Source: Flavobacterium piscisymbiosum (GTDB lineage Bacteria > Bacteroidota > Bacteroidia > Flavobacteriales > Flavobacteriaceae). From it: DNA of 64,000 bases. The notes beneath the pieces are model-generated. The model worked only from the letters and a program-made list of their open reading frames with translations, did not search any database and had not been told where the DNA came from. Where the stretch lies: positions 4,216,001 through 4,280,000 of the forward strand of contig NZ_JAJJMM010000001.1 in the NCBI RefSeq assembly GCF_020905295.1, given 5' to 3'. Positions 1-64,000 of this stretch are shown in pieces (position 1 is the stretch's first letter; each line of letters starts with the position of its first letter). Position numbers and translations under genes: made by a program.

Positions 1-1
1 C

Positions 2-190
2 GGAATTGGAGATGTACCTTTTCACCCTTTGAGCCTTTTTGCAGTGCTTACAGAAAACAATCCCTCTGCAATGTTATTATTCAGGAGCTTTATGATTACG
101 CTTCTTGATAAGTCAGAAAAGATTCTGCCAAGTATTACCCCGGATAATTTTGTTGACCAAACCCCCGAAATGAAATCTCTTGTGTTATGA
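2..190 (+). CDS. nosD: NosD, C-terminal end (5' cut by window edge)
   Basis: Reading frame open from base 2 and ending in TGA at 188-190 gives the last 62 residues of a protein. They include GIGDVPFHPLSLF, the run LLFRSFMITLLD and a final PEMKSLVL, which match the conserved tail of NosD, the periplasmic carbohydrate-binding/sugar-hydrolase-domain (CASH) repeat protein needed to mature the Cu centres of nitrous-oxide reductase. The stop overlaps the nosF start as ATGA, typical of translational coupling in nosDFY operons. Most of the gene is outside the window, so signal peptide and repeats cannot be judged. The family call rests on the tail plus the operon context. Confidence 0.8.
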   Translation, partial: GIGDVPFHPLSLFAVLTENNPSAMLLFRSFMITLLDKSEKILPSITPDNFVDQTPEMKSLVL

Positions 191-909
191 TTACTTTACA
201 AAATATAAACAAAAAATTTGGCAAGCTTCAGGTATTGCAAAATGTAAACCTGAAATTTAACGCAGGTGAGTGCATTGCACTTATTGGTCCAAATGGTTGC
301 GGAAAAACGACCTTGATAAAATCCATCCTGGGAATGGTTTTACCGGACAGCGGTGATATTTTATTCAATAAAGAATCTATTCTTAGAAAGTTTGAATATA
401 GAAATAATATTGGCTATATGCCTCAGATAGGCCGCTATCCAGATCATATGACTATTGGACAAATTATTGCCATGATCAAGCAAATCAGGAATTCGAAAGA
501 CATTCTGGATGAAGATTTAGTTAAAGCTTTTAAACTTGATAAGATGGATGATAAACAAATGCGCACGCTTTCCGGCGGAACAACCCAAAAAGTAAGTGCA
601 ACATTAGCCTTTCTTTTTAACCCTGACGTCCTTATACTTGATGAGCCAACTGCAGGATTGGATCCCCTGGCATCAGAAATCCTGAAGGAGAAAATTATTA
701 AAGAAAAGGAAAAAGGAAAATTAATTTTGATTACCTCTCATTTGTTAAGCGAACTTGACGATATGATTACCCAGATTATTTTTATGCAGGATGGTAAAGT
801 GCATTTTCATAGAAATATAAACGAACTGCTTGAATCAACGGGTGAAATCAAAATTTCAAAAGCCATATCTAAAATTTTAAAGCAAAAGAGTCATGAACAG
901 GATCATTAA
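187..909 (+). CDS. nosF: NosF, ABC transporter ATPase for N2O reductase maturation
   Basis: 240-residue cytoplasmic ATPase. Walker A GPNGCGKTT at 34-42, Q-loop Q80, signature LSGGT at 128-132, Walker B VLILDEP at 148-154 and H-loop H185 are all present, so it should hydrolyse ATP. With NosY and NosD it forms the transporter that supplies a sulphur species and/or assists copper-sulphide cluster assembly in periplasmic NosZ. The start overlaps nosD by four bases (ATGA) and the end overlaps nosY by 17, so the three are one translationally coupled operon. A generic ABC ATPase is the alternative; NosD upstream and NosY downstream make NosF much more likely. Confidence 0.9.
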   Translation: MITLQNINKKFGKLQVLQNVNLKFNAGECIALIGPNGCGKTTLIKSILGMVLPDSGDILFNKESILRKFEYRNNIGYMPQIGRYPDHMTIGQIIAMIKQIRNSKDILDEDLVKAFKLDKMDDKQMRTLSGGTTQKVSATLAFLFNPDVLILDEPTAGLDPLASEILKEKIIKEKEKGKLILITSHLLSELDDMITQIIFMQDGKVHFHRNINELLESTGEIKISKAISKILKQKSHEQDH

Positions 910-1660
910 AATTGTATTGTTGGATATTCTTAAAAATAAAATCGTTCTGAGTTACACTTTTGTTTTGGCCTTGCTCTCCTGGGGATCTTTTGGCCTTGAA
1001 GACAATTCTGCTAAAGGGCTGTTGACAATTTTGAATGTAATTTTATTTACAGTTCCATTAGTTTCGATACTTTTTTCGACGATATATATTTATAACAGTT
1101 CTGAATTTATTGAACTGTTACTCAGCCAGCCATTAAGGCGAAAAAAAATATGGATCAGTTTATTTGCCGGGCTTTCCATTGCAATGATTTTGGCTTTTTT
1201 GCTGGGTGCGGGAATCCCCCTTGTAATTAATGCGCCTGATGCTTCAGGTGTTATGATGCTTTTGTCAGGATGTTTAATCTCGGCTGTTTTTGTGTCTTTA
1301 GCTTTTTTGAGCTGTATTTTGACTCGTGATAAAGCAAAAGGAATTGGTGTAGCGATTATGTTTTGGATGTATTTTGCAATACTATTTGACGCTTTGGTTT
1401 TATTTCTGTTGTTTCAGTTTGCCGAGTATCCTATTGAAGAGGCAATGGTGGGGGTAACGGCCCTGAGCCCAATAGATCTTGCACGTATTCAGATTCTCTT
1501 ACATCTTGATCAGTCAGCTATGATGGGTTACACAGGCGCAATTTTTAAAGATTTTTTTGGGACAACTATTGGATTGATTATCTCTTTTTTTCTATTGATT
1601 TTATGGATTGCGATACCTTTTTTTATTTCAGTCAGAAAATTTAATAAAAAAGATCTTTAA
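893..1660 (+). CDS. nosY: NosY, ABC permease for N2O reductase maturation
   Basis: 255-residue polytopic membrane protein with about six hydrophobic segments, starting with LSYTFVLALLSWGSFGL near residue 20 and ending with a segment before a basic tail (VRKFNKKDL). Belongs to the ABC-2 type permease group that includes NosY, the membrane partner of NosF. The ATG lies 17 bases inside nosF. It contains the short SLLFAGL-type loop after TM2 with basic residues (PLRRKKIW), which would face the cytoplasm and the ATPase. No catalytic residues are expected. Position after nosDF gives the specific name. Confidence 0.88.
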   Translation: MNRIIKIVLLDILKNKIVLSYTFVLALLSWGSFGLEDNSAKGLLTILNVILFTVPLVSILFSTIYIYNSSEFIELLLSQPLRRKKIWISLFAGLSIAMILAFLLGAGIPLVINAPDASGVMMLLSGCLISAVFVSLAFLSCILTRDKAKGIGVAIMFWMYFAILFDALVLFLLFQFAEYPIEEAMVGVTALSPIDLARIQILLHLDQSAMMGYTGAIFKDFFGTTIGLIISFFLLILWIAIPFFISVRKFNKKDL

Positions 1661-1683
1661 CAATTAATATTTAATACTCAATT

Positions 1684-2067
1684 ATGAAGGAGAAGATAAA
1701 AACAGATATTAAAAACAGACAGGATATCAAAATATTGGTTGATGCTTTTTATGGTAAGGTTCAGACAGATGCTACTATCGGATATTTATTTACCAAAGTG
1801 GCGAATGTTAATTGGGAAAAACATCTTCCAATTATGTATGATTTTTGGGATAATATCCTTTTTCATTCCGGAAATTTTGAAGGAAACCCGATGATGAAGC
1901 ATTGGATTTTAAATCAGAAAAGCCCCTTAACTGAAACTCATTTTAAACATTGGAATAAGTTGTGGAAAAAAACTGTTGATGATTTATTTGAAGGACCAAA
2001 AGCATCAGAAGTAAAGATTAGGGCTCAGAGTATTTCGAAAATGATGATGAATAAAGTAGTAAAATAA
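1684..2067 (+). CDS. Group III truncated haemoglobin
   Basis: 127 residues, the usual length for truncated globins. It aligns by eye with the Campylobacter Ctb type (group III): YLF near residue 35, FWDNILF near 54-60, a proximal histidine candidate H73 in MMKHW, then HFKHWNKLW. Members bind O2 or NO and protect against NO or reactive nitrogen. The gene follows nosY by 23 bases with a terminator just behind, so it looks like the last gene of the nos operon. NO is a by-product of denitrification, so an NO-handling globin here makes sense. Substrate is inferred, not shown. Confidence 0.8.
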   Translation: MKEKIKTDIKNRQDIKILVDAFYGKVQTDATIGYLFTKVANVNWEKHLPIMYDFWDNILFHSGNFEGNPMMKHWILNQKSPLTETHFKHWNKLWKKTVDDLFEGPKASEVKIRAQSISKMMMNKVVK

Positions 2068-2077
2068 AGTGATAAAG

Positions 2078-2152
2078 TAAAAAACGGGCGCTCGAAGAGC
2101 GGCCGTTTTTAAATTAAATGCTATTAGAGCTGAATTAATAATTTTCATTTAA
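2078..2152 (-). ncRNA. Candidate FNR-regulated small RNA
   Basis: Between two convergent genes there is a minus-strand promoter-like arrangement: palindrome ATGATCTGAATCAT at 2189-2202 and a -7-like box TTTCTTTG at 2166-2159, at the same spacing seen before hemN, nirK and narK. A start about seven bases on gives a transcript from roughly 2152 that ends at the GC-rich hairpin and six-T run at about 2078. The 75-nt stretch has no convincing reading frame: a frame beginning ATGAAAATTATTAATTC near 2148 runs only antisense into the globin gene. This is inference from layout; no expression evidence exists. Confidence 0.4.
2081..2110. terminator. Bidirectional intrinsic terminator
   Basis: Hairpin with arms AAAACGGGCGCTC and GAGCGGCCGTTTT (one mismatch, GAA loop) just after the globin stop. 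A run of T follows on both strands (five on plus, six on minus), so it can end the nos operon and also any minus-strand transcript from the 2159-2202 promoter. Confidence 0.85.
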
Positions 2153-2158
2153 CCTCCA

Positions 2159-2202
2159 CAAAGAAAGAAAAATATTTAAAAAAGATATATGATCTGAATC
2201 AT
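2159..2202 (-). promoter_or_regulatory. FNR-type operator plus -7-like box, minus strand
   Basis: ATGATCTGAATCAT (2189-2202) fits the ATGAT-N4-ATCAT palindrome found before other anaerobic genes here. TTTCTTTG on the minus strand (2166-2159) differs from TAnnTTTG at one base, and its end is 36.5 bases from the palindrome centre, the same as at hemN, nirK and narK. It points away from the Crp gene at 2225 and towards the terminator, with no protein gene in between. Confidence 0.5.
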
Positions 2203-2224
2203 ATATTAAAGTATTTAAGAAATT

Positions 2225-2842
2225 TCAATAAAATATTTTATGATCTATAATTTCTATTTTTTTTTTCTTGTTCATAATAGAAATTGTCCGAATGACCGTC
2301 TCAACGCGCAAACCAGTAAAATCTGCAATTTCCTGACGGGTATACTGAATTTTCAGTCTTTGATTTGGGGGAATATTCTGCTGTTTTTTTAAATTATCGA
2401 GAAAATACTGTACCCGATACTCAGGTTTATGATTAATTATATTTTTTGAAAATACTATTTTATTGTAAATTCTCCAGGCAAAGACTTTTAATATTTTCGA
2501 TTGGATTTTTGGATTTTCTTCAAGAAGCAAAAAGAAGTTGGCTTTTGAAAGTTTTAAGAGCACACAATCGGTCTGTGCTACTGCTGAGGCTGGATAAGGC
2601 TGATCAATAAAGAGGGGCGGTTCGCCAAAACTGCTTCCATTTTCAAAAATTCCTACTGTCAGGTCTTTTCCGTCTTCATTGGTATAGGTCATTTTTACAG
2701 TCCCCTCAAGAATCTGATAGAAGTATAGGGGAGGATCGTTTTCATAAAATATGATACAGTTTTTGGGTGTTTTTTTTGCAACAGCCCCCCAAGTGAATAG
2801 CAAATCTGTATCAATATGCATTTTTTCTAAAGTTATATGCAT
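2225..2842 (-). CDS. Crp/Fnr-family transcriptional regulator (no N-terminal Cys cluster)
   Basis: 205 residues. The N-terminal half is a cyclic-nucleotide-binding-fold effector domain (GTVKMTYTNEDGKDLTVGIF, GSSFGEPPLFIDQPYPASA). The C-terminal half has a winged helix-turn-helix with recognition helix TGLRVETVIRTISIM. It lacks the cysteine pattern of iron-sulphur FNR, so a haem, nucleotide or other sensor is possible. It is closely similar to the regulator at 57654-58247 (shared FGEPPLFI.KPYP, TRQ.IAD.TGLRVETVIR and C-terminal KIF). An ATG at 2821 (residue 8) is an alternative start. Lying next to nos and hemN, it is a candidate reader of the ATGAT-N4-ATCAT operators; this is inference. Ends in TGA. 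Confidence 0.85.
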   Translation of the reverse strand: MHITLEKMHIDTDLLFTWGAVAKKTPKNCIIFYENDPPLYFYQILEGTVKMTYTNEDGKDLTVGIFENGSSFGEPPLFIDQPYPASAVAQTDCVLLKLSKANFFLLLEENPKIQSKILKVFAWRIYNKIVFSKNIINHKPEYRVQYFLDNLKKQQNIPPNQRLKIQYTRQEIADFTGLRVETVIRTISIMNKKKKIEIIDHKIFY

Positions 2843-3090
2843 TTATAAATGATGCTAAATATTTCATCGCTTGAAGACAGCGCCTGCGGTTATTATTGAT
2901 TTTCATAAATGCGGTGTTATTTGTTTTAAGCAAAGAAAAGAAATCAGGTATAAAAAAAACATGATAAATATTAGGTTTTGAAAGTTTTGTTGTAGCTAGA
3001 ATAGGTGTTAAATTAAAGATTTATAAAAAGATATTTTTAATTTAAACTGGTAGCTAATCTTTTGGAAGTCATTGTGTAATCTGCAGTGTT

Positions 3091-3134
3091 ATGATATTTA
3101 TCATATTACAAAAGCAGTATACTTCGGATATTTG
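3091..3134 (+). promoter_or_regulatory. hemN promoter: FNR-type operator and -7 box
   Basis: ATGATATTTATCAT at 3091-3104 is a near-perfect palindrome. GATATTTG at 3127-3134 matches TAnnTTTG at all but the first base. Centre-to-box spacing is 36.5 bases, implying an activator site centred near -43. The untranslated leader to the hemN ATG is about 85 bases. The rest of the 382-base gap 2843-3224 is AT-rich with no other feature I can support. Confidence 0.65.
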
Positions 3135-3224
3135 TAATGCATTAGAATGGTAATAGCTAAAAAGATTCATTTCAATTAAAAAAAGTTCTATTTCATTTTC
3201 TTCCTAATTTCTAAAATTAAAATT

Positions 3225-4589
3225 ATGTCAAAGTCTTTAATTCAAAAATATAATGTTCCAGGTCCCAGATATACCAGTTATCCAACTGTTCCGTACTGGA
3301 ATGAAATACTTTTTTCAATAGAGGAATGGAAGATTTCTTTTCAAAAATCATTTTTGGAGAGCAATTCACAAAATGGGATCAGCCTATATATTCATTTGCC
3401 TTTTTGTGAAAGTTTGTGCACTTTTTGCGGGTGCAACAAACGAATTACTAAAAATCATTCAGTAGAAGAAAAATACATCATCGCTGTTTTAAAAGAATGG
3501 AGTATTTACTGTGGACTGGCTTCTGAAAGACCAATCATAAAAGAAATTCATCTGGGAGGCGGAACTCCTACTTTTTTCTCATCAGATAATTTAGAAAAAC
3601 TTATAAACGGTATTTTTAGTCTAGCCGATAAAGCTGAAAGTCATGAGTTCAGTTTTGAAGGCCATCCCAACAATACGACTTATGAGCAGCTTAAAAAATT
3701 ATATAATCTAGGGTTTCGCAGAGTAAGTTTTGGCGTTCAGGACTACGCGGCAAAAGTCCAGAAAGCCATTCACAGAATTCAGCCATTTCACAATGTGGCA
3801 AAAGTCACCTTTTGGGCAAAAGAAATTGGTTATACCTCAATAGGACACGATATTATTTTTGGATTGCCTTTTCAAACAATTGAAAACATTGTGGACACCA
3901 TCGAAAAAACAAATTCTTTAAAACCAGATCGATTGGCTTTTTACAGCTATGCGCATACGCCCTGGATCAAAGGAAATGGACAACGTGGATTCAATGAGGC
4001 AGATCTTCCAAAAGATGTAGAAAAAAGAAAATTATATGAGACAGGAAAAAACCTGCTTTCTCAAAACGGATATCACGAAATTGGGATGGATCACTTTGCT
4101 TTAGCTTCGGATAGTTTATATAAGGCTGGTCATACTGGGGAATTGCATCGCAATTTTATGGGATATAGCTCGTCAAAAACCCAGTTAATGATTGGATTGG
4201 GAGTTTCAGCTATCAGTGATAGTTGGTACAGTTTTGCTCAAAATACAAAGAGATTGGAAGAATATTATCAACTATTGGAATCCGACCAACTTCCTGTTGT
4301 CAAAGGGCATATACTTGACAAGGAGGATTTAATTATTCGCAAACATATTCTCAATTTAACTTGTCAATTTGAAACTTCGTGGAATGATAAGGCTTTTTAT
4401 TTTGACGAATTACAAAGTGTTTTATCCGATTTAAAGGAATTGGAAAATGATAATCTGGTAATTATCGAAGAAAATAGAATCAAGATCACAGATGCAGGCA
4501 GACCTTTCGTCCGTAATATTTGTATGGCTTTCGATTTGCATTTGAAAAGAAAATCTCCCGAAACTAATCTTTTTTCAATGACAGTCTAA
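3225..4589 (+). CDS. hemN: Oxygen-independent coproporphyrinogen III oxidase
   Basis: 454 residues, normal length for HemN. It is a radical-SAM enzyme that decarboxylates coproporphyrinogen III to protoporphyrinogen IX without O2, in the cytoplasm. The HemN-specific cluster pattern C61-X3-C65-X2-C68-X-C70 (YIHLPFCESLCTFCGCNK) distinguishes it from HemW, which lacks the last Cys. The SAM-binding GGGTP is at 111-115, and the C-terminal domain is present. An FNR-type operator lies 121 bases upstream. Anaerobic haem synthesis is needed for the cytochromes and haem proteins of denitrification. Confidence 0.93.
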   Translation: MSKSLIQKYNVPGPRYTSYPTVPYWNEILFSIEEWKISFQKSFLESNSQNGISLYIHLPFCESLCTFCGCNKRITKNHSVEEKYIIAVLKEWSIYCGLASERPIIKEIHLGGGTPTFFSSDNLEKLINGIFSLADKAESHEFSFEGHPNNTTYEQLKKLYNLGFRRVSFGVQDYAAKVQKAIHRIQPFHNVAKVTFWAKEIGYTSIGHDIIFGLPFQTIENIVDTIEKTNSLKPDRLAFYSYAHTPWIKGNGQRGFNEADLPKDVEKRKLYETGKNLLSQNGYHEIGMDHFALASDSLYKAGHTGELHRNFMGYSSSKTQLMIGLGVSAISDSWYSFAQNTKRLEEYYQLLESDQLPVVKGHILDKEDLIIRKHILNLTCQFETSWNDKAFYFDELQSVLSDLKELENDNLVIIEENRIKITDAGRPFVRNICMAFDLHLKRKSPETNLFSMTV

Positions 4590-4817
4590 ACTATTAATGG
4601 AATTCCTTGCACAAATTGACTCATATTCTGAAATTTTCTAGTTACGCTAATTATCAAACATGATATCCTGGCAGGGTCGATTCGTTTAACTACTTTCTGG
4701 ATTTAAGATCACATCGATATGCCAGTAGCCACTGTATCAATCTTAAATAATAATTTCGCTGGAAAAGAAAATTATTCAAATTTTTCAAGTAATGTAGTGT
4801 AGTAACTCTAATTATTC

Positions 4818-4825
4818 TACTTTTG
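4818..4825 (+). promoter_or_regulatory. -7 promoter box of the FNR-like gene
   Basis: TACTTTTG is an exact TAnnTTTG match 15 bases before the ATG at 4841. An upstream in-frame TTG at 4823 lies inside this box and so cannot be the translation start. No ATGAT-N4-ATCAT palindrome is visible in the 4590-4840 gap. Confidence 0.6.
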
Positions 4826-4840
4826 CAGCAAAAAATTACT

Positions 4841-5521
4841 ATGAATAAATGCGATCAATGTATTGTAAGACAGCTTAGTGCATTGAAAGCACTAAACAAA
4901 GAGCAAATCATACAATTGGCAAATAGTAAAAGCACTCAGGTAATTAAAAAAGGGGAGGCTATAATAGAGGAAGGAGAAGTAATTAATGGGGTTTTCTGTA
5001 TCAAAGATGGTATTGGAAAACTTTCTAAATTAAGTGCCAATGGCAGGGACCAGGTTGTTAAACTTGTTAAGGCGGGTGAACTTTTAGGGCAACGTTCAAT
5101 GATCAGCAATGAACCTGCAAACTTGTCGGCTACAGCAATTGCTGATATGGAAGTCTGTTTTATTCCAAAATCTGAAATCATTCAATTTTTTAATAATAAC
5201 AATCAGTTTTCAATGAACTTAATGCAGTCTGTTTGTGATGATTTGAAACATGCGGATGAGCATACTGTGGATATGGTACAGAAAACTGTTAAGGAAAGAT
5301 TGGCTGAAAAGTTATTATATCTTAGTGACACTTTTGGTGTAAATGCTGATCAATCCTTAAAAGTGCAATTATCAAGAGAGGAATTGGCCGGAATGATCGG
5401 TACAGCCACCGAGAGTTGCATCCGAATGCTTTCTGAGTTTAAAAAATCAGGGCTGATCGAATTAAAAGGAAAGCTGATTTTTTTAAAGGATATTAAGGGA
5501 TTAAAAAAAGAAGCCAGCTAA
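4841..5521 (+). CDS. fnr: FNR-like Crp-family regulator with N-terminal CxxC
   Basis: 226 residues from the ATG at 4841, chosen because the upstream TTG sits within the -7 box. The N-terminus MNKCDQC puts Cys at positions 4 and 7, with further Cys in the effector domain (VFCIKDG, MEVCFIP, QSVCDD), as expected for an oxygen- or NO-sensing Fe-S FNR protein of Bacteroidota type. A DNA-binding helix follows: LSREELAGMIGTATESCIRM. It stands between hemN and nadA. It is the most likely direct sensor of anoxia for the operators in this window, though two other Crp-type regulators compete for that role. Confidence 0.82.
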   Translation: MNKCDQCIVRQLSALKALNKEQIIQLANSKSTQVIKKGEAIIEEGEVINGVFCIKDGIGKLSKLSANGRDQVVKLVKAGELLGQRSMISNEPANLSATAIADMEVCFIPKSEIIQFFNNNNQFSMNLMQSVCDDLKHADEHTVDMVQKTVKERLAEKLLYLSDTFGVNADQSLKVQLSREELAGMIGTATESCIRMLSEFKKSGLIELKGKLIFLKDIKGLKKEAS

Positions 5522-5528
5522 CATAACA

Positions 5529-6458
5529 TCATTTGGATAATTCCAGCATTCTTTCAATAGGAACAAACGCTTTTTTCATTATATCAGCAGGAACTTTAAT
5601 TTCAGGCGTTTCATTAAGCAAGCAGTCGTATAATTTTTGTAACGTATTTACTTTCATGTAGCCACATTGGCTGCAGGCACAAGTGTTGTCTTCGTTTGAA
5701 GGTGCCGGTATCAATATTTTATAAGGAACTTCCAGTTTCATCTTATGAAGGATTCCCACTTCTGTAGCCACAATAAATTTGGTACCCGGATTGGTTTTAA
5801 CATATTCAATCATTCCTGCAGTCGAACCAATATAGCTGGCTGTTTTTAAAATATGTGTTTCAGATTCAGGATGGGCAATAATTTGCGCATCTGGATTTTG
5901 TTTGTACAATTCAATTAATTTATCAAATGAAAATGCTTCATGAACCACACATGCACCGTCCCAAAGCAACATTTCCCTGCCTGTTTGTTCCATTACATAT
6001 TTTCCCAAATTTTTATCGGGAGCAAAAATAATGGGTTTGTCTTTTGGTATAGAATTGACGATTTTAACGGCATTAGAAGAAGTTACCACAATGTCAGTTA
6101 AAGCTTTAACCTCTGCAGAACAATTCACATATGTAATAACAATGTGGTCTGGATGGGCTTGGGTAAATTGTTGAAATAAATTAGCGGGACAAGAGTCAGC
6201 CAACGAGCAGCCAGCATTCAAATCGGGAAGAATAACTTTTTTACCTGGATTTAAAATTTTTGCAGTCTCAGCCATAAAATGTACTCCTGCAAAAACAATT
6301 ATATCAGCATGCACCTGCATTGCTTCTTGTGACAATCCCAGGCTGTCACCCACATAATCTGAAACATCCTGAATATCGGATTCCTGATAGTAATGTGCCA
6401 GAATAACTGCATTCTTCTCTTTTTTTAATTTCAGTATTCGCTCTTTAAGGTTTTTCAT
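5529..6458 (-). CDS. nadA: Quinolinate synthase
   Basis: 309 residues. NadA condenses iminoaspartate and dihydroxyacetone phosphate to quinolinate in NAD biosynthesis and uses an oxygen-sensitive [4Fe-4S] cluster. Expected ligands are visible: C84 ([10 protein letters not shown]), C170 ([11 protein letters not shown]) and one of C260/C262/C265 (CACSQC). The internal three-fold repeat shows in [22 protein letters not shown] and IIAHPESE. It follows the Rrf2 gene on the same strand by 158 bases and ends in TGA eight bases past the fnr stop. nadB and nadC are not in the window. Confidence 0.93.
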
Positions 6459-6615
6459 TATTAAATTATTTTTAATTATTCTCTTTTATTTTAAAACAAA
6501 AGAGTTGATGCTGATACATATGTTGGGTTTTTAAAATCGGTAAGTTTTTTGAAAATTAAGTTTTGCTCGTTTTTCGGAAATTCAATCAAACAAAGCTTTC
6601 ATTATGACACTAAAA

Positions 6616-7050
6616 TTAATACCTAAGGAAGGTGTCTCCCGATTTAATACCCAAAGCCAATTCTTCCAGATTTGTATTTTCAAGCGTGAAAACCAAATCA
6701 TTGCGAATAGATATAAATTTATCGTGCATCGGACAAGGATGGTCTTCAGAACAATTACTTAATCCTAATGCACAACCGGTCAAAATGCGATCGCCATCCA
6801 AAGAATTAACTATTTGCGCTAATGTTATTTCTTTCATATTCTCTTTGGAAATTTCAAAACCTCCGCCCACTCCTTTTATAGATTTAATAATATTGTCTCG
6901 CGATAGGATTTGAAGAATTTTGGCTGTAAAAGCCTCCGGAGAATCGATTTTTTTGGCAATTTCTTTCAAGCCGATGCGATTGTCCTGATAGGATTGAAAA
7001 GCAATAAAAATAGCTGCACGAATGCCATATTCACATGTTTTAGAGAACAT
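6616..7050 (-). CDS. Rrf2-family regulator, NsrR-like
   Basis: 144 residues with an N-terminal winged helix (KTCEYGIRAAIFIA, SPEAFTAKILQILS, GVGGGFEIS). Three cysteines C93-X6-C100-X5-C106 lie in the cluster-binding loop; the spacing is closer to NsrR (NO sensor) than to IscR. Located at the end of a run of NO-related genes (ric, hemerythrin, haem-copper-like protein), it may sense NO and repress this block or other NO-detoxification genes. Which [Fe-S] cluster it binds cannot be read from sequence. Confidence 0.78.
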   Translation of the reverse strand: MFSKTCEYGIRAAIFIAFQSYQDNRIGLKEIAKKIDSPEAFTAKILQILSRDNIIKSIKGVGGGFEISKENMKEITLAQIVNSLDGDRILTGCALGLSNCSEDHPCPMHDKFISIRNDLVFTLENTNLEELALGIKSGDTFLRY

Positions 7051-7083
7051 AATCTTTTTTTTGTAATGTATAAATCATATAAA

Positions 7084-7533
7084 TCAAAGCCCGCCATAAC
7101 GCACAAAAGATCCAAAAACAACCATCAAAACCCCAATTATGGTAACCAATAGAATATGAAAGGTCATTTCAGGTAACTTCTCAGCATTTTTTTCAAGTTT
7201 TGGCAGCACTCTAAATTGAGCACTCAAAGCAAAAAGAACCGTCAATAATAAAAGAGCTAATTTTGTTGAAACAACTTTTTCTATAGGTGTCTCGAACTGA
7301 AACCAATATTCGATGCTAACACCATATTTATAGGCCATTAAAATTCCGGTAATGACCAGCAAAACCAGAGCAGTCATGCCAACAGGTTCATACTTTCTTT
7401 CATAATCGAGAATTATATTCTGATTTTTTTCTTTTAATGCTTGTGGCAAAAAACCAAAGACAAGCAACAAATGACCACCAACCCAAATGGCGGCACTCAA
7501 AAGATGGATGATTAACAATAAATGGTGGCTCAT
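7084..7533 (-). CDS. CopD-domain-like integral membrane protein
   Basis: 149 residues, four transmembrane segments starting with IIHLLSAAIWVGGHLLL, resembling the CopD copper-export domain family. Histidines H3, H4 and H10 near the first helix could bind haem or metal. The ATG overlaps the TGA of the preceding 403-residue gene (ATGA), so the two are almost certainly translated together and act together. I cannot assign a reaction; in this context copper or haem handling for NO or nitrite enzymes is plausible. Confidence 0.6.
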   Translation of the reverse strand: MSHHLLLIIHLLSAAIWVGGHLLLVFGFLPQALKEKNQNIILDYERKYEPVGMTALVLLVITGILMAYKYGVSIEYWFQFETPIEKVVSTKLALLLLTVLFALSAQFRVLPKLEKNAEKLPEMTFHILLVTIIGVLMVVFGSFVRYGGL

Positions 7534-8741
7534 ATAGTTTTAGGTTTTAGTTTCACAATTTTAACAGATAGCATTATAAGGCCTGCTGGCATAAAAATAC
7601 TGGATAAGAATAGATTTTGATAATAATTCGGTAAACTACCTTCACCCAAGAAAAACCAAATGCCCTGAAGAAACAAAAGAATTTCAGTTGTAAAAAATCC
7701 GAATAAAAAAATTGCGATTCCCCATGTTTGAATACGGTTTCTCGAATTTAAAAAATCATTTTGTAATGCAAATCCAAACAGGAAACCTGTAATAATTCCC
7801 AACATAGTCAAGTGAATGTATCCAATGACAAAATTACGAATCTGATGGGATACCTGTGCCAATTCCGGAAACAAAACCACCAGTTGAATAACGACTTTTA
7901 AAGCCAATGAAAACAAAGCAAAACCATAAACTATTTTTATGATCGTTGGTAAAATAGCAAAAAAGGACTGAAACTGCGGGCGGATAAATTGTATAAAAAG
8001 TACCGCAGCATATAGCTGAAGCATTACTCCAAGAGCATTTAACCAATAAAAAACCGGGTTAGGCAAATACCAGCTTACCGGCAAAGCCAATGTTAAAAAA
8101 GTAGAAGCAACAAATAAATTATAAAATATCCTGAATTTTTTAGCTTCAATAATAAGTTTTGCCTGTTTGAAAAACAAAGCCAAAATGGCAAACAAGAACC
8201 AGCCATTAAATTGAAAATGAAGAAAAAACTGAATCGCAATTTGATAAAAAGCGCTTGCTTTACCTAACAATGAAACTGCAGGACCCAGGCACCAGACACC
8301 CAAAGTAGAAAAAATCATGAAAAACAAAGCCGCACGAAGCAGCTTTTTTTCAGCCAGAGTTGTTGGATTGGCATCCTTTATAATTAAATAACAAAAATAG
8401 TAGCTGAAAAAAATATGCAAAGTCGAAAAAAGAATAGAAACAAAAGCATATCCTTGAGCAGGAAAATCAATCATCATTCCGACTACGGCCAGTTCTGTTA
8501 TCCAGAATAATTGGTTGTAGATGGGTTTTTGATGTTTTTCTTTTGGAACAAAAAAATGAAAAATCAAACAGTACAACATCATATAGACCCAGCCTAACAT
8601 CGCCACGTGTGAATGGCCGTGCATTAAAAACTGAAAATTGACTCCGGGGATTGGTGCAACATACATCCATCGCAGCAACAGTCCCATCAGTGAAGCGATG
8701 AAAAAATTAGAAAAAGTACAGAGTAACCAACTCTTCTTCAT
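7530..8741 (-). CDS. Haem-copper-oxidase-subunit-I/NnrS-like membrane protein
   Basis: 403 residues, about 12 transmembrane helices. Near the start are H41, H43 and H45 in FLMHGHSHVAMLGWVYM, reminiscent of haem- or copper-binding helices in cytochrome oxidase subunit I and in NnrS. It is too short for a complete NorB and the catalytic His set cannot be assigned with confidence. It is sandwiched between a lipoprotein and a CopD-like gene in an NO-response block. Possible roles are NO sensing or relief, as for NnrS, or a divergent oxidoreductase. Function is inference from neighbours. Confidence 0.55.
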   Translation of the reverse strand: MKKSWLLCTFSNFFIASLMGLLLRWMYVAPIPGVNFQFLMHGHSHVAMLGWVYMMLYCLIFHFFVPKEKHQKPIYNQLFWITELAVVGMMIDFPAQGYAFVSILFSTLHIFFSYYFCYLIIKDANPTTLAEKKLLRAALFFMIFSTLGVWCLGPAVSLLGKASAFYQIAIQFFLHFQFNGWFLFAILALFFKQAKLIIEAKKFRIFYNLFVASTFLTLALPVSWYLPNPVFYWLNALGVMLQLYAAVLFIQFIRPQFQSFFAILPTIIKIVYGFALFSLALKVVIQLVVLFPELAQVSHQIRNFVIGYIHLTMLGIITGFLFGFALQNDFLNSRNRIQTWGIAIFLFGFFTTEILLFLQGIWFFLGEGSLPNYYQNLFLSSIFMPAGLIMLSVKIVKLKPKTI

Positions 8742-8789
8742 GATTTTATAAAGGATTTAATTCTTGATGCTTAAAAGTGTGTTCATGCT

Positions 8790-9236
8790 TTAAATGAAAA
8801 AAAGCTTATATTGCTCTAAATGAGCCTGGATCTCTTTTTTAATTTCAGCTTTATTGGAATCCTCAAGATTATCAATTTTTAATTTTAACGGAATCAAATA
8901 GTTGTGTAACTGATTGTGAGCTTCACCTTTCATTGTACATTTTTTAAAAATCATGGCAAACTCAGATTTCAGTTTCTCTTTCAAAATCAATGCGCTTTCT
9001 TCTTCGCCTGATTCCAGAATTATTTTTTGTAAAGTAGTAATCCCTTCAGTAGTTTCTGGGTTGGCTTCCCATAATTGTCCTTTGTTCAGGCTCACTTCCG
9101 CGGCTGTTTCGGTATTTTTTTCCGAAACTGAATTTATTTCATTTGCTTCTTTAGATGTTTGATCTTCTTTGTTTTTTTGGCATGATCCGATAGATACAAT
9201 GGCCAATAAAAATAATACTAGTTTTATTTTTGTCAT
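8790..9236 (-). CDS. Putative lipoprotein of unknown function
   Basis: 148 residues from the ATG at 9236. An ATG 21 bases upstream is less likely because it would overlap the hemerythrin gene and lengthen the signal peptide. The N-terminus is a lipoprotein signal, MTKIKLVLFLLAIVSIGSC, with C19 as the lipidated residue. The mature part is low-complexity (Glu/Asn/Ser) then helical and lysine/glutamate-rich. No domain recognised. It sits within the minus-strand block between hemerythrin and the 403-residue membrane protein, so it probably works in the periplasm with them. Confidence 0.65.
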   Translation of the reverse strand: MTKIKLVLFLLAIVSIGSCQKNKEDQTSKEANEINSVSEKNTETAAEVSLNKGQLWEANPETTEGITTLQKIILESGEEESALILKEKLKSEFAMIFKKCTMKGEAHNQLHNYLIPLKLKIDNLEDSNKAEIKKEIQAHLEQYKLFFI

Positions 9237-9247
9237 TTTGTTAAATT

Positions 9248-9712
9248 TTAGCTCCAAAAATCAGCATCTTCATTTTCTATAAAAGCTTCCTTTGAATGTA
9301 TTTCTTCTATTTTTTTTAATTGTTCCTTTGTGGCTGCTTTTTGAATTTCAGCAAATAAAACACGCTCTTCAAAGCGGATATGAGAGTCTAACTCTTTTTC
9401 GATTCTTTTTAAATTTATTTCCAGATCTGAAGTACTTTCAAATAATTCGTTTAACGTTCTGTGTTCTTTCAAAGCCTGCTCAATGAGCGCGTTATCTGCT
9501 TCTAAGATCGTGAAAACGTATTTTTCCTCCAGCTCAAAATGCGTCTTTAAATAAATTTCATAAAACCAATCGACGTATTTTTTGATGCGCTGCAGGTCAA
9601 TATTTTTCGCCATTCCAGTTTTAATTTTCCAGCAAAGCAGCAGACCATGATGGTGGTCGTGGCTTAAAGGCCTTAATTCCGGAGCTCTTTTGATGGGAGT
9701 AGTTGATTTCAT
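9248..9712 (-). CDS. Hemerythrin-like (HHE) domain protein
   Basis: 154 residues forming a predicted four-helix bundle. Potential di-iron ligands are H18/H20-22 (LSHDHHHGL), H58 and E62 (THFELEEKYVF), H84 (KEHRTL), and H111 with E115/E116 (HIRFEERVLF). Such proteins bind O2 or NO or sense them. A relative lies at 48258-48743 (161 residues, same helix pattern RIKNYADWYY against RIKKYVDWFY). Position between nrdG and the lipoprotein in the anaerobic block suggests NO or O2 scavenging to protect NrdD/NrdG; that is inference. Confidence 0.8.
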   Translation of the reverse strand: MKSTTPIKRAPELRPLSHDHHHGLLLCWKIKTGMAKNIDLQRIKKYVDWFYEIYLKTHFELEEKYVFTILEADNALIEQALKEHRTLNELFESTSDLEINLKRIEKELDSHIRFEERVLFAEIQKAATKEQLKKIEEIHSKEAFIENEDADFWS

Positions 9713-9747
9713 TTGCTTAAAATTGATTGATTTAAAAAAATAAATTA

Positions 9748-10437
9748 CTATCCTCTAAAATGAATTTTAATTTTCTCTGTACCAATATTTTGGTTTTCCA
9801 ATTCTTTAAAAGAATGCCCAAGTTTTTCTATTGTCGAGGATCCATTAATAAAATGCTGAATGTAATAATTTCCTGAATATCCCAAATTTTCCAGAAAAAA
9901 CACCATTTCCTGAATATCTCTTTTGTTTAATAAATCAGAGTGCACTGTTGTACGAACTTCAAAAGGTACTGTATGATGAAGCAATAAAAGTAATGATTTT
10001 GCAAAGGGAATGAAAAGTTTTGATTGGGTTATCTTTGCAAATTTCGCAGGCATTGCTTTAAAATCAAGTGCTACATAATTAATGAGTTCTTTTTGAATCA
10101 GTTCTTCCAATATGTCCGGCCGTGATCCATTGGTGTCAATTTTGATCAAAAAACCCATTTTTTTGACTTCTTTAATAAACGAAACAGCCTTTTTATGTAA
10201 CAGACATTCACCTCCGCTAAAAACTACGGCGTCCAATAGATTAACCCTGCTTTTGAGGAATTGAAGTGCTTTATCAAAAGTAATACGTCCTTTTCCGTAT
10301 ACAATTTCTGGATTATAGCAATACAAACACCGCATATTACAGCCTGCAAACCAAAAAATGCAAGCTGATTGGTGCGGATAATCTAATAAAGTAAACGGTG
10401 TAATACTGTAAATAGGGGCACTAACATTTTGCTTCAT
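9748..10437 (-). CDS. nrdG: Anaerobic ribonucleotide reductase activating protein (radical SAM)
   Basis: 229 residues from the ATG at 10437 (MKQNVSAPIYSITPFTLLD); a longer frame from 10464 would overlap the preceding small gene by 44 bases and adds nothing conserved. Radical-SAM cluster C33-X3-C37-X2-C40 (GCNMRCLYCYNP) and GGEC follow. NrdG generates the glycyl radical on NrdD using SAM. The start overlaps the end of the 54-residue glycyl-radical domain gene by 17 bases, consistent with co-translation of activator and target. Confidence 0.9.
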   Translation of the reverse strand: MKQNVSAPIYSITPFTLLDYPHQSACIFWFAGCNMRCLYCYNPEIVYGKGRITFDKALQFLKSRVNLLDAVVFSGGECLLHKKAVSFIKEVKKMGFLIKIDTNGSRPDILEELIQKELINYVALDFKAMPAKFAKITQSKLFIPFAKSLLLLLHHTVPFEVRTTVHSDLLNKRDIQEMVFFLENLGYSGNYYIQHFINGSSTIEKLGHSFKELENQNIGTEKIKIHFRG

Positions 10438-10585
10438 TGAAATGGGTTCGCTGTTTGTGTTCACCTTTTTTTCCGATATTAAAACTTTCTACGGGTCTGT
10501 GGTAGCCCATTACTCTTGTGTACACCAGGCATTTGGTGCGAACTTCTTGATTTTGTTCTAAAATCGCGTTGGTTGTTAGTTTCAT
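10421..10585 (-). CDS. Separate glycyl-radical domain of class III ribonucleotide reductase (split NrdD C-terminus)
   Basis: 54 residues, ATG at 10585 to TAG at 10421. It contains TKCLVYTRVMGYHRPVE then FNIGKKGEHKQR, which matches the glycyl-radical loop at the C-terminus of one-piece NrdD enzymes (E. coli RVCGYLG then FNAGKQEE). G27 is the expected radical site. The upstream 701-residue NrdD ends at a zinc ribbon and lacks this loop, so enzyme activity should need both chains. It lies 51 bases after nrdD and overlaps nrdG by 17. It is not a shadow: conserved residues and coupling argue for a real gene. Confidence 0.85.
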   Translation of the reverse strand: MKLTTNAILEQNQEVRTKCLVYTRVMGYHRPVESFNIGKKGEHKQRTHFNEAKC

Positions 10586-10636
10586 ATTTGCTGTTTTTTT
10601 AGTTATGAATTGTGTAAAATTTGCGATGTGGTTTTT

Positions 10637-12742
10637 TCAAATATCTATAAGCTTTGTTTTTTCTTCAATGATAATTTCATCGCATTTTGGGCAATATTCA
10701 TGCTCTCCGTTTAGATAACCATGAACAGGGCAAACACTAAATACAGGTGTTACTGTGATGTAAGGCAATTTAAAATTAGTAATCACTTTTTTTACAAAAT
10801 TTTTGCAAGCTTCAGGTGAGCTTATTCTTTCGCTCATATACAAATGCAAAACGGTTCCTCCTGTGTATTTGCATTGCAATTGGTCCTGAAGCATCAAAGC
10901 TTCAAATGGATCCTGGGTAAAATCTACAGGGATTTGGGAACTATTTGTGTAGTAAATATTTTTTTCTGCTCCCGCCTGAATAATATCGTCAAAACGTTTT
11001 TTATCCTCTTTGGCAAATCGGTATGTGGTTCCTTCTGCCGGAGTGGCTTCTAAATTATAAAGATTTCCAGTTTCTTCCTGATACTGCTTCATTCTGTCCC
11101 GGATGTGTTCCAGAATTTCAGAAGCAAGTTCAATACCAGTTTCAGAAGTTATGTCGTCTTCATTATGGGTAAAATTCTGTATCATTTCGTTCATTCCGTT
11201 TACACCAATAGTTGAAAAGTGATTTCTGAAATGTTGTAAATACCGTTTGGTGTAGGGATACAATCCACGATCGTACATTCCCTGAATAAAAGTTCTTTTT
11301 TTCTCTAAAGTTGATTTGGAAATCAATAAAAGCTTGTCCAATTGTTGAAATAAAGCTGCTTTGTTTCCTTTGAATAAATAACCTAAACGAGCCATATTAA
11401 TAGTTACCACGCCAATACTTCCTGTCATTTCAGCGCTTCCAAAAAGTCCGTTTCCACGTTTTAGTAGTTCGCGCAAATCGAGTTGCAAACGGCAGCACAT
11501 ACTGCGAACAGCATTGGGCTTGTAGGCATTTTCATTTTCTATTTGATTGCCATTTTCGTCCAAAACATATTGGCTTCCAATGAAATTTTGAAAATAAGAA
11601 GAACCAATTTTCGCTGTGTTTTCAAAAAGCAGGTTTGTGTTCTCTCCATCCCAGTCAAATTCTTCGGTAATATTAACCGTTGGAATAGGGAAGGTAAAGG
11701 GCTGCCCATTGGCATCACCTTCTGTCATTACGGTATAATACGCTTTATTGATTAGATTCATTTCTTTTTGAAAATGCTCGTATCGTAAATTAGTAACTTC
11801 AGAAACTCCTCTGCTTTTAGCCCTTGCCAATAGGTCTGTACTATTGTTCTTTTCAAAAATATGACAATCATTTTTAGTCGGAATTTGTGCTTTTAAATCC
11901 TCAGGAACAACCCAGTCTAAAGTGATATTAGTAAAGGGAGATTGTCCCCAGCGTGCGGGAACATTCAGGTTGTACACAAAACTTCGTACCGCTTTTAAAA
12001 CGTCATCATAAAGGAGATCGTCTTTGAATACATAAGGAGCCAAATAGGTGTCAAAAGAACTAAAGGCTTGTGCACCTGCCCATTCGCTTTGCAAAATCCC
12101 CAGAAAATTTGCCATCTGTCCTAAAGCTTCCCTAAAATGAGATGGCGGTTTGCTTTCCACCCGGCCTCTGACTCCATTGAAACCTTCATTTAACAATACA
12201 CGCAAACTCCAACCCGCACAATAGCCCGTGAGGCAATCCAAATCGTGAATGTGAATATCACCATTGCGGTGTGCATAGCCTTCTTCTTTAGAATACACTT
12301 TATCCAGCCAATAATTTGCGATAACTTTTCCTGCTACATTGCTAACCAATCCTGCGTTCGAATAAGAGGTGTTGGCGTTGGCGTTGATCCGCCAATCTGT
12401 TTGTTGTATGTATTCTTCAATCGTTTGGGTGCTGTCGACATAAGTTGTGTCATCATTCAATCCTTCAAGATGTTCGCGTTGCAGCTTTCTGGTGTGTCGG
12501 TATAGCATAAAGGAGCGCATGGCATCAAAATGGTTTTTATCGAATAATTTTTTTTCGATTACATCCTGAATTTCTTCAACAGACCATACTTCTTTGTTTT
12601 CGAGTTGTATAGCCACACTTTCAAAAACACTTTCATCAACAGCTATAGAGACACTCTGAAAATTTTTTTCAATTGCATCTTTGATCTTATAACTTTCAAA
12701 TGGCTGATACTTTCCATTTCTTTTGATGACATAATTTTCCAT
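10637..12742 (-). CDS. nrdD: Anaerobic ribonucleoside-triphosphate reductase, large part lacking the glycyl loop
   Basis: 701 residues. An ATP-cone occupies about residues 3-90 (VIKRNGKYQPFESYKI), controlling activity by ATP/dATP. The barrel carries the active-site SMCCRLQL motif, and the C-terminus has a zinc-ribbon pattern CPVHGYLNGEHEYCPKC before KLIDI. One-piece NrdD proteins continue into an RVCGYLG glycyl-radical loop; here the chain stops and the loop is encoded by the next gene (10421-10585). It follows ric by 33 bases. It makes dNTPs without oxygen, so it fits anaerobic denitrifying growth. Confidence 0.92.
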   Translation of the reverse strand: MENYVIKRNGKYQPFESYKIKDAIEKNFQSVSIAVDESVFESVAIQLENKEVWSVEEIQDVIEKKLFDKNHFDAMRSFMLYRHTRKLQREHLEGLNDDTTYVDSTQTIEEYIQQTDWRINANANTSYSNAGLVSNVAGKVIANYWLDKVYSKEEGYAHRNGDIHIHDLDCLTGYCAGWSLRVLLNEGFNGVRGRVESKPPSHFREALGQMANFLGILQSEWAGAQAFSSFDTYLAPYVFKDDLLYDDVLKAVRSFVYNLNVPARWGQSPFTNITLDWVVPEDLKAQIPTKNDCHIFEKNNSTDLLARAKSRGVSEVTNLRYEHFQKEMNLINKAYYTVMTEGDANGQPFTFPIPTVNITEEFDWDGENTNLLFENTAKIGSSYFQNFIGSQYVLDENGNQIENENAYKPNAVRSMCCRLQLDLRELLKRGNGLFGSAEMTGSIGVVTINMARLGYLFKGNKAALFQQLDKLLLISKSTLEKKRTFIQGMYDRGLYPYTKRYLQHFRNHFSTIGVNGMNEMIQNFTHNEDDITSETGIELASEILEHIRDRMKQYQEETGNLYNLEATPAEGTTYRFAKEDKKRFDDIIQAGAEKNIYYTNSSQIPVDFTQDPFEALMLQDQLQCKYTGGTVLHLYMSERISSPEACKNFVKKVITNFKLPYITVTPVFSVCPVHGYLNGEHEYCPKCDEIIIEEKTKLIDI

Positions 12743-12775
12743 AGTTGTTGGTTCTTAGTGATTGAAAGCTACTTA

Positions 12776-13504
12776 TTATTGAGCTGTAAAGTCTTTTTCA
12801 AGTTTGGCAGCTTTTGGAAATAAAATATTATTCTCCAAATGAATGTGTTTATGCAAATCCTGCTCAAATTCTTCTAGCATTGCAAACGTAACTTTATAAG
12901 TATTACAGCCATCGGCTGGCGGTGTATAATTGTTAGTTAATTCTGCTATTTTTCTAAAACGGACACCTTCGGCGTCGTGCTCGTGCATCATCATAGCAAT
13001 TGGATTTTGAATTGTTTCAAAATGAGGCAGCTCAATTAATTCATCAGATAGAGTAGCATGAATCATTTTTTTTATAAATGGGAACAAAATCAGCTCTTCT
13101 TTTTTCATATGTTGTGCCAATTCTCCTGCGCAGCCTTTAAAAAGCTCATTTATTAATAATAGTTCAGGATGTTTTGCGCCATGCACTCTGCTGAGCTTAT
13201 CTAAAAACTGCAGCAGTATTGGTGTTTTTTCTGATACATATCTGTGATGCTTTTTTTCAATATAATCAGCCAATAAATCAATCGGCCAGGCATTGTAATC
13301 AATTCCTGAATCGCTTTTTGATGATAGAACTGTTTCAATTTCCTGTAATAAAACATCTGCAGTCACTGCTTTTTTCTGGCAGGCTTCTTCAATGCTTCTG
13401 TTTCCGTTACAGCAAAAATCTATTCCGTATTTTGAGAACAAGGCTGCTGTTCTAAAATCTTTTGCCACGTATTCTCCGATTGTAATTTGTTCTAAAGTTT
13501 CCAT
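12776..13504 (-). CDS. ric: Iron-sulphur cluster repair di-iron protein (RIC/ScdA/YtfE)
   Basis: 242 residues, the typical length. The N-terminal DUF542 domain has FRTAALFSKYGIDFCCNG with the paired cysteines. The C-terminal hemerythrin domain has histidine/glutamate ligands in KKHHRYV, KHPEL, HMKKEELILFPF, MMHEHDAEG and HIHLENNILFP. RIC repairs Fe-S clusters damaged by NO or oxidants. It is the first gene of a long minus-strand run, with an FNR-type palindrome at 13679-13692, so it probably leads that operon. NO from the adjacent NirK explains its presence. Confidence 0.92.
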   Translation of the reverse strand: METLEQITIGEYVAKDFRTAALFSKYGIDFCCNGNRSIEEACQKKAVTADVLLQEIETVLSSKSDSGIDYNAWPIDLLADYIEKKHHRYVSEKTPILLQFLDKLSRVHGAKHPELLLINELFKGCAGELAQHMKKEELILFPFIKKMIHATLSDELIELPHFETIQNPIAMMMHEHDAEGVRFRKIAELTNNYTPPADGCNTYKVTFAMLEEFEQDLHKHIHLENNILFPKAAKLEKDFTAQ

Positions 13505-13678
13505 AATTTTTATTTAGATTATAATTTGTAAATGATTAAACGATGATGATCTTAATAAAAGAGTATTTTGTCTTTTAATTAAACACACTTCATCATTTAT
13601 TTTGTTATCCAGTTGTCTTATTATTATTTAATGTATTATTTGATATTGTAAAATTCGTATAATTATAAAATGCAGAAT

Positions 13679-13692
13679 ATGATTTAAATCAT
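13679..13692. promoter_or_regulatory. FNR-type operator between ric and nirK
   Basis: ATGATTTAAATCAT is a perfect 14-bp palindrome, 175 bases before ric and 185 before nirK. On the minus strand a poor -7 candidate (GAATTTTA, 13656-13649) ends at the standard 36.5-base distance, so it most likely serves ric. The rest of 13505-13876 is AT-rich intergenic DNA holding only this site and the nirK site. Confidence 0.6.
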
Positions 13693-13806
13693 AAGACTGC
13701 ATTTTTTTAAATATTTTTTTAAAGTGACCTTAACCATTTTTATTTTTAAAGGAAAATAGTCAGCTGTAAATATCTTTTCTTTTGGAGTTTTTTAAAAATA
13801 GTGAAT

Positions 13807-13850
13807 ATGACAAATATCATAATAAAGGATATTTTTATCCTTTATTTTTA
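13807..13850 (+). promoter_or_regulatory. nirK promoter: FNR-type operator and -7-like box
   Basis: ATGACAAATATCAT at 13807-13820 fits the palindrome with one deviation. TATTTTTA at 13843-13850 differs from TAnnTTTG only at the last base. Spacing from palindrome centre to box end is 36.5 bases, identical to hemN and narK. The ATG of nirK lies 26 bases past the box. Confidence 0.6.
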
Positions 13851-13876
13851 CACTATAAATTTCAAACCAAAATAAT

Positions 13877-15361
13877 ATGAAAACCAGTGTTAAATTAAAC
13901 AGACAAATAAGGGGGTTTTTTATAATGTTGCTTGTTTTAGTCGGATTTTTTTCTTGCAAAAGAGGAAGCGATGAAGCAAAAAATTATCAAAATATTGAGG
14001 CCAAAGGGCAGCAAACTGCCGAACTCACGGCGCCTCCGTTTGTTCCGAAAGCAGTAGGAGACCGTGAAGCTACAAAATTAGTGGTCAATATGGAAATTAA
14101 GGAAATTGAAGGAGAAATGGTAGATGGTGTAAAATATATCTATTGGACTTTTGGGGGTTCTGTTCCCGGAAGTTTTATCAGAACCAGAGTGGGTGATGAA
14201 GTAGAATTTCACCTAAAAAACCATCCGGATAACAAAATGCCTCACAATATTGATTTACACGCGGTAACCGGGCCAGGAGGAGGAGCAACCTCATCGTTGG
14301 TTGCCCCAGGTCACGAAAAAGTGTTTAGTTTCAAAACCTTAAATCCCGGTTTATACGTGTATCATTGTGCTACAGCACCAGTTGGAATGCATATTGCTAA
14401 CGGAATGTATGGGTTGATTTTGGTTGAACCAGAAGGAGGCTTGCCACCAGTTGATAAAGAATATTACATCATGCAAGGCGATTTTTACACCAAGGGCAGT
14501 TATGGGGAACAAGGTTCTCAACCTTTTGATATGGATAAAGCCATTAAGGAACAAGCTGATTATGTGGTCTTCAATGGGAAAGTTGGAGCTCTCGCCGGAG
14601 ATAAGTCTTTAACGGCCAAAGTTGGTGAAACTGTCCGTATTTATATGGGAAATGGAGGTCCTAATTTGGTCTCATCTTTCCATGTTATTGGAGAAATTTT
14701 CGACAAAGTGCATATTGAAGGAGGGGATATGATCAACGAAAACGTACAAACTACCTTAATACCTGCAGGTGGTTCGGCCATTGTGGAGTTTAAAGTAGAT
14801 GTTCCGGGAACTTTTATACTGGTAGACCACTCGATTTTTAGGGCCTTTAATAAAGGAGCACTTGGAATGCTGAAAGTTGAAGGCGAGGAAAATAAAAAAT
14901 TGTATTCTGGAACCATACAAGATGGAATTTATTTACCAGAAGGTGGGACAATTCAAGGTATGCCAAAAGGCAAAGCAGTTCCTAAAACTACTGTTGCAAA
15001 AACTGTTCCTGAACAAATTAAAGCCGGTAAAGATTTATTTGACCGTACCTGTTATGCCTGTCACCAATCTGAAGGACAAGGTATTCCGAATGCTTTTCCT
15101 CCATTGGCAAAATCAGATTACCTGAATGCGAATCCAGATAGAGCTATTGGCGCGGTATTGCACGGATTAAGTGGAGAGATCACCGTTAATGGCAAGAAAT
15201 TCAATAACGTGATGACCAGTCAGAACCTAACTGACGAGCAAGCTGCTGATGTTCTGACATACATATACAACAGTTGGGGCAATAATAAAACAGTAATAAC
15301 TCCGGCAAAAGTAAAAGCTGTTAGAGCCAAACCTGCTCCAAAAGTAGCCCAGGAACATTAG
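13877..15361 (+). CDS. nirK: Copper nitrite reductase fused to cytochrome c, lipoprotein
   Basis: 494 residues. Lipoprotein signal with C27 (LVGFFSC). Two cupredoxin domains hold the full NirK set: type 1 Cu ligands H123, C164, H172, M177; type 2 Cu ligands H128, H163, H318; catalytic D126 and H269. After a Pro/Lys linker a cytochrome c domain carries C392-x-x-C395-H396 and a likely axial M446 (NNVMTSQ). It reduces nitrite to NO in the periplasm, with the fused haem receiving electrons. The linked SCO and porin genes downstream fit copper loading and outer-membrane passage. FNR-type operator upstream. Confidence 0.95.
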
Positions 15362-15383
15362 AATAAATCAAAAAAAGTAACAG

Positions 15384-16154
15384 ATGGCAGTATTTAAAAC
15401 AATATCAATCCTATTTATATTCTGTGTAAGTTCTCTTTTTGCTCAACAAGAAAAAATGGCATCCATAAAGGGCGGTAGTTTTGTGCCCCTTTATGGTGCT
15501 ACTTCTGAAAAACCGGTCAACATACCTTCTTTTACTATTGATGTGTATCCAGTTACCAATATACAATTTCTTGCTTTTATCAAAAAATACCCAGAGTATA
15601 GTCGTTCTAAAATCAAAGGTATTTTTGCAGATAAAAGTTATCTGGCACAATGGACAAGTGATTTCGATTATGGTTTAAAGAATTTAAACAATGCCCCGGT
15701 TACCAATGTTTCCTGGTTTGCTGCCAAAAAATATTGCGAATGTCAAGGCAAAAGACTGCCAACAATGGACGAATGGGAATATGTAGCCATGGCCGATGAA
15801 AAACGTATTGATGCACGTTCTAAAAAAGAATTCAATAAATACATTTTGTCGTGGTATGAGAAGCCAAAAACCTATTTAAACCCTGTAGGTCAAACCTTCA
15901 GGAATTACTGGGGCGTTTATGACATGCACGGTTTGGTGTGGGAATGGACAGGCGATTTCAATAGTATCTTTCTTTCTGGCGAGTCCAGAAAAGATAAAGC
16001 TACAGATAAAAATCTTTTTTGCGGCAGCGGATCCGTAAATGCCAGCGATTTAATGGATTATGCGGCTTTTATGCGCTATGCTTTCAGAAGCAGCCTGAAA
16101 GCAAATTATACCACCAAAAACTTAGGTTTTCGCTGTGCCAAAGATTTAAAATAG
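15384..16154 (+). CDS. SUMF1/formylglycine-generating-enzyme-fold protein, exported
   Basis: 256 residues with a signal peptide (ISILFIFCVSSLFAQ) and a SUMF1 (FGE-sulfatase) domain: MASIKGGSFVP, TIDVYPVTNIQFLAFI, GKRLPTMDEWEYVA, GLVWEWTGDF and a final NLGFRCA. The paired active-site cysteines of true formylglycine-generating enzymes are not evident, so it is unlikely to make formylglycine. The gene is 22 bases behind nirK and 24 before the SCO gene, so it belongs to the nitrite reductase operon. A structural or maturation role for NirK is inferred, not known to me. Confidence 0.75.
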   Translation: MAVFKTISILFIFCVSSLFAQQEKMASIKGGSFVPLYGATSEKPVNIPSFTIDVYPVTNIQFLAFIKKYPEYSRSKIKGIFADKSYLAQWTSDFDYGLKNLNNAPVTNVSWFAAKKYCECQGKRLPTMDEWEYVAMADEKRIDARSKKEFNKYILSWYEKPKTYLNPVGQTFRNYWGVYDMHGLVWEWTGDFNSIFLSGESRKDKATDKNLFCGSGSVNASDLMDYAAFMRYAFRSSLKANYTTKNLGFRCAKDLK

Positions 16155-16178
16155 GTTCTAAACTATTTATATAAAAAA

Positions 16179-16766
16179 ATGAAAAAACTGTTCCTGGGAT
16201 TAACATTAGTCCTTTTAGTTTTACAGGGATGTAATACTAATAAAAAATCCGAAGATAAACCGATTTCAGATTTATCCATATACAATCTGCCTTCAAAATG
16301 GACCAATCAAAATGGGCAAAATCTTGAAATGAAGGATTTAAAAGGCAAAGTGCTCGTTATGGTAATGATTTATACTTCCTGCAAGGCAGCTTGTCCCAGA
16401 CTAGTGGCCGATATGCGAAATATAGAATCTCGTTTGTCTGAGAACATCAAACCCGATGTAAAGTTCCTATTGGTAAGCATAGATCCGGAAGTTGATACTC
16501 CGGCACGATTAAAAGAATTTGCTATTGCTAATAAAATGGATGGGGAACAATGGGAATTTTTGAGATCCACAGAAGAAAATACCCGAGAGTTTGCAGCGGT
16601 TTTGGCAGTCAACTACAAGAAAATTGCTCCTTTAGATTTTTCGCATTCTAACATAATAAGTGTTTTTAATGCCGAAGGGGAATTAACATTTCAGCAAGAA
16701 GGTTTGGGTGTAAATTCTGAAGCAACGATTAAAAAAATTACTGAAGAAGCTGAAAAGATAGAGTAA
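16179..16766 (+). CDS. SCO1/SenC-type copper chaperone, lipoprotein
   Basis: 195 residues with lipoprotein signal (LLVLQGC, C18). Thioredoxin-like fold with the copper-binding C68-X3-C72 (YTSCKAACP) and H156 (LDFSHSN) typical of SCO. These proteins deliver copper to periplasmic copper sites. It lies in the nirK operon, so loading of the type 1 or type 2 copper of NirK is the natural guess; delivery to NosZ or cytochrome oxidase is also possible. Confidence 0.88.
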   Translation: MKKLFLGLTLVLLVLQGCNTNKKSEDKPISDLSIYNLPSKWTNQNGQNLEMKDLKGKVLVMVMIYTSCKAACPRLVADMRNIESRLSENIKPDVKFLLVSIDPEVDTPARLKEFAIANKMDGEQWEFLRSTEENTREFAAVLAVNYKKIAPLDFSHSNIISVFNAEGELTFQQEGLGVNSEATIKKITEEAEKIE

Positions 16767-16789
16767 ACTTCTTTCTTAAAACTTACAAA

Positions 16790-18067
16790 ATGAAAATCTT
16801 GAAAATTATTGTTATAACACTTTTACCAGTGTTCAGCTGTATTGCTTTTGCTCAGGAACTGGATGCAAATTTACAGATCAGACCTCGTTATGAGTTTAGA
16901 AATGGCTATAAAGCCCCAATTCCTTATGGAGAAACGGCAGCTCAATTTGTTTCATCCAGAACTCGTTTGAATCTGAACTTCAGGCAAGATCAATTTATTA
17001 CCAGACTTACTATGCAAAATGTTCGTGTTTGGGGAGATGTGCCCACAAATACCAAATCAGATGTAAACGGGATTCAGTTATATGAAGCCTGGGTGCAATA
17101 TAACTTTAGTGAAAAATGGAGTGCGCGTTTAGGCCGTCAGGTGATTTCGTATGACAATCAACGCATTTTTGGTGAAGTCGATTGGGCACAACAAGCGCAA
17201 AGTCACGATGCTGCGATAGCAACTTTTAAAAGTAACAAAAATCATCTGGATGTAGCGATTGCATATAATGCAAATGCTGAAACCGAACTTACAACACCTT
17301 ATACCGTGCTAAATTACAAATCGATGCAATATGCTTGGTACCATACTGAGTTATTGAAAATAAATATGAGTTTCTTGTTTTTAAATACAGGTTATGAAAA
17401 TAAATTAACAGATCCAGTTCCAACACCAACACCCGAATTGAAAGTAGATTACATGCAGACTTTTGGAACGTATTGGAAAACCAAAGGGAAATCCTGGGAT
17501 GTAGACTTATGGTTTTATGGGCAAACAGGAAAAAATGCAACTAATACAGTAAATGCTTTTGACGTAGCTCTTAATTTTAATTATGACCTGACCGATAAGT
17601 TTAAAGCTGGTTTTGGATACGAATATCTTTCCGGAAAGAGCCAGGAAAATACTAGTTCAGCAATAAAATCCTTTCATCCTGTTTTTGGAACCAATCATGC
17701 CTTTAATGGATATATGGATTATTTCTATGTGGGAAATCATAAAAATTCGGTTGGTTTAAAGGATGCTTTTTTGAAATTTGCATACAATGTCAACAAATGG
17801 CAATTTGCGTTATTTCCCCATGCTTTTAATACTGCGAATACCGTTTTGGATGCTAATGGAAATGAAATGAAGAACTATCTTGGTACGGAAATCGATTTTA
17901 CATTTGGCTATTCAGCGCATAAATTTGTGAATGTAACGGGAGGTTATTCCCAAATGTTTGCTACCGATACCATGCAAAGATTGAAAGATGGCCACGTTGA
18001 TCACGTTAACAATTGGGCGTGGGTAATGATTAATGTAAATCCTCAGATTTTTTCGCATAAAAAATAA
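16790..18067 (+). CDS. Alginate-export-family outer-membrane porin
   Basis: 425 residues with a signal peptide ending FAQ near residue 22 and alternating beta-strand pattern throughout (LQIRPRYEFRNGYK, RTRLNLNFRQDQFITRLTMQNVRVWGD, FSEKWSARLGRQVISYDNQR). It matches the alginate_exp/porin family common in denitrification loci of Bacteroidota. A passage for nitrite or nitrate across the outer membrane is likely from context. Last gene of the nirK operon; 24 bases behind the SCO gene. Confidence 0.78.
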   Translation: MKILKIIVITLLPVFSCIAFAQELDANLQIRPRYEFRNGYKAPIPYGETAAQFVSSRTRLNLNFRQDQFITRLTMQNVRVWGDVPTNTKSDVNGIQLYEAWVQYNFSEKWSARLGRQVISYDNQRIFGEVDWAQQAQSHDAAIATFKSNKNHLDVAIAYNANAETELTTPYTVLNYKSMQYAWYHTELLKINMSFLFLNTGYENKLTDPVPTPTPELKVDYMQTFGTYWKTKGKSWDVDLWFYGQTGKNATNTVNAFDVALNFNYDLTDKFKAGFGYEYLSGKSQENTSSAIKSFHPVFGTNHAFNGYMDYFYVGNHKNSVGLKDAFLKFAYNVNKWQFALFPHAFNTANTVLDANGNEMKNYLGTEIDFTFGYSAHKFVNVTGGYSQMFATDTMQRLKDGHVDHVNNWAWVMINVNPQIFSHKK

Positions 18068-18243
18068 TTTTTAATTCACTTGAAAGCTGTCTAAAATGCT
18101 ATATTCTAGAAAGTTTTGCATAACCCCAATGGGCTGATTGGATTAGTATTTGTTTTTTTTCATTTTGTGAAATACTGGGTTTTATAGCTTATTTTTATTA
18201 ATTTCATCTTTATTTTCTGGTTATTTTGACTTGAAAACAATAA

Positions 18244-18287
18244 ATGATTTATATCATGTTTTAGGATTACGGACTATTTTATCTTTG
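18244..18287 (+). promoter_or_regulatory. narK promoter: FNR-type operator and -7 box
   Basis: ATGATTTATATCAT at 18244-18257 and an exact TAnnTTTG box (TATCTTTG) at 18280-18287. The 36.5-base spacing places the activator site near -43 relative to a start about seven bases past the box. ATG of narK at 18311. Confidence 0.72.
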
Positions 18288-18310
18288 TTTAAGAATTAAT
18301 TAAAGTAAGT

Positions 18311-19792
18311 ATGAGCAATTTATCACAATCACACAGAATATTATTTTTAAACACACTTGCTTTTGCAGTCTGTTTTGCTTGTTGGACTTTAAATGGTGTT
18401 TTAGTCACTTTTTTAGTTGACCAGGAAATATTTGATTGGAATGTAGTTCAAATCGGATGGTTATTGGGAATTCCAATACTTACAGGCTCGCTCATGCGGT
18501 TACCAATGGGTATTTTAACAGATAAATATGGAGGTTGAGTGGTGTATTCTGCTTTGCTGATTTTGGTATCTATTCCATTGTTTTTGCTTCCTTTTGCTGC
18601 CAATTTTTGGATGTTCGCACTATTGAGTTTTATGTTCGGAATGGTAGGAACAAGTTTTGCTGTTGGTGTGGCCTATACTTCACTATGGTATCCTAAAGAA
18701 TGGCAAGGACGTGCCTTAGGAATTTTCGGAATGGGTACTGCAGGAGCTTCTATTACTCCCTTTATAGCACCCAGTATGCTAAAATACTTTTCAGAGTCAG
18801 ATCCAGTAAATGGGTGGAAATATTTGCCTGTTATTTACGGTGTAGTATTGTTGACGATGGGTATTGTTTTTATTCTTTTTTCGAAAACTAAAAAAATAGA
18901 AGCAAAAGCAAAAACAGTTAAAGAACTTTTACAACCGCTTAAAGAGGTGCGTGTTTGGCGCTTTGGAACCTATTACTTTTTGCTGTTTGGTTCGTTTGTG
19001 TCATTTTCCCAATGGTTGTTGCCTAATTTTATGAATGTTTATCATACAACTTTAATTTTAGGAGGGCTGTTTACTACTTGTTTTAGTTTACCAGCTGGTA
19101 TTATTCGTGCTTTTGGAGGATTTTTATCCGATAAATTTGGAGCAAGAAAAGTGATGTATTGGGTATTGAGTACTTCGGTAGTGTTGAGTTTTTTACTTTT
19201 GTTTCCAAAAATGAATATTACTACTTCCGGTAGCGGCTTGATGGCAGCAAAAGCAGGAACGGTTACACAAGTTTCACCATCTAAAATAGTTATTGGAGAA
19301 AAAGAATATTTAGTTACTTCAAAAGATGTTAATGCAGAGCACAATCCGTTTTTTCCATCTAAAAAAACATGGCAGGAAGTTGTTGTAGCAGAAAATCAAA
19401 AAGTTCAGAAAAAAGAATTAATTGCAGACGGAATCACGCAGATTCATTTTGAAGCGAATATGTGGGTTTATCTTGTCTTGGTTATTTTAATTGGGACTTG
19501 TTGGGGAATTGGTTCGGCAGCAGTTTACAAACACATTCCTGAATATTTTCCAAATCAGGTAGGGGTTATAGGAGGAATGGTTGGAATGATTGGTGGTTTG
19601 GGAGGATTTATTGGTCCAATAGTTTTTGGATACCTGCTTGCTTTTACTGGTTTTTGGACCAGTTCATGGCTCTTTATCTTTGTCTTATCTATTATTTGTT
19701 TGATTTGGATGCACCGTGTAATTGTAAAAGTGACTAAAGAAAAACTACCTGAATTTGATCAGGATATGGATAGAAAAGATGTTTCAGAATAG
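18311..19792 (+). pseudogene. narK: Nitrate/nitrite transporter NarK interrupted by in-frame TGA
   Basis: One frame of 493 codons plus stop broken only by TGA at 18536-18538 (codon 76). Major-facilitator protein: MRLPMGILTDKYGG then the stop, then VVYSALLILV. The break falls in MFS motif A (G-X3-D-R/K-X-G-R/K-R/K) where Arg or Lys is expected, so CGA or AGA to TGA is likely. The rest looks intact, about 12 helices with a long loop after helix 6-7 (AAKAGTVTQVSPSKIVIG). NarK moves nitrate in and nitrite out. It may be a recent pseudogene, a read error, or read through. Confidence 0.8.
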
Positions 19793-19946
19793 CCAATGAA
19801 TATAAAATATTATTAATTTTTATTATAAATTAGAACGAAATTAATCAATTGATCTTGCAATCGATTAGCCTCTTGCTTTTTTTTTGTAAATTAACCTCTT
19901 TAGTAGTACAACATTTTTAAAAGCTGTTTTTATAAATAGTCAGAAA

Positions 19947-19962
19947 ATGAAACCTATTTCAT
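19947..19962. promoter_or_regulatory. Inverted repeat before the nitrate reductase operon
   Basis: ATGAAA-CCTA-TTTCAT, a perfect 6-bp inverted repeat in the gap between narK and the cytochrome b gene. It resembles the FNR-type palindrome but its core is TTTCAT instead of ATCAT, with two extra bases. It could bind a different regulator. A weak -7 candidate TAATTTG lies at 19980-19986. Confidence 0.3.
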
Positions 19963-20050
19963 GTATTTGGTTCGGATTGTAATTTGTAAATTAACAGTTA
20001 TTCTTTAATAATTAGTGTTTAAAAGTGACTTGAAGTAATGATAATTTAAA

Positions 20051-21100
20051 ATGAAAAATAGAAACTACAATATAAAGGCTTTACTAATTGCCGCTTCCAT
20101 GTCCGTGCTAATGATCATATTAGTATTTTATGGATCCAGAAAACTGCAAAATTTTGATGCGGCATTAATTACGTATTTATTTGGGACAGTATTTGCTTTT
20201 TTTGGTATTGTATACCGTTATTCTGTTTGGCTGCAAAGGCCGCCAACGTGGATTTATTTCAAAAGAGGAGTAAGTTACTTGTTTACGGGAAAAGTGTTTT
20301 CTCACTTTTGGTTTGCTTCAAAAGAAACAATTGAAAATATTGCTTTTCAGAAATTTATTTATCCCCGGGGCAAATATCGGTGGATGGCGCATTTTATGAT
20401 TGCCATAGGCTGTACTTCCGCTTTTTTAATTACGATTCCATTGACTTTTGGATGGATTCATTTTACTATGGCCCCCGATTCAATATCGGTTTACGAAGCA
20501 CATTTTTTCGGTTTCAAGGTCATGGAATTTAAATTGGGTTCCATTATGGCCTTCCTAACCTTTCATGCCCTGAACTGGTCTTCTTACTTGGTTATTTTCG
20601 GTTCGTTATACTACTTAAGAAGACGTTTGACCAATCCTGGTTTAATTGCTACTCAAACTTTTGAAGGCGATTTATTACCCCTAATTTTATTAATTGCTAT
20701 TTCCGCTACAGGATTGGGGCTAACCTATTCCTATCAGTTTATGAAAGGTTTTGCATTTGATTTCCTAGCTGTTCTGCATGCAGTAACGGTAATTATGTTT
20801 TTAATCTGGATTCCGTTTGGAAAGTTTTTTCATATCATTCAGCGTCCGGCACAAATTGGGGCACATATATATAAAAAGCAGGGGATGAAAATGGGAATGG
20901 CAGTTTGTGAGCACACCGGAGAGGAATTCGCTACCAATTTGCATATAAAAGATCTTAAAACAGTAACTAAGGAATTAGGTTTCAATTTTGACAGACCGGA
21001 TGGAACATCGCATTTAGATTTAAGCCCTGAAGGTAAAAGATCCCGTTTGGCACAAGCCCACTTAAAAGCACGACTGGAAGGCGGAAATTTATTTGGCTAA
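20051..21100 (+). CDS. NarI-like di-haem cytochrome b membrane subunit
   Basis: 349 residues, about six transmembrane segments, then a 90-residue cytoplasmic tail. Histidines well placed for two b haems are in YRWMAHFMIA, FHALNWSS, VLHAVTVI and GKFFHIIQ. It resembles NarI/HdrE-type quinol-oxidising subunits. It heads an operon with a molybdoenzyme, an Fe-S protein and a Rieske protein, so it most likely passes electrons from menaquinol into the nitrate reductase. Conserved name is not assigned; 74 bases precede the next gene. Confidence 0.72.
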   Translation: MKNRNYNIKALLIAASMSVLMIILVFYGSRKLQNFDAALITYLFGTVFAFFGIVYRYSVWLQRPPTWIYFKRGVSYLFTGKVFSHFWFASKETIENIAFQKFIYPRGKYRWMAHFMIAIGCTSAFLITIPLTFGWIHFTMAPDSISVYEAHFFGFKVMEFKLGSIMAFLTFHALNWSSYLVIFGSLYYLRRRLTNPGLIATQTFEGDLLPLILLIAISATGLGLTYSYQFMKGFAFDFLAVLHAVTVIMFLIWIPFGKFFHIIQRPAQIGAHIYKKQGMKMGMAVCEHTGEEFATNLHIKDLKTVTKELGFNFDRPDGTSHLDLSPEGKRSRLAQAHLKARLEGGNLFG

Positions 21101-21174
21101 TTTTTTTTAGTTGAATTGAAAATTAAAAACAACACTGGTGATTTTTTTATCGCATCGGTTAAAAAATATAAAAC

Positions 21175-23391
21175 ATGGCAAAATTACCTGTTTCGGAACA
21201 AAACATTATCACGCAATTTGGACCTCATAAAAACTACACACCGAAAGATGGTTATGAGGGCAGGGATGAGCCAGATGAATTGGTAAAAACACATTGTTGT
21301 TTTTGTGGAATGCAGTGTGGTATTCAATTGTCGGTTAAAGACAACAAAGTAGTAGGTTTTGAACCCTGGATGGAATTTCCGTTCAACGAAGGGCGATTGT
21401 GCCCTAAAGGGGTCCAGCGCTATTTACAGAACAATCATCCGGACCGTCTCTTGTCCCCGCTAAAAAGAGTAGAAGGGCAAGGATTTGTACCAACGTCCTG
21501 GGATGATGCGATGGGTAAAACAGTTTCTGAAATTAAAAGGATTCAGGCGCAATATGGAAACGATGCCTTCTCAGTCCTTTCGGGTGTTTCGCTAACCAAT
21601 GAAAAAAGTTATTTGATGGGTAAGTTCGCCCGTGTCGCTCTAAAAACAAAAAATTTAGATTATAATGGACGCTTGTGTATGGTAAGTGCAGGAGCAGGAA
21701 ATAAAAAAGCATTTGGTCTGGACCGGGGCTCTAATAACTATTCGGATCTGGAATATGCGGAAGTAATTATTGTGGCTGGTGCCAATGTTAGTGAAACTTT
21801 CCCAACATTAACCCACTGGATTTGGAAAGCCAGAGACCGTGGTGCAAAATTGATAGTTATTGACCCAAGAATGATTCCATTAGCCAGAACAGCCGATCTT
21901 CATTTGGATGTCCGCCCGGGAACAGATTCGGCTTTGTATGGTGCAATGCTGAAATATTTGGTGGATCATGACATGCTGGATCACGATTTTATTGCCAACC
22001 ATACCTCAGGTTTTCAGCAGACTATAGATTCCGTAAAAGATTATACCCTGGAATGGGCAGAGCAAGTTACAGGGATTAAAAAAGAAAAAATTCAACAGGC
22101 AGCCGAATTATGGGGCAGAGCCAAAACAAGCTTTTTACTTCATGCCCGTGGTATTGAGCATCATTCTAAAGGCGTAGATAATGTGTTGGGATGCATTAAT
22201 TTGGTACTCGCAACAGGAAGAATTGGTAAGCCATATTGCGGTTATGCCACTATTACCGGACAGGGAAATGGGCAAGGCGGTAGAGAGCACGGTCATAAAT
22301 GCGATCAGCTGCCAGGAAATAGGGATATTGAAAATCCGGAACATCGTAAATATATTTCAGAAGTTTGGGGTATTAATGAGAAAGATATGCCCGGAAAAGG
22401 GTTGTCGGCTTATGAAATAATCGAAGCCATTCATCGTGGGGAGATTAAAGGGCTATTATCGATTTGTTTTAATCCGCTAGTTTCCCTGCCTAACAGCAAT
22501 TATGTTCGGGAGGCTTTAGAAAAGTTAGAATTTTATGTTTGTATTGACTTTTTCTTAAACGAAACGGCCCGTCATGCCGATATTGTTTTGGCAGGATCAT
22601 TACAGGAGGAAGAAGAAGGTACAACCACTTCAGCCGAAGGGCGTGTTATCCGAATCCGTCAGGCAGTTACTCCTCCGGGAGATGCCAGAACCGATACTTC
22701 GATTATTTTGGAATTAGCCAAACGCTTAGGGGTGGAGGATAAATTTACGTATGATAGCAGCGAAGCCGTTTTTAACGAATTGCGGGTAGCCTCAAAAGGA
22801 GGAACTGCTGATTATTATGGAATTACCTACCAAAGAATTGAAGACGAAATGGGTGTTTTTTGGCCTTGTCCTGAAATAGGACATCCGGGAACACCGCGTT
22901 TATGGGAAGATAAAAAATTTAAAACCTCAGATGAAAGGGCTCATTTTAATCCGGCACCGTACAAAGTTCCAGGTGAGGTGCCAGATGCCGATTATCCAAT
23001 AATTTTGACGACAGGACGTGTGGTTTCTCAATATTTGAGTGGTACACAAACACGAAGAATTGGAAAATTGGTTGATCAGTATCCGGAGCCTTTATTGGAA
23101 ATTCATCCAAATTTAGCCCAACAATACGGCATCAAACAAAGGGAATTAATAAAAGTTACTACCCGGCGTGGTGAAGGCATTTTTCCTGCAAACATTGTAG
23201 AAACGATTCGCGAAGACACGGTTTTTATACCGTACCACTGGTCTGGAAAAAAATCAGCAAACCAATTAACTCCCGGAACATTAGATCCTATTTCTAAAAT
23301 TCCGGAATTCAAAGTTTGTGCCTGTCATCTGGAACCTTTGCGTGAAATAGCACCACCTTCGAGCGAATCTATGGCTTACGCTAGTGTTTAA
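21175..23391 (+). CDS. Molybdopterin nitrate reductase, NarB/NapA-type catalytic subunit
   Basis: 738 residues. [4Fe-4S] ligands C41-X2-C44-X3-C48-X27-C76 at the N-terminus, then molybdopterin domains; Mo-coordinating cysteine C168 in [12 protein letters not shown], the NarB/NapA pattern; C-terminal dinucleotide-binding domain ([26 protein letters not shown]). There is no Tat or Sec signal, so it is cytoplasmic like NarB/NasA. The partners (Fe-S protein, cytochrome b, Rieske) make it look respiratory and not assimilatory. Another oxyanion substrate cannot be excluded, but narK upstream and denitrification around argue for nitrate. Confidence 0.85.
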
Positions 23392-23408
23392 CAACTAAAA
23401 AACAAAAA

Positions 23409-23978
23409 ATGAATTATACCAATTTTAATAAAAATGAAGAGTTTTTTGTAGATATGCAACGTTGCATTGGCTGTAAAGCCTGCGAAATGGCTTGTGCTGA
23501 ATGCGAAACCAATGGTCAGGAATCTTTAATTCACGTAAATTATGTCGATAGGGCATCAACTGTGCAAACTACTGTACAGGTGTGTATGCATTGTGACGAT
23601 CCTGTTTGTGCAAATGTATGTCCTGCTGATGCTATTTCAAAAGACGAATTCGGAATTGTTCATACTGCCAATACGGAAAGATGTATTGGTTGTTCGAATT
23701 GTGTGATGGCCTGTCCATTTGGCGTGCCTAAAAAAGAAGAGTCCTACGATTTGATGATGAAATGTACGATGTGCTACGACAGAACAAGCGTGGGCAAAAA
23801 ACCTATGTGTGCTACGGTTTGTCCAAGTGGGGCTTTGTTTTACGGCACCAGAGAGGAAATACAGGAAATGCGTCCAAATAGTTCGCCAGTAAATACTTTC
23901 CTTTTTGGAGAAGAGGTAGTGAATACAAAAGTTAATATTATGATGCCAAAAGGCAGTAATCAATTAATAATTTATTAG
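23409..23978 (+). CDS. 4x[4Fe-4S] ferredoxin-type electron transfer subunit
   Basis: 189 residues with four cysteine groups: C19/22/25/29, C59/62/67/71, C92/95/98/102 and C119/122/134/138 (for example [13 protein letters not shown] and [16 protein letters not shown]). This is the NarH/DmsB/NrfC type wiring protein that links a membrane haem to a molybdenum subunit. It has no signal, matching a cytoplasmic catalytic subunit. It is 18 bases behind the molybdoenzyme gene and five bases before the Rieske gene. Confidence 0.9.
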
Positions 23979-23983
23979 AATTC

Positions 23984-24502
23984 ATGTCTAAAGAAGATAA
24001 TTTAAATAAAAACTGGAAAAAAGATTTTCCAATCGAAAAACAACAGGCAACCAATGTGAGCCGTCGCGATTTTGCTAAATTCCTTACACTAGTATCAGGC
24101 GGGTTAATGGTTGGGAGTGGTCTGGTGGCAGCCAAAGCGCACCTATTTCCAAAAGATGAGCTGGATGGAGAGCACTTTGTATGTAAAAAAGAAGAGGTGC
24201 CTGTAGGGGGTACACGTGCTTTTGTTATCGAAGGAAGTACAATCCCTTATATATTGATTCATCTGGAGACGGGAGAATTCAAAGCGTATGAACAAAAATG
24301 CACCCATCTTTCCTGCTCTGTTTTTTATAAGCCTGGCACGGGAGTTATTCATTGTCCTTGTCACGAAGGTTCTTTTGACGCTCAAACCGGAGATGTTATC
24401 GCTGGCCCCCCGCCCAGAGCTTTGCCTAAATTGGAAGTGCTTTTTAAAGAGAATGCCATTTATGTAAGAGCATCAGAGAATCTGGAAGAGAAACCAGGAT
24501 AA
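23984..24502 (+). CDS. Rieske [2Fe-2S] protein with Tat-type anchor
   Basis: 172 residues. A twin-arginine motif SRRDFAKF at 26-33 with a hydrophobic stretch (LTLVSGGLMVGSGLVA) suggests Tat export and an N-terminal anchor. Rieske ligands C106, H108 (CTHLSC) and C124, H127 (CPCHEGSF), with C111/C126 for the disulphide. Similar to the Rieske subunit of cytochrome bc1/b6f complexes, but there is no cytochrome c1 here and the b subunit is NarI-like. It likely takes part in quinol oxidation on the periplasmic side of this nitrate reductase. Confidence 0.88.
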   Translation: MSKEDNLNKNWKKDFPIEKQQATNVSRRDFAKFLTLVSGGLMVGSGLVAAKAHLFPKDELDGEHFVCKKEEVPVGGTRAFVIEGSTIPYILIHLETGEFKAYEQKCTHLSCSVFYKPGTGVIHCPCHEGSFDAQTGDVIAGPPPRALPKLEVLFKENAIYVRASENLEEKPG

Positions 24503-24521
24503 ATCCCTAAAATAAAAAACC

Positions 24522-24776
24522 ATGAGTACTTTTAGAACTAGTCAGAATCAAGCCAATCCAAATAAATTAAACGCGATACTTTCTACTATTATTTTTATAT
24601 TAATACTAAATGTGACTATTCAAATTTGGTTATTATATGCCGCCTTGAACAATGCTTTGGATAATAATAAAGAAATCCTTATTCCTGCATTTATAGCTTC
24701 ATTGATATTATTTCTGATAGGAATCGGTTTGCTTTATTACTTACCAATTGGAAATTTGAAGAATAAACGGTTATAA
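24522..24776 (+). CDS. Small two-helix membrane protein of nitrate reductase operon
   Basis: 84 residues; hydrophilic N-terminus then two transmembrane helices (ILSTIIFILILNVTIQIWLL and ALIASL-like ALFLIGIGLLYYLP). Nineteen bases behind the Rieske gene, last of the operon. Similar small proteins (DUF6755-like) accompany Rieske/cytochrome b operons, but I am not certain of the family. A small accessory or assembly subunit of the membrane complex is a guess from position. Confidence 0.65.
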   Translation: MSTFRTSQNQANPNKLNAILSTIIFILILNVTIQIWLLYAALNNALDNNKEILIPAFIASLILFLIGIGLLYYLPIGNLKNKRL

Positions 24777-24827
24777 ATTTATTTTAGAGTTTCAAATTAA
24801 TATTTTCTTTAGATGTGAAGCAAAGTG

Positions 24828-25387
24828 ATGTTGCTTATTATAAAAAATATGGTTTGTGACCGCTGTATTATGGTGGTGCAGAATGAATTGGGAAAGTTAG
24901 GCTTAAACCTAAAGAGCATAAAGCTGGGGGAGATTACACTTAGCAGCGAACCTACGACTCAAGAATTATTTAAATTGGAAAAAACGCTGCTTACATTAGG
25001 ATTTGAAATCATTGACGATAAGAGAAACAGAACTGTAGAAAGAATAAAAATATAATTATTGATTTAGTACATCATCAAAAAAATGGTGTAAAAACCAATC
25101 TTTCCGATGTATTAAGCGACAAACTTCAACATGATTACAATTATTTGTCCAACCTGTTTTCCGAAGCGCAAGACACCACCATTGAAAAGTACTTCATCGC
25201 CCAAAAAATAGAAAAGATAAAAGAACTATTGGTTTATGACGAATTGTCCCTCAGTGAAATTGCATTTCACCTTAATTACTCCAGTGTTGCTTATCTAAGC
25301 AACCAGTTCAAAAAGGTAACCGGGCTTACTCCGAGCTATTTCAAGCAAAGACGGGAGGATAAAAGAAAACCATCGGATAAGGTCTAA
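24828..25387 (+). pseudogene. Copper-responsive HMA/AraC-type regulator with a single-base frameshift
   Basis: Reads as an HMA-like metal-binding N-terminus (MLLIIKNMVCDRCIMVV) followed by an AraC helix-turn-helix (YFIAQKIEKIKELLVY, LSLSEIAFHLNYSSVAYL, FKKVTGLTPSYFKQRRE). The first part stops at TAA near 25053; the second is in the +1 frame. Adding one A to the A5 run near 25046-25050 restores 186 codons with continuous sense (VERIKNIIIDLVHHQ). The product normally precedes copper ATPases in Bacteroidota. An ATG at 24828 is preferred to GTG at 24825. Homopolymer location makes sequencing error a real option. Confidence 0.75.
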
Positions 25388-25474
25388 GTAAATCTTACAA
25401 ATCCATTTCATAATTCCACAACGCTTCCCACCCATATTATCCCAATTTTGTATTGTTAATTAAAGCAAAAAAAA

Positions 25475-27892
25475 ATGGCAACAGATAAAAATAAGCAAGT
25501 CATTTATCTTCCCTTGGAAGATGTAGAAAGCGAACATTGTGCACTCATCGTTGAAAAGGGACTGGCAAGATTGAAAAGCATAGAAACACACCAGGTAGAG
25601 CTGAACAACCGCAGGGCTGTTATCACGGTTGACAACACACAAGCGGTAGCGGAAGCGATCAAAGCAATCAAGGACTTGGGGTATGGCGTTTCGACCGTAA
25701 AAAACACGTTTCCAGTATTGGGCATGACGTGCGCCTCTTGCGCGGGCAGTGCTGAGAGCATTGTTACATACGAGCCAGGAGTGGTAAGCGCTGCTGTAAA
25801 TTTTGCAACGGGTAATCTTACCGTTGAATACCTGCCCAATATGACCGATGCGGCCAAACTGCAAAAAGCGGTACAATCTATCGGTTACGATTTATTGATT
25901 GAGGATGAAACCAAACAACAGGAAACTTTAGAAGTAATCCATGCTCAAAAATTCCAGAATCTAAAAATCAAAACCATTTGGGCAATTATCTTGTCTTTTC
26001 CTGTGGTTGTTATTGGGATGTTCTTTATGAATATGCCCTACGCAGACCCTATAATGTGGCTGTTTTCTACACCTGTTGTCTTATGGTTAGGCAAAGATTT
26101 TTTCATCAATGCATGGAAACAAGCTATACACCGTTCAGCCAATATGGATACACTGGTGGCACTCAGTACAGGCATTGCATATCTGTTCAGTGTATTCAAT
26201 ATGTTGCTGCCTGAATTTTGGCACAGGCGCGGATTACACGCCCATGTTTATTTTGAAGCGGCGTCTGTTATTATTGCATTCATTCTGCTGGGAAAATTAC
26301 TGGAAGAAAAAGCCAAAGGGAATACCTCTTCAGCAATTAAAAAGCTGATGGGCCTACAGTCCAAAACCGTCATCGTGATACTACCGGACGGAACCCAAAA
26401 ACAGACTGCTATTGAAGAGGTAGCTACAGGTGACGTTATTCTTGTAAAGCCGGGCGAAAAAATTGCAGTGGATGGTATAGTAACCTCAGGGAGTTCCTAT
26501 GTTGATGAGAGTATGCTTAGCGGCGAGCCGATACCAGTACTAAAAAAAGGAAGTGAAAAAGTATTTGCAGGAACGATTAACCAAAAAGGGAGCTTTCAAT
26601 TTAAGGCCGTTAAAGTAGGAAAAGAAACGATGCTTGCCCAAATTATCAAAACCGTACAGGATGCGCAGGGAAGCAAAGCACCTGTACAGAAATTGGTAGA
26701 TAAGATTGCCGGTATATTTGTTCCTGTTGTGATAGGAATTGCCATCCTGACATTTATGTTGTGGTTTGTTTTGGATGGCGATAACGGAGTGGTACATGGA
26801 TTGCTCGCAGCCGTTACGGTATTGGTTATCGCCTGTCCCTGTGCCTTGGGTTTAGCAACACCAACCGCTATTATGGTAGGTGTTGGTAAAGGTGCTGAGA
26901 ATGGCATCCTGATTAAAGATGCTGAAAGCCTTGAACTGGCAAAGAAAGTTGACGCTATTGTTTTAGACAAAACCGGAACCATTACTGAGGGGCGGCCAGA
27001 GGTTACGGGTTTCAAATGGCTGAACAATGATGATGCAGCCAGCAATGTTTTATTGAGCATTGAAAAACAATCGGAGCACCCATTGGCAGAAGCCGTAGTG
27101 AAACATTTTGACGGCATACCGACACCCGCATTGTCCGGTTTTGAAAGTATAACCGGTAAAGGTGCAAAAGCCGGCCATGACAATGACACCTATTATGTGG
27201 GCAATAAAAAGTTATTGGCAGAAAACAATATCATTATTGATGACCAATTACAAATCCAGGCCGAACAATGGGGCAGCCAGTCCAAAACTGTTATTTGGTT
27301 TTTAAACAGCAGACAAGCTCTTGCTGTAATTGCAATATCTGACAATATAAAAGAAAAATCAGCACAGGCTATCCAGGAAATGCAGGCTATGGGCATTGAC
27401 CTTTATATGCTTACCGGAGATAATGAAGCCACTGCGAAAGCCATTGCTGAGCAAACAGGTATCAGACATTATAAGGCAGAGGTGCTGCCCCAGCATAAAG
27501 CCGCTTTTATAAAAGAACTCCAGCAACAAGGAAAAATCGTTGCAATGGTGGGCGATGGAATCAATGACAGTACCGCCCTTGCAACTGCCGATGTTAGTAT
27601 AGCAATGGGTAAAGGAAGTGATATTGCAATGGATGTAGCCAAGATGACCATTATATCATCGGATCTTACCAAAATTCCACAGGCAATAAGATTATCCAAA
27701 CAGACAGTAGCTACCATAAAACAAAATCTGTTTTGGGCATTTGTCTATAATCTGATTGGTATTCCCATTGCAGCGGGCATTCTCTATCCGATAAACGGCT
27801 TTTTGCTTAACCCTATGATTGCAGGCGCTGCAATGGCATTCAGCAGTATAAGTGTGGTAAGTAACAGCTTGCGTTTAAAATGGAAAAAGTAA
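25475..27892 (+). CDS. copA: Copper-exporting P1B-type ATPase
   Basis: 805 residues. First N-terminal domain is a degenerate HMA without CxxC (residues 8-75); second HMA has MTCASC at 84-89. Then eight transmembrane segments, A-domain SGEP at 349-352, metal-channel CPC at 454-456, phosphorylation D498 in DKTGT, SEHPLAE in the N-domain, and GDGIND. Exports Cu+ from the cytoplasm. It follows the (frameshifted) HMA/AraC regulator gene by 87 bases. Copper handling is linked to the copper enzymes NirK and NosZ. Confidence 0.93.
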   Translation: MATDKNKQVIYLPLEDVESEHCALIVEKGLARLKSIETHQVELNNRRAVITVDNTQAVAEAIKAIKDLGYGVSTVKNTFPVLGMTCASCAGSAESIVTYEPGVVSAAVNFATGNLTVEYLPNMTDAAKLQKAVQSIGYDLLIEDETKQQETLEVIHAQKFQNLKIKTIWAIILSFPVVVIGMFFMNMPYADPIMWLFSTPVVLWLGKDFFINAWKQAIHRSANMDTLVALSTGIAYLFSVFNMLLPEFWHRRGLHAHVYFEAASVIIAFILLGKLLEEKAKGNTSSAIKKLMGLQSKTVIVILPDGTQKQTAIEEVATGDVILVKPGEKIAVDGIVTSGSSYVDESMLSGEPIPVLKKGSEKVFAGTINQKGSFQFKAVKVGKETMLAQIIKTVQDAQGSKAPVQKLVDKIAGIFVPVVIGIAILTFMLWFVLDGDNGVVHGLLAAVTVLVIACPCALGLATPTAIMVGVGKGAENGILIKDAESLELAKKVDAIVLDKTGTITEGRPEVTGFKWLNNDDAASNVLLSIEKQSEHPLAEAVVKHFDGIPTPALSGFESITGKGAKAGHDNDTYYVGNKKLLAENNIIIDDQLQIQAEQWGSQSKTVIWFLNSRQALAVIAISDNIKEKSAQAIQEMQAMGIDLYMLTGDNEATAKAIAEQTGIRHYKAEVLPQHKAAFIKELQQQGKIVAMVGDGINDSTALATADVSIAMGKGSDIAMDVAKMTIISSDLTKIPQAIRLSKQTVATIKQNLFWAFVYNLIGIPIAAGILYPINGFLLNPMIAGAAMAFSSISVVSNSLRLKWKK

Positions 27893-28082
27893 AACAGTAA
27901 ATCTCACAAATCAATAAATAAAACAATACATGGGGCATCATACCGAAATTTGTATTTATAAATAACTTTCTAAAAAAGTAAAAAATGGAGAATAATAATC
28001 TTCAATTAAACAAATATCAATTGGCTGCTGAGTAGCCCGGATCTTTAAACTAATAAAAATAAAGTGAGATTATAAAAAAAAT

Positions 28083-28110
28083 TGGCGTCAATTGTCTTCA
28101 ATTGACGCCA
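28083..28110 (-). terminator. Perfect 12-bp hairpin, minus-strand terminator (repeat copy A)
   Basis: TGGCGTCAATTG-TCTT-CAATTGACGCCA, followed on the minus strand by eight T residues. It lies behind the gene remnant at 28153-28365. A sister hairpin is at 30828-30857. The rest of the gap 27893-28152 has only a 16-codon frame starting ATGGAGAATAATAATC at 27985 with nothing recognisable. Confidence 0.75.
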
Positions 28111-28152
28111 TTTGGCTTGTTGTGACCCGGACTGGACAAATTTCTAGAAATT

Positions 28153-28365
28153 TTATGGAGGATTTGAAGAGATGGGCTTACTGAAGTAGAGGCTGTCTTT
28201 CATTGGCTTTATGAATTTGGTTTGGATGTCCTGTTGGGGATTGACGAGATTTTTTAAAAACTGAATTTTGTCATTTATCTGGGTTGTTGGGAATGCTTCA
28301 AGGAATAAGCTCACCATCATTATTTGAATGTCGTTCTTGCCACTAAAGTTGTCGGCTATTCCATT
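28153..28365 (-). pseudogene. C-terminal gene remnant A (direct-repeat partner)
   Basis: Minus-strand frame of about 70 codons ending TAA at 28153, bounded upstream by a stop: NGIADNFSGKNDIQIMMV, then FLEAFPTTQ, KIQFLKNLVNP, QQDIQTKFIKPMKDS. A related remnant at 30876-30960 shares IQFLK.L..QQDIQTK..KP. Neither has a start or full domain. I do not recognise the family. The two copies in the same orientation flank the SDR/SnoaL/AraC block. Confidence 0.4.
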
Positions 28366-28459
28366 TTACCAGTTTTGGCTACTTAAATTATGGTTTTGGC
28401 TAAATTTTCTTTCCTGTATCTGAGCAAATTTGCAACATAATAATACTAAAATAATCATT

Positions 28460-29224
28460 ATGTCATCGCAAAGTAAAATTGCAGTAGTAACAGGAGGGAG
28501 TCGCGGTCTTGGAAAAGATATGGCGATCAATCTTGCCAAAAACGGATTGGATATAGTTTTAACCTATAACACTCAAAAAGAAATAGCAGAAAATGTCGTA
28601 AAACAAATTCATGATATCGGACAAAAGGCGGTTGCTATAAAACTAGACGTCTCAGATTGTTCCAGTTTTGATATGTTTACAAAAAATCTTGGAGACCAAA
28701 TAACCAGTTACTTCCACTCAGATGGAATTGATTTTTTGATCAATAATGCAGGGTTTATTCACTATGCAAATTTTGATGCTATCAATGAAGCTCAATTTAC
28801 AGAAATGGAAAATGTACATCTTAGAGGTCCATTTTTCCTTACACAAAAATTATTGCCATTACTAAGAGCTTACGGAGGAATTGTAAATGTTTCTTCAGGA
28901 CTAACCCGTTTTGCCACGCCGGGATTTGCAGCTTATGCAGCACTAAAAGGAGCAATGGAGACATTGACAAAATATCAGGCAAAAGAACTTGGTGCAAGAA
29001 ACATAAGAGTAAATGTTATTGCTCCGGGTGCTATCGAAACAGATATTATGGGCGGTGCGGTACGTGACAATGTAGAAATGAACCAATACCTGGCTTCGCA
29101 AACTGCTCTTGGAAGAGTTGGACTACCCGAGGACATTGGGGGAGTGGTAGCCTTTTTATGCAGTGATGCCGGCGGGTGGATTAATGCTCAGCGAATAGAA
29201 ATTTCAGGAGGTTCAAATCTATAA
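28460..29224 (+). CDS. Short-chain dehydrogenase/reductase
   Basis: 254 residues from ATG 28460; a TTG at 28430 is rejected as start because it lies in promoter-like sequence. Classical SDR fold: cofactor loop VVTGGSRGLGKD near the start, FLINNAG, catalytic Ser in IVNVSSG, YAALKGA (Tyr-X3-Lys), then INAQRIEISGG at the end. NAD(P)-dependent oxidoreductase of unknown substrate; resembles 3-oxoacyl-ACP reductase-like SDRs. Followed 66 bases later by a SnoaL-like gene and then an AraC gene, probably one stress-response module. Confidence 0.85.
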   Translation: MSSQSKIAVVTGGSRGLGKDMAINLAKNGLDIVLTYNTQKEIAENVVKQIHDIGQKAVAIKLDVSDCSSFDMFTKNLGDQITSYFHSDGIDFLINNAGFIHYANFDAINEAQFTEMENVHLRGPFFLTQKLLPLLRAYGGIVNVSSGLTRFATPGFAAYAALKGAMETLTKYQAKELGARNIRVNVIAPGAIETDIMGGAVRDNVEMNQYLASQTALGRVGLPEDIGGVVAFLCSDAGGWINAQRIEISGGSNL

Positions 29225-29290
29225 TTAGACTTAAAAATAGTTGATCATAGTTGATAAGCTGAATGTTACATACAATTAAAAGAATATAAA

Positions 29291-29728
29291 ATGGAAAAAG
29301 AAGATAAAGGAGTAGTCAAAGCTCTTTCGAAACAGGAAATAGACACCATTGAAAGGTTTTATGCAGCATGGGAACTTAAAAAGCCAGAAGTATTAGACGA
29401 AATTTGCATGCCCGACTGGAAAGATATTCCACTCGCACCACATCAAGAAGATAACCCAAAAGGACTGCAGGCAATTATGAAATTTTTGTTCGAATTATGT
29501 CCTGATATAGAAATCGTAATTCATGAGATATTTGGCAGCCACGAGCGTGCAGCTGTAAGAGCCTCAATGCAATTTACGCATGTAAAGGAAATTATGGGAA
29601 TCCCTCCAACGAATAAGAAAGTAACAATAGCACTGCATGAATTTCATTATTTGAAAAATGGCAAACTTACCCATACCTGGCATTTAGAAGACTGGTTTGG
29701 TCTTTTGATGCAAGGCAAAGAGGAATAA
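29291..29728 (+). CDS. SnoaL-like polyketide-cyclase/ester-cyclase-fold protein
   Basis: 145 residues with the NTF2/SnoaL fold pattern: TIERFYAAWELKKPEVLDEI, PKGLQAIMKFLFEL, FTHVKEIMGIPPTNKKV, FHYLKNGKLTHTWHLEDW. Such proteins bind or convert small hydrophobic molecules; substrate unknown. Located between SDR and AraC genes. Confidence 0.75.
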   Translation: MEKEDKGVVKALSKQEIDTIERFYAAWELKKPEVLDEICMPDWKDIPLAPHQEDNPKGLQAIMKFLFELCPDIEIVIHEIFGSHERAAVRASMQFTHVKEIMGIPPTNKKVTIALHEFHYLKNGKLTHTWHLEDWFGLLMQGKEE

Positions 29729-29823
29729 AAAATCAAATAGCATATTCGTATAATAATTTTTGAATATACTTTTAAAAGAATTTATCTGAATTTCTAGTGT
29801 CAAAAAAATGTAATTTTGTAACT

Positions 29824-30735
29824 ATGGAAGTAATTAGAATAAAAAACATCACAGATTATCATCGTTTTAGAGGGCTTCCGAAGCCGAAACATCCTTTAAT
29901 AAGCCTGGTCGATTATTCACAGGTAAAATTCCCTGATGATGAAAAAACGACAAACATTGTGATGGATTTTTATTCTATTGCTTTAAAAAGGGATATTGGA
30001 GCCAAGCTTTATTATGGCCAGCAGGTTTACGATTTTGACGAAGGTATAATGTCATTTATAGCACCGGGGCAGGTTTTGCGGCTGCAGCAGGATCCTGATT
30101 CATTACATAAAGGCGCAGGGTATTTATTGCAAATTCACCCAGACTTTTTATGGAATTCAGCATTAGCGAAAAACATAAAAAGCTACACGTTTTTTGATTA
30201 TTCAATTAATGAAGCACTATTTCTTTCTGAAAAAGAGGAAAATATCATTGTAAATATTTTTGAAAATATAAGAGAAGAATACCACATCAACATTGATAGA
30301 TTTACCCAGGATTTAATAATTGCGCAGATAGAATTGCTGCTCAAATATTGCGACAGATATTACAATCGCCAATTTCTTACAAGAAAAATCAGCAGTCATC
30401 AAATACTATCAAAAGTTGAAGAGTTTTTGAATAATTATTTTGATGATAAAAACCGTGACGAAAGAAATCTTCTTTCTGTCCAGACTGTTGCTGATAATAT
30501 GAATGTTTCTTCAGATTATTTAAGCAATTTACTGAAGCTTCATACTGGTCAGAATACGCAGCAGCATATTCACAATAAACTCATAGAAAAAGCGAAAGAA
30601 AAACTTTCTACTACTAGTTTGTCAATTAGTGAAATTGCGTATGAGCTGGGATTCGAACACCTTCAGAGCTTTAGTAAATTGTTCAAAAACAAAACAAACG
30701 AAACACCCTTAAAGTTTAGAGCTAAGTTTAATTAA
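29824..30735 (+). CDS. AraC-family transcriptional regulator
   Basis: 303 residues from ATG 29824; an in-frame GTG at 29797 is upstream of a TAnnTTTG box (TAATTTTG, 29811-29818) and is not used. The N-terminal sensor-like domain is followed by a C-terminal AraC DNA-binding domain (NVSSDYLSNLLKLHTGQNTQ, LSISEIAYELGFEHLQSFSK). The box ends six bases before the ATG, so the mRNA may be leaderless. Close relative at 40044-40958 (same HTGQN.QQHIH and FEH.QSFSKLFK motifs). Confidence 0.83.
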   Translation: MEVIRIKNITDYHRFRGLPKPKHPLISLVDYSQVKFPDDEKTTNIVMDFYSIALKRDIGAKLYYGQQVYDFDEGIMSFIAPGQVLRLQQDPDSLHKGAGYLLQIHPDFLWNSALAKNIKSYTFFDYSINEALFLSEKEENIIVNIFENIREEYHINIDRFTQDLIIAQIELLLKYCDRYYNRQFLTRKISSHQILSKVEEFLNNYFDDKNRDERNLLSVQTVADNMNVSSDYLSNLLKLHTGQNTQQHIHNKLIEKAKEKLSTTSLSISEIAYELGFEHLQSFSKLFKNKTNETPLKFRAKFN

Positions 30736-30827
30736 TCGTTTTATTTAAGTTTTTGAAGTCTCTTTTTACAGAGAGAAAATAAATGTAAAAAATCCAAAGT
30801 TACCTTGCCTGATAGCGTAATTGAAGA

Positions 30828-30857
30828 AAGGCGCCAATTGTCTTCAATTGGCGCCTT
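30828..30857. repeat. Perfect 13-bp hairpin (repeat copy B)
   Basis: AAGGCGCCAATTG-TCTT-CAATTGGCGCCTT, sister of the hairpin at 28083. Three T and TT-rich sequence follow on both strands, so it may end the AraC mRNA and the minus remnant. Confidence 0.65.
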
Positions 30858-30875
30858 TTGGCTGATTATATGTAG

Positions 30876-30960
30876 TTATCTGTCTTCCAGTGGCTTTAGT
30901 AATTTGGTTTGGATATCCTGTTGGTGATTGATGAGAACTTTTAAAAACTGAATTGGTTTA
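30876..30960 (-). pseudogene. C-terminal gene remnant B (direct-repeat partner)
   Basis: Frame ending TAA at 30876 reads IQFLKVLINHQQDIQTKLLK then PLEDR. It is homologous to the remnant at 28153-28365. Only the final 30 residues are alike; the upstream part has diverged or been deleted. Confidence 0.35.
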
Positions 30961-31493
30961 AGGCAGTAAATTATTCTAGAGAAATTTGGTACAATAAAAA
31001 AACAAGACATTAGGCTTTGGATTATAAAAACAATTGAAAAATTTAAGAAGCTAAATAATTACAAGAAAAGGAGTACAATAAAAAGGTTTGTTTTCATCTG
31101 TAATAATTTTAATTGTCCAAATATTCTCTCCCCCGTTAAATCAATCCAGCCCTTCTGCCCGTTTGGTAATTCGAAACGAGCAAAATTATCCTGAAATTTT
31201 CTAGTTGAATTTCTCTGTGTCTGAATTAGAATGAAAATAGACAGCCTGAATACCAAGATTATTTAATGCTATTTTTTGATTGGCATCTACAAATTATATA
31301 AAAAAATTAAAGTTATATTTATTTGTTCATTATTATATCTCGTTCATTTTAAATGAACATTCAAATATAGTGAACAAAACAACTTGGTTCTAAACGATTG
31401 TTTCATCATCATATAATTTTTACTAAAAGCAAAAAACTGGCTGCATAATCATTGATTTTAGTATTTAAGTATAACAAAAATCAATCTGTAAAA
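30961..31493. other. AT-rich intergenic DNA without a supported gene
   Basis: A 65-codon minus-strand frame (31059-31256) includes a segment like ARFELPNGQKGWIDLTGE, which looks protein-like, but no start region, RBS or homologue is recognised; it may be a remnant. Confidence 0.4.
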
Positions 31494-31526
31494 CAAAAAA
31501 ACTGCCCGAAATTACTTTTCGGACAG
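31494..31526 (-). terminator. Intrinsic terminator of the DUF2798-type gene
   Basis: Hairpin CTGTCCGAAA / TTTCGGGCAG with one G-T pair, and a seven-base T run on the minus strand. It is 28 bases past the stop of the gene at 31554. Confidence 0.8.
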
Positions 31527-31553
31527 CATCTTAAAATGAAAATAAATTCCCAA

Positions 31554-31808
31554 TTACGCTCTAAAAATATAAAGCGTCAGTTTATTAGCCAAAGGGATAA
31601 TGATCAGGGCACTAACATAAGCAATGGGCAGCATAATGAGCCAGGATTTAAAAAATGTAAAAATCCATGCTTCTTTTTCATAACCATTATTTAAAATGAG
31701 TACGCAAACTGCCATTATCAGTGTCATTGGTGTAACCACAAAAAGGGTATTGACATATTTAGCAACAAGCTTCATGACTTTTAAAAGCAATCGGTTAGAA
31801 TTTTCCAT
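31554..31808 (-). CDS. DUF2798-like two-helix membrane protein
   Basis: 84 residues with two transmembrane helices (LFVVTPMTLIMAVCVLIL and FFKSWLIMLPIAYVSALIII). Resembles DUF2798 small membrane proteins. Overlaps the upstream 255-residue gene by 14 bases, so it is its operon partner. A similar two-helix protein (RTLILSAILVPLMTYVI) occurs at 39785. Confidence 0.6.
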   Translation of the reverse strand: MENSNRLLLKVMKLVAKYVNTLFVVTPMTLIMAVCVLILNNGYEKEAWIFTFFKSWLIMLPIAYVSALIIIPLANKLTLYIFRA

Positions 31809-32562
31809 TTGTGTTTTTCTGATTCTCTAAAGATGGAATTTCTTCAATAACATCCCAATGCTCTATGATTTTATTATTTTCAATTCGGTACAAATCATAA
31901 AAAGCCGAATGTGTTTTTCCAACGTAACCTTCACTTAAAACCAAAACAAAGTTTCCTTCTCCCAAAACTTTATGTACAGCAGTGTAAACTTGTGCTTTGC
32001 CATTATTTTCCCATTGTTTCAAAACACTAAAAAACTCCGATACACCGTCTCCCATATCAGGATTATGCTGAATAAGGATGTCGCCGTCAAAATATTTTGA
32101 AGCTTCATTAAATTTTTTCCCTACCAAAACTTCTGAAACAAAAGATGAAGCTAGTTCTTTGTTAGCATCTGTTAAATGATGATCAATAGCTTTTGTTTTA
32201 CCATCTGTCATTGTTCTTCCGCTCTTGTTTACTTTTTTAGGATTCGTCTGTAAATTATCCCAATGCTCTACACTCACACCATTTTCGAATCGGTGAATAT
32301 CAAAAGCGACCGTTGGTTCAAATAAATAATAATCGACATGCACAAATCCGATATCGCCATCCTGAAAAGCCCTTACCACATTGGTGTATACTTTTTCCAT
32401 CGGCATTAAATCGTGCAGTGCCATAATTGCATCAAAACCGTCGGCTACATTAATATTGTGCTGTTTGTATGATTTAGGATTAATTAAGCCTATTTGTCCT
32501 AAAGTTTCGGTTTCGATACTGTTTTGAATTGCAGCAGCTTTTTCTCTGTTTGAAAGTTCCAT
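31795..32562 (-). CDS. Double SnoaL/NTF2-like domain protein
   Basis: 255 residues in two tandem SnoaL-like halves: FVHVDYYLFEPTVAFDIHRF / VEHWDNLQ and VFLVLSEGYVGK-like VLVLSEGYVGKTHSAFYDLY / IEHWDVIEEIP. Proteins of this kind are often encoded next to HxlR regulators in Bacteroidota. Reaction unknown. Divergent from the HxlR gene at 32723, with palindromes between. Confidence 0.72.
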   Translation of the reverse strand: MELSNREKAAAIQNSIETETLGQIGLINPKSYKQHNINVADGFDAIMALHDLMPMEKVYTNVVRAFQDGDIGFVHVDYYLFEPTVAFDIHRFENGVSVEHWDNLQTNPKKVNKSGRTMTDGKTKAIDHHLTDANKELASSFVSEVLVGKKFNEASKYFDGDILIQHNPDMGDGVSEFFSVLKQWENNGKAQVYTAVHKVLGEGNFVLVLSEGYVGKTHSAFYDLYRIENNKIIEHWDVIEEIPSLENQKNTNGKF

Positions 32563-32621
32563 TTTTTATATTGTTAAAAATTATTCGGCAAAGTTATCTT
32601 GACCGTTGTAGTGATGCAATA

Positions 32622-32659
32622 ATGGATAAAAGGTTCGTATGGGGATAATATTATCCATA
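32622..32659. promoter_or_regulatory. Likely HxlR operator between divergent genes
   Basis: Repeats ATGGATAA (32622-32629) and TTATCCAT (32651-32658) are inverted, with TATGGGGATAATATTATCC inside. They sit midway between the start of the double SnoaL gene and the HxlR promoter (TATTTTTG, 32692-32699), so auto- and cross-repression by HxlR is plausible. Confidence 0.5.
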
Positions 32660-32722
32660 TAAGGTTATAGAGCCCGTATTGATTATATGCTTATTTTTGT
32701 ACCTATAAAAAATATAGCTGTT

Positions 32723-33094
32723 ATGTACGAAAAAAAGATTCCAAAAGATTTTGACTGCGGAATGAGTATAACACTTGAAATAATAGGAGGGAAGTGGAAA
32801 CCCTGTCTTATCGATTCTATATCTAAAGGTGTAAGAAGACCGAGTGAAATACACAGATGCCATCCTGATGCTACCAAACGTGTTTTGAATCTTCAGCTAA
32901 AAGAATTAGAAGATCACGGTGTGGTACGAAAAACAATATACCCGGTGCTGCCTCCTAAAGTTGAATATTTCCTGACTGATCTGGGTAAAACTTTATTACC
33001 ATTAATTTCGAACATGGAAAAATGGGGCACTAATTATATGCCGATATTTAATGAATTACAGCAGCATAAAAGAGATTTACAAGAGGCAGTTTAA
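32723..33094 (+). CDS. HxlR-family transcriptional regulator
   Basis: 123 residues from ATG 32723. An earlier in-frame ATG at 32687 overlaps the -7 box TATTTTTG at 32692-32699 and is rejected. HxlR features: C near residue 12 (FDCGMSI), ISLEIIGGKWKP-like TLEIIGGKWKPCLI, RVLNLQLKELEDHGVVRK, FLTDLGKTLLPLI. Members sense electrophiles or quinones through the N-terminal Cys. Controls the divergent operon 31554-32562, by inference. Confidence 0.85.
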   Translation: MYEKKIPKDFDCGMSITLEIIGGKWKPCLIDSISKGVRRPSEIHRCHPDATKRVLNLQLKELEDHGVVRKTIYPVLPPKVEYFLTDLGKTLLPLISNMEKWGTNYMPIFNELQQHKRDLQEAV

Positions 33095-33382
33095 AATGCT
33101 AAGGGAAAATCGTCCATCATAAAGCGAAAAATAGCCATTCCCCAGACTCAATTATTCTGTGATCTTTGTGCTACCAAACTTCATTTAAATTGTCACCTAG
33201 AAGTGTACTCAGAAAATGGTTGGATTTTATAATGCCAAATGCAGTTCTTAAATTTGTATCTTTCTTATATTCTGAATAGATTGTATTTTGATCTACGCTA
33301 AACAGATAATTTCTGGAAGTGGTAATTAGCAAAAAAAATCAGTAAGAGATGTAGTTTTCTTTCAAGAAATAAGATGTTTCTT
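33095..33382. other. Intergenic DNA, no feature supported
   Basis: AT-rich, no reading frame with recognisable motifs and no clear hairpin. It joins to an IS3-type remnant at 33383. Confidence 0.5.
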
Positions 33383-33454
33383 TTAAAATTCTTCTATTGT
33401 TAAATTTCCAAGAGCAGAATGTCTTCTGCATTGGTTGTAGAAATTTTTGATGTA
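33383..33454 (-). mobile_element. IS3-family transposase remnant (C-terminal 24 residues)
   Basis: Minus-strand frame ending TAA at 33383: IDYIKNFYNQCRRHSALGN then LTIEEF. RRHSALG before an acidic end is the end of the IS3/IS150 OrfB integrase. The remainder is missing; the homology stops where a transporter fragment begins on the other strand. A decayed insertion. Confidence 0.7.
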
Positions 33455-33763
33455 ATCAATGCAGATGCAACGGCAAGCATGCCTTTTACTTATGCGCTTA
33501 TGGGATATGCTTTATTTATTTTTGTTTCGATAACTTTTGCCTTAAAATGGCTTAAAGAACAGTCATTTGCTCCGGGTTATTGGGCGTATACTTTTGGAAT
33601 CACCACTTTATCTCAGGGGTTATCCCTATTTGCTTTAAAAGCAAATGATTCAGTTGTTACTGGGCTGGCATTAATTATCTTTTGTATTACTAATATTTTA
33701 ATTGTAATTGTAACAATTGGATCCGTTAAACTTGCTTTAAAGGGCAAGTATATTCCAAAATAA
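33455..33763 (+). pseudogene. C-terminal fragment of a TehA/SLAC1 (TDT) family transporter
   Basis: A 114-codon frame runs from 33419, but its first dozen codons are antisense to the IS3 remnant, so the natural sequence starts near 33455. It holds three hydrophobic segments (FTYALMGYALFIFVSITFAL, GYWAYTFGITTL, ALIIFCITNILIVIV) and ends GSVKLALKGKYIPK, which fits the last helices of tellurite-resistance/dicarboxylate TDT transporters. The N-terminal two-thirds are gone, replaced by the insertion remnant. Confidence 0.5.
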
Positions 33764-33803
33764 GTAAAAACGTTGAATTTTGCATTGAGGATTTACCAAG
33801 CTA

Positions 33804-34091
33804 TTAATTGCACAAGACCTTACTGTTTATTGCCATCATGCCCTTAATGGTGATGAAGCTTTTATCGGTTCCTGAATTTAAAAAGATGTGGCCCTTGTCA
33901 TTTAAAACAATTAAGGCTTCGAGCACTGTTGCCTCGAATTCCCTGCCAGAATAATTAGTGCCGTTAAAGAATTTTTGAGCACTAATGAGCGGAGCAAGAA
34001 AACTGGTCATTTCTTCCAAACTACAGCCTGAGCTGTATTTCACGGCAAGCAGCTGCAAAACTTGTATATGAAATAGTGGTAATGTTTCCAT
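33804..34091 (-). CDS. Hypothetical protein
   Basis: 95 residues, ATG start. Mixed alpha-beta, for example FHIQVLQLLAVKYSSGCSLEE and YSGREFEATVLEALIVLNDKG. No signal or membrane segment, no domain recognised. Intact frame but isolated in repeat-rich DNA. Confidence 0.45.
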   Translation of the reverse strand: METLPLFHIQVLQLLAVKYSSGCSLEEMTSFLAPLISAQKFFNGTNYSGREFEATVLEALIVLNDKGHIFLNSGTDKSFITIKGMMAINSKVLCN

Positions 34092-34233
34092 AAATATAGC
34101 TTTACCTAAATTTACGAAAAAACGATTAATTTGGATTGTTTTATGTACTTAAAATCAGCATTAAAATGAAATATAAATCTAGCTTTAACTTCTCGTTATC
34201 CAAAACGCGATTAGATTAGAGGGGTGATGATGC

Positions 34234-34319
34234 TATTTTTTAGGAGCTTTTCCCGCTATACGTTGCAATCTTTTGCGCCGAACACCGGCACAAAAGGATT
34301 TCCACTGCTATCGGGGCTA
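34234..34319 (+). repeat. REP-like palindromic repeat, copy 1
   Basis: Conserved unit beginning TATTTTTTAGGAGCTTTTCC and ending CACTGCTATCGGGGCTA. Inner arms CTTTTGCGCCG/CGGCACAAAAG with short loop; outer flanks (CCCGCTATACG..., ...CTATCGGGG) are imperfectly complementary, so the whole unit can form a long hairpin. Confidence 0.75.
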
Positions 34320-34500
34320 TGGGCAGCGGCCCAATTTTTGCCTCTGCAGGAATGTAAATTTTAATCCAATTGTATTGGTGGAAGTGGAAAACGGTTATTG
34401 TGTATCATTAGAAGACAAAGATAAGCGTTATAGTGAACTTAGACGACCAGTTATCACAGCCACTCTGGAAATAAATACTCTGTAATTTTTAAACTTATAA

Positions 34501-34580
34501 TTTTTTGGCAGGCTGCCTCCGCTGGAGATTCCAATCTTTTGCGCCGAAGACCTCCGCAGAAGGATTTTACTGTCGGGCTG
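34501..34580 (+). repeat. REP-like repeat, degenerate copy 2
   Basis: Shares CCAATCTTTTGCGCCGAA and AAGGATTTTACTGTCGGGCT with the other copies; the inner palindrome is broken (CCTCCGCAGAAGG). Lies just behind the histidine kinase gene. Confidence 0.6.
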
Positions 34581-34613
34581 CAAAACGCCGGCAAGGCCAC
34601 ATTGTAATTACTA

Positions 34614-36608
34614 TTAATTAATATTCTGGGGCAGGTAAACGTTAAATACAGCTCCATTTTCGTTGCTTTGACTGGCATCGATTTCCCCATTATGGTTCTG
34701 GACGATTTTTTTGCACATGGCCAGCCCGATTCCCGTGCCCGCAAATTCACTTTTGCGGTGCAGTTTTTGAAATATATTGAAAATTTTCTGGGTATCTTCG
34801 GGCTTCATGCCAATGCCATTATCAGTAAATTGAATTTTATAATACGACATCCCTTCCTTTAGATGTACCGAGCGGATCTCTTCGGCGGTGGCAATACTGC
34901 AATGAATATCAATTTTGGGCTGCACATCAGGGCGTATAAATTTTAAAGCGTTGCCTATCAGATTGAAAAACAGCTGGGACATCTGCAGGGGAATGCCTTT
35001 GATGACCGGCAGCTCGTTCCATGTCACTTGGGCTCCCGTACGCTCCATCACCACATCATAATCTTCCAGCGCATTACGGGCCGTGTCCTCAAGATTGACT
35101 TCAACGAAAGTGGCATCCTCTTTCGGCAGGGCCGAGTAGGCGAGCACATCGCGGATCAGTTTGCCCATACGGCTGGTGGCGTCTTTTATTTTATTGATGT
35201 ATCCCTGTGATTTTTCGTCAAGATGATCGGTGATTTTACCCTCGAGCAGCTGCACAAAAGTGCTGATCTTGCGAAGCGGTTCCTGCAGGTCATGTGAGGC
35301 TATGTAGGCAAACTGCTCGAGTTCCCCGTTGGAATGTATGAGCTGCACGTTGGTCTGTTCCAATTCTTCATTGGTAGCCCTTAATTCCTCTATAACAGCG
35401 GCGATCTCTTCGGTGCGCTCCTGCAATTGGTTTTCCAGTTCCACCTGCAGTTCCATCTGGATGGTAATATCCTGGGCGGTGCCGTTCATACGTACCGGGT
35501 TCCCCTCGGGATCAAAAACAGTTTTACCCTGGGCATGCAATATTCTTTTTTTCTCTGTAGTGGGATGGATTATGGTATAGGTCTCATCATACAAACCTCC
35601 CGATTCAGGATTCAGTCCCCATGCCACGGCATTGGCGACCCTTTGCTGGTCTTCTTCCAAAAGGATCGGTATAACTTCATTATAATCCTGGGCGGCAGGG
35701 TCATACCCAAACCATTCGATCAGGCGGTCCGAGTAGGTCAGTCCGTTTGATGCCACATCAATGCTCCAGGTACCAAGCTGGGCGAGTTCAACGGCGCCTC
35801 TCATGTTTTGTTCGGCCTCTTGCAGTTTGTTGCGCGCCACTACCTCTTCTGTTACGTCAATAGCCGTACAGATGACACCATAGATATTGCCTTTCGCATC
35901 GTATAAGGGTTTGTAAGTGTAGTCATAGTAGCCATAATATGGCGAACCATTCTTAATAAACATAATGCGGGATGCCGTTTGGGTATGAATTTCACCAGTC
36001 TTCAAAACGTGCTGGTAGGCCCCGAACAAATGCGTCTCTTTCATCTCGGGTACTGCTTCCATGATGGGTTTTCCGATAATGGAATCGCCCTTGCCGAATA
36101 TTTCAAGCATCTTTTCATTGGCCTGGTGCAGAACCATATCAGGCCCGGTGTATACCAATTTCGCTACGGGAGAATTATAAAAAACGGTACGCGCAAATTT
36201 TTCGCTCTCTTCCACTTTTTGCCTTTGGAGCACCTGCAGGGTATTGTCCGTAACCCAGACGGCCACTTTTTTCACCTCTCCTGCAGTATCTTTTAGCGGG
36301 GCATACACTAAAGCCATATAAACCGTTTCTTGCTTACCACCCCTGATCACCTTACGCTCGGCTTCGCTATTAGAGTAAGGGCTTCCTTTTAAAATAACAC
36401 CGGCGAGTGCGCTTTCATAATGTGGGCGTGCTTCAGGGAAAGCATCCCAGTAAAAATTTCCAAGGATCGCTTCGCGGGGTTTTCCGGCCACGGCTATGAA
36501 ACTGTCATTTACAATTTCCGCTTTAAGGGTGTGGGCATCCAAAACACAGATGCCCACCGGCGCATTCATGACTAGTAAATAGAGTTCCTGTTGGTTGTCG
36601 ATATTCAT
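34614..36608 (-). CDS. PAS-domain sensor histidine kinase
   Basis: 664 residues, no transmembrane segment. Three PAS/PAC domains at about 10-125, 135-255 and 265-385, a coiled coil at 385-432 (EIAAVIEELRATNEELEQTN), HisKA with phospho-acceptor H439 (YIASHDLQEPLRK), then HATPase (FNLIGNALKF, FTDNGIGM, GTGIGLAMCK). A cytoplasmic light, redox or small-molecule sensor. A response regulator gene 342 bases upstream on the other strand is a likely partner. High GC coding relative to neighbours suggests horizontal origin. Confidence 0.88.
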   Translation of the reverse strand: MNIDNQQELYLLVMNAPVGICVLDAHTLKAEIVNDSFIAVAGKPREAILGNFYWDAFPEARPHYESALAGVILKGSPYSNSEAERKVIRGGKQETVYMALVYAPLKDTAGEVKKVAVWVTDNTLQVLQRQKVEESEKFARTVFYNSPVAKLVYTGPDMVLHQANEKMLEIFGKGDSIIGKPIMEAVPEMKETHLFGAYQHVLKTGEIHTQTASRIMFIKNGSPYYGYYDYTYKPLYDAKGNIYGVICTAIDVTEEVVARNKLQEAEQNMRGAVELAQLGTWSIDVASNGLTYSDRLIEWFGYDPAAQDYNEVIPILLEEDQQRVANAVAWGLNPESGGLYDETYTIIHPTTEKKRILHAQGKTVFDPEGNPVRMNGTAQDITIQMELQVELENQLQERTEEIAAVIEELRATNEELEQTNVQLIHSNGELEQFAYIASHDLQEPLRKISTFVQLLEGKITDHLDEKSQGYINKIKDATSRMGKLIRDVLAYSALPKEDATFVEVNLEDTARNALEDYDVVMERTGAQVTWNELPVIKGIPLQMSQLFFNLIGNALKFIRPDVQPKIDIHCSIATAEEIRSVHLKEGMSYYKIQFTDNGIGMKPEDTQKIFNIFQKLHRKSEFAGTGIGLAMCKKIVQNHNGEIDASQSNENGAVFNVYLPQNIN

Positions 36609-36711
36609 ATAATAAGGCGTAGAAGATTTGAAAGTTCTTTTATATTCAATGAGATAATTTATTTATGTCCCATTACACCAAGTTAATCAATTATCAGGAA
36701 TTTAAAAAATG

Positions 36712-36870
36712 TTATTTCTCTGCATATATAAAGGGGCGTCTGACCTTATTGCCAGGTGCGGCAAGGTCCAAGCCATTACGCTTTCCAAAGAGTTTCCTTA
36801 ATTTGGTATAATAGTAGGGTTTACCGGGATAATTGCCAGAAAGCGCTGCTGTCACCAAGGAGTTGAAATA
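36712..36870 (-). pseudogene. C-terminal fragment of an unknown gene
   Basis: Minus-strand frame closed by TAA at 36712 and by a stop upstream near 36871: VTAALSGNYPGKPYYYTKLR, KLFGKRNGLDLAAPGN, KVRRPFIYAEK. It is basic, protein-like sequence with no good start codon (TTG/GTG at 36853-36858 only). I do not recognise it. Fills part of the 342-base gap between the kinase and response regulator genes. Confidence 0.4.
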
Positions 36871-36950
36871 TTAGTTTTCGATACATTTTATGAATCCACT
36901 AACAATTAATTTTTTTATTATCTTGCATTCAAAGATTAATAATAAAGAAT

Positions 36951-37376
36951 ATGAACAAGAGAGGGCCTATAGTAATTATAGAAGACGACATCGATGACCA
37001 GGAATTTTTAGGTCAGGCATTTGATAAACTTCAATATCCAAATGAAATAATTTTTTTCGCAGATGGCGAACAGGCCCTCCAATATCTTACAGAAACAAGC
37101 ATTGAGCCCTTTATAATTTTCTCTGATATAAATATGCCAAAATTAAATGGAATCGAACTGCGGTCTAAAGTTCATGAAAATGAAGACCTAAGGATGAAAT
37201 CTATTCCATTTCTGTTTTTTTCGACAGCTGCAGAACAGCAGCATGTAGTGGAAGCGTACTCAAAATCGGTTCGGGGATTTTTTATAAAACCGTTTGATTT
37301 CAATCAAATGGTGGTAATGATCAAAAATATTGTAGAATATTGGCAAAGTTGCGTTTCACCAAATTACGTAAAATAA
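36951..37376 (+). CDS. Single-domain response regulator (Rcp1-like)
   Basis: 141 residues, receiver domain only: acidic pocket E11/D12/D13, phospho-acceptor D59 (FSDINMP), SDINMPKLNG, FFSTAAEQ, lysine in FFIKPFDF. Extended length and no output domain resemble regulators paired with PAS/phytochrome kinases. Close to the kinase gene at 34614-36608, divergently oriented. Confidence 0.85.
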   Translation: MNKRGPIVIIEDDIDDQEFLGQAFDKLQYPNEIIFFADGEQALQYLTETSIEPFIIFSDINMPKLNGIELRSKVHENEDLRMKSIPFLFFSTAAEQQHVVEAYSKSVRGFFIKPFDFNQMVVMIKNIVEYWQSCVSPNYVK

Positions 37377-37398
37377 CTATAGTGGTTTAGCCATACAC

Positions 37399-38850
37399 AT
37401 GAAATCCCGATCAATGGAACCCCGGCAGTATATCAGACTCTCAGTGCTTAATGACATGATTCATGACACGATTAGTGCGCGTTTTGAAGGGCAGCGTTTT
37501 TGGGTACTGGCCGATATCACCAATCATTCCTATAAAGCCGATAAAAAGATCCATTATTTTGAGCTGGTGGAAAAAGCCCAAAACGGCAATGCCATAACAG
37601 CAAAAATGCTTGGCAAGTCGTGGGGCGGGGGAGCCGTTCGTATTGAGGAGTTTGAAAAAAATACGGGACAGGCCTTTACCAATAACCTTCACGTCCTGGT
37701 GCAGGTAAGCGTGGATTATCATCCTCTGTACGGATTGTCTGTGAGCGTTTTGGATATTGACAGCAATTTTATGCTGGGCATACTCGAGCAGCAGCGAAAT
37801 GCCACCCTGGAGCGTCTGGTGAAAGAAAATGATTATATCCAGAAAGTGGGGGATGGTTATTTGACGTTTAACAACCGGCTTAAACTTCCGGCAGTAATTC
37901 AGAGAGTGGCTGTAATCTCGTCGAGCAGCTCGGCAGGGAATGAGGATTTCCGCCACACCATGCTGCATAATGATTTCGGTTACGTTTTCCAGATTGATGA
38001 TTATTATACCGTTGTGCAGGGAGATAACAATGCCAAACTGTTCTTGAATAAACTCATCGAGATTTATAATACCGGAATTCCATATGATGCCGTTGTGATT
38101 AACAGGGGCGGCGGGTCCCAGTCTGATTTTTTGATCTTTGACAACTACAATATCGGAAGGGCAGTGGCTAAGTTTCCCATTCCGGTGATAACCGGGATCG
38201 GACACCAGAAAAATGTCAGTATAGCAGACCTGATGGCCCATACCCATACCAAGACACCCACCAAGGCCGCTGAGTTTATCATTGCCCATAACCGAAGTTT
38301 TGAACTTCGGATACTCGCGCTTCAGCAAAATATCGTAATCAAATCACAGCAGCTTTTTCATGTCCATTACAAAGAATTAAGCGAGCTCAAAAACGCCATT
38401 TCCCGCAGCGCAAGGGAACTGGTACAGCTGCACGGGGAAGAGCTGACGCGAACCAACGATCGAATTACAAGCAGTTCCAGGAGGGTTCTCTACGGGCATC
38501 AAAAGAAACTTATGTTAACTGTTCATCAGCTCACACAGGGGACGAGCATGCTGTTTCAGCAGAAAAAAAATGAGTTGGGGAATATAAAAAACAGTATACA
38601 GAATGCAGCAGTTGACTATCTTCGCCATGAGAAGCTCACTTTGGAATACCACCAGAAAAGCATCCAGCTGATGTCCCCGCAAAACATCCTTCGAAAAGGC
38701 TATGCGATTGTGAAGTCGGGTGGAAAAATTATCAGCAGCGCCGATAATATAGAGGCAGGCCACGAGATAGAAGTAATACTGAAAGACGCAAAACTAAAAA
38801 GCATTGTTAAAGAAAAAATACAATATGATGGAAGAGAAACTCACCTATGA
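37399..38850 (+). CDS. xseA: Exodeoxyribonuclease VII large subunit
   Basis: 483 residues. N-terminal OB-fold (RFWVLADITNH, FELVEKA) then the catalytic domain with VAVISSSSSAGNEDFRH, NRGGGSQSDFLIFD and HTKTPTKAAEF. A long coiled-coil region follows and a C-terminal strand (RKGYAIVKSGGKII). Degrades single-stranded DNA with XseB. Starts 22 bases behind the response regulator gene. GC-rich third codon positions contrast with the AT-rich surroundings. Confidence 0.9.
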   Translation: MKSRSMEPRQYIRLSVLNDMIHDTISARFEGQRFWVLADITNHSYKADKKIHYFELVEKAQNGNAITAKMLGKSWGGGAVRIEEFEKNTGQAFTNNLHVLVQVSVDYHPLYGLSVSVLDIDSNFMLGILEQQRNATLERLVKENDYIQKVGDGYLTFNNRLKLPAVIQRVAVISSSSSAGNEDFRHTMLHNDFGYVFQIDDYYTVVQGDNNAKLFLNKLIEIYNTGIPYDAVVINRGGGSQSDFLIFDNYNIGRAVAKFPIPVITGIGHQKNVSIADLMAHTHTKTPTKAAEFIIAHNRSFELRILALQQNIVIKSQQLFHVHYKELSELKNAISRSARELVQLHGEELTRTNDRITSSSRRVLYGHQKKLMLTVHQLTQGTSMLFQQKKNELGNIKNSIQNAAVDYLRHEKLTLEYHQKSIQLMSPQNILRKGYAIVKSGGKIISSADNIEAGHEIEVILKDAKLKSIVKEKIQYDGRETHL

Positions 38851-39034
38851 GGCGGCAAAGTCCGAGCTGACAGCCATTTCAAAAGAAATAGAAAGCGAAG
38901 AAATATCAGTTGACGTGTTGGCTGCAAAAGTCAAAAGGGCCTCGGAGCTTATTGAGTTCTGCCAGGCCAAGCTTAAAAACACAGAAGAGGAAGTGAATAA
39001 AATCATCGGCAGGATGGAGAATCCTGAAAACTAA
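38825..39034 (+). CDS. xseB: Exodeoxyribonuclease VII small subunit
   Basis: 69 residues, ATG at 38825 overlapping the xseA end by 26 bases; an in-frame TTG upstream is not needed. Two-helix small subunit: LTYEAAKSELTAISKEI and LIEFCQAKLKNTEEEVNKII match XseB. Binds the XseA coiled coil. Overlap supports co-translation. Confidence 0.87.
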   Translation: MMEEKLTYEAAKSELTAISKEIESEEISVDVLAAKVKRASELIEFCQAKLKNTEEEVNKIIGRMENPEN

Positions 39035-39137
39035 TGAATGACAGTATCGATTTATTTTATAGAATACCGAATTAGAATTCAGTAAATAATTTTATTTTTG
39101 ATGCCGAACAGCACAAGTATTATTTAAAATAATTGCA

Positions 39138-39386
39138 ATGGAAAAGGGGATGAAACTGAAGGTTCGAAAAGAGCTGGACGGCAGGCAGCAGTCGAACATT
39201 ATCAAATTAAAAGGAAGCCTGATCTCAAAGGGCTACACCGAGATCATACACATTTTGGATCAGGATGAGGAGTTTCATATCAATTCTTTTGATATTGAGA
39301 GTGGGACTGACAGTGAAGTACGTGAATTTATTACAGCATTTATTGCAAGGGAACAGCTTGAGGACAGCATATCTATTTTTAGTTAA
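39138..39386 (+). CDS. Hypothetical small basic/acidic protein
   Basis: 82 residues: KVRKELDGRQQSNIIKLKG, YTEIIHILDQDEEFHINSFD, a charged soluble protein. No recognised domain. Follows xseB by 103 bases; a terminator at 39430 closes the unit. Confidence 0.5.
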   Translation: MEKGMKLKVRKELDGRQQSNIIKLKGSLISKGYTEIIHILDQDEEFHINSFDIESGTDSEVREFITAFIAREQLEDSISIFS

Positions 39387-39429
39387 TTATTGTCTGCTTT
39401 AATTTTTAGGGACCTTTAAAAAAAGTATA

Positions 39430-39464
39430 AAAAAGTGTCCTTTTAAATGATAAGGGCACTTTTT
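39430..39464 (+). terminator. Intrinsic terminator after the 82-residue gene
   Basis: AAAAAGTGTCCTT / AAGGGCACTTTTT with one G-T pair, ending in a T run. Closes the xseAB unit. Confidence 0.8.
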
Positions 39465-39509
39465 GATTTTGTTTGTGCTATTAAAAAAGCATTGAGGACT
39501 ATTAAATAT

Positions 39510-39592
39510 TATTTTTTAGGAGCTTTTCCCGCTATTCGTTTCAATCTTTTGTGCCGAAACCCGGCACAAAAGGATTTCCACTGCTATCGGGA
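39510..39592 (+). repeat. REP-like palindromic repeat, copy 3
   Basis: Same unit as 34234 and same orientation; inner arms CTTTTGTGCCG/CGGCACAAAAG are perfect. The rest of 39593-39784 has no recognised feature. Confidence 0.75.
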
Positions 39593-39784
39593 AGTATCGC
39601 AAAATGTTCCGGTATTACAGCTGGTTTGGGACTACATGAAGCTCTGTTTTCGGAATTGCCCAAAATCATTCCACATACAAAACCAGCTTCCCTGCATTAT
39701 CATCATTTTGGCTAACAAATTCCTCATTTACACTTCATGCTGCAAATCTCAGTTAATGACATTTGCAGTATAAAATTTTAAGAA

Positions 39785-39999
39785 ATGAAAAATACGTTAA
39801 CATACAAAACAGCATTTTTATCCTGGCTGGCTATTTATCCGGTAATGAACATCGTGTCTTATTTTTTGATGATGTATTGATGCAGGTCCCATTACTCTTC
39901 CGTACACTAATACTCTCAGCAATCCTGGTTCCCCTGATGACCTATGTTATAATGCCAATTTATACCGGTTTATTTAAAAAATGGCTGGAGAAACAATAG
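39785..39999 (+). pseudogene. Small two-helix membrane protein with a frameshift
   Basis: ATG 39785 reads MKNTLTYKTAFLSWLAIYP, VMNIVSYFL then stops; the next frame continues DVLMQVPLLFRTLILS and ILVPLMTYVIMPIY to TAG at 39999. Adding one T to the T6 run near 39819-39824 gives a continuous 71-residue protein of two helices. Similar small proteins accompany AraC and SnoaL modules. Homopolymer position allows sequencing error. Confidence 0.6.
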
Positions 40000-40043
40000 A
40001 TTCACTGTACCTGTTATTAATTATTTTTATTTAAATTTAAGCG

Positions 40044-40958
40044 ATGAAAAAGCAAGAAACTACCCACCGCAAAATTGACTCCCTCCATGACTTCCACAGG
40101 GCTCTTGGGCTTCCAAGGCCATTACACCCGATGATAAGCATGATCAATCTTGATGATGTAAATGTATTGCCGGACGCGCTGCCTGAAATGATGGTGCTCA
40201 ATTACTATAAAATTGCCTACAAAACCAATATCGCATCCCAGGTTCGGTATGGTCAGAATCATTATGACTTCAGTGAGGGCGGCTTGATTTTTACGGCCCC
40301 AAACCAGTTGTTTGAAAGTCCGGATGAAACTAAAAAATCCGGATATGTGCTGCTGGTCCATCCTGATTTTTTATTAACCTACCCTTTGGCAAAAAAGATA
40401 AAGGACTATGGCTATTTTTCCTATTCGGCCAATGAGGCATTACATTTATCGGACAGGGAAAAAACTACCATCCTTTCTATTTTCGGCATTATTCTCGAGG
40501 AACTGGAAAGCCGTATTGACGATTTCAGCCAGGATGTAATTATTTCACAGCTCGAATTATTGCTCAATTACTGTAACCGTTTCTACAAACGCCAGTTCAT
40601 TACAAGAAAAGCTGTAAACAATAGTTTGCTCGAAAAACTCGAAGCCATACTGGAGGATTACTTTAACAATCAAAGGACAGCTACTGAGGGTATCCCGACA
40701 GTTCATTATATTGCAGGGCTTTTACACTTGTCACCGAGCTATCTCAGCGATATGCTGCGCTTGCTAACAGGCCAGAATGCCCAGCAGCACATACATACTA
40801 AAATGATTCAAAAGGCCAAGGAGTTATTGTCTGGGACAGATCTAACGATTTCAGAAATTGCCTATCAGCTGGGTTTTGAGCATCCGCAATCTTTTAGCAA
40901 ACTCTTTAAGACCAAGACCAAACTGTCGCCTGTCGATTTCAGGCATTCATTCAATTAG
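40044..40958 (+). CDS. AraC-family transcriptional regulator
   Basis: 304 residues; strongly similar along its length to the regulator at 29824 (HRALGLPRPLHPMIS against HRFRGLPKPKHPLIS, HTKMIQKAKELLSGT). C-terminal HTH LTISEIAYQLGFEHPQSFSK. The N-terminal sensor half is likewise shared. A paralogue produced by duplication or transfer. It probably regulates the small membrane protein before it or the hydrolase after it. Confidence 0.83.
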   Translation: MKKQETTHRKIDSLHDFHRALGLPRPLHPMISMINLDDVNVLPDALPEMMVLNYYKIAYKTNIASQVRYGQNHYDFSEGGLIFTAPNQLFESPDETKKSGYVLLVHPDFLLTYPLAKKIKDYGYFSYSANEALHLSDREKTTILSIFGIILEELESRIDDFSQDVIISQLELLLNYCNRFYKRQFITRKAVNNSLLEKLEAILEDYFNNQRTATEGIPTVHYIAGLLHLSPSYLSDMLRLLTGQNAQQHIHTKMIQKAKELLSGTDLTISEIAYQLGFEHPQSFSKLFKTKTKLSPVDFRHSFN

Positions 40959-40991
40959 TGGCAAGACAGTAGTTGGCACTGCCAGCGTTAT

Positions 40992-41034
40992 AAAAGAGAA
41001 ACTAAATTCCAAGTTGGAATTTAGTTTCTCTTTT
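40992..41034 (+). terminator. Long perfect hairpin terminator behind AraC gene
   Basis: About 20 complementary bases per arm (AAAAGAGAAACTAAATTCC and its complement), three-base loop, T-rich tail. Unusually long for an intrinsic terminator. Confidence 0.8.
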
Positions 41035-41173
41035 GCTTTTATAGCAATTTGAATTCAGCTTGAATTGTCTAAATATCCATTCTCGTTTTGACTACGCAAG
41101 TCCTCAATTTGGCTACGTGCGGCAGCGGTTATCTATCAACCTTTGTGTATTGTTAAACTAAAACATTTACACG

Positions 41174-42127
41174 ATGAAAAATCAAGATCAAATTTCAGTT
41201 ATCGGACTCAGCTCCAATCCCGTTATCACGTACAGCCCAATTGTAATGCCTGTTTCTGGCAGGCCGGCAGATATGCACCTAAAAGTATCGGCACCTGTCA
41301 GCGGGAACAATCTTCCTATCGTAATCCTGTCACATGGGCATGGCGCCTCGACTTATCTTTCCTCATTAAGGGGACTAGCACCCCTGACCGAGTTCTTCTC
41401 TTCCAAAGGCTTCATTGTAATTCAGCCAACCCACCCTGATGCCAAGCTCTTAGGTCTTGACACTACAGGCCCTGAAGGAGGTTTGTTTTTGAAATCAAGG
41501 GCCAAAGACATCCATTTTATCCTGGACAACCTGGACCATATCCTGGCCAGAGTTCCGGGCCTGGAGCACCGCGCCGACAAATCGCAGGTATCGGCTATTG
41601 GCCATTCCCTTGGCGCGCTTACTGTGGGAATGCTTGCAGGCGCGGAAGTTACCGATACTCTGGGTGAAACAATAAGTTTGTCCGAAACAAGGCTCAAAGC
41701 CCTTGTAATGATAGGGGCACCCGGAGGACCAGAAGGCCTTAATGGTGATTTTGCCCTAACCCATTATCCGGTCTTAAAAGGGATCAACTACACATCTATG
41801 TCGCTGCCCACACTTGTAATCAATGGCGACAGGGACATTAACCTGAATTTTTCAAACGTTGAGAACTGGCGCGCCGATCCCTACTATCAAAGTCCGGTAC
41901 AGTCAAGCCTGCTTACCGTATTTGGCGCCGAACATATCTACGGGGGCATTTCGGGATGGGATGTGGCGGAAACCACAGATGAAAGCCCGCAGCTTGTCGC
42001 CTTTCTCTGTGAATCTATTCTGGCATACATCCGCTCGGCAATGGATCCGAGTGATAAGAGCTGGGCAGAATTGCAAAAGGATTTTCAGAACGATCCTGAT
42101 GCAAAAGCGCGCATCGACAACAAATAA
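41174..42127 (+). CDS. Alpha/beta hydrolase (dienelactone hydrolase/chlorophyllase-like)
   Basis: 317 residues. Oxyanion region HGHGAS, nucleophile elbow GHSLGALT, acid in VINGDRDINLNF, and a later H in FGAEHIYGG. Probably hydrolyses esters or lactones; the closest known families are platelet-activating-factor acetylhydrolase and chlorophyllase types. No signal peptide. Terminator follows at 42162. Preceded by AraC gene, so likely its target. Confidence 0.78.
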   Translation: MKNQDQISVIGLSSNPVITYSPIVMPVSGRPADMHLKVSAPVSGNNLPIVILSHGHGASTYLSSLRGLAPLTEFFSSKGFIVIQPTHPDAKLLGLDTTGPEGGLFLKSRAKDIHFILDNLDHILARVPGLEHRADKSQVSAIGHSLGALTVGMLAGAEVTDTLGETISLSETRLKALVMIGAPGGPEGLNGDFALTHYPVLKGINYTSMSLPTLVINGDRDINLNFSNVENWRADPYYQSPVQSSLLTVFGAEHIYGGISGWDVAETTDESPQLVAFLCESILAYIRSAMDPSDKSWAELQKDFQNDPDAKARIDNK

Positions 42128-42161
42128 TACTGGAATCCATACGCTGGATTGTTTATGAATC

Positions 42162-42196
42162 AAAGGTACTGCCAGCAATAGGGCAGTACCTTTTTT
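42162..42196 (+). terminator. Intrinsic terminator behind hydrolase gene
   Basis: AAAGGTACTGCC / GGCAGTACCTTT perfect 12-bp stem with TTTTT tail. Confidence 0.88.
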
Positions 42197-42218
42197 ATTT
42201 TTCTTCACGATCAATGCA

Positions 42219-42760
42219 TTAAAATTTTTGCTGGGAAGGTTTGGCATAGCCCGGTGCCCCATCCGTTTCATCCCGTGTGCTTTCATCTTCCTGAAGCTCT
42301 CATTGCCAAGCTGCCCAATTTCGAATTCCTTCTTTACCGGATTATCCTTTTCGGGTTCAATGGTTTCAAAGGGATCATTTTGAGCCTCATCGCTCTTTTG
42401 GGTATCCATATCGGTTTCAGACCCCTCCGAAAGGTCATTCTCTATAAGGTCCTTTTCTATGTACTTCCCGGTTATGTCTTTGGGGTCGCTTTGGGGTTTC
42501 TTATAAGGGTTCTGCGGGTGATAGGGGCTGGGTGTTTTTGGCTGCGGTTTTGGGGTCTTTGATCGGATTTTGGGAATTACGGTGGGCCTTGTGGTAATTT
42601 TTGGTTGTATGGGGATTTTTTGTTTTATTTTTTGAATTAGATTATTGCTGTTGTTTTTTTTAAAGGGGTGGCGGGGGCAGGTTGGGCGGTATTGCCTTGC
42701 TTGTCCGGGTTGTGCTTTGTTGTCAGGCTTGTATGTAAAATTATTTTTAGGGTTTATATT
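42219..42760 (-). pseudogene. Pro/Lys-rich acidic-tailed hypothetical protein, frameshifted
   Basis: Low-complexity Pro/Lys/Gln section (KTPKPQPKTPSPYHPQNPYK) followed by an acidic stretch (EKDLIENDLSEGSETDMD, FETIEPEKDNPVKKEFEI). The open frame runs into the antisense of the hydrolase, but inserting one G after GGCAATGAG near 42297 shifts it to ELQEDESTRDETDGAPGYAK and PSQQKF with a stop at 42219, a far more natural tail. Start codon not identifiable; upstream end approximate. Function unknown. Confidence 0.45.
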
Positions 42761-42762
42761 AT

Positions 42763-42875
42763 TATTTTTTTGGAGCTTTTTCCCGCTATACGTTCCAATC
42801 TTTTGTGCCGAACAACGGCACAAAAGGATTTCCACTGCACACGAGCGAAGCGAACTGGCGAAGCAATCGGGGCTA
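42763..42875 (+). repeat. REP-like palindromic repeat, copy 4 with 27-base insert
   Basis: Same unit as 34234, perfect inner arms. The end is split by an insertion ACACGAGCGAAGCGAACTGG... between CACTGC and ATCGGGGCTA. Confidence 0.72.
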
Positions 42876-42956
42876 GGGCTGTAGCGGTGATCTATTTGAG
42901 TATCTTAAAAGAAGTTTTTTTGAGGTCTCCCGCGATTAGATACTTTTTTGGTTATA

Positions 42957-43475
42957 TCAATTTTTACTATTGTTCTCTTGGATATCTATGTCAGGAAGTA
43001 TGGAGAAGTCAAGTTTAAGAACTTTTATTGACCATTCAATTTTAGAATTAACCTGCTCCTCAGTAAGCATTTGGTAACAGTCAATTCCATTTGCTGTTGC
43101 AAAATCTTGAATCCTATTAATATGAAGGGTATATTTTTCAATAAACTTCTCATGTGCGGTGCCATTATTAAAGATGGGATGATATTCCTTTTTCAATCCC
43201 TGAAATCCGTATGAATTTATGACCTCTAATATTTTTTCTTTCGTTTGACTGGCAACTTCAAAATGTCTTGAAAAATGCTGGATCTGAAATTTTAATACCA
43301 TGCAGGAAATCATATTTTCGATGTATTCATTTGCTCCGTATACTTGGGCCAGCTGGTCAAGTGAGCTGCATAGTTTGGCCAGCATTTCTACCATCTTTTT
43401 ATTAACTGGCTCCAGCAAATCAAAATTTCTTCTAGTCCAGCAGGAGAGGTAATGAGTATGGAATGCTTTTTTCAT
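42957..43475 (-). CDS. Hypothetical helical protein
   Basis: 172 residues, ATG start, largely alpha-helical (VNKKMVEMLAKLCSSLDQLA, RIQDFATANGIDCYQML). No membrane segment, signal or known motif. Lies behind a broken gene on the same strand. No family recognised. Confidence 0.45.
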   Translation of the reverse strand: MKKAFHTHYLSCWTRRNFDLLEPVNKKMVEMLAKLCSSLDQLAQVYGANEYIENMISCMVLKFQIQHFSRHFEVASQTKEKILEVINSYGFQGLKKEYHPIFNNGTAHEKFIEKYTLHINRIQDFATANGIDCYQMLTEEQVNSKIEWSIKVLKLDFSILPDIDIQENNSKN

Positions 43476-43563
43476 AATTCCATTTTACGGATGTTAATGT
43501 CAGGTTTCCTACCCCTATATGATAGCCGCATTTATCGGCATAGCCAGCAATATCATTAAGGCG

Positions 43564-43985
43564 TTACAGGAACTTTTTTTCAAGTTCCAGATTCCAGATA
43601 TGCCCTGCTTTGAAAGGGGTGCTCCTGCACGACCGATAAAATAGGCGAAATTCATCACCAGATCATGATGCAGGATTACAGACTCAGCATCCATAATTTT
43701 ATTATAGGCTACAATGCGTACAATCCCGCTTTTTTTATTTTCAATAATTTTGGTCATTGAATCGTAAAACTGTACTATGGAAACAGAAGGCTTGACCCCG
43801 TTTGATGAAAGTTCTTCAAAAGCTTTTTCGATTTGAAAAAAGGATCCCATATCCTCAAGAGTGTTTATTTTTTTCCATTTCCAGATCGTATTCTTCTTTG
43901 GTTATGATATCCAGCAAGTATCGGACACTTAGAATAGTGTGTTCGATGATAGCCTGTCCCTGGCGGTATAAGTGTTCGAAACCTC
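43564..43985 (-). pseudogene. Hypothetical gene with two frameshifts, truncated at 5' end
   Basis: Protein-like sequence continues across frames: EHLYRQGQAIIEHTILSVRY, LLDIITKEEYDLEMEK, then (one A removed from A7 near 43877) INTLEDMGSFFQIEKAFEEL..., ending (one T added to T7 near 43573) WNLKKKFL at 43564. Without corrections it is only 111 codons with an unlikely tail. It ends upstream at an IS4-type remnant. Unknown function. Confidence 0.45.
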
Positions 43986-44017
43986 TAAATTATTATATTT
44001 GAGTTCTAAAAGGGCTT

Positions 44018-44125
44018 ATGAAACTAGAAGAAGTTTTAGGATATATTCCAAAAGAAGAGTTAGAAGCGTTGTCTGTCCTCTATAACGTTGATCATCAAGT
44101 AAAGAAACTTCATTGTATATCTTAA
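44018..44125 (+). mobile_element. IS4-family transposase remnant (N-terminal 35 residues)
   Basis: ATG at 44018 to TAA at 44123: MKLEEVLGYIPKEELEALSV then NVDHQVKKLHC. This matches the start of Bacteroidota IS4-type transposases. A premature stop and absence of the rest show a deleted copy, adjoining the broken gene at 43564 and the ClC gene. Confidence 0.7.
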
Positions 44126-44143
44126 CTTATTACTTAGTGACTG

Positions 44144-45409
44144 TTATTTCGTTGTCAAATAAAAATCATATGAATAAACATTATATGGTAAAAGTTTTTT
44201 TGAAAACAAATATGAAATTATGCTTCCCAATAAAATAGGAACAAACAATAAATATCCGTTTGGCAGTAAATTACATATAAGGACTAAAGAAGTGAGGGGG
44301 GCAAAAAGTGAAGCAGATAATGTAGCAGCTGCCCCCACTAACGCAAAGTTTAATGGAATTAAATTAGCTCCAAAATAATTATTGCCAATAAAAGCAATAA
44401 AGAGTCCTAGAAATGCTCCAGAAACGATACTTGGCGCAAATACACCTCCATCGCCGCCCGCACCAAGTGTTAGAGATGCGGCTAAAGGCTTTAAAATTGC
44501 AATAATTAATAAGAAGAGAATTGAAATGTTTGGTGTCGTTATTGATTCGTGTAGTATCTCACGAAGTGCATCGTAACTGTCGCCATATAGGCTTGGAAAA
44601 AAGTAAATTAATAATCCGACAATCAAAGCCCCTAAATTCACACGTATAAAATTGTTTGTGATAGTTGCAAAAAGACCTTTTATCCGAGTAACTAAAAGTG
44701 TGAAATAGACCGCTAGTATGGCTGCCAAAAGACTTAAGACAATAAAAAAAGGAATGGCATTCCAATTCCAATCTACAACGGTATATAAAAGCAAAGGTCT
44801 GTTGTCAAAAAAATAAATAAACAAGTAGCTTACTAATGCTGAAGAAGTACAAGCAATAACAAGTGTTTTGCTTATTTTTCTTGCAATAACTTCCATAGCA
44901 AATAACCAACCAGCCAAAGGACTGCAAAATAAAATGGCAACTCCTGCAGTTACCCCAGCGCAAATTAATTCCCTTTTGTATATTTTTGCTATTAAATTCT
45001 TTTTGTAAGCAAGGTTTCCAATAGTTGCCGTAGCCACGACCGTCGATACTTCCACACCGGTTGAACCTCCAAATATTACGGTTAGAAAACCATTAATGTA
45101 ATGAGAAGGTATTTTGAATAAAGGTAAGTGATCTTTGCGCTGGTCTAGTGTTTTATAGATTTCAGTTATTCCTTTGTTTTTTCTATTTTTAAATACATAT
45201 TTTCTCAAAAAGTAAATAGCTGTAATTCCAATTGTAGGAAATAATATGATCGCTATAGAATAATTACTAACAGCATTAAATAGATACTTTTCAAAAAATT
45301 CAGTTAATTTCTTTAGTGAAAATGCTAGCAATGCCCCGCATAGTCCAACAATAAAAGAGATCAATATAAGTTTAAAATAGTTTCGATTAATTATCTTTTG
45401 TCTTTCCAT
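44144..45409 (-). CDS. ClC-family chloride channel/transporter
   Basis: 421 residues with about 10-12 helices. The gating glutamate E120 is in GGSTGVEVS (the GREGP equivalent), and GGVFAPS is the GxFxP anion-site motif. No C-terminal CBS domains. Exchanges or passes Cl- (or another anion) at the inner membrane. Stands alone; next gene at 45594. Its close contact with an IS remnant suggests recent rearrangement. Confidence 0.85.
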   Translation of the reverse strand: MERQKIINRNYFKLILISFIVGLCGALLAFSLKKLTEFFEKYLFNAVSNYSIAIILFPTIGITAIYFLRKYVFKNRKNKGITEIYKTLDQRKDHLPLFKIPSHYINGFLTVIFGGSTGVEVSTVVATATIGNLAYKKNLIAKIYKRELICAGVTAGVAILFCSPLAGWLFAMEVIARKISKTLVIACTSSALVSYLFIYFFDNRPLLLYTVVDWNWNAIPFFIVLSLLAAILAVYFTLLVTRIKGLFATITNNFIRVNLGALIVGLLIYFFPSLYGDSYDALREILHESITTPNISILFLLIIAILKPLAASLTLGAGGDGGVFAPSIVSGAFLGLFIAFIGNNYFGANLIPLNFALVGAAATLSASLFAPLTSLVLICNLLPNGYLLFVPILLGSIISYLFSKKLLPYNVYSYDFYLTTK

Positions 45410-45593
45410 TTTAGTAGATTGATAGTGTGTTCATAGAATAACAAAATTAAATGATTAAAAGGGTAAGTTGTAATTTTTTGTTTTTTTATTTTTAAATAAA
45501 ATACTCATGAATTGCTTTAAAGTTTACTATAGCAAATCACTTTGTCGACAACTAAAAAGATTTAGCTTTTAAATAATAGATTTTTAGTACGAG

Positions 45594-46130
45594 TTAATTT
45601 TCATCAGAATAGAATACACAATCGTGAACAATTCTTGCAGGGGAGGTATACCTATGTTCCTGAGTTTTTCCTATCTCCATAATATGTAATACTGCCCAAT
45701 GTTTCGCTTTTAGATAATCAGATATCATGGAACGGTGACATCGCCACCAAAGTGCTTCAGAACACATAATAACAGTATTGTTTTCTATGGCAATGTGTTT
45801 TAGATCTTCAATGCCATTTTTAAATTCATCAGATTCCATGTAATCAGCATAGCCCCTGAAAGAAGGATTTTCCCAACGGGTATTTTTTGTGTTTTTTTCA
45901 GCTTTTCGTCTACCGCCCAAACTGGGCAAATGAATATAGTATATTCCGGCCTTTTCCGCGGCTATTTTTAAATTATCCTGATTGAATTGAGGAAATTTAC
46001 GAGAACCTGGTATACTTCTGATATCAGCAAGAATTTTAATATTGAACGAATGCAATATTTCCAAAAACTCTGTTAAACTATGAGTTGAATGTCCTATAGT
46101 GTAAAGTGTATGTTTAGCTAATTGTTTCAA
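45594..46130 (-). CDS. DUF488-family protein
   Basis: 178 residues. DUF488 signatures: YTIGHSTHSLTEFLEIL at the N-terminus, DIRSIPGSRKFPQFN, and MCSEALWWRCHRSMI with conserved Cys/His. Function unknown; suspected nucleic-acid or redox role. It overlaps neighbour spacing with the glycosylase gene at 46132 (one base apart), so they form an operon. A shorter DUF488 protein occurs at 55243. Confidence 0.85.
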   Translation of the reverse strand: MKQLAKHTLYTIGHSTHSLTEFLEILHSFNIKILADIRSIPGSRKFPQFNQDNLKIAAEKAGIYYIHLPSLGGRRKAEKNTKNTRWENPSFRGYADYMESDEFKNGIEDLKHIAIENNTVIMCSEALWWRCHRSMISDYLKAKHWAVLHIMEIGKTQEHRYTSPARIVHDCVFYSDEN

Positions 46131-46131
46131 T

Positions 46132-46821
46132 CTATTTATTTAATGTTAGAATATATTTGTCTATATACAATTGCTTTTCTTTGGATTTGTATTGCTGAAT
46201 ATAGCGCGGGTGCTCAAGGACTGTTATCCTATCAAATAAATTTTCCTCTTTGTTGATCTTTTGGATAAAATTGGCATTTTTCTTTCCAAGCACGAAAACC
46301 TCAGAAGTATCCAGCCCTAAACTTATGTGATTTTTTAAGGAAAGAATCATAAAACCCTTGACCATTTCAAAGAGCCTTAGGTCATCGTAGTAATTGGCAT
46401 TTAGCCATTTGCCTTCTTTGGTTTTACGAATAATAGCTAAAGGAAATGGCGAATTGATATAAAAATCTTGATAGAAATCTTTGACCTCGCCATATTCAGC
46501 AATCATTTCATACATAAAAACAGATGATATTTCGTGTGTTTTTGCTGATTGCATTTTAATGCCACAAACATTTTCCAACCTTTTGGTATCTGTAAATGGA
46601 ATACCGGTTACTCCAGCGCCATGGCGACTCGGGTTAATTCCGATAATGAATTTTCTTGATTGTAAATCGTTGTAATATTTATTATAAAACTGCTGCATTA
46701 CCAAGATAGTTTCAGGATTGTCTACATAAGGGTTTAGTACTTTAAAATATTCAGGCAGCGGACCTGAATATTGTAAATTAGTATTGAAATCAATGATTTT
46801 ATCAGCAACGGTTTTGGACAT
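46132..46821 (-). CDS. SMUG-like uracil-DNA glycosylase
   Basis: 229 residues. Uracil-DNA-glycosylase superfamily features: GINPSRHGAGVTGIPFTD at 61-78 (motif 1 with Asn), HPRYIQQY around residue 208 (motif with catalytic-loop His). Most like the SMUG2-type group of Bacteroidota. Excises uracil or damaged pyrimidines. Nitrosative deamination makes uracil, which fits the NO-rich setting. Coupled to DUF488. Confidence 0.75.
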   Translation of the reverse strand: MSKTVADKIIDFNTNLQYSGPLPEYFKVLNPYVDNPETILVMQQFYNKYYNDLQSRKFIIGINPSRHGAGVTGIPFTDTKRLENVCGIKMQSAKTHEISSVFMYEMIAEYGEVKDFYQDFYINSPFPLAIIRKTKEGKWLNANYYDDLRLFEMVKGFMILSLKNHISLGLDTSEVFVLGKKNANFIQKINKEENLFDRITVLEHPRYIQQYKSKEKQLYIDKYILTLNK

Positions 46822-47035
46822 AATTGTTTAATTCTATATCTTCAATTCTTACGGTATCAAGTTCAGGATCGTTTAATTTGAAAGTATTTGCAATGACTTG
46901 CCTTTTGCAGACAAATCTTTTCAACCTTTTTTACCAAGTAATTAATAAAAAAACTAGATTTATTTCAACAAAAGCTTCTGAAACAGCTGTTCAAGTAAAT
47001 ATTTTCAGGTCATTAATTTCATATCGCAACCTGCT

Positions 47036-47698
47036 TTAATTCCCATTACTTCCAAGCTTAATATTATTCATTACCCTGTTTACTATTGCGTCGCAATATA
47101 TTAAGTTAAATTCAAAAATATCATTTGGTGAATATGATTTTTCAATCTCTTTTCGCAACATCGTTTTAGCTCTATTCAACCTTACTTTAACATTAGATTC
47201 ACTAATATTTAAAGCATCAGCCGTTTCTGAAACATTTAGTCCATTAATTTCCCTTAAAGAAAAAACCATTCGATACTCTATTGGAATTTGATTCAATGAT
47301 GATTCAATAATGTTTCCTAGTTCCCTATTCATTACAATCTTATTTGTATCAGTATGTTGGTGATCTGAAAACATTGGCACGTCATTATTATTTATATCTT
47401 TTGAAACCTCATTTTTGAAACTGAACTTCTGTTTCTTTTTATAACAACTGTTTAGCATTATTTTGATTATCCATGTTTTGAAAAGGGCTCGATTTTCAAA
47501 TTTTTGTAAATTAAAATAAACAGCAATAAAGGTCTCTTGCATTAAATCCTGAGTGTCTTCATGATTATAGTTGTATGACCTGCCTATTTTATAGAGATAA
47601 GGATTGTATCTTCTAATCAATATTTCAAATAATCCAAATTCCCCATTAATGATCTTGGTTATAATATCAGCGTCAGAATATTGTTCTTTTATTTTCAT
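47036..47698 (-). CDS. ECF-type RNA polymerase sigma factor
   Basis: 220 residues. Region 2 (about 13-80; DLMQETFIAVYFNLQKF, FKTWIIKIMLN), region 4 (about 130-190; YRMVFSLREINGLNVSETAD, LNISESNVKVRLNRAKTMLR). No anti-sigma factor gene adjoins. An FNL tail of 35 residues continues past region 4. The 215-base gap from the glycosylase gene is uneventful. Possibly drives DoxX/hemerythrin genes upstream; inference. Confidence 0.88.
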   Translation of the reverse strand: MKIKEQYSDADIITKIINGEFGLFEILIRRYNPYLYKIGRSYNYNHEDTQDLMQETFIAVYFNLQKFENRALFKTWIIKIMLNSCYKKKQKFSFKNEVSKDINNNDVPMFSDHQHTDTNKIVMNRELGNIIESSLNQIPIEYRMVFSLREINGLNVSETADALNISESNVKVRLNRAKTMLRKEIEKSYSPNDIFEFNLIYCDAIVNRVMNNIKLGSNGN

Positions 47699-47735
47699 GT
47701 CCGGGTACAGTAAATACTGAGATATAATTTAAAAA

Positions 47736-47777
47736 ATATTGAGTTTACAAAAAGAAGTAAAGTTGTAAACTCAATAT
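47736..47777 (-). terminator. Terminator behind DoxX-like gene
   Basis: Perfect 15-bp stem (ATATTGAGTTTACAA and complement), 12-base loop, T6 run on the minus strand. Ten bases past the stop of the gene at 47788. Confidence 0.88.
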
Positions 47778-47787
47778 AGTATTTAAT

Positions 47788-48171
47788 TTAAGAAACTATT
47801 CGTGCGATTTTAGCCAGTGAAAATGCACCTATAGCCATTACGAAATCCCTTACAGCCACATCGAGATATGTACCACTAAACAGTAAGGTCAATCCAATGA
47901 GTGTTAGCCAAGCAGCCACAATGTAACCTCCAATTGCTGGTTTAGTCAAAACTATTATTCCTGCAACAATCTCAATTATTCCAACAAGAATCATAAAAGT
48001 GTGTGGAGAAAAAGGAATAATAGCTGCAACTCCCGGATTAAGATAGTTTTCCCATGTTGTCAATAAATTAACGAATTTATCCAGACCTGCAACAATTGGC
48101 ACGATACCAAATGTTATCTTTAATAAATTGAAAGTTGGCGCAAGCCTCAATCGTAAATTGTTTGTTTCCAT
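47788..48171 (-). CDS. DoxX-like integral membrane protein
   Basis: 127 residues, four transmembrane helices (FGIVPIVAGLDKFVNLLTTW, FMILVGIIEIVAGIIVL, IVAAWLTLIGLTLLFSG, VMAIGAFSLAKI). DoxX-type fold; members are small redox-linked membrane proteins. Precedes the sigma gene and follows hemerythrin by 86 bases on the same strand. Confidence 0.75.
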   Translation of the reverse strand: METNNLRLRLAPTFNLLKITFGIVPIVAGLDKFVNLLTTWENYLNPGVAAIIPFSPHTFMILVGIIEIVAGIIVLTKPAIGGYIVAAWLTLIGLTLLFSGTYLDVAVRDFVMAIGAFSLAKIARIVS

Positions 48172-48257
48172 TTTCTTTTAAATTTAATTGTTTATTTAGA
48201 AGTAGAGGAAATGACATTCCAAAAGGTTACAAAAAAATGAAAAATAACCAAATATTT

Positions 48258-48743
48258 TTATCGCCAAAAAAAATCATTCCATTCCTCGTTATTTAATTCA
48301 CGGGAAAAATCTTTTAAGTTCAATATAATTTGATTTGATGGTACAATATTTCTGATTGAAGTAAAAATATTTTTCTCTTCCAAGCGTATTAATATCTCCA
48401 GATCTTCTTCAATTCGGCTTAATGACTTTTCGATTTCAATATTTTTTGTAAAATGTTTTTTTAATCGTCGATGTAGCGTTAAGCTTTTTTTTACTAATTG
48501 ATTTTCCAGTCCTAATAGTGGAAAAATATATTCTTTTTCTATTTCGAAATGCAATGCTAATTCATTGCTATAATACCAATCTGCATAATTTTTAATCCTT
48601 TCAGGAACAATTTTCTGTCTAATTCCTTCACGAATTGCTCGGCATAACTCTAATGACAGCTGATTATCTCTATGTAACGAACTAAGTAATGTTTCTAAGT
48701 TTTTTAGATTTTCTTCCTTTATTAGTTTTTTTTCTAAATTCAT
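48258..48743 (-). CDS. Hemerythrin-like domain protein
   Basis: 161 residues, relative of the protein at 9248. Probable ligands in LSSLHRDNQ, ALHFEIEKEYIF, TLHRRLKKH and ILIRLEEKNIF, though the first His pair and the later His are partly substituted (I-R-L-E-E instead of H-I-R-F-E-E). Di-iron binding may be altered. Likely O2/NO binding or sensing. Confidence 0.65.
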   Translation of the reverse strand: MNLEKKLIKEENLKNLETLLSSLHRDNQLSLELCRAIREGIRQKIVPERIKNYADWYYSNELALHFEIEKEYIFPLLGLENQLVKKSLTLHRRLKKHFTKNIEIEKSLSRIEEDLEILIRLEEKNIFTSIRNIVPSNQIILNLKDFSRELNNEEWNDFFWR

Positions 48744-48806
48744 TATTATTTAAAGTAAAGAGTGACAGATAATAAATTCTATGGAATTTATAAATCCCTA
48801 AAGCTA

Positions 48807-49100
48807 CTATCGTTCTTGTTTTTCTATTTCCTGCGAATCAATTTCTAATAACATTGAGCAACTTATTATAATCAATCCTTTGATACAATGTTTTTTCGAG
48901 TAAAAGCCATAAAGGATAGCGTCTAATTTAGGGTCGGGATCCCAAAAATGGTAAGCATAATTAACCACAATCTCATTGTAATTAATTTTGCAATTATGAT
49001 TTCTGGCATTTATAAAATTTTTTTTAGCTATAAAGCTTATATTATATCCTTGACATATTAGACCTTCTAAAGCTTCTGTCAAATTTGTATATGGGTTCAT
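48807..49100 (-). CDS. Hypothetical protein
   Basis: 97 residues, ATG start: GLICQGYNISFIAKKNF, VVNYAYHFWDPDPKLDAILY, then SKKHCIKGLIIISCSMLL. It has a Cys-rich C-terminal half. No recognised domain. Same strand as hemerythrin. Confidence 0.5.
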   Translation of the reverse strand: MNPYTNLTEALEGLICQGYNISFIAKKNFINARNHNCKINYNEIVVNYAYHFWDPDPKLDAILYGFYSKKHCIKGLIIISCSMLLEIDSQEIEKQER

Positions 49101-49259
49101 TTTTTATCAGATTTTCATGTCTTTAATATTATATGTAAAGTTTATTTGAATGTATCCTAAAGATAATCATTTAAGCTGTATTGGTTTTTAGCGATATTAC
49201 AAAGTGGCTAGTGTAAGCAAACATTTGACCCGATAGATTAAAGAGTAAAAATTTATCAG

Positions 49260-50198
49260 TTAAAAAATTAAACTCTGTAGGATTGGCAGCTTTTCTTCTA
49301 GATCTGCGATCATAACCAGAACTATTTTTGAAAATCCAGCACTTTGCATCGTTCTAGACAAACTTGAAGTTTGTATTACTTTTGATTTAATTTTAGAATG
49401 CAGGCTTAAGGGTCTTAAAAAGAAATAGTCATAAAGCAAATTATAATTATAATCAGGGTCCAATTTTATTTGTTGTATTTGTTCACCATATAAAGCTAAT
49501 CTGTCTGCTAAAAGTTTTTCCAGATCTTTAATTTGATTCATTAAATTATGATTCTCAAGATAAAAAATCAATAAGGCAAACAATTGATCCCATAATTCAT
49601 TCTGTTGCTTGCTGTCACTTTTCTGGAGCGCCACTACACAATTAAAAAAGAGCACTTCAAAAGACCCTTTCTGGCTGATTTTTTGAAAATCATTTATTTT
49701 TTCTACCTCGGAAAAAGCAATAACAAATAAAGATTGCGCGACATTGTAAGGAGAATAACCATTTGACAAAATAATTCTCTGTATGGAATGGTTACTTTTA
49801 TCAACTAATCTTTTTAATATTTGATGATCAAAACCACTATTATTTAAATTTTTAAGATCATTTAGTATATGATTAAAAATGAGGTGTTGATTTATGTTAT
49901 CTAAAAAAATCCATTCTTTTTTTTGACTTGTGTTTTCGATAGTGCTAGATTCTATAATGACGGAAATTATACCGGAGTATTGGGCAAGAAAAATGGCAAT
50001 AGAACCTCTAATATTCGAAGAGAATAACGTTATTTCATCATTACTGCCATTTTCGACGACTAGTTTTTTATCTAACTTTAGCAATAAGTGGATTAGTATA
50101 GAAAACTTTGAGGTTACTTGTGACTTTTTTTTTCTAACGGTATTATAAATGATGCAAGAAAGTATAGTTAAAAAGCCAATACTGTAGATAGTCCACAT
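49260..50198 (-). CDS. Membrane-anchored protein of unknown function
   Basis: 312 residues from ATG 50198; a TTG 33 bases upstream is less likely. One transmembrane segment at the N-terminus (MWTIYSIGFLTILSCIIYNT), then a large helical domain (ILIHLLLKLDKKLVVENGSN, IEKILADRLALYGEQIQQ-like LEKLLADRLALYGEQIQQIK). No known domain. It is 40 bases behind the MFS gene, so it belongs to the efflux operon; a tether or regulator is a guess. Confidence 0.5.
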   Translation of the reverse strand: MWTIYSIGFLTILSCIIYNTVRKKKSQVTSKFSILIHLLLKLDKKLVVENGSNDEITLFSSNIRGSIAIFLAQYSGIISVIIESSTIENTSQKKEWIFLDNINQHLIFNHILNDLKNLNNSGFDHQILKRLVDKSNHSIQRIILSNGYSPYNVAQSLFVIAFSEVEKINDFQKISQKGSFEVLFFNCVVALQKSDSKQQNELWDQLFALLIFYLENHNLMNQIKDLEKLLADRLALYGEQIQQIKLDPDYNYNLLYDYFFLRPLSLHSKIKSKVIQTSSLSRTMQSAGFSKIVLVMIADLEEKLPILQSLIF

Positions 50199-50237
50199 GA
50201 TAATAAATTTAAGATTATAATTTGAGGTCAATTAATT

Positions 50238-51827
50238 TTAAAATGGTGAAGGCTGATTTTTAGACAGCGTTAACACGGTACGGTTTATATAGGGAAATAA
50301 AGCAATGACAATAAGGGATATAATAATAACTGCACAAATCATCTCATAATAATCAACAGCGTATCTGATATGATTTTGGGCACTAATTGTATTAATTAAT
50401 ACCTTATTAGTTGCTTTTGCAGCATAAGCGGATGTTGCTCCGTCCTGGATCAATATGTTTTTAATATTACTTACAGATTGCAGGGCGACAGGGTTAAGAT
50501 TGGAAATTTTATCCTGAAAAGTATTAAAGTGTTTGCTTTTAGCATATAAGTCAAAGTAATTCATTAAACCGATACTAACATAAAAACCTAAGCATCTCAT
50601 AAACAAACACATTCCTGCTGATGTTACACTTAACCTTTCGGGCACCGAGGAGACCATAAAAATTATAGAAGGTGTCATTAAGGTCCCAACACCTAATCCC
50701 TGAATCAAAAGTGGTATATAAAAGTTATTCTCATTGGCTTGCGTGGTAAAAAGAAAGATCATCCACGCATGATACAATAACAATAAAGAGAAACCATAGA
50801 TCCATAACAAACGTATCGGACGATGCTGCAGAACAAAAACACCTGAAATAATTACACCAATTATGATTCCAAAAACATTAATTAACGTGATCTGACCAAC
50901 ATGAATCGGATCTAACTTTAAAACAGTCAAAAAGTAGGTTGTGGTTATTGAAAAAGCAAAACGACAGACATAAAAAATGACAATTATCAACGCTCCAATT
51001 TTAAAATTCCTATATTTAAAAACCTCTAAATCGAAATAAGGGCGTTTTAACCTGGATTGTCTAAGAATGAAAAGTCCACCAAAAATGAAGATCGATATTA
51101 CACTCCAAAAAATACGCTGATCCTCCAGCCAATAATATTCTTGACCATAAACCATTATATAACCTATAAGGCAAATTGAAATGGCATAAAATGTAAAACT
51201 AGCCCAATCCAATTGATATAAAGGAAATTTAACGTCCAGCCTGACATTGTTCATAAATAAGAGCAGTGCTATAAGACTGGGCAAATACGAAAACATTGCA
51301 CATTTATATACTATATTAAAATCAAATGAATCAATGATTTCAGCAGTTATAAAATTATTAAATGGAATCATGCAAACCAGCATTCCAAAAAATATAGAGT
51401 ACCCTATAACACGTGCCCGTTCTGTTCTTAAACGCGCATAAATAAGTGCTAATGATAAATTCACAGTCATTGTAAAGGCCATTCCCTGAATAAATCGGAA
51501 AATAAATAAAACAGTTATCTCTTTTGTACTATAGCAGATATAGGAGCTTATTATCTGAATAATTGTTATTACGATAAAGTATTCTTTTGCTGCCAGAAAT
51601 TTAAAAAATCGCCTTTCCAGAGAAAAAAAACTAACATAACCAGCATAAAATAAAGAGACTGAAAAATAGACATCATAGGTTTCACTTCCTGTGTTCCCTG
51701 CTGCGGCATTGATATTTGCCATGGGCAAAAAAAACAAAACCAAACTAGGGAGCAATACAATAAAGAGCGTTATTTTAATCAACCACTCCGGAACCCACTT
51801 TTTAAATAAAAAACCTTTTGGAAGCAT
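50238..51827 (-). CDS. MFS drug/metabolite efflux transporter (EmrB-type)
   Basis: 529 residues from ATG 51827, one base after the HlyD stop. Fourteen helices: FIVLLPSLVLFFLPM first, RFIQGMAFTMTVNLSLAL, GIIIGVIISGVFVL, FPYINRTVLTLSK near the end. Works with the HlyD-type adaptor and TolC-type channel to export compounds through both membranes. The MLPKGFLFKKW start is chosen because the longer M-F-Q-L start overlaps HlyD. Confidence 0.85.
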   Translation of the reverse strand: MLPKGFLFKKWVPEWLIKITLFIVLLPSLVLFFLPMANINAAAGNTGSETYDVYFSVSLFYAGYVSFFSLERRFFKFLAAKEYFIVITIIQIISSYICYSTKEITVLFIFRFIQGMAFTMTVNLSLALIYARLRTERARVIGYSIFFGMLVCMIPFNNFITAEIIDSFDFNIVYKCAMFSYLPSLIALLLFMNNVRLDVKFPLYQLDWASFTFYAISICLIGYIMVYGQEYYWLEDQRIFWSVISIFIFGGLFILRQSRLKRPYFDLEVFKYRNFKIGALIIVIFYVCRFAFSITTTYFLTVLKLDPIHVGQITLINVFGIIIGVIISGVFVLQHRPIRLLWIYGFSLLLLYHAWMIFLFTTQANENNFYIPLLIQGLGVGTLMTPSIIFMVSSVPERLSVTSAGMCLFMRCLGFYVSIGLMNYFDLYAKSKHFNTFQDKISNLNPVALQSVSNIKNILIQDGATSAYAAKATNKVLINTISAQNHIRYAVDYYEMICAVIIISLIVIALFPYINRTVLTLSKNQPSPF

Positions 51828-51828
51828 T

Positions 51829-52893
51829 TTAGTTTTGTTTTTTAGCAATTGAAACATTTACATTCATTCCTGCTTTCAGTAAATCAGCTTCGTTTTTGGG
51901 ATTTGTAACGCGGATTCTAACAGGAACACGCTGCACAATTTTCACATAATTGCCTGTTGAATTATCGGGAGGCAACAGCGAAAAACTAGAACCTGTAGCT
52001 GGCGAAAAAGATATAATTACTCCTTTAAACTTTTTATCCGGATACGCATCAGCTATGAAACAAGCAGTGTCCCCTAATTTCATACATCCTATTTGTGTCT
52101 CCTTATAATTCGCAACCACCCATTTATCTGTTTCTGCATTGACGATATAAGCCAATACCTGTCCTGCATCAATCATCTGACCTTTTTCAACAGTTCTTCT
52201 TCCCATAAAACCATCATATGATGCAGTAACGGCAGTATAAGTAACATCCAGTTTATGACGATCCAGCAATGCCTCAAGTCGCGCAATTTCAGCCATTACA
52301 ACTGCTTCTTGCGATTTTGCGTCATTTATTTCAGATAAGGATGCCTGATATTTATCAGTAGTGGCCTGCGATTCGGCTAAAGCTATATTGTAGGCCGCTT
52401 CAATAGTTTCTAATTTTTGAGCTGTGGCTGATTCTGCCTGCACTAATTTTTTATATCGGATATAGTCTAAATCTTCTTTCCTTAATTCGGCTTTTGCCAC
52501 ATTGATTTTTGACAAATTTACTTTTGCTATTTTATTAAGAGTTGCCACCTTGCTTTGCCAAACTTCAAGCTGGGCTTTTGCGTTTAAAAGTGCAGCTTCT
52601 GTTTGCTGTTGCTGAATATTATATTCCCTGCTGTCGATAATCAAAATGGTATCACCTTTTTTTACAGGCTGGTTTTCTTCAAATTTAATTTCTGTAATAA
52701 AACCTCCAGCTCTGGAAATTACCGGATTTATATATTCCTGAACCTGAGCATCATTTGTTTTTTCATTTTGGTAAATGTCCCATAAAGATACAATGCCCCA
52801 AATACTTAAAATAAAGGTTATCACTATTGCAATCCAACCTGTTATTTTGGTTATTAATTTGTCTGTAACGGTATACGTGTTTCTGTTTTTCAT
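51829..52893 (-). CDS. HlyD/EmrA-type periplasmic adaptor
   Basis: 354 residues: N-terminal anchor (ITGWIAIVITFILSIWGIV), biotinyl-lipoyl half-motifs (VQEYINPVISRAGGFI, TASYDGFMGRRTVEKGQMI), coiled coil in between, and beta-barrel domain. Links the MFS pump to the outer-membrane channel. Three bases separate it from the TolC gene stop. Confidence 0.88.
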   Translation of the reverse strand: MKNRNTYTVTDKLITKITGWIAIVITFILSIWGIVSLWDIYQNEKTNDAQVQEYINPVISRAGGFITEIKFEENQPVKKGDTILIIDSREYNIQQQQTEAALLNAKAQLEVWQSKVATLNKIAKVNLSKINVAKAELRKEDLDYIRYKKLVQAESATAQKLETIEAAYNIALAESQATTDKYQASLSEINDAKSQEAVVMAEIARLEALLDRHKLDVTYTAVTASYDGFMGRRTVEKGQMIDAGQVLAYIVNAETDKWVVANYKETQIGCMKLGDTACFIADAYPDKKFKGVIISFSPATGSSFSLLPPDNSTGNYVKIVQRVPVRIRVTNPKNEADLLKAGMNVNVSIAKKQN

Positions 52894-52895
52894 TT

Positions 52896-54236
52896 TTATA
52901 GTGTTCCTAAAACATTTTGAAGTTGATAGTATTGAATTTGTGCTGCTATTTTTGTTGAAGCGAAATCAAATCTGCTTTGCAATAATTGAATATCTGCATC
53001 TAAAAGATCGGTAATAAGTGCCGCTTGATTAAAGTAGTTTTGCTTTACAATTCTTGCATTCTCGGTTGATTGCGCCACATCATTCCTTGCTACATCAATT
53101 TTAATGAGAGATTCTTTAAAACGCAGATAGTTTTCATAAACTTGTTGTCGAATTTTATCATCGATATGGTGGTGTTCCACTTCTTCTTTCTCTAAATTTA
53201 ATTGGGCTACTTTTACTTTTGGCCTGTTGATATAAAGCTCTGATATTGGTATTGAAGCCCTAACGCCAAAAATTCCGAGGGTGTAGTTACTAGGAGAATA
53301 TGGATAAAGGAAAATTTGGGGATTGGCAAGATAAAATTCACCATACATTCCAATTTTTGGTTTTACATTGGCTTTAGTACTTTTGAGTTCTATTTTCCTT
53401 AAATCTACTGTCTTTTCTGAAATATGATAATCATATGATTTTTTCTGAGCTACTTCCAAATAGCTTTCATATGATTGCAATTCAAATAATGCAGGATCTA
53501 ATTCCTGGTAAGGATTCACCAGTTCCAAATCAGGTAGCCCAATTAAAATGTTGAGTTTTTGATTTGCAATAGCAATATCATTTTCGATTTTAACAAGCAT
53601 CATTTTTTGATTAGATAATTTGAGTTCTACTCGCAGTACGTCGCTCTTTAATATCACACCATTTTTATAAAGAGCCTTAATTTCCAACAGTTGTTTTTCC
53701 TGATTGGCGATATCTTTGATCATGAGTTCTTTAAAAATATGGCATCGTTGTAAACTCAAATAATAAATAGCTCCTTGCAATTTAATTTCAGAAACCGTCA
53801 TATCCTTTTGCACTTTGGCAATATCAGATAGCGTTTTTTTCTTATCTATTTTTAAGTTTAATTTATTTCCATTGTAAATATTCAGGTACATATCTGTACT
53901 GACCTTATATAGCCAATGGATCACCTCATGCTGGGTCGGTTTACTGAAAAGGCCGTTTTCATACACAGGAATATTTGTGGCATATTCATAATTACCTTTT
54001 AAAGTAATTTCAGGAAGCCGTTCAATTTTGATTTCTGAAATTTCTTCTTCAGCGATGGTTGACTCCAAAGTATTCAAATGAATTTTTCTACTGTTATCAA
54101 TAACGTTTGCCCACATTTGATCTATTGATAAGGGCTTTGATTCGGCGTTTGGAATCAATTTGTTTTGCGCGAAGAGGAAAGAGGTTTGCAGGGTTAAAAG
54201 GAGGTAAATTAGTTTCTTTGATTTATCGATAAACAT
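52896..54236 (-). CDS. TolC-family outer-membrane efflux protein
   Basis: 446 residues from ATG 54236 (a longer start at 54260 is not supported). Signal peptide MFIDKSKKLIYLLLTLQTSF to FAQ. Two outer-membrane-efflux repeats with long helical stretches (LESTIAEEEISEIKIERLPE, KVAQLNLEKEEVEHHH, NYFNQAALITDLLDADI). First gene of the efflux operon (tolC-hlyD-mfs-hypothetical), divergent from AraC gene at 54456. Confidence 0.87.
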   Translation of the reverse strand: MFIDKSKKLIYLLLTLQTSFLFAQNKLIPNAESKPLSIDQMWANVIDNSRKIHLNTLESTIAEEEISEIKIERLPEITLKGNYEYATNIPVYENGLFSKPTQHEVIHWLYKVSTDMYLNIYNGNKLNLKIDKKKTLSDIAKVQKDMTVSEIKLQGAIYYLSLQRCHIFKELMIKDIANQEKQLLEIKALYKNGVILKSDVLRVELKLSNQKMMLVKIENDIAIANQKLNILIGLPDLELVNPYQELDPALFELQSYESYLEVAQKKSYDYHISEKTVDLRKIELKSTKANVKPKIGMYGEFYLANPQIFLYPYSPSNYTLGIFGVRASIPISELYINRPKVKVAQLNLEKEEVEHHHIDDKIRQQVYENYLRFKESLIKIDVARNDVAQSTENARIVKQNYFNQAALITDLLDADIQLLQSRFDFASTKIAAQIQYYQLQNVLGTL

Positions 54237-54422
54237 TTTAATTATATTTTTAGACCACAAAGATATAATCCAATTGGCCCTTCCTATTTATGTAAAATAG
54301 ACGATTATTTAATCATTCCGGTCAATGTTAATTTTAACTTAAATATGACAGTAAACTTCTTTTATTTTTGTTCAGAGAAATTAATGATTTCCAAAATTAC
54401 CCCACTTACAAATTGCGTTTCG

Positions 54423-54430
54423 TATCTTTG
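54423..54430 (+). promoter_or_regulatory. -7 promoter box of efflux-linked AraC gene
   Basis: TATCTTTG, exact TAnnTTTG match, 25 bases before the ATG. No palindrome of the FNR type nearby. Confidence 0.6.
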
Positions 54431-54455
54431 ATTAATCCGTATAAACAATAAAAAT

Positions 54456-55241
54456 ATGAGCTTAATTGCTGCCTTACCTGAGATTGACAACTTATCATCT
54501 TCTGTTTTTGTGATGCATGAGCGATTTGAGAAATTCATTCCGCACCATAGTCATACTAAAGGACAATTATCATATGTCGAAGGGGGGCTAGCGTATCTGC
54601 AGATAAATGACCGTCACTATGTAATTCCTGCACGTCATTATTTCTGGGTACCACAAGGCTTAACACATATCTTAAAAATTGGACATTCAGGAACGGTTTT
54701 GCGTTCTTTGTTTTTTTATACCCATGATGATGACAAACATCCTTTTTATTCAGAGGTAGGGATTTATCCTATTAATGAACTTCTCATGGAAATGATCAAA
54801 TATTCAGAAACCTGGGATGGACATATACTCCCTGGAGAGAGTCGTTACCTTTTTTTATCGGTTATTAAGAATATTCTCCCTGAAATAAGTGCTAAAAGAC
54901 TACCAATCGCATTGCCTTTTACCGAAAACGAGCGTATGCAGCCCATATTAGAATGGATTCAAAATAATATATCGGCTACTCATACTCTGCGTAGCTTAGG
55001 AAGTCAGTTCGGACTGAGTGAAAGGACTTTATCACGTTTGTTTCAGTCTACTTTAAATACTTCTTTTTTGCAATACCTGAAATTACTCCGAATGGTCAAA
55101 GCCATTGAATTAATGCTTCAAACGGACTTATCAATGAGTGAAATTGGATATTCTGTAGGCTATGGCAGTCTGCCTGCTTTTAGCAATACCTTTTATCAGT
55201 TAACCAATTTTAGGCCATCCGATTTTAAAAAGAATTTTTAA
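54456..55241 (+). CDS. AraC-family regulator with cupin sensor, efflux operon regulator
   Basis: 261 residues. N-terminal cupin domain (FIPHHSHTKGQLSYVEGGLA, HYFWVPQGLTH) and C-terminal AraC HTH (LRSLGSQFGLSERTLSRLF, LSMSEIGYSVGYGSLPAF). Divergent from the tolC-hlyD-mfs operon, so likely its activator or repressor, sensing an exported compound. Two bases from the next gene. Confidence 0.85.
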   Translation: MSLIAALPEIDNLSSSVFVMHERFEKFIPHHSHTKGQLSYVEGGLAYLQINDRHYVIPARHYFWVPQGLTHILKIGHSGTVLRSLFFYTHDDDKHPFYSEVGIYPINELLMEMIKYSETWDGHILPGESRYLFLSVIKNILPEISAKRLPIALPFTENERMQPILEWIQNNISATHTLRSLGSQFGLSERTLSRLFQSTLNTSFLQYLKLLRMVKAIELMLQTDLSMSEIGYSVGYGSLPAFSNTFYQLTNFRPSDFKKNF

Positions 55242-55242
55242 G

Positions 55243-55587
55243 ATGCAAACGATCATTATAAAAAAAGTTTATAACAGCAAAACAGCTGATGGGTCTTATC
55301 GGGTTTTGGTCGATAGATTGTGGCCACGCGGAATAAGAAAAATAGATTTGCAGATTGACGAATGGAACAAGGAAATTGCGCCCTCTCTTGCATTAAGAAA
55401 ATGGTTTACTCACCAAAAAGAGCGCTTTGAAGAATTTTCTAAACTTTATATCCACGAATTAATGGCAAAAACCGATGAATTAAACAGATTGAAAATTATT
55501 GCTGGAACTCATGATGTAACTTTATTATATGGAGCAAGGCATCCCCAATATCATGCAATAATTTTAAAGGATTATTTATCGAAGTAG
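55243..55587 (+). CDS. Short DUF488-family protein (YeaO-like)
   Basis: 114 residues, starting one base after the AraC gene. DUF488 motifs: RVLVDRLWPRGIRK, APSLALRKWFTHQKERFEEF, LLYGARHPQYHA. Different subgroup from the protein at 45594. Function unknown; often near nitrosative or heavy-metal-response genes. Confidence 0.85.
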   Translation: MQTIIIKKVYNSKTADGSYRVLVDRLWPRGIRKIDLQIDEWNKEIAPSLALRKWFTHQKERFEEFSKLYIHELMAKTDELNRLKIIAGTHDVTLLYGARHPQYHAIILKDYLSK

Positions 55588-55613
55588 AAAAGGATATCAT
55601 CTAAAAGATATTA

Positions 55614-55988
55614 TTGAAAATAAAGCATAGAACTAACCTTGAAACACAACCTATTTTGAGCCTAAATAGAAAAATAATACGATTTACTGTTGTTGAAAAT
55701 AATCAAAAACATCATATTGAAACCTATGTGGGTGAATATCCAAGTTTAATGTTTTTGTTGCGGGACAGGCTCTATTTAGATGGTTTTGGAGAATGTCAGG
55801 GAGTTGGAAGATGTGCAACCTGCATCGTACAAGCAAAAGCTATAAAAGGAAATTCAATGATAAAAGAAAGAAATGAACCTTCCACGTTATCCAAAATGGG
55901 GTATACCGATGCGGACATTCGGCTCTCATGCCAACTATTTATCACAACTGATTTAGAGGAATCAGAAATAGAAGTTCTTGAAATTTAG
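55614..55988 (+). CDS. Plant-type [2Fe-2S] ferredoxin
   Basis: 124 residues from TTG (no ATG in-frame upstream of the fold; a stop precedes closely). Ligands C61-X5-C67-X2-C70 in GECQGVGRCATC, and C106 in LSCQLF. Adrenodoxin-like electron carrier. Could serve the flavohaemoglobin or an unseen reductase; partner not determined. Part of the AraC-DUF488 unit. Confidence 0.78.
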   Translation: MKIKHRTNLETQPILSLNRKIIRFTVVENNQKHHIETYVGEYPSLMFLLRDRLYLDGFGECQGVGRCATCIVQAKAIKGNSMIKERNEPSTLSKMGYTDADIRLSCQLFITTDLEESEIEVLEI

Positions 55989-56183
55989 CCCTAAAAAAAA
56001 TCAGTAGTTGTAAAAAATTGATAATTAACATTAATTAAAATGTCAAACAAATAACCCTTTTAATTTAAATATAAGAGCAAATTTCAGTGATTAATTTGGA
56101 TTCAAAAATTCTTTTTAATTATTTTCACTAATAACCTCAAAGTAAATTACGCATAGTTTTACTTTTATAGATGGAAAGATACT

Positions 56184-56212
56184 AAAAAATAAACCCTGCA
56201 TTTGCAGGGTTT
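56184..56212 (-). terminator. Terminator of flavohaemoglobin gene
   Basis: Stem AAACCCTGCA / TGCAGGGTTT (10 bp, TT loop) with six T on the minus strand, five bases past the hmp stop. Confidence 0.88.
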
Positions 56213-56216
56213 AAAA

Positions 56217-57416
56217 TTAATTCAAATTAATAGACCCAGGTCCAAATTCCTCATAAAAAATATTTGATTTGCTGACATTAAAATTGATTAACGAATTATA
56301 ATGTGTTTTAATAAACATTTCCGGGCCGCAGATGTAGTAGTGTGCATCTTCTAATAAAATAGCCTCCTTACATTTATTTAAATCTACCCTCCCTTCGATA
56401 ATAGCACTATCACTTTGATCATCAACATCCTCATTGAATAAATAAGTGTCAAGCCAGTCAGCTTCTTCTTGAATTAAGTTAACATCTTCTTTAAATGCAT
56501 GAACAGAGGCATTTCTACAACCGTGTACCCATATCGTCTTATTCTTAAGGGTATCTCTGTTTGTTTCAAGCATACTCAGCATAGGAGTCACTCCAACGCC
56601 GCCACTTATTAAGACAATTGGAGTTCCGGCAGGTCTTAAAGAAAAAATACCCGCTGGATTGGATAGATTTATAGTATCTCCAACTTGCATTCCATGTAAA
56701 GTATTAGAAACCATTCCTGCAGGATTATTTAAAATAGCAGTTTCTTTTTTTACAGATATCCTATAGAATTCAGAATTTGGTACAGTAGATAAGCTATATT
56801 GCCTTGGTTGCAGTAATTCAATTTCCTTAACATAAACCTGGACGCTCACATATTGTCCTGCTTTATAATCAGCAATTTTTTTGCCATCTGTTGGATAAAG
56901 AAAGAATGACTTTATTTCTTTAGATTCCTCGGAAATCTTCCCAATAGTAAAGTTTCTCCAGCCATTCCAACCTCCCTCTTTTTCCAGATTAGCTAAATAC
57001 ATCTCTTTTTCAATATTTATCATAATATCAGCTAATTGATTATAAGCTATTGTCCACGCTTCAAGTAGCTCATCATTAGCTGCATCACCCAATACCTCCT
57101 TAATTGAAGCTATTAAATGTTCTCCCACAATTGAATACTGTTCCGGTTTTATGCTCAAACTAACATGTTTGTTACCAATCCCTTTTAAAACATTAAGCAG
57201 CACTGAAGGATTATCTATATTTGCGGCATAAGCTAAAACAGCGCCTGCCAATGCTTCTTTTTGTCTTCCATTAGCTTGGTTTCCCATATTAAAAACTTCT
57301 TTTAATTCAGGATGTTGTCCCAGCATTCTTTTATAAAAATGTTCTGTAAGGATTGCTCCTGCTGATTGTAATATTGGAACGGTCGCTTTTATTAACTCTT
57401 TTTGTTTAAAATCCAT
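56217..57416 (-). CDS. hmp: Flavohaemoglobin, nitric-oxide dioxygenase
   Basis: 399 residues, normal length. Globin domain with distal Y28 and Q52, proximal H84 (GNKHVSL). FAD domain with RQYSLSTVPNS and NAD-binding domain GGVGVTPMLSML, ending EEFGPGS. Converts NO to nitrate using O2 and NAD(P)H, or reduces NO to N2O without O2. FNR-type operator 57631-57644 and exact -7 box lie upstream. Confidence 0.94.
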   Translation of the reverse strand: MDFKQKELIKATVPILQSAGAILTEHFYKRMLGQHPELKEVFNMGNQANGRQKEALAGAVLAYAANIDNPSVLLNVLKGIGNKHVSLSIKPEQYSIVGEHLIASIKEVLGDAANDELLEAWTIAYNQLADIMINIEKEMYLANLEKEGGWNGWRNFTIGKISEESKEIKSFFLYPTDGKKIADYKAGQYVSVQVYVKEIELLQPRQYSLSTVPNSEFYRISVKKETAILNNPAGMVSNTLHGMQVGDTINLSNPAGIFSLRPAGTPIVLISGGVGVTPMLSMLETNRDTLKNKTIWVHGCRNASVHAFKEDVNLIQEEADWLDTYLFNEDVDDQSDSAIIEGRVDLNKCKEAILLEDAHYYICGPEMFIKTHYNSLINFNVSKSNIFYEEFGPGSINLN

Positions 57417-57599
57417 TTTGATCTATTTAAAATTTATTTGTAAAATAAGAAGCATTGCGTTAGCTCTAATACTTTCTATTGCATCAAATCCACGCAAATT
57501 CTTTATTGTTGAATCATTGAATTAAAATCTTTCATGATGTACCCTAATTTATCTAGAATGAATGGGGTACTCTTTACATTTTATCTTTAACTACTTCTA

Positions 57600-57644
57600 C
57601 AAAATTAGGTTATGGTTAGATAGCAATTTTATGATCTAGATCAT
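57600..57644 (-). promoter_or_regulatory. hmp promoter: FNR-type operator and -7 box
   Basis: ATGATCTAGATCAT (57631-57644) is a perfect palindrome. On the minus strand TAATTTTG (57607-57600) matches TAnnTTTG exactly; spacing 37.5. It lies just past the Crp gene stop at 57654, pointing to hmp. Confidence 0.75.
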
Positions 57645-57653
57645 AAAAGTAAA

Positions 57654-58247
57654 TTATAGGAAAATTTTTCGATCCTTAATTTTGAGCCCACCCTTTTGCT
57701 CAAGTGTTTTTATAGCTCTAATTACTGTTTCAACCCTTAATCCAGTAAGATCTGCAATTTGTTGGCGTGTTAACGGCACTTTATATTTTACATCAGATGG
57801 TACGCCAATTTCTTCCTTGAAATAATCAATCAGCTTTATGATTCGATGTTCAGCATCTTGAGAAGATAGTTCCGATGCCATAATCGACTTATAATATAAT
57901 CTCTGGGAAAGGACTTCACTAACAGCAAGATTTACCTCAGGATTTGTCAAAAGCAATCTAAAAAAAGCTTCTTTGTGGATGGTATATACTGTTGTATGAG
58001 AGATAGCCATAGCATTTGATGGATAAGGTTTATTAATAAACAATGGAGGTTCTCCAAAAGTTTGGCCTGTAGAAAATATTCCTTGTATAAATTCCTTGCC
58101 CTCATCATTAAAATTATTCATCTTAACGCTGCCAGATAGGATTTGATAGAAAAATTTTGGAAAATCACCTTCATTAAAGAGAAAATCACCTTTTTTATAT
58201 GTCATCTTGCAAGCGCCAAACTTAAGCAATATATCTTCTTTTATCAT
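57654..58247 (-). CDS. Crp/Fnr-family regulator, paralogue of 2225-2842
   Basis: 197 residues from ATG 58247; 12 extra residues from 58283 are not conserved. Effector fold (GSVKMNNFNDEGKEFIQGIF, GQTFGEPPLFINKPYPSNAM) and recognition helix TGLRVETVIRAIKTL. No N-terminal Cys cluster. Same sequence class as the regulator at 2225, so both may bind the same operators. Adjacent to hmp, with the hmp operator at its 3' end. Confidence 0.83.
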   Translation of the reverse strand: MIKEDILLKFGACKMTYKKGDFLFNEGDFPKFFYQILSGSVKMNNFNDEGKEFIQGIFSTGQTFGEPPLFINKPYPSNAMAISHTTVYTIHKEAFFRLLLTNPEVNLAVSEVLSQRLYYKSIMASELSSQDAEHRIIKLIDYFKEEIGVPSDVKYKVPLTRQQIADLTGLRVETVIRAIKTLEQKGGLKIKDRKIFL

Positions 58248-58613
58248 GTGGAGATTATAGTTAAATATCTGATAGTTAATCATGTAATGGGCTTTCTCAA
58301 GGCATTAAAAAATAAATATATATTGAATTATTTGAATCTTTAAATAAACAATACAGCTTTTTGTTTTAAACATGCTTGGTAAATAACCAAACTTTAAATT
58401 TATGTTTAGTTTTTTATGTACTTGAAGCCTTTTGAGTAAAAGAATTAAAATCAAAATTGATGATTTTAACAAACTTAGATGAACTCAAGCTATGAAGCAA
58501 TCAAACAGTATAAAATGACTCGAATGATTAAACATTCGGCTGGTATGCAACAAAATAGCAAGAAGTATGATCGTAGTTGTTTTTAGTTTTCATACAAATT
58601 GTGAAACAATATT
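58248..58613. other. AT-rich intergenic DNA
   Basis: No gene or hairpin supported between the Crp gene start and the operator at 58614. Confidence 0.5.
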
Positions 58614-58658
58614 ATGATTTAGGTCATATTTTCATGATACATATGTGGGCTAAATTTG
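58614..58658 (+). promoter_or_regulatory. FNR-type operator and exact -7 box before a small membrane gene
   Basis: ATGATTTAGGTCAT (58614-58627) is a palindrome with one G-T/A-C deviation. TAAATTTG (58651-58658) matches TAnnTTTG exactly; centre-to-box spacing is 37.5, the same as hmp. The start codon at 58677 is 19 bases past the box. Confidence 0.72.
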
Positions 58659-58676
58659 CCAATAAAAATATATATC

Positions 58677-58958
58677 ATGAAAATTTATAACGAAACATTT
58701 GAAAATTTTAGTAATAATTATATTGGTTGTGCTACTATGGCAGTAATTGGACAAAGCTGCCTTGGATCAGTTGCTGCTATGTGTGTACTTTCTAATGGAA
58801 CTTCACTGTGACAGATGGTACAGTTGACCATTATTGTCTTTGCAAATATCTTTGCAAATACTTCAATTTTGGCACAAATGAGCCATAAGACTGTTTTTAA
58901 TACTATTATTAGCACAGTGTTTTTTAGCTCATTATTTATAATTATCAATAACATTTAA
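58677..58958 (+). pseudogene. Small membrane protein with in-frame TGA at codon 45
   Basis: ATG 58677, TGA at 58809-58811, then the same frame continues sensibly to TAA at 58956 (93 codons). First half: MKIYNETFENFSNNYIGC, ATMAVIGQSCLGSVAAMCVL. Second half: MVQLTIIVFANIFANTSIL, then VFFSSLFIII. Three hydrophobic stretches. The promoter and FNR-type operator are intact. Whether the TGA is a mutation, a read error or is read as an amino acid is unknown; without read-through the first 44 residues form a one-helix peptide. Confidence 0.65.
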
Positions 58959-58994
58959 TTAGGTGGGTAATAGAAAATAGAGCTAATATAATCA

Positions 58995-59609
58995 TTATAT
59001 GATCTGACGAAAGGTAAGATTGATCCTCGGGAGCACTTCACGGGCTGTTTTGGGTACCTGATGCTCCCAATAAGTATTGGTATGTCGGACCATAAGCAGA
59101 AAAGTGCCGTGATGCAGGGGAATTTCAATCTGGGGATTATGCTTTAGGGTTTTATGGCGCAGCCGGAAAAGCCGTGTTTCGCCAAAAGTTACCGAAGCGA
59201 TGTTCATTTCCTTGTTGATGCTGGTGGTTTTATCGCTGTGCCAGCCCACACCGTCAGTGCCGTCCCTGTAGAGATTAAGCAGCACGGCATTGAATTCAAT
59301 ACCGGTATGCTGCTCCACGCGTTCCCTTATTTGGAGCAGTGATGCGGGCCAGTCGGGATTCGACTTGCGCTCGGGCCTTCTTGTCTCGCCATACCAGGAA
59401 ATCATTCTGGGCGCCGTAACGACCTTGTCGTACATCGGCATTTCATATTCCCTCCACTGGGTGGTATGGTATAAAAAGTTATAGTAATAATCGGATTCTT
59501 CCTTACTGAAAAAATTATCAATCAGCATCAGATCCGCATCAGGGACGTCAAAGGTTCTTTGGCCGCCTTTGCCTGATGAAAAAATTTCGGTATCATCAAA
59601 TAGCATCAT
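58995..59609 (-). CDS. alkB: AlkB-type 2-oxoglutarate/Fe(II) dioxygenase
   Basis: 204 residues. Iron ligands H124 and D126 (GVGWHSDKT) and H183 (YWEHQVPK), 2-oxoglutarate arginine R195 or R201 (LPRINLTFR). Reverses alkylation damage such as 1-methyladenine in DNA. Twelve bases from the dnaE stop, so it belongs to the repair cassette. Confidence 0.9.
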   Translation of the reverse strand: MMLFDDTEIFSSGKGGQRTFDVPDADLMLIDNFFSKEESDYYYNFLYHTTQWREYEMPMYDKVVTAPRMISWYGETRRPERKSNPDWPASLLQIRERVEQHTGIEFNAVLLNLYRDGTDGVGWHSDKTTSINKEMNIASVTFGETRLFRLRHKTLKHNPQIEIPLHHGTFLLMVRHTNTYWEHQVPKTAREVLPRINLTFRQII

Positions 59610-59621
59610 CTTCTCTGGATT

Positions 59622-62600
59622 TTAATTTATACTCATTATATGGTCCTTCGGGTCTATGAATGGCATGCCTTCAGTGCTCATTTTGAGCCTTGGCAGGTTA
59701 ATTTCATGTTCCTGCGGATAAGGCTGGCGGTCGGTCATTGAGATATCCTCGCGCAGCTGCTGGTGCGCTGTAAACTGCCGCTCATCAGAGTTCGAATACC
59801 TCGGATCGGCAATAAAAGGCATCTTGGACATTTGGGTTACCGTAATGGTAGGGAAGTGGTAATCCACCTCCACATTCCCCCGCAGCAGGTAACAGCCCCC
59901 GCCCTGAAAGGGATATTCTTTCAGGCTTCCCGTAAAATGAGCCGTATCAAACAGCTCGCCTTCGGCGTCAATCCAGGTGCCGAAAAACATGGCGCCCATC
60001 TTGGTGGGCACATGCTTTCTGGAGATCAGGTAGGCCAGCATGCGCACTGACTTTTTATGATGTTTTAAAAGGTCTTTGGCCATCACATCGCCGCGGAACT
60101 TGGTTTTCAAAAGATCAAAAGGGGAGCAGGAAACCGGAAAGCTCAAAAGCTCGATCTCATCAAAGGCATCCTCAAAGGCAGAGCGCGCCAGCTCGGGAAG
60201 TACAAACTCCTTTACAGGCTCCTGAATGAGCAAAAGGCCGCGGTTCTCGGGCTTGAAATTGACAAGGATCAGCCGGGCGATGACCAGCAGCTGGTTTTTT
60301 GTTTTTCCAGTGAACCGGAAAGCGCCTATGAAAATCAGGATCTGCAGGGTCTCAATGCCGATAGGGATACGGTTGATAAAATCTTCGAGTGAGAGATACG
60401 ACCCGTTTTTTTCTCTCTCGAACTGGATCAGCCGGGCGCTCTCTTCATTAAGGCTTTTCAGGTGCATAAACCCAAGATAGACATCGGAGCCGTAAAGCGT
60501 GGTTTCCAGCTCGCTTTTATTTACACATGGATTGTGAATCGCGGCCCCTGACATCCTTGCCTCATGCACATAGACCTCGGTACGGTAAAAGCCGCCCTGG
60601 TTGTTGATGACCGCTACCATAAATTCGATGGGATAGTGCACTTTAAGATAAAGGCTTTGATAGCTCTCTACGGCGTACGATGCCGAGTGAGCCTTGCAGA
60701 ACGAGTATCCGGCAAAGGATTCGATCTGGCGGTATATTTCCTCGCTGAGTTTCTCAGGATGTCCCTGCGCTTTACACGACGCAAAGAAATTATCCTTCAC
60801 CTTCTGGAGCGCTTCCTTCGAGCGTCCTTTGCCTGACATGGCACGGCGCAGGATATCCCCATCTGCTGCGGGCAGTCCCCCGTAATGCAGCGCGATTTTG
60901 ATCACATCCTCCTGATAGACCATAATCCCGTAAGTCTCGCCAAGCTGCTGCTCAAACACTGGATGGAAGTACTCGAACTTATCGGGATGGTTGTGGCGAA
61001 ATATATACTCTTTCATCATGCCTGACTGCGCCACACCGGGACGTATTATGGAGGAGGCTGCTACCAGGGTTTTATAATTGTTGCACTTCAGGCGGCGTAA
61101 TAATCCCCTCATCGCCGGGCTCTCAATGTAAAAGCAGCCGATAGTGCGGCCAATACCCAAAAATTCATTGCAGCTGGCCTCGTTTTTTGAAATCGAGGTA
61201 TCACGGATATTCAGGCGGATCCCGCGGTTTTTCTCAATGAGCTTCACGCTGTCATCAATATGTCCAATGCCGCGCTGGCTCAGGATATCGAATTTTTCAA
61301 GGCCTATGTCTTCCGCTATATGCATGTCAAAAAGCGCAATGGGAAAACCCTTTGGGGGCATTTCCAGTGGCGTGTAATTGGTGATGGGCTCCTCGGAGAT
61401 CAGGATCCCGCAGGAATGCATGCTTCGCTGGTTGGGATATTTCTCCAGCAGCTTACCATACTGCTGTACCTCGCGCACCACTTTGTTTGTTGGGTGCAGC
61501 TCCATGGGGCTTTTGGTCAGGAGATCGAGCTCTTCCTTGGGAAGCCCGAAGACTTTGCCCACTTCACGAAATATGGATTTGTATTTGAATTCTACATTGG
61601 TGCCGCAGAACGCCACATGCTCATAGCCATAACGCGAGAAAATGTATTCCAGGATCGTGTCGCGCTCCTTCCAGGACCAGTCAATATCAAAATCGGGCGG
61701 GCTTTTGCGGTTTAGGTTTAAAAACCTTTCAAAATAAAGATCAAGCTCCAGCGGACAGATATCGGTAATGCCCAGACAGTAGGCGATGATGCTGTTAGCC
61801 CCGCTTCCCCGGCCAATATGCAGGAAACCCTGTGAGTTGCTGAACCGGATGATATCTCATGTAATGAGAAAGTAACCGCTGAATTCCAATTGGTCAATTA
61901 CTTTAAGCTCCTTGTACATGCGGGATTTGGCCTGGGCGTTATTTTTGCCATAACGCCACTCCAGTCCTTTTTTAGCCAGTGTCGTGAGAAGGTTGATATC
62001 ATCCTTGCGGCTATTGGTATAAAATTTCTTGTTTTTGGGCGTTTTAAAATCAAATTCAAAATTGCACTGGCTGATGATTTTTTCCGTGTTGACTATAATC
62101 CCCGGATAATTCGAGTAGCAGGACAAAATTCTTTGAACATCCACCATCACTTCTGAACTGCGGCAGTAATCTGAAGGGATGAGTTTGGATAAGATAACAT
62201 TCAGGTCAATGGCCCGAAGTACCTTGTGCAGCTCATATTCCTTTGTGGTGCGAAAGGTTACCGGCTGGAGTACGACCATTTTGTCCTGCCTGTTTTTCCA
62301 GTCAGACAGGATCAGTTTTGGCAGCTCTTCGGGACGAATGCCGATGTATTCATTTTCCTTTAGCAGATCCGGGACATTCTCCAAGGGGTAAATGACAAAG
62401 ACATCCTTAAAATCAGGAGCATCAAGGGGCAGGGAGGCGCTTTCAAAGTTATGGCGGGTCAGAAAACGGTTCATTTCCGCGAGCCCTGTAGCATTTTTAG
62501 CAAGCCCAATATAACGAAGCTCATTTTCGGAGCGAAATTCCATTCCCACAATAGGCTTGATCCCCACGTCCTGACATCCCTTTATGAAATCATAGATCCC

Positions 62601-62726
62601 GGTCACCGTATTAATGTCGGTAAGCGCCATGGCCTTTACACCACAGGCGGAACCACGGCTGATCAATTCCATCAGTGGAATCGTGCCGTAACGCAGGGAA
62701 TGGAAAGAATGGCAATTAAGGTACAT
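59622..62726 (-). pseudogene. dnaE: Error-prone type DnaE polymerase alpha subunit with in-frame TGA
   Basis: One frame of 1034 positions broken only by TGA at 61859-61857 (codon 290). PHP domain at the N-terminus (H6/H9 in MYLNCHSFHSLRYG), then polymerase domain with D347/D349 in PPDFDIDW, FERFLNLNRKSPPDF, AMSGKGRSKEAL and SYAVESYQSLYLKVHYP. Context EFSGYFLIT-stop-DIIRFSNSQG; DnaE proteins have Trp here, so TGG to TGA. Length about 1035 fits the short DnaE2/ImuC-like translesion type, not the replicative ~1500-residue DnaE of this phylum. Confidence 0.85.
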
Positions 62727-62736
62727 GGGCTCGGGT

Positions 62737-63924
62737 TTATTTATCGGACTTGCGTTTTAAAATTTTATTTTTGTTGTTGGGTTTAATTGAGGCACCGGCG
62801 CAGCGCATCACAGCGTCAAAGCCATACCTTGTCTTCATCCGGTCCATGGCCTGGTAAAGCGCGAGCATTTCCTCTGTGTCCTGAAAAATATCAATCTGGT
62901 AGGTACCTCGGACAAGCCCGCTGAATGTTACACCAATAAGACGGATTCGCATGCGTCGCTGGTAAAGTTTCTCAAACAAAGCAATGGCAGTTTCGGTGAG
63001 TATGTGATCGGCCGATGTATACTGTACCTTGCACTGTTTGGGTTCTGTATCAAAGTTGGCATACCGGATTTTAACGCTTACCGTAGAGGCAAGCCACCCT
63101 TCAGAGCGCAGCTGGTAGGCGAGTTTCTCGACCATGCCCAGCAGTATTCTTTTCATCATCCCAATATCGATGGTATCCTGGGGAAAAGTCTCCTGGGTTG
63201 AAATTGATTTTCTATCTCTGTGAGGCTCCACGGGATTGTTGTCAATGCCGTTGGCTTTTTTCCAGAGCTCCAAACCGTTTTTGCCAATCATTTTCTGCAG
63301 GGCTTCCGGGGGCATTTGGGAAAGCGTTTCTATTTTTCTGATCCCGATCCTTGAGAGCAGCTGAAAGGTTTTTTCACCTACCATGGGTATTTTCTGAATG
63401 GACAAGGGATTCAAAAAGGACTGGACCAAATGCTCAGGGATCTGCAGGTTCTGCTTTTGCTTGCCTTCGCCGGTTCCAATCTTGGAAACTGTTTTGTTGA
63501 TGGATAGGGCAAAGGTGAGGGGAAGGCCGGTTTCTTTTGTGACGGTCTGGGCCAATTCATTTGTCCATTTGTAGCTGCCATGGAACTTATCCATGCCGGT
63601 GATATCCAGATAGAACTCATCTATGCTGGCTTTTTCCACCACGGGCGCTTTTTCCTGAATGATCTCGGTAATGTCATGGGAGAGTCTTGAATATAATTCC
63701 ATGTCACCTTTCATGATTTTGGCCTGCGGGCAGAGCTTCATGGCCATGTGGATGGGCATGGCAGATCGCACCCCGAATCTTCGGGCTTCATAAGAGCAGG
63801 AAGCTACAACACCCCTTTCACCGCCCCCGATAATCAGCGGTATTCCATTAAGTGCAGAATTAGTAAGTCTTTCGCAGGACACGAAAAACGTATTCATATC
63901 GATATGTACAATTGACCTTTCCAT
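62737..63924 (-). CDS. dinB: Y-family DNA polymerase IV
   Basis: 395 residues. Catalytic acids: D9 in VHIDMNTFF, D102/E103 in ASIDEFYLD. Little finger and thumb follow; HhH region (PMVGEKTFQLLSRIGI). Performs translesion synthesis. Ten bases upstream of the dnaE gene; with dnaE and alkB it forms a mutagenesis cassette. It starts at the window's right edge region and is complete. Confidence 0.93.
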   Translation of the reverse strand: MERSIVHIDMNTFFVSCERLTNSALNGIPLIIGGGERGVVASCSYEARRFGVRSAMPIHMAMKLCPQAKIMKGDMELYSRLSHDITEIIQEKAPVVEKASIDEFYLDITGMDKFHGSYKWTNELAQTVTKETGLPLTFALSINKTVSKIGTGEGKQKQNLQIPEHLVQSFLNPLSIQKIPMVGEKTFQLLSRIGIRKIETLSQMPPEALQKMIGKNGLELWKKANGIDNNPVEPHRDRKSISTQETFPQDTIDIGMMKRILLGMVEKLAYQLRSEGWLASTVSVKIRYANFDTEPKQCKVQYTSADHILTETAIALFEKLYQRRMRIRLIGVTFSGLVRGTYQIDIFQDTEEMLALYQAMDRMKTRYGFDAVMRCAGASIKPNNKNKILKRKSDK

Positions 63925-63949
63925 CTTCTTTTCTCATTTTTATACCAAT

Positions 63950-63957
63950 CAAAATTA
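63950..63957 (-). promoter_or_regulatory. -7 promoter box before dinB
   Basis: TAATTTTG on the minus strand, exact TAnnTTTG match, 26 bases before the dinB ATG. No clear SOS operator can be named; a LexA site cannot be excluded in the remaining 40 bases. Confidence 0.5.
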
Positions 63958-64000
63958 GTACAGATAATAACAATATTTAAAATTAATATGTTCTAATTTG

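Follow-up and report, generated by a model that had tools for sequence, protein, structure and literature searches.

Low-oxygen and nitrogen-oxide genes of Flavobacterium piscisymbiosum share a palindromic operator at a fixed distance from a TAnnTTTG -7 box, and the same arrangement recurs at cbb3 oxidase promoters throughout Flavobacteriaceae. The site, its spacing, its excess in the genome and its conservation across genera are direct observations. We consider it likely that these are activator-dependent promoters read by FNR-type proteins, and that the operator at position 2189 drives a small RNA. How that RNA arose, and with it the altered cysteine ligands of the FNR-like sensor, is a more evenly balanced question, to which we return below.

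Operator and promoter geometry

The preliminary description of the window (the whole 64,000-nucleotide stretch analysed) had listed seven palindromes of the form ATGAT-N4-ATCAT. All seven were recovered: those at 2189, 3091, 13679, 18244 and 57631 are exact, and 13807 and 58614 each deviate at a single position. Counting every site with no more than one mismatch, the window holds 13 against 5.46 expected, a number reached by 0 of 100 shuffles. The two deviating sites are perfect under a wider form, ATGAY-N4-RTCAT, to which we corrected the consensus. Boxes were scored over the six fixed positions of TAnnTTTG, and distances were taken from the palindrome centre to the last base of the box, so that 36.5 and 37.5 correspond to 37 and 38 in the counts of our scripts, which are used below. 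Remeasurement gave the same spacings of 36.5 or 37.5 that had been claimed for hemN, nirK, narK, hmp and 58677, and site 2189 proved to have a box on the minus strand that the earlier list lacked. At site 13679, no box of at least 5/6 was present at 37 or 38 on either strand; in the direction of the hemerythrin-domain gene the sequence there is GAATTTTA (4/6). The operators, and the boxes placed by this measurement, are as follows.

2159..2166, minus strand: -7 box of the candidate RNA gene, TTTCTTTG, 5/6, spacing 36.5
2189..2202, minus strand: operator of the candidate RNA gene, ATGATTCAGATCAT, exact match, 22 bases downstream of the Crp gene (2225) stop codon
3091..3104, plus strand: hemN operator, exact match
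3127..3134, plus strand: hemN -7 box, GATATTTG, 5/6, spacing 36.5
13679..13692, no strand: operator with the hemerythrin-domain gene on one side and nirK on the other, lacking a good box at 37/38 in both directions
13807..13820, plus strand: nirK operator, ATGACAAATATCAT, perfect under the wider form
13843..13850, plus strand: nirK -7 box, TATTTTTA, 5/6, spacing 36.5 from site 13807
18244..18257, plus strand: narK operator, exact match
18280..18287, plus strand: narK -7 box, TATCTTTG, 6/6, spacing 36.5
57600..57607, minus strand: hmp -7 box, TAATTTTG, 6/6, spacing 37.5
57631..57644, minus strand: hmp operator, exact match
58614..58627, plus strand: operator, ATGATTTAGGTCAT, one mismatch, perfect under the wider form
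58651..58658, plus strand: -7 box before 58677, TAAATTTG, 6/6, spacing 37.5

The genes at these sites are listed next.

1684..2067, plus strand: group III truncated haemoglobin (phmmer to PDB 2ig3, E 2.9e-11; no Pfam match at 0.001), convergent with the candidate RNA gene
2225..2842, minus strand: FNR-type regulator without the N-terminal Cys pair, NnrR/DNR-like by context (Pfam cNMP_binding, HTH_Crp_2)
3225..4589, plus strand: hemN, oxygen-independent coproporphyrinogen III oxidase (TIGR00538 above cut-off)
4841..5521, plus strand: FNR-like regulator with Cys4, Cys7, Cys53 and Cys106
12776..13504, minus strand: ScdA_N plus hemerythrin protein of the di-iron repair type (Pfam), divergent from nirK
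13877..15361, plus strand: nirK, copper nitrite reductase with a cytochrome c domain (TIGR02376, Pfam)
18311..19792, plus strand: narK-like nitrate/nitrite transporter (TIGR00886 below cut-off for the part 18539-19792), with an in-frame TGA at codon 76
56217..57416, minus strand: hmp, NO-inducible flavohaemoprotein (NF009805 above cut-off)
57654..58283, minus strand: FNR-type regulator without the N-terminal Cys pair (Pfam, Cys inventory)
58677..58811, plus strand: 44-codon ORF downstream of the 58614 promoter; beyond its TGA the same frame continues to 58958

Genome-wide distribution and conservation across genera

Across the genome, the exact palindrome occurs 34 times, compared with 11 for a reversed control pattern. 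Half of the 34 sites (17) fall inside ORFs longer than 100 codons; most of these have no box at either distance, 37 or 38, and they are probably chance occurrences. An exact TAnnTTTG at 37 or 38 accompanies 7 of the 34 sites against 0.105 expected (binomial P 2e-11). For boxes scoring 5/6 or better the count is 14 against 1.7 expected (P 2e-9). Although the spacing was first suggested by the window sites, five of the seven exact boxes belong to the 29 sites outside it. A second set was made up of 19 sites belonging to the wider class ATGAY-N4-RTCAT, of which the window contributes two. It yielded 3 exact boxes against 0.06 expected, and 8 boxes scoring 5/6 or better against 0.95; when the window pair is left out, the counts are 2 and 6. 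The genome scan proposed in the preliminary description thus shows the spacing to be non-random, and its judgement that such constancy is unlikely by chance holds in both sets.

The scan also supports the proposed regulon joining nitrate, nitrite, NO and haem genes through a Crp/Fnr-type operator at the class II position, and this regulon extends well beyond the window. Its members elsewhere in the genome include ccoNO, a ccoI-like ATPase, azurin, a YceI pair, pfl and its activase, cytochrome c with nosZ, a second hemN, nadA, nadB and a truncated globin.

In 29 of 30 Flavobacteriaceae genera, the cbb3 promoter carries a site of at least 9/10 together with a box of at least 5/6 at exactly 37, where shuffled upstream regions predict 0.035 of 30. 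Outside the family, TGAY-N4-RTCA with a box of at least 5/6 at 37 was found in only 3 of 21 cbb3 loci. A coincidence of common words, from which both palindrome and box are built in an AT-rich genome, would fit the intra-ORF sites and the 11 occurrences of the control pattern; however, the box counts in both sets and the 29 genera refute it, leaving chance a negligible probability. As a separate observation, a second box lies at 59 or 60 in 17 of the cbb3 promoters.

Predicted position relative to the start and proposed mode of control

For F. johnsoniae (PMC6847099) and F. psychrophilum (PMC9723704), published work has the box running from -12 to -5. Because the box occupies these positions, the operator centre is predicted at -41.5 or -42.5; the class II layout given in the preliminary description stands, but its placement near -43 does not. 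The fixed box distance yields -41.5 by way of the start maps of those two species rather than of F. piscisymbiosum itself. The half-sites are palindromic, with a TGA core, 5-base arms and 4 bases between them, as in class II Crp/Fnr promoters.

We propose that a Crp/Fnr-family dimer would bind ATGAY-N4-RTCAT centred at -41.5, sometimes -42.5, where the weak -33 element would lie, and would touch RNA polymerase sitting on the TAnnTTTG element, which amounts to class II activation. E. coli class II promoters have the same distance from centre to -12, and E. coli FNR class II and alphaproteobacterial FixK/FnrL promoters combine a centre at -41.5 with a TGA-N6-TCA core. The promoters described here share with them that core, the predicted centre, the 29.5 bases to the T at -12, and cbb3, hemN, nir, nos and pfl as targets. 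They differ in their outer base, which is A (ATGAY for TTGAT), in the Bacteroidota primary-sigma element TAnnTTTG instead of TATAAT, and in FNR-like regulators that lack Cys29.

The bound protein might instead be a repressor that hinders polymerase, with the fixed distance arising from steric blocking, and a dimer at -41.5 would indeed overlie the -33 region. Repressor sites are usually placed less strictly, however, and here the spacing is base-exact in 29 of 30 genera. Moreover, PMC9723704 reports strong induction of the cbb3 oxidase, along with increased haem synthesis, in F. psychrophilum under oxygen limitation. We regard repression as improbable.

Candidate regulators

We identified 31 cyclic-nucleotide-domain matches in the genome and classed six as FNR-type, so that the three Crp/Fnr proteins considered previously were too few; only three lie in the window. 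The others are 3336100-3336777, which is divergent from ccoI and 76% identical to 4841, as well as 1970425 and the more distant 5722931. The recognition helices do differ, as had been noted (LRVETVIR versus TATESCIR), but do not discriminate between readers: E, I and R, at positions aligned with what we take to be CRP 181, 184 and 185, are common to all six, and therefore the helices alone do not assign readers.

As in FNR from Aliivibrio fischeri and E. coli, a CxxC lies near the N-terminus of 4841 and 3336100, and a Cys stands at the Cys122 position. In contrast to FNR, both lack the third N-terminal Cys (E. coli Cys29) and have the invariant Cys53 instead, for which reason they were filed as an FNR variant. 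The sequence relation of FNR-like proteins to PDB 5cvr and 5e44, presumably FNR of A. fischeri, has E values of 4e-16 for P0001 and 9e-16 for 4841. In the FNR-like set (n=73), all four cysteines (Cys4, Cys7, Cys53, Cys106) occur in 66; two proteins have lost all four, and five lack Cys53 while having other N-terminal cysteines. Judging from these residues, 4841 and 3336100 likely work like FNR. The cysteine-poor relatives 2225, 57654 and 1970425 contain two, one and no cysteines, respectively, and no N-terminal pair; 2225 lies beside a globin gene and hemN, 57654 beside hmp, and 1970425 beside a globin gene. Absence of the FNR Cys motif and NO/nitrite gene neighbours are the features of DNR/NnrR regulators.

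The likeliest low-oxygen readers would be 4841 and the ccoI neighbour, by means of an Fe-S cluster on Cys4, Cys7, Cys53 and Cys106, and the likeliest NO/nitrite readers the three cysteine-poor relatives. Their DNA specificities would overlap, as those of the Pseudomonas ANR/DNR pair do, and 5722931 may also take part. Alternatively, the FNR-like oxygen sensor could be the sole reader, with the three cysteine-poor proteins using another operator. Its gene adjoins ccoN in many genera (e.g., G022, G003 and G014), and conservation of the cbb3 site is very high. Against this stand the E, I and R retained in six helices, operators right after the stop codon of a cysteine-poor crp gene in loci L213-L219 and L237-L242, and operators upstream of crp whose box, at 37 or 38, points into the crp gene in 14 of the 17 loci L220-L236. 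Eight of the cbb3 promoters come from genomes that have no close FNR-like protein, the best E value being worse than 1e-20 to 1e-29; seven of these eight keep the site, so another protein can read it there, perhaps a more distant FNR-type one. We regard a sole reader as unlikely and favour several FNR-type readers. Across 59 genomes, presence of an FNR-like protein did not predict motif excess over the control (P 0.26); against motif density alone, P was 0.01.

Within the same phylum, the closest parallel in the literature consulted is HcpR2 of Bacteroides and Porphyromonas, which PMC1274295 describes as a Crp/Fnr protein without the FNR Cys motif that responds to nitrogen oxides, with the motif GTAACnnnnGTTAC in most cases and a predicted regulon of mostly hcp alone. 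At position 181 it has Pro (Gln in P. gingivalis), compared with Glu here. In that paper, neither "flavobact" nor "cytophaga" occurs.

A candidate small RNA and its possible origin

Site 2189, located between convergent genes, is more than a further operator: with the same geometry as the others, it stands ahead of a conserved non-coding unit.

2079..2154, minus strand: candidate small RNA of ~76 nt, predicted +1 at 2154 (conservation and fold)

The candidate consists of a strongly conserved AAATTATTAATTCA segment followed by an intrinsic terminator, and no Rfam family scored above its gathering score. A search model that excluded the operator found 15 strong matches in 299 Flavobacterium genomes, seven of them the model's own sequences. 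In all 15, the operator is kept and a box stands at 37 or 38, of at least 5/6 in 14. Among 12 non-redundant loci, identity is 0.98 in the conserved stretch versus 0.50 in the operator-box spacer, and only two share the ATG that the window copy has in its 5' portion. Its own promoter, an intrinsic terminator and the absence of a conserved reading frame characterize it, at the sequence level, as a candidate small RNA. In 149 genomes drawn over the family, none was found outside Flavobacterium, the six weak matches being ordinary terminators. The boxes of the RNA promoters are mostly TTnnTTTG, without the A at -11. The candidate RNA and the globin gene converge at their 3' ends; the RNA overlaps no gene start, and its terminator also serves the globin gene.

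The RNA predicted here resembles FnrS of E. coli in its short length, its FNR-type promoter and its terminator, although the Rfam comparison showed no sequence relation to FnrS. An RNA of the SnoA type was considered and rejected. Like SnoA of Bacteroides thetaiotaomicron (PMC13370916), the locus adjoins a nitrogen-oxide Crp/Fnr gene in a member of Bacteroidota. According to that paper, however, SnoA is antisense in the hcp promoter with predicted pairing to its -7 region, and its level is unchanged without HcpR, whereas the present RNA faces a globin 3' end and has a Crp/Fnr-type operator in its own promoter.

In relatives, the RNA element serves as the 3' UTR of a fasciclin gene, and the operator layout recurs in the promoter of that gene; the segment is exact in 11 of 16 such UTRs. 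All 22 fasciclin promoters (a first set of 7 and 15 further ones) have a site of at least 8/10 and a box of at least 4/6 at 37, where shuffles, a lenient control because the promoters are related to each other, give 1.0. TTTG stands at 37 in 20 of the 22, and the boxes are mostly GTnnTTTG (4/6), without the A at -11, with at least 5/6 in only four.

This shared element and layout suggest that the RNA of 2154-2079 is probably a regulatory RNA retained when the fasciclin gene was lost. The older order would have been the Crp gene, the operator-bearing fasciclin gene with the RNA element in its 3' UTR, and the convergent truncated globin gene. In one Flavobacterium clade the fasciclin coding sequence would then have been lost, while the operator, the -41.5 spacing and the 3' element stayed, so that the latter became an independent small RNA within the low-oxygen/NO regulon. 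The deletion might instead have left a promoter and terminator with an inert transcript. One such relic exists at 3182661 in the same genome, where an operator and box precede no gene but a ~480-codon gene follows in nine relatives (a copper nitrite reductase in the one tested), and the terminator's service to the globin gene also fits this reading. Yet at 3182661 it is mainly the promoter that relatives match, whereas at 2189 the transcribed segment is what is most conserved, the spacer is not, and the segment persists exactly in most fasciclin 3' UTRs. A functionless relic is accordingly a doubtful reading, and we prefer a regulatory RNA. The combined proposal, an RNA freed by fasciclin gene loss alongside an FNR-like sensor with ligands rearranged to Cys4, Cys7, Cys53 and Cys106, seems to us about evenly poised.

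Implications

In the open-licence literature searched, we found no description of an FNR-type regulon for Flavobacteria; for a Flavobacteriales Crp/Fnr protein, PMC8510549 proposed a MalR-like, carbon-sensing role. The class II geometry described here suggests that this arrangement holds even though the primary sigma factor is of quite another kind, as is the -7 element. In soils and waters, Bacteroidota count among the major heterotrophs and N2O consumers, and the base-exact promoter rule seen at cbb3 in 29 of 30 genera makes low-oxygen and denitrification control predictable in these genomes. The swapped cysteine offers a simple test of how far the FNR sensor site tolerates relocation of a ligand. 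The RNA would give Bacteroidota, where few regulatory RNAs are known, a testable one for life with NO and low oxygen.

Operator spacing in the genome

The window spans bases 4216001-4280000 of the genome, which was placed in Flavobacterium on the basis of a Flavobacterium araucananum protein with 97% identity to one of its regulators. Every ATGAT-N4-ATCAT palindrome reported in the preliminary description was located in the window. The spacing it gave, 36.5 or 37.5 bases from the palindrome centre to the last base of the -7 box (TAnnTTTG, scored out of 6; these distances are counted as 37 and 38), holds at hemN, nirK (site 13807), narK, hmp and 58677. Site 13679 is without a proper box, and site 2189, to which no promoter had been assigned, carries the minus-strand box TTTCTTTG at 36.5.

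Across the 6.49 Mb genome, the exact palindrome occurs 34 times, compared with 11 for a reversed control pattern, and 17 of the 34 sites lie within ORFs of more than 100 codons. Boxes were counted on both strands of all 34 neighbourhoods, at each distance between 15 and 114, and the expected number was derived from their frequency in 16 blocks of 20 kb at round coordinates. Exact boxes were found seven times at 37/38, against 0.105 expected (P = 2e-11), and seven times across the remaining 98 distances combined, which bears out the proposed non-random spacing on the scale of the whole genome. Boxes scoring 5 of 6 or better numbered 14 at 37/38, against 1.7 expected (P = 2e-9). Because the window sites had suggested the distance, sites outside the window were counted separately; these 29 sites have five exact boxes. 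Most of the sites inside genes lack a box at 37/38 and are probably chance matches.

The fifth base is variable in the cbb3 promoters of other genera, and we therefore also searched for ATGAY-N4-RTCAT, which yielded 56 sites in the genome versus 26 for the control. Among 19 of the 22 additional degenerate sites that were examined (two of them in the window), an exact box stood at 37/38 in three (0.06 expected) and a box scoring 5 of 6 or better in eight (0.95 expected).

In F. johnsoniae, the -7 element reads T-12 A-11 n n T-8 T-7 T-6 G-5, and transcription starts 4 or 5 bases further on (PMC6847099); in F. psychrophilum, the element is placed at -12 to -5 (PMC9723704). These published positions would put the operator centre at -41.5 or -42.5. 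At E. coli class II sites, the distance from the centre to the T at -12 is 29.5 bases, equal to the distance here.

Conservation at cbb3 oxidase loci

We compared the ccoNO loci of 30 Flavobacteriaceae genera, the best 30 of 60 genomes searched. In 29 of the 30 genera (sole miss, locus L111), a site matches ATGAY-N4-RTCAT at 9 or more of its 10 positions and a box scoring 5 of 6 or better stands at exactly 37, compared with 0.035 of 30 in shuffled upstream regions; the operator mostly lies ~260 bases upstream of the gene. In 17 of these 30 promoters (L086-L115), a second -7-like box was seen, 59 or 60 away from the centre of the operator. In a phylum-wide draw, the layout was found at all nine Flavobacteriaceae cbb3 loci, own genome among them, whereas only 3 of 21 loci from other families combined a TGAY-N4-RTCA site with a box at 37 that scores 5 of 6 or better. 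The layout is therefore a family-level rule with traces beyond.

Candidate regulators of the operator

The three Crp/Fnr proteins initially considered as readers of the operator are too few: the genome has 31 cyclic-nucleotide-domain matches, of which six were classed as FNR-type:

4841 (window): FNR-like; starts MNKCDQC
3336100-3336777: 76% identical to 4841; starts MNKCDQC; divergent from ccoI
2225 and 57654 (window) and 1970425: without that N-terminal Cys pair; located at hmp, globin and hemN
5722931-5723581: more distant, 29% identical to the ccoI-linked regulator; three N-terminal Cys

All six keep E, I and R at the positions aligned with CRP 181, 184 and 185. Co-occurrence over 59 genomes did not separate the candidates, and the presence of an FNR-like gene was rejected as a predictor of motif number in these genomes (excess over control, P = 0.26; density weak, P = 0.01). 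Where a close FNR-like protein is absent, the cbb3 site is still kept in 7 of 8 loci, and a more distant FNR-type match occurs in some of these genomes. Operators also lie directly at Cys-poor crp genes in many species; in 14 of 17 such loci (L220-L236), the site lies upstream and its box, at 37 or 38, reads into the crp gene. The operator is probably common to several regulators. Many Flavobacteriaceae also have longer Crp/Fnr proteins (open frames of ~350-360 aa with an extra N-terminal part), which may read the cbb3 sites in genomes that have no close FNR-like protein.

The cluster ligands of E. coli FNR are Cys20, 23, 29 and 122. We aligned 73 FNR-like Bacteroidota sequences (the window's one plus 30, 28 and 14 chosen), with the E. 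coli row outside the counts. Cys residues 4, 7, 53 and 106 (Flavobacterium numbering), corresponding to FNR 20, 23, none and 122, occur together in 66 of the 73, two of which have an additional N-terminal Cys near the place of Cys29. All four are lost together in two sequences, and the remaining five (30-35% identical) are without Cys53 and have other N-terminal Cys, with at least three Cys in all. In this alignment, the joint loss and the replacement of one Cys by another point to Cys53 as the fourth ligand of a putative cluster. Targeted literature searches returned no recognised paper on this proposed ligand change. These proteins differ from FNR in one defining feature, Cys29, and we filed them as a variant. 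A second Bacteroidota FNR-type subfamily has three N-terminal Cys and no Cys53 (loci L299, L300, L367, L368 and L369, and own 5722931-5723581 in L316, with Cys at 8, 11, 16, 39, 59 and 110).

A candidate small RNA at operator 2189

Site 2189 lies between two convergent gene ends, with no protein gene of 100 codons or more in reach:

2189: operator, box on the minus strand
2154 to 2079, minus strand: candidate small RNA, ~76 nt, convergent with a truncated globin gene

The own genome and all six close relatives, in which Crp is 78-80% identical, share the operator, the box (at 37 or 38), an AAATTATTAATT segment and the hairpin of a terminator. The predicted RNA has a GGTTAAA-like 5' start in the own genome and the six relatives, with GAGTAAA in locus L217. 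A covariance model built from the transcript alone, without the operator, gave 15 matches at E = 1.8e-6 or better in 299 genomes of the genus, the next following after a gap at 3.5e-5; eight of the 15 were new, three of these nearly identical to the window. All 15 loci have an operator (9-10 of 10) with a box at 37/38, which reaches at least 5 of 6 in 14 (4 of 6 in L257), and all 15 have a Crp gene before and a globin gene after the RNA. This conservation in relatives rules out site 2189 as a mere chance palindrome.

Identity was calculated over 12 non-redundant loci, leaving out L247, L249 and L253, in which Crp is 99% or more identical to that of the window. Mean pairwise identity was highest in the 14-base segment (0.98) and the 5' terminator arm (0.96), followed by the operator (0.84), the box (0.78), the first ten RNA bases (0.75), the stretch from segment to terminator (0.67) and the operator-box spacer (0.50). 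A small protein gene was considered and rejected, the window's ATG after GGAGG being kept in 2 of the 12 loci.

Outside the genus, no convincing match was found in 149 genomes, and Rfam gave sub-threshold matches only. In layout, the predicted RNA resembles FnrS. The nearest relative found in the phylum is SnoA of Bacteroides, which adjoins hcpR; SnoA lies antisense to the promoter that it targets, and its level is unchanged without HcpR, whereas the RNA described here itself carries the operator (PMC13370916). For F. psychrophilum, 85 newly described and 4 known RNAs are listed as Rfp1-89 (PMC9723704); the RNA at 2189 may overlap with one of them.

Origin of the RNA element

Fifteen weaker matches of the RNA model were also fetched. 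Seven are the 3' UTR of a gene for a lipoprotein-like protein of 183-186 residues; they begin at the stop codon of this gene, and a globin gene lies convergent to it, at most 1.6 kb away; Pfam assigned a fasciclin domain to one homologue of this protein (L339). The other eight were rejected: they lack a promoter of this layout and are coding sequence or unrelated terminators. In a more distant Crp clade (46-53% identical), a fasciclin gene lies within ~2 kb in 16 of 17 loci (the stretch of the 17th, L345, has none), and the exact RNA segment is found 3' of it in 11 of the 16. In one genome (L343:3500-3570), the same segment, AATTATTAATTCA, also stands in the globin 3' UTR ahead of the shared terminator, on the strand opposite to the fasciclin copy.

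Fasciclin promoters were counted in 22 different genomes (L348, from the same genome as L266, was left out), with boxes scanned in the first sets at 36-39 and 33-42 and again for 20-74. In all 22, a site matching 8 or more of 10 positions is combined with a box scoring 4 of 6 or better at exactly 37, compared with 1.0 in shuffles. TTTG stands at the box place in 20 of 22, mostly as GTACTTTG or GTGCTTTG; four boxes reach 5 of 6 (shuffles, 0.2), and the right half-site is often CTCAT. The simplest history is that the window's clade lost the fasciclin coding sequence and kept the operator, the spacing and the RNA element.

It is possible that the RNA at 2189 is itself a relic, as the own genome has an orphan promoter at 3182661; there, however, the similarity to relatives is mainly in the promoter part. 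This locus (box TATTTTTG at 37, no ORF in the reading direction) had been considered as a second non-coding RNA and was rejected as such because relatives have a gene there. Of 20 loci fetched (L319 being the own genome), 11 from relatives were read, and nine have a gene of ~480 codons after the promoter, one of which was tested and is a copper nitrite reductase. Position 3182661 is therefore an orphan class II promoter (L309:2162-2175), with operator and box kept and the gene absent. Another nirK with its own operator is present in the window.

Genes of the proposed regulon

Outside the window, genes were taken as regulon members if they follow a site whose box, at 37/38, scores 5 of 6 or better.

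Regulon members elsewhere in the own genome, each with site and box
ccoNO (PRK14485)
heavy-metal P-type ATPase, ccoI-like; adjoins ccoNO
azurin
two YceI proteins
small ORF, then globin
thioredoxin-reductase-like protein
alginate-export-type porin
ketoacyl-synthase-III-like protein
nadA, then nadB; 5855346, operator with box TATCTTTA at 37
pyruvate formate-lyase, then its activase
cytochrome c, then nosZ
hemN, second copy

A second nadA (window 5529-6458) adjoins the FNR-like gene 4841. In the window, the reading frame of narK (18311-19792) is interrupted by a TGA at codon 76, following DKYGG, and the ORF list therefore gives 18539-19792 only; the gene may be inactive despite its perfect promoter box. 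Downstream of site 58614, the stretch 58677-58958 consists of a 44-codon ORF, a TGA and 48 further hydrophobic codons in the same frame. A search for the hmp loci of named relatives found seven, only two of them from Flavobacterium.

In F. psychrophilum under oxygen limitation, the cbb3 oxidase is strongly induced and haem synthesis is also raised (PMC9723704). The regulon described here is largely a low-oxygen and nitrogen-oxide set, which would work like class II control by FNR/FixK.
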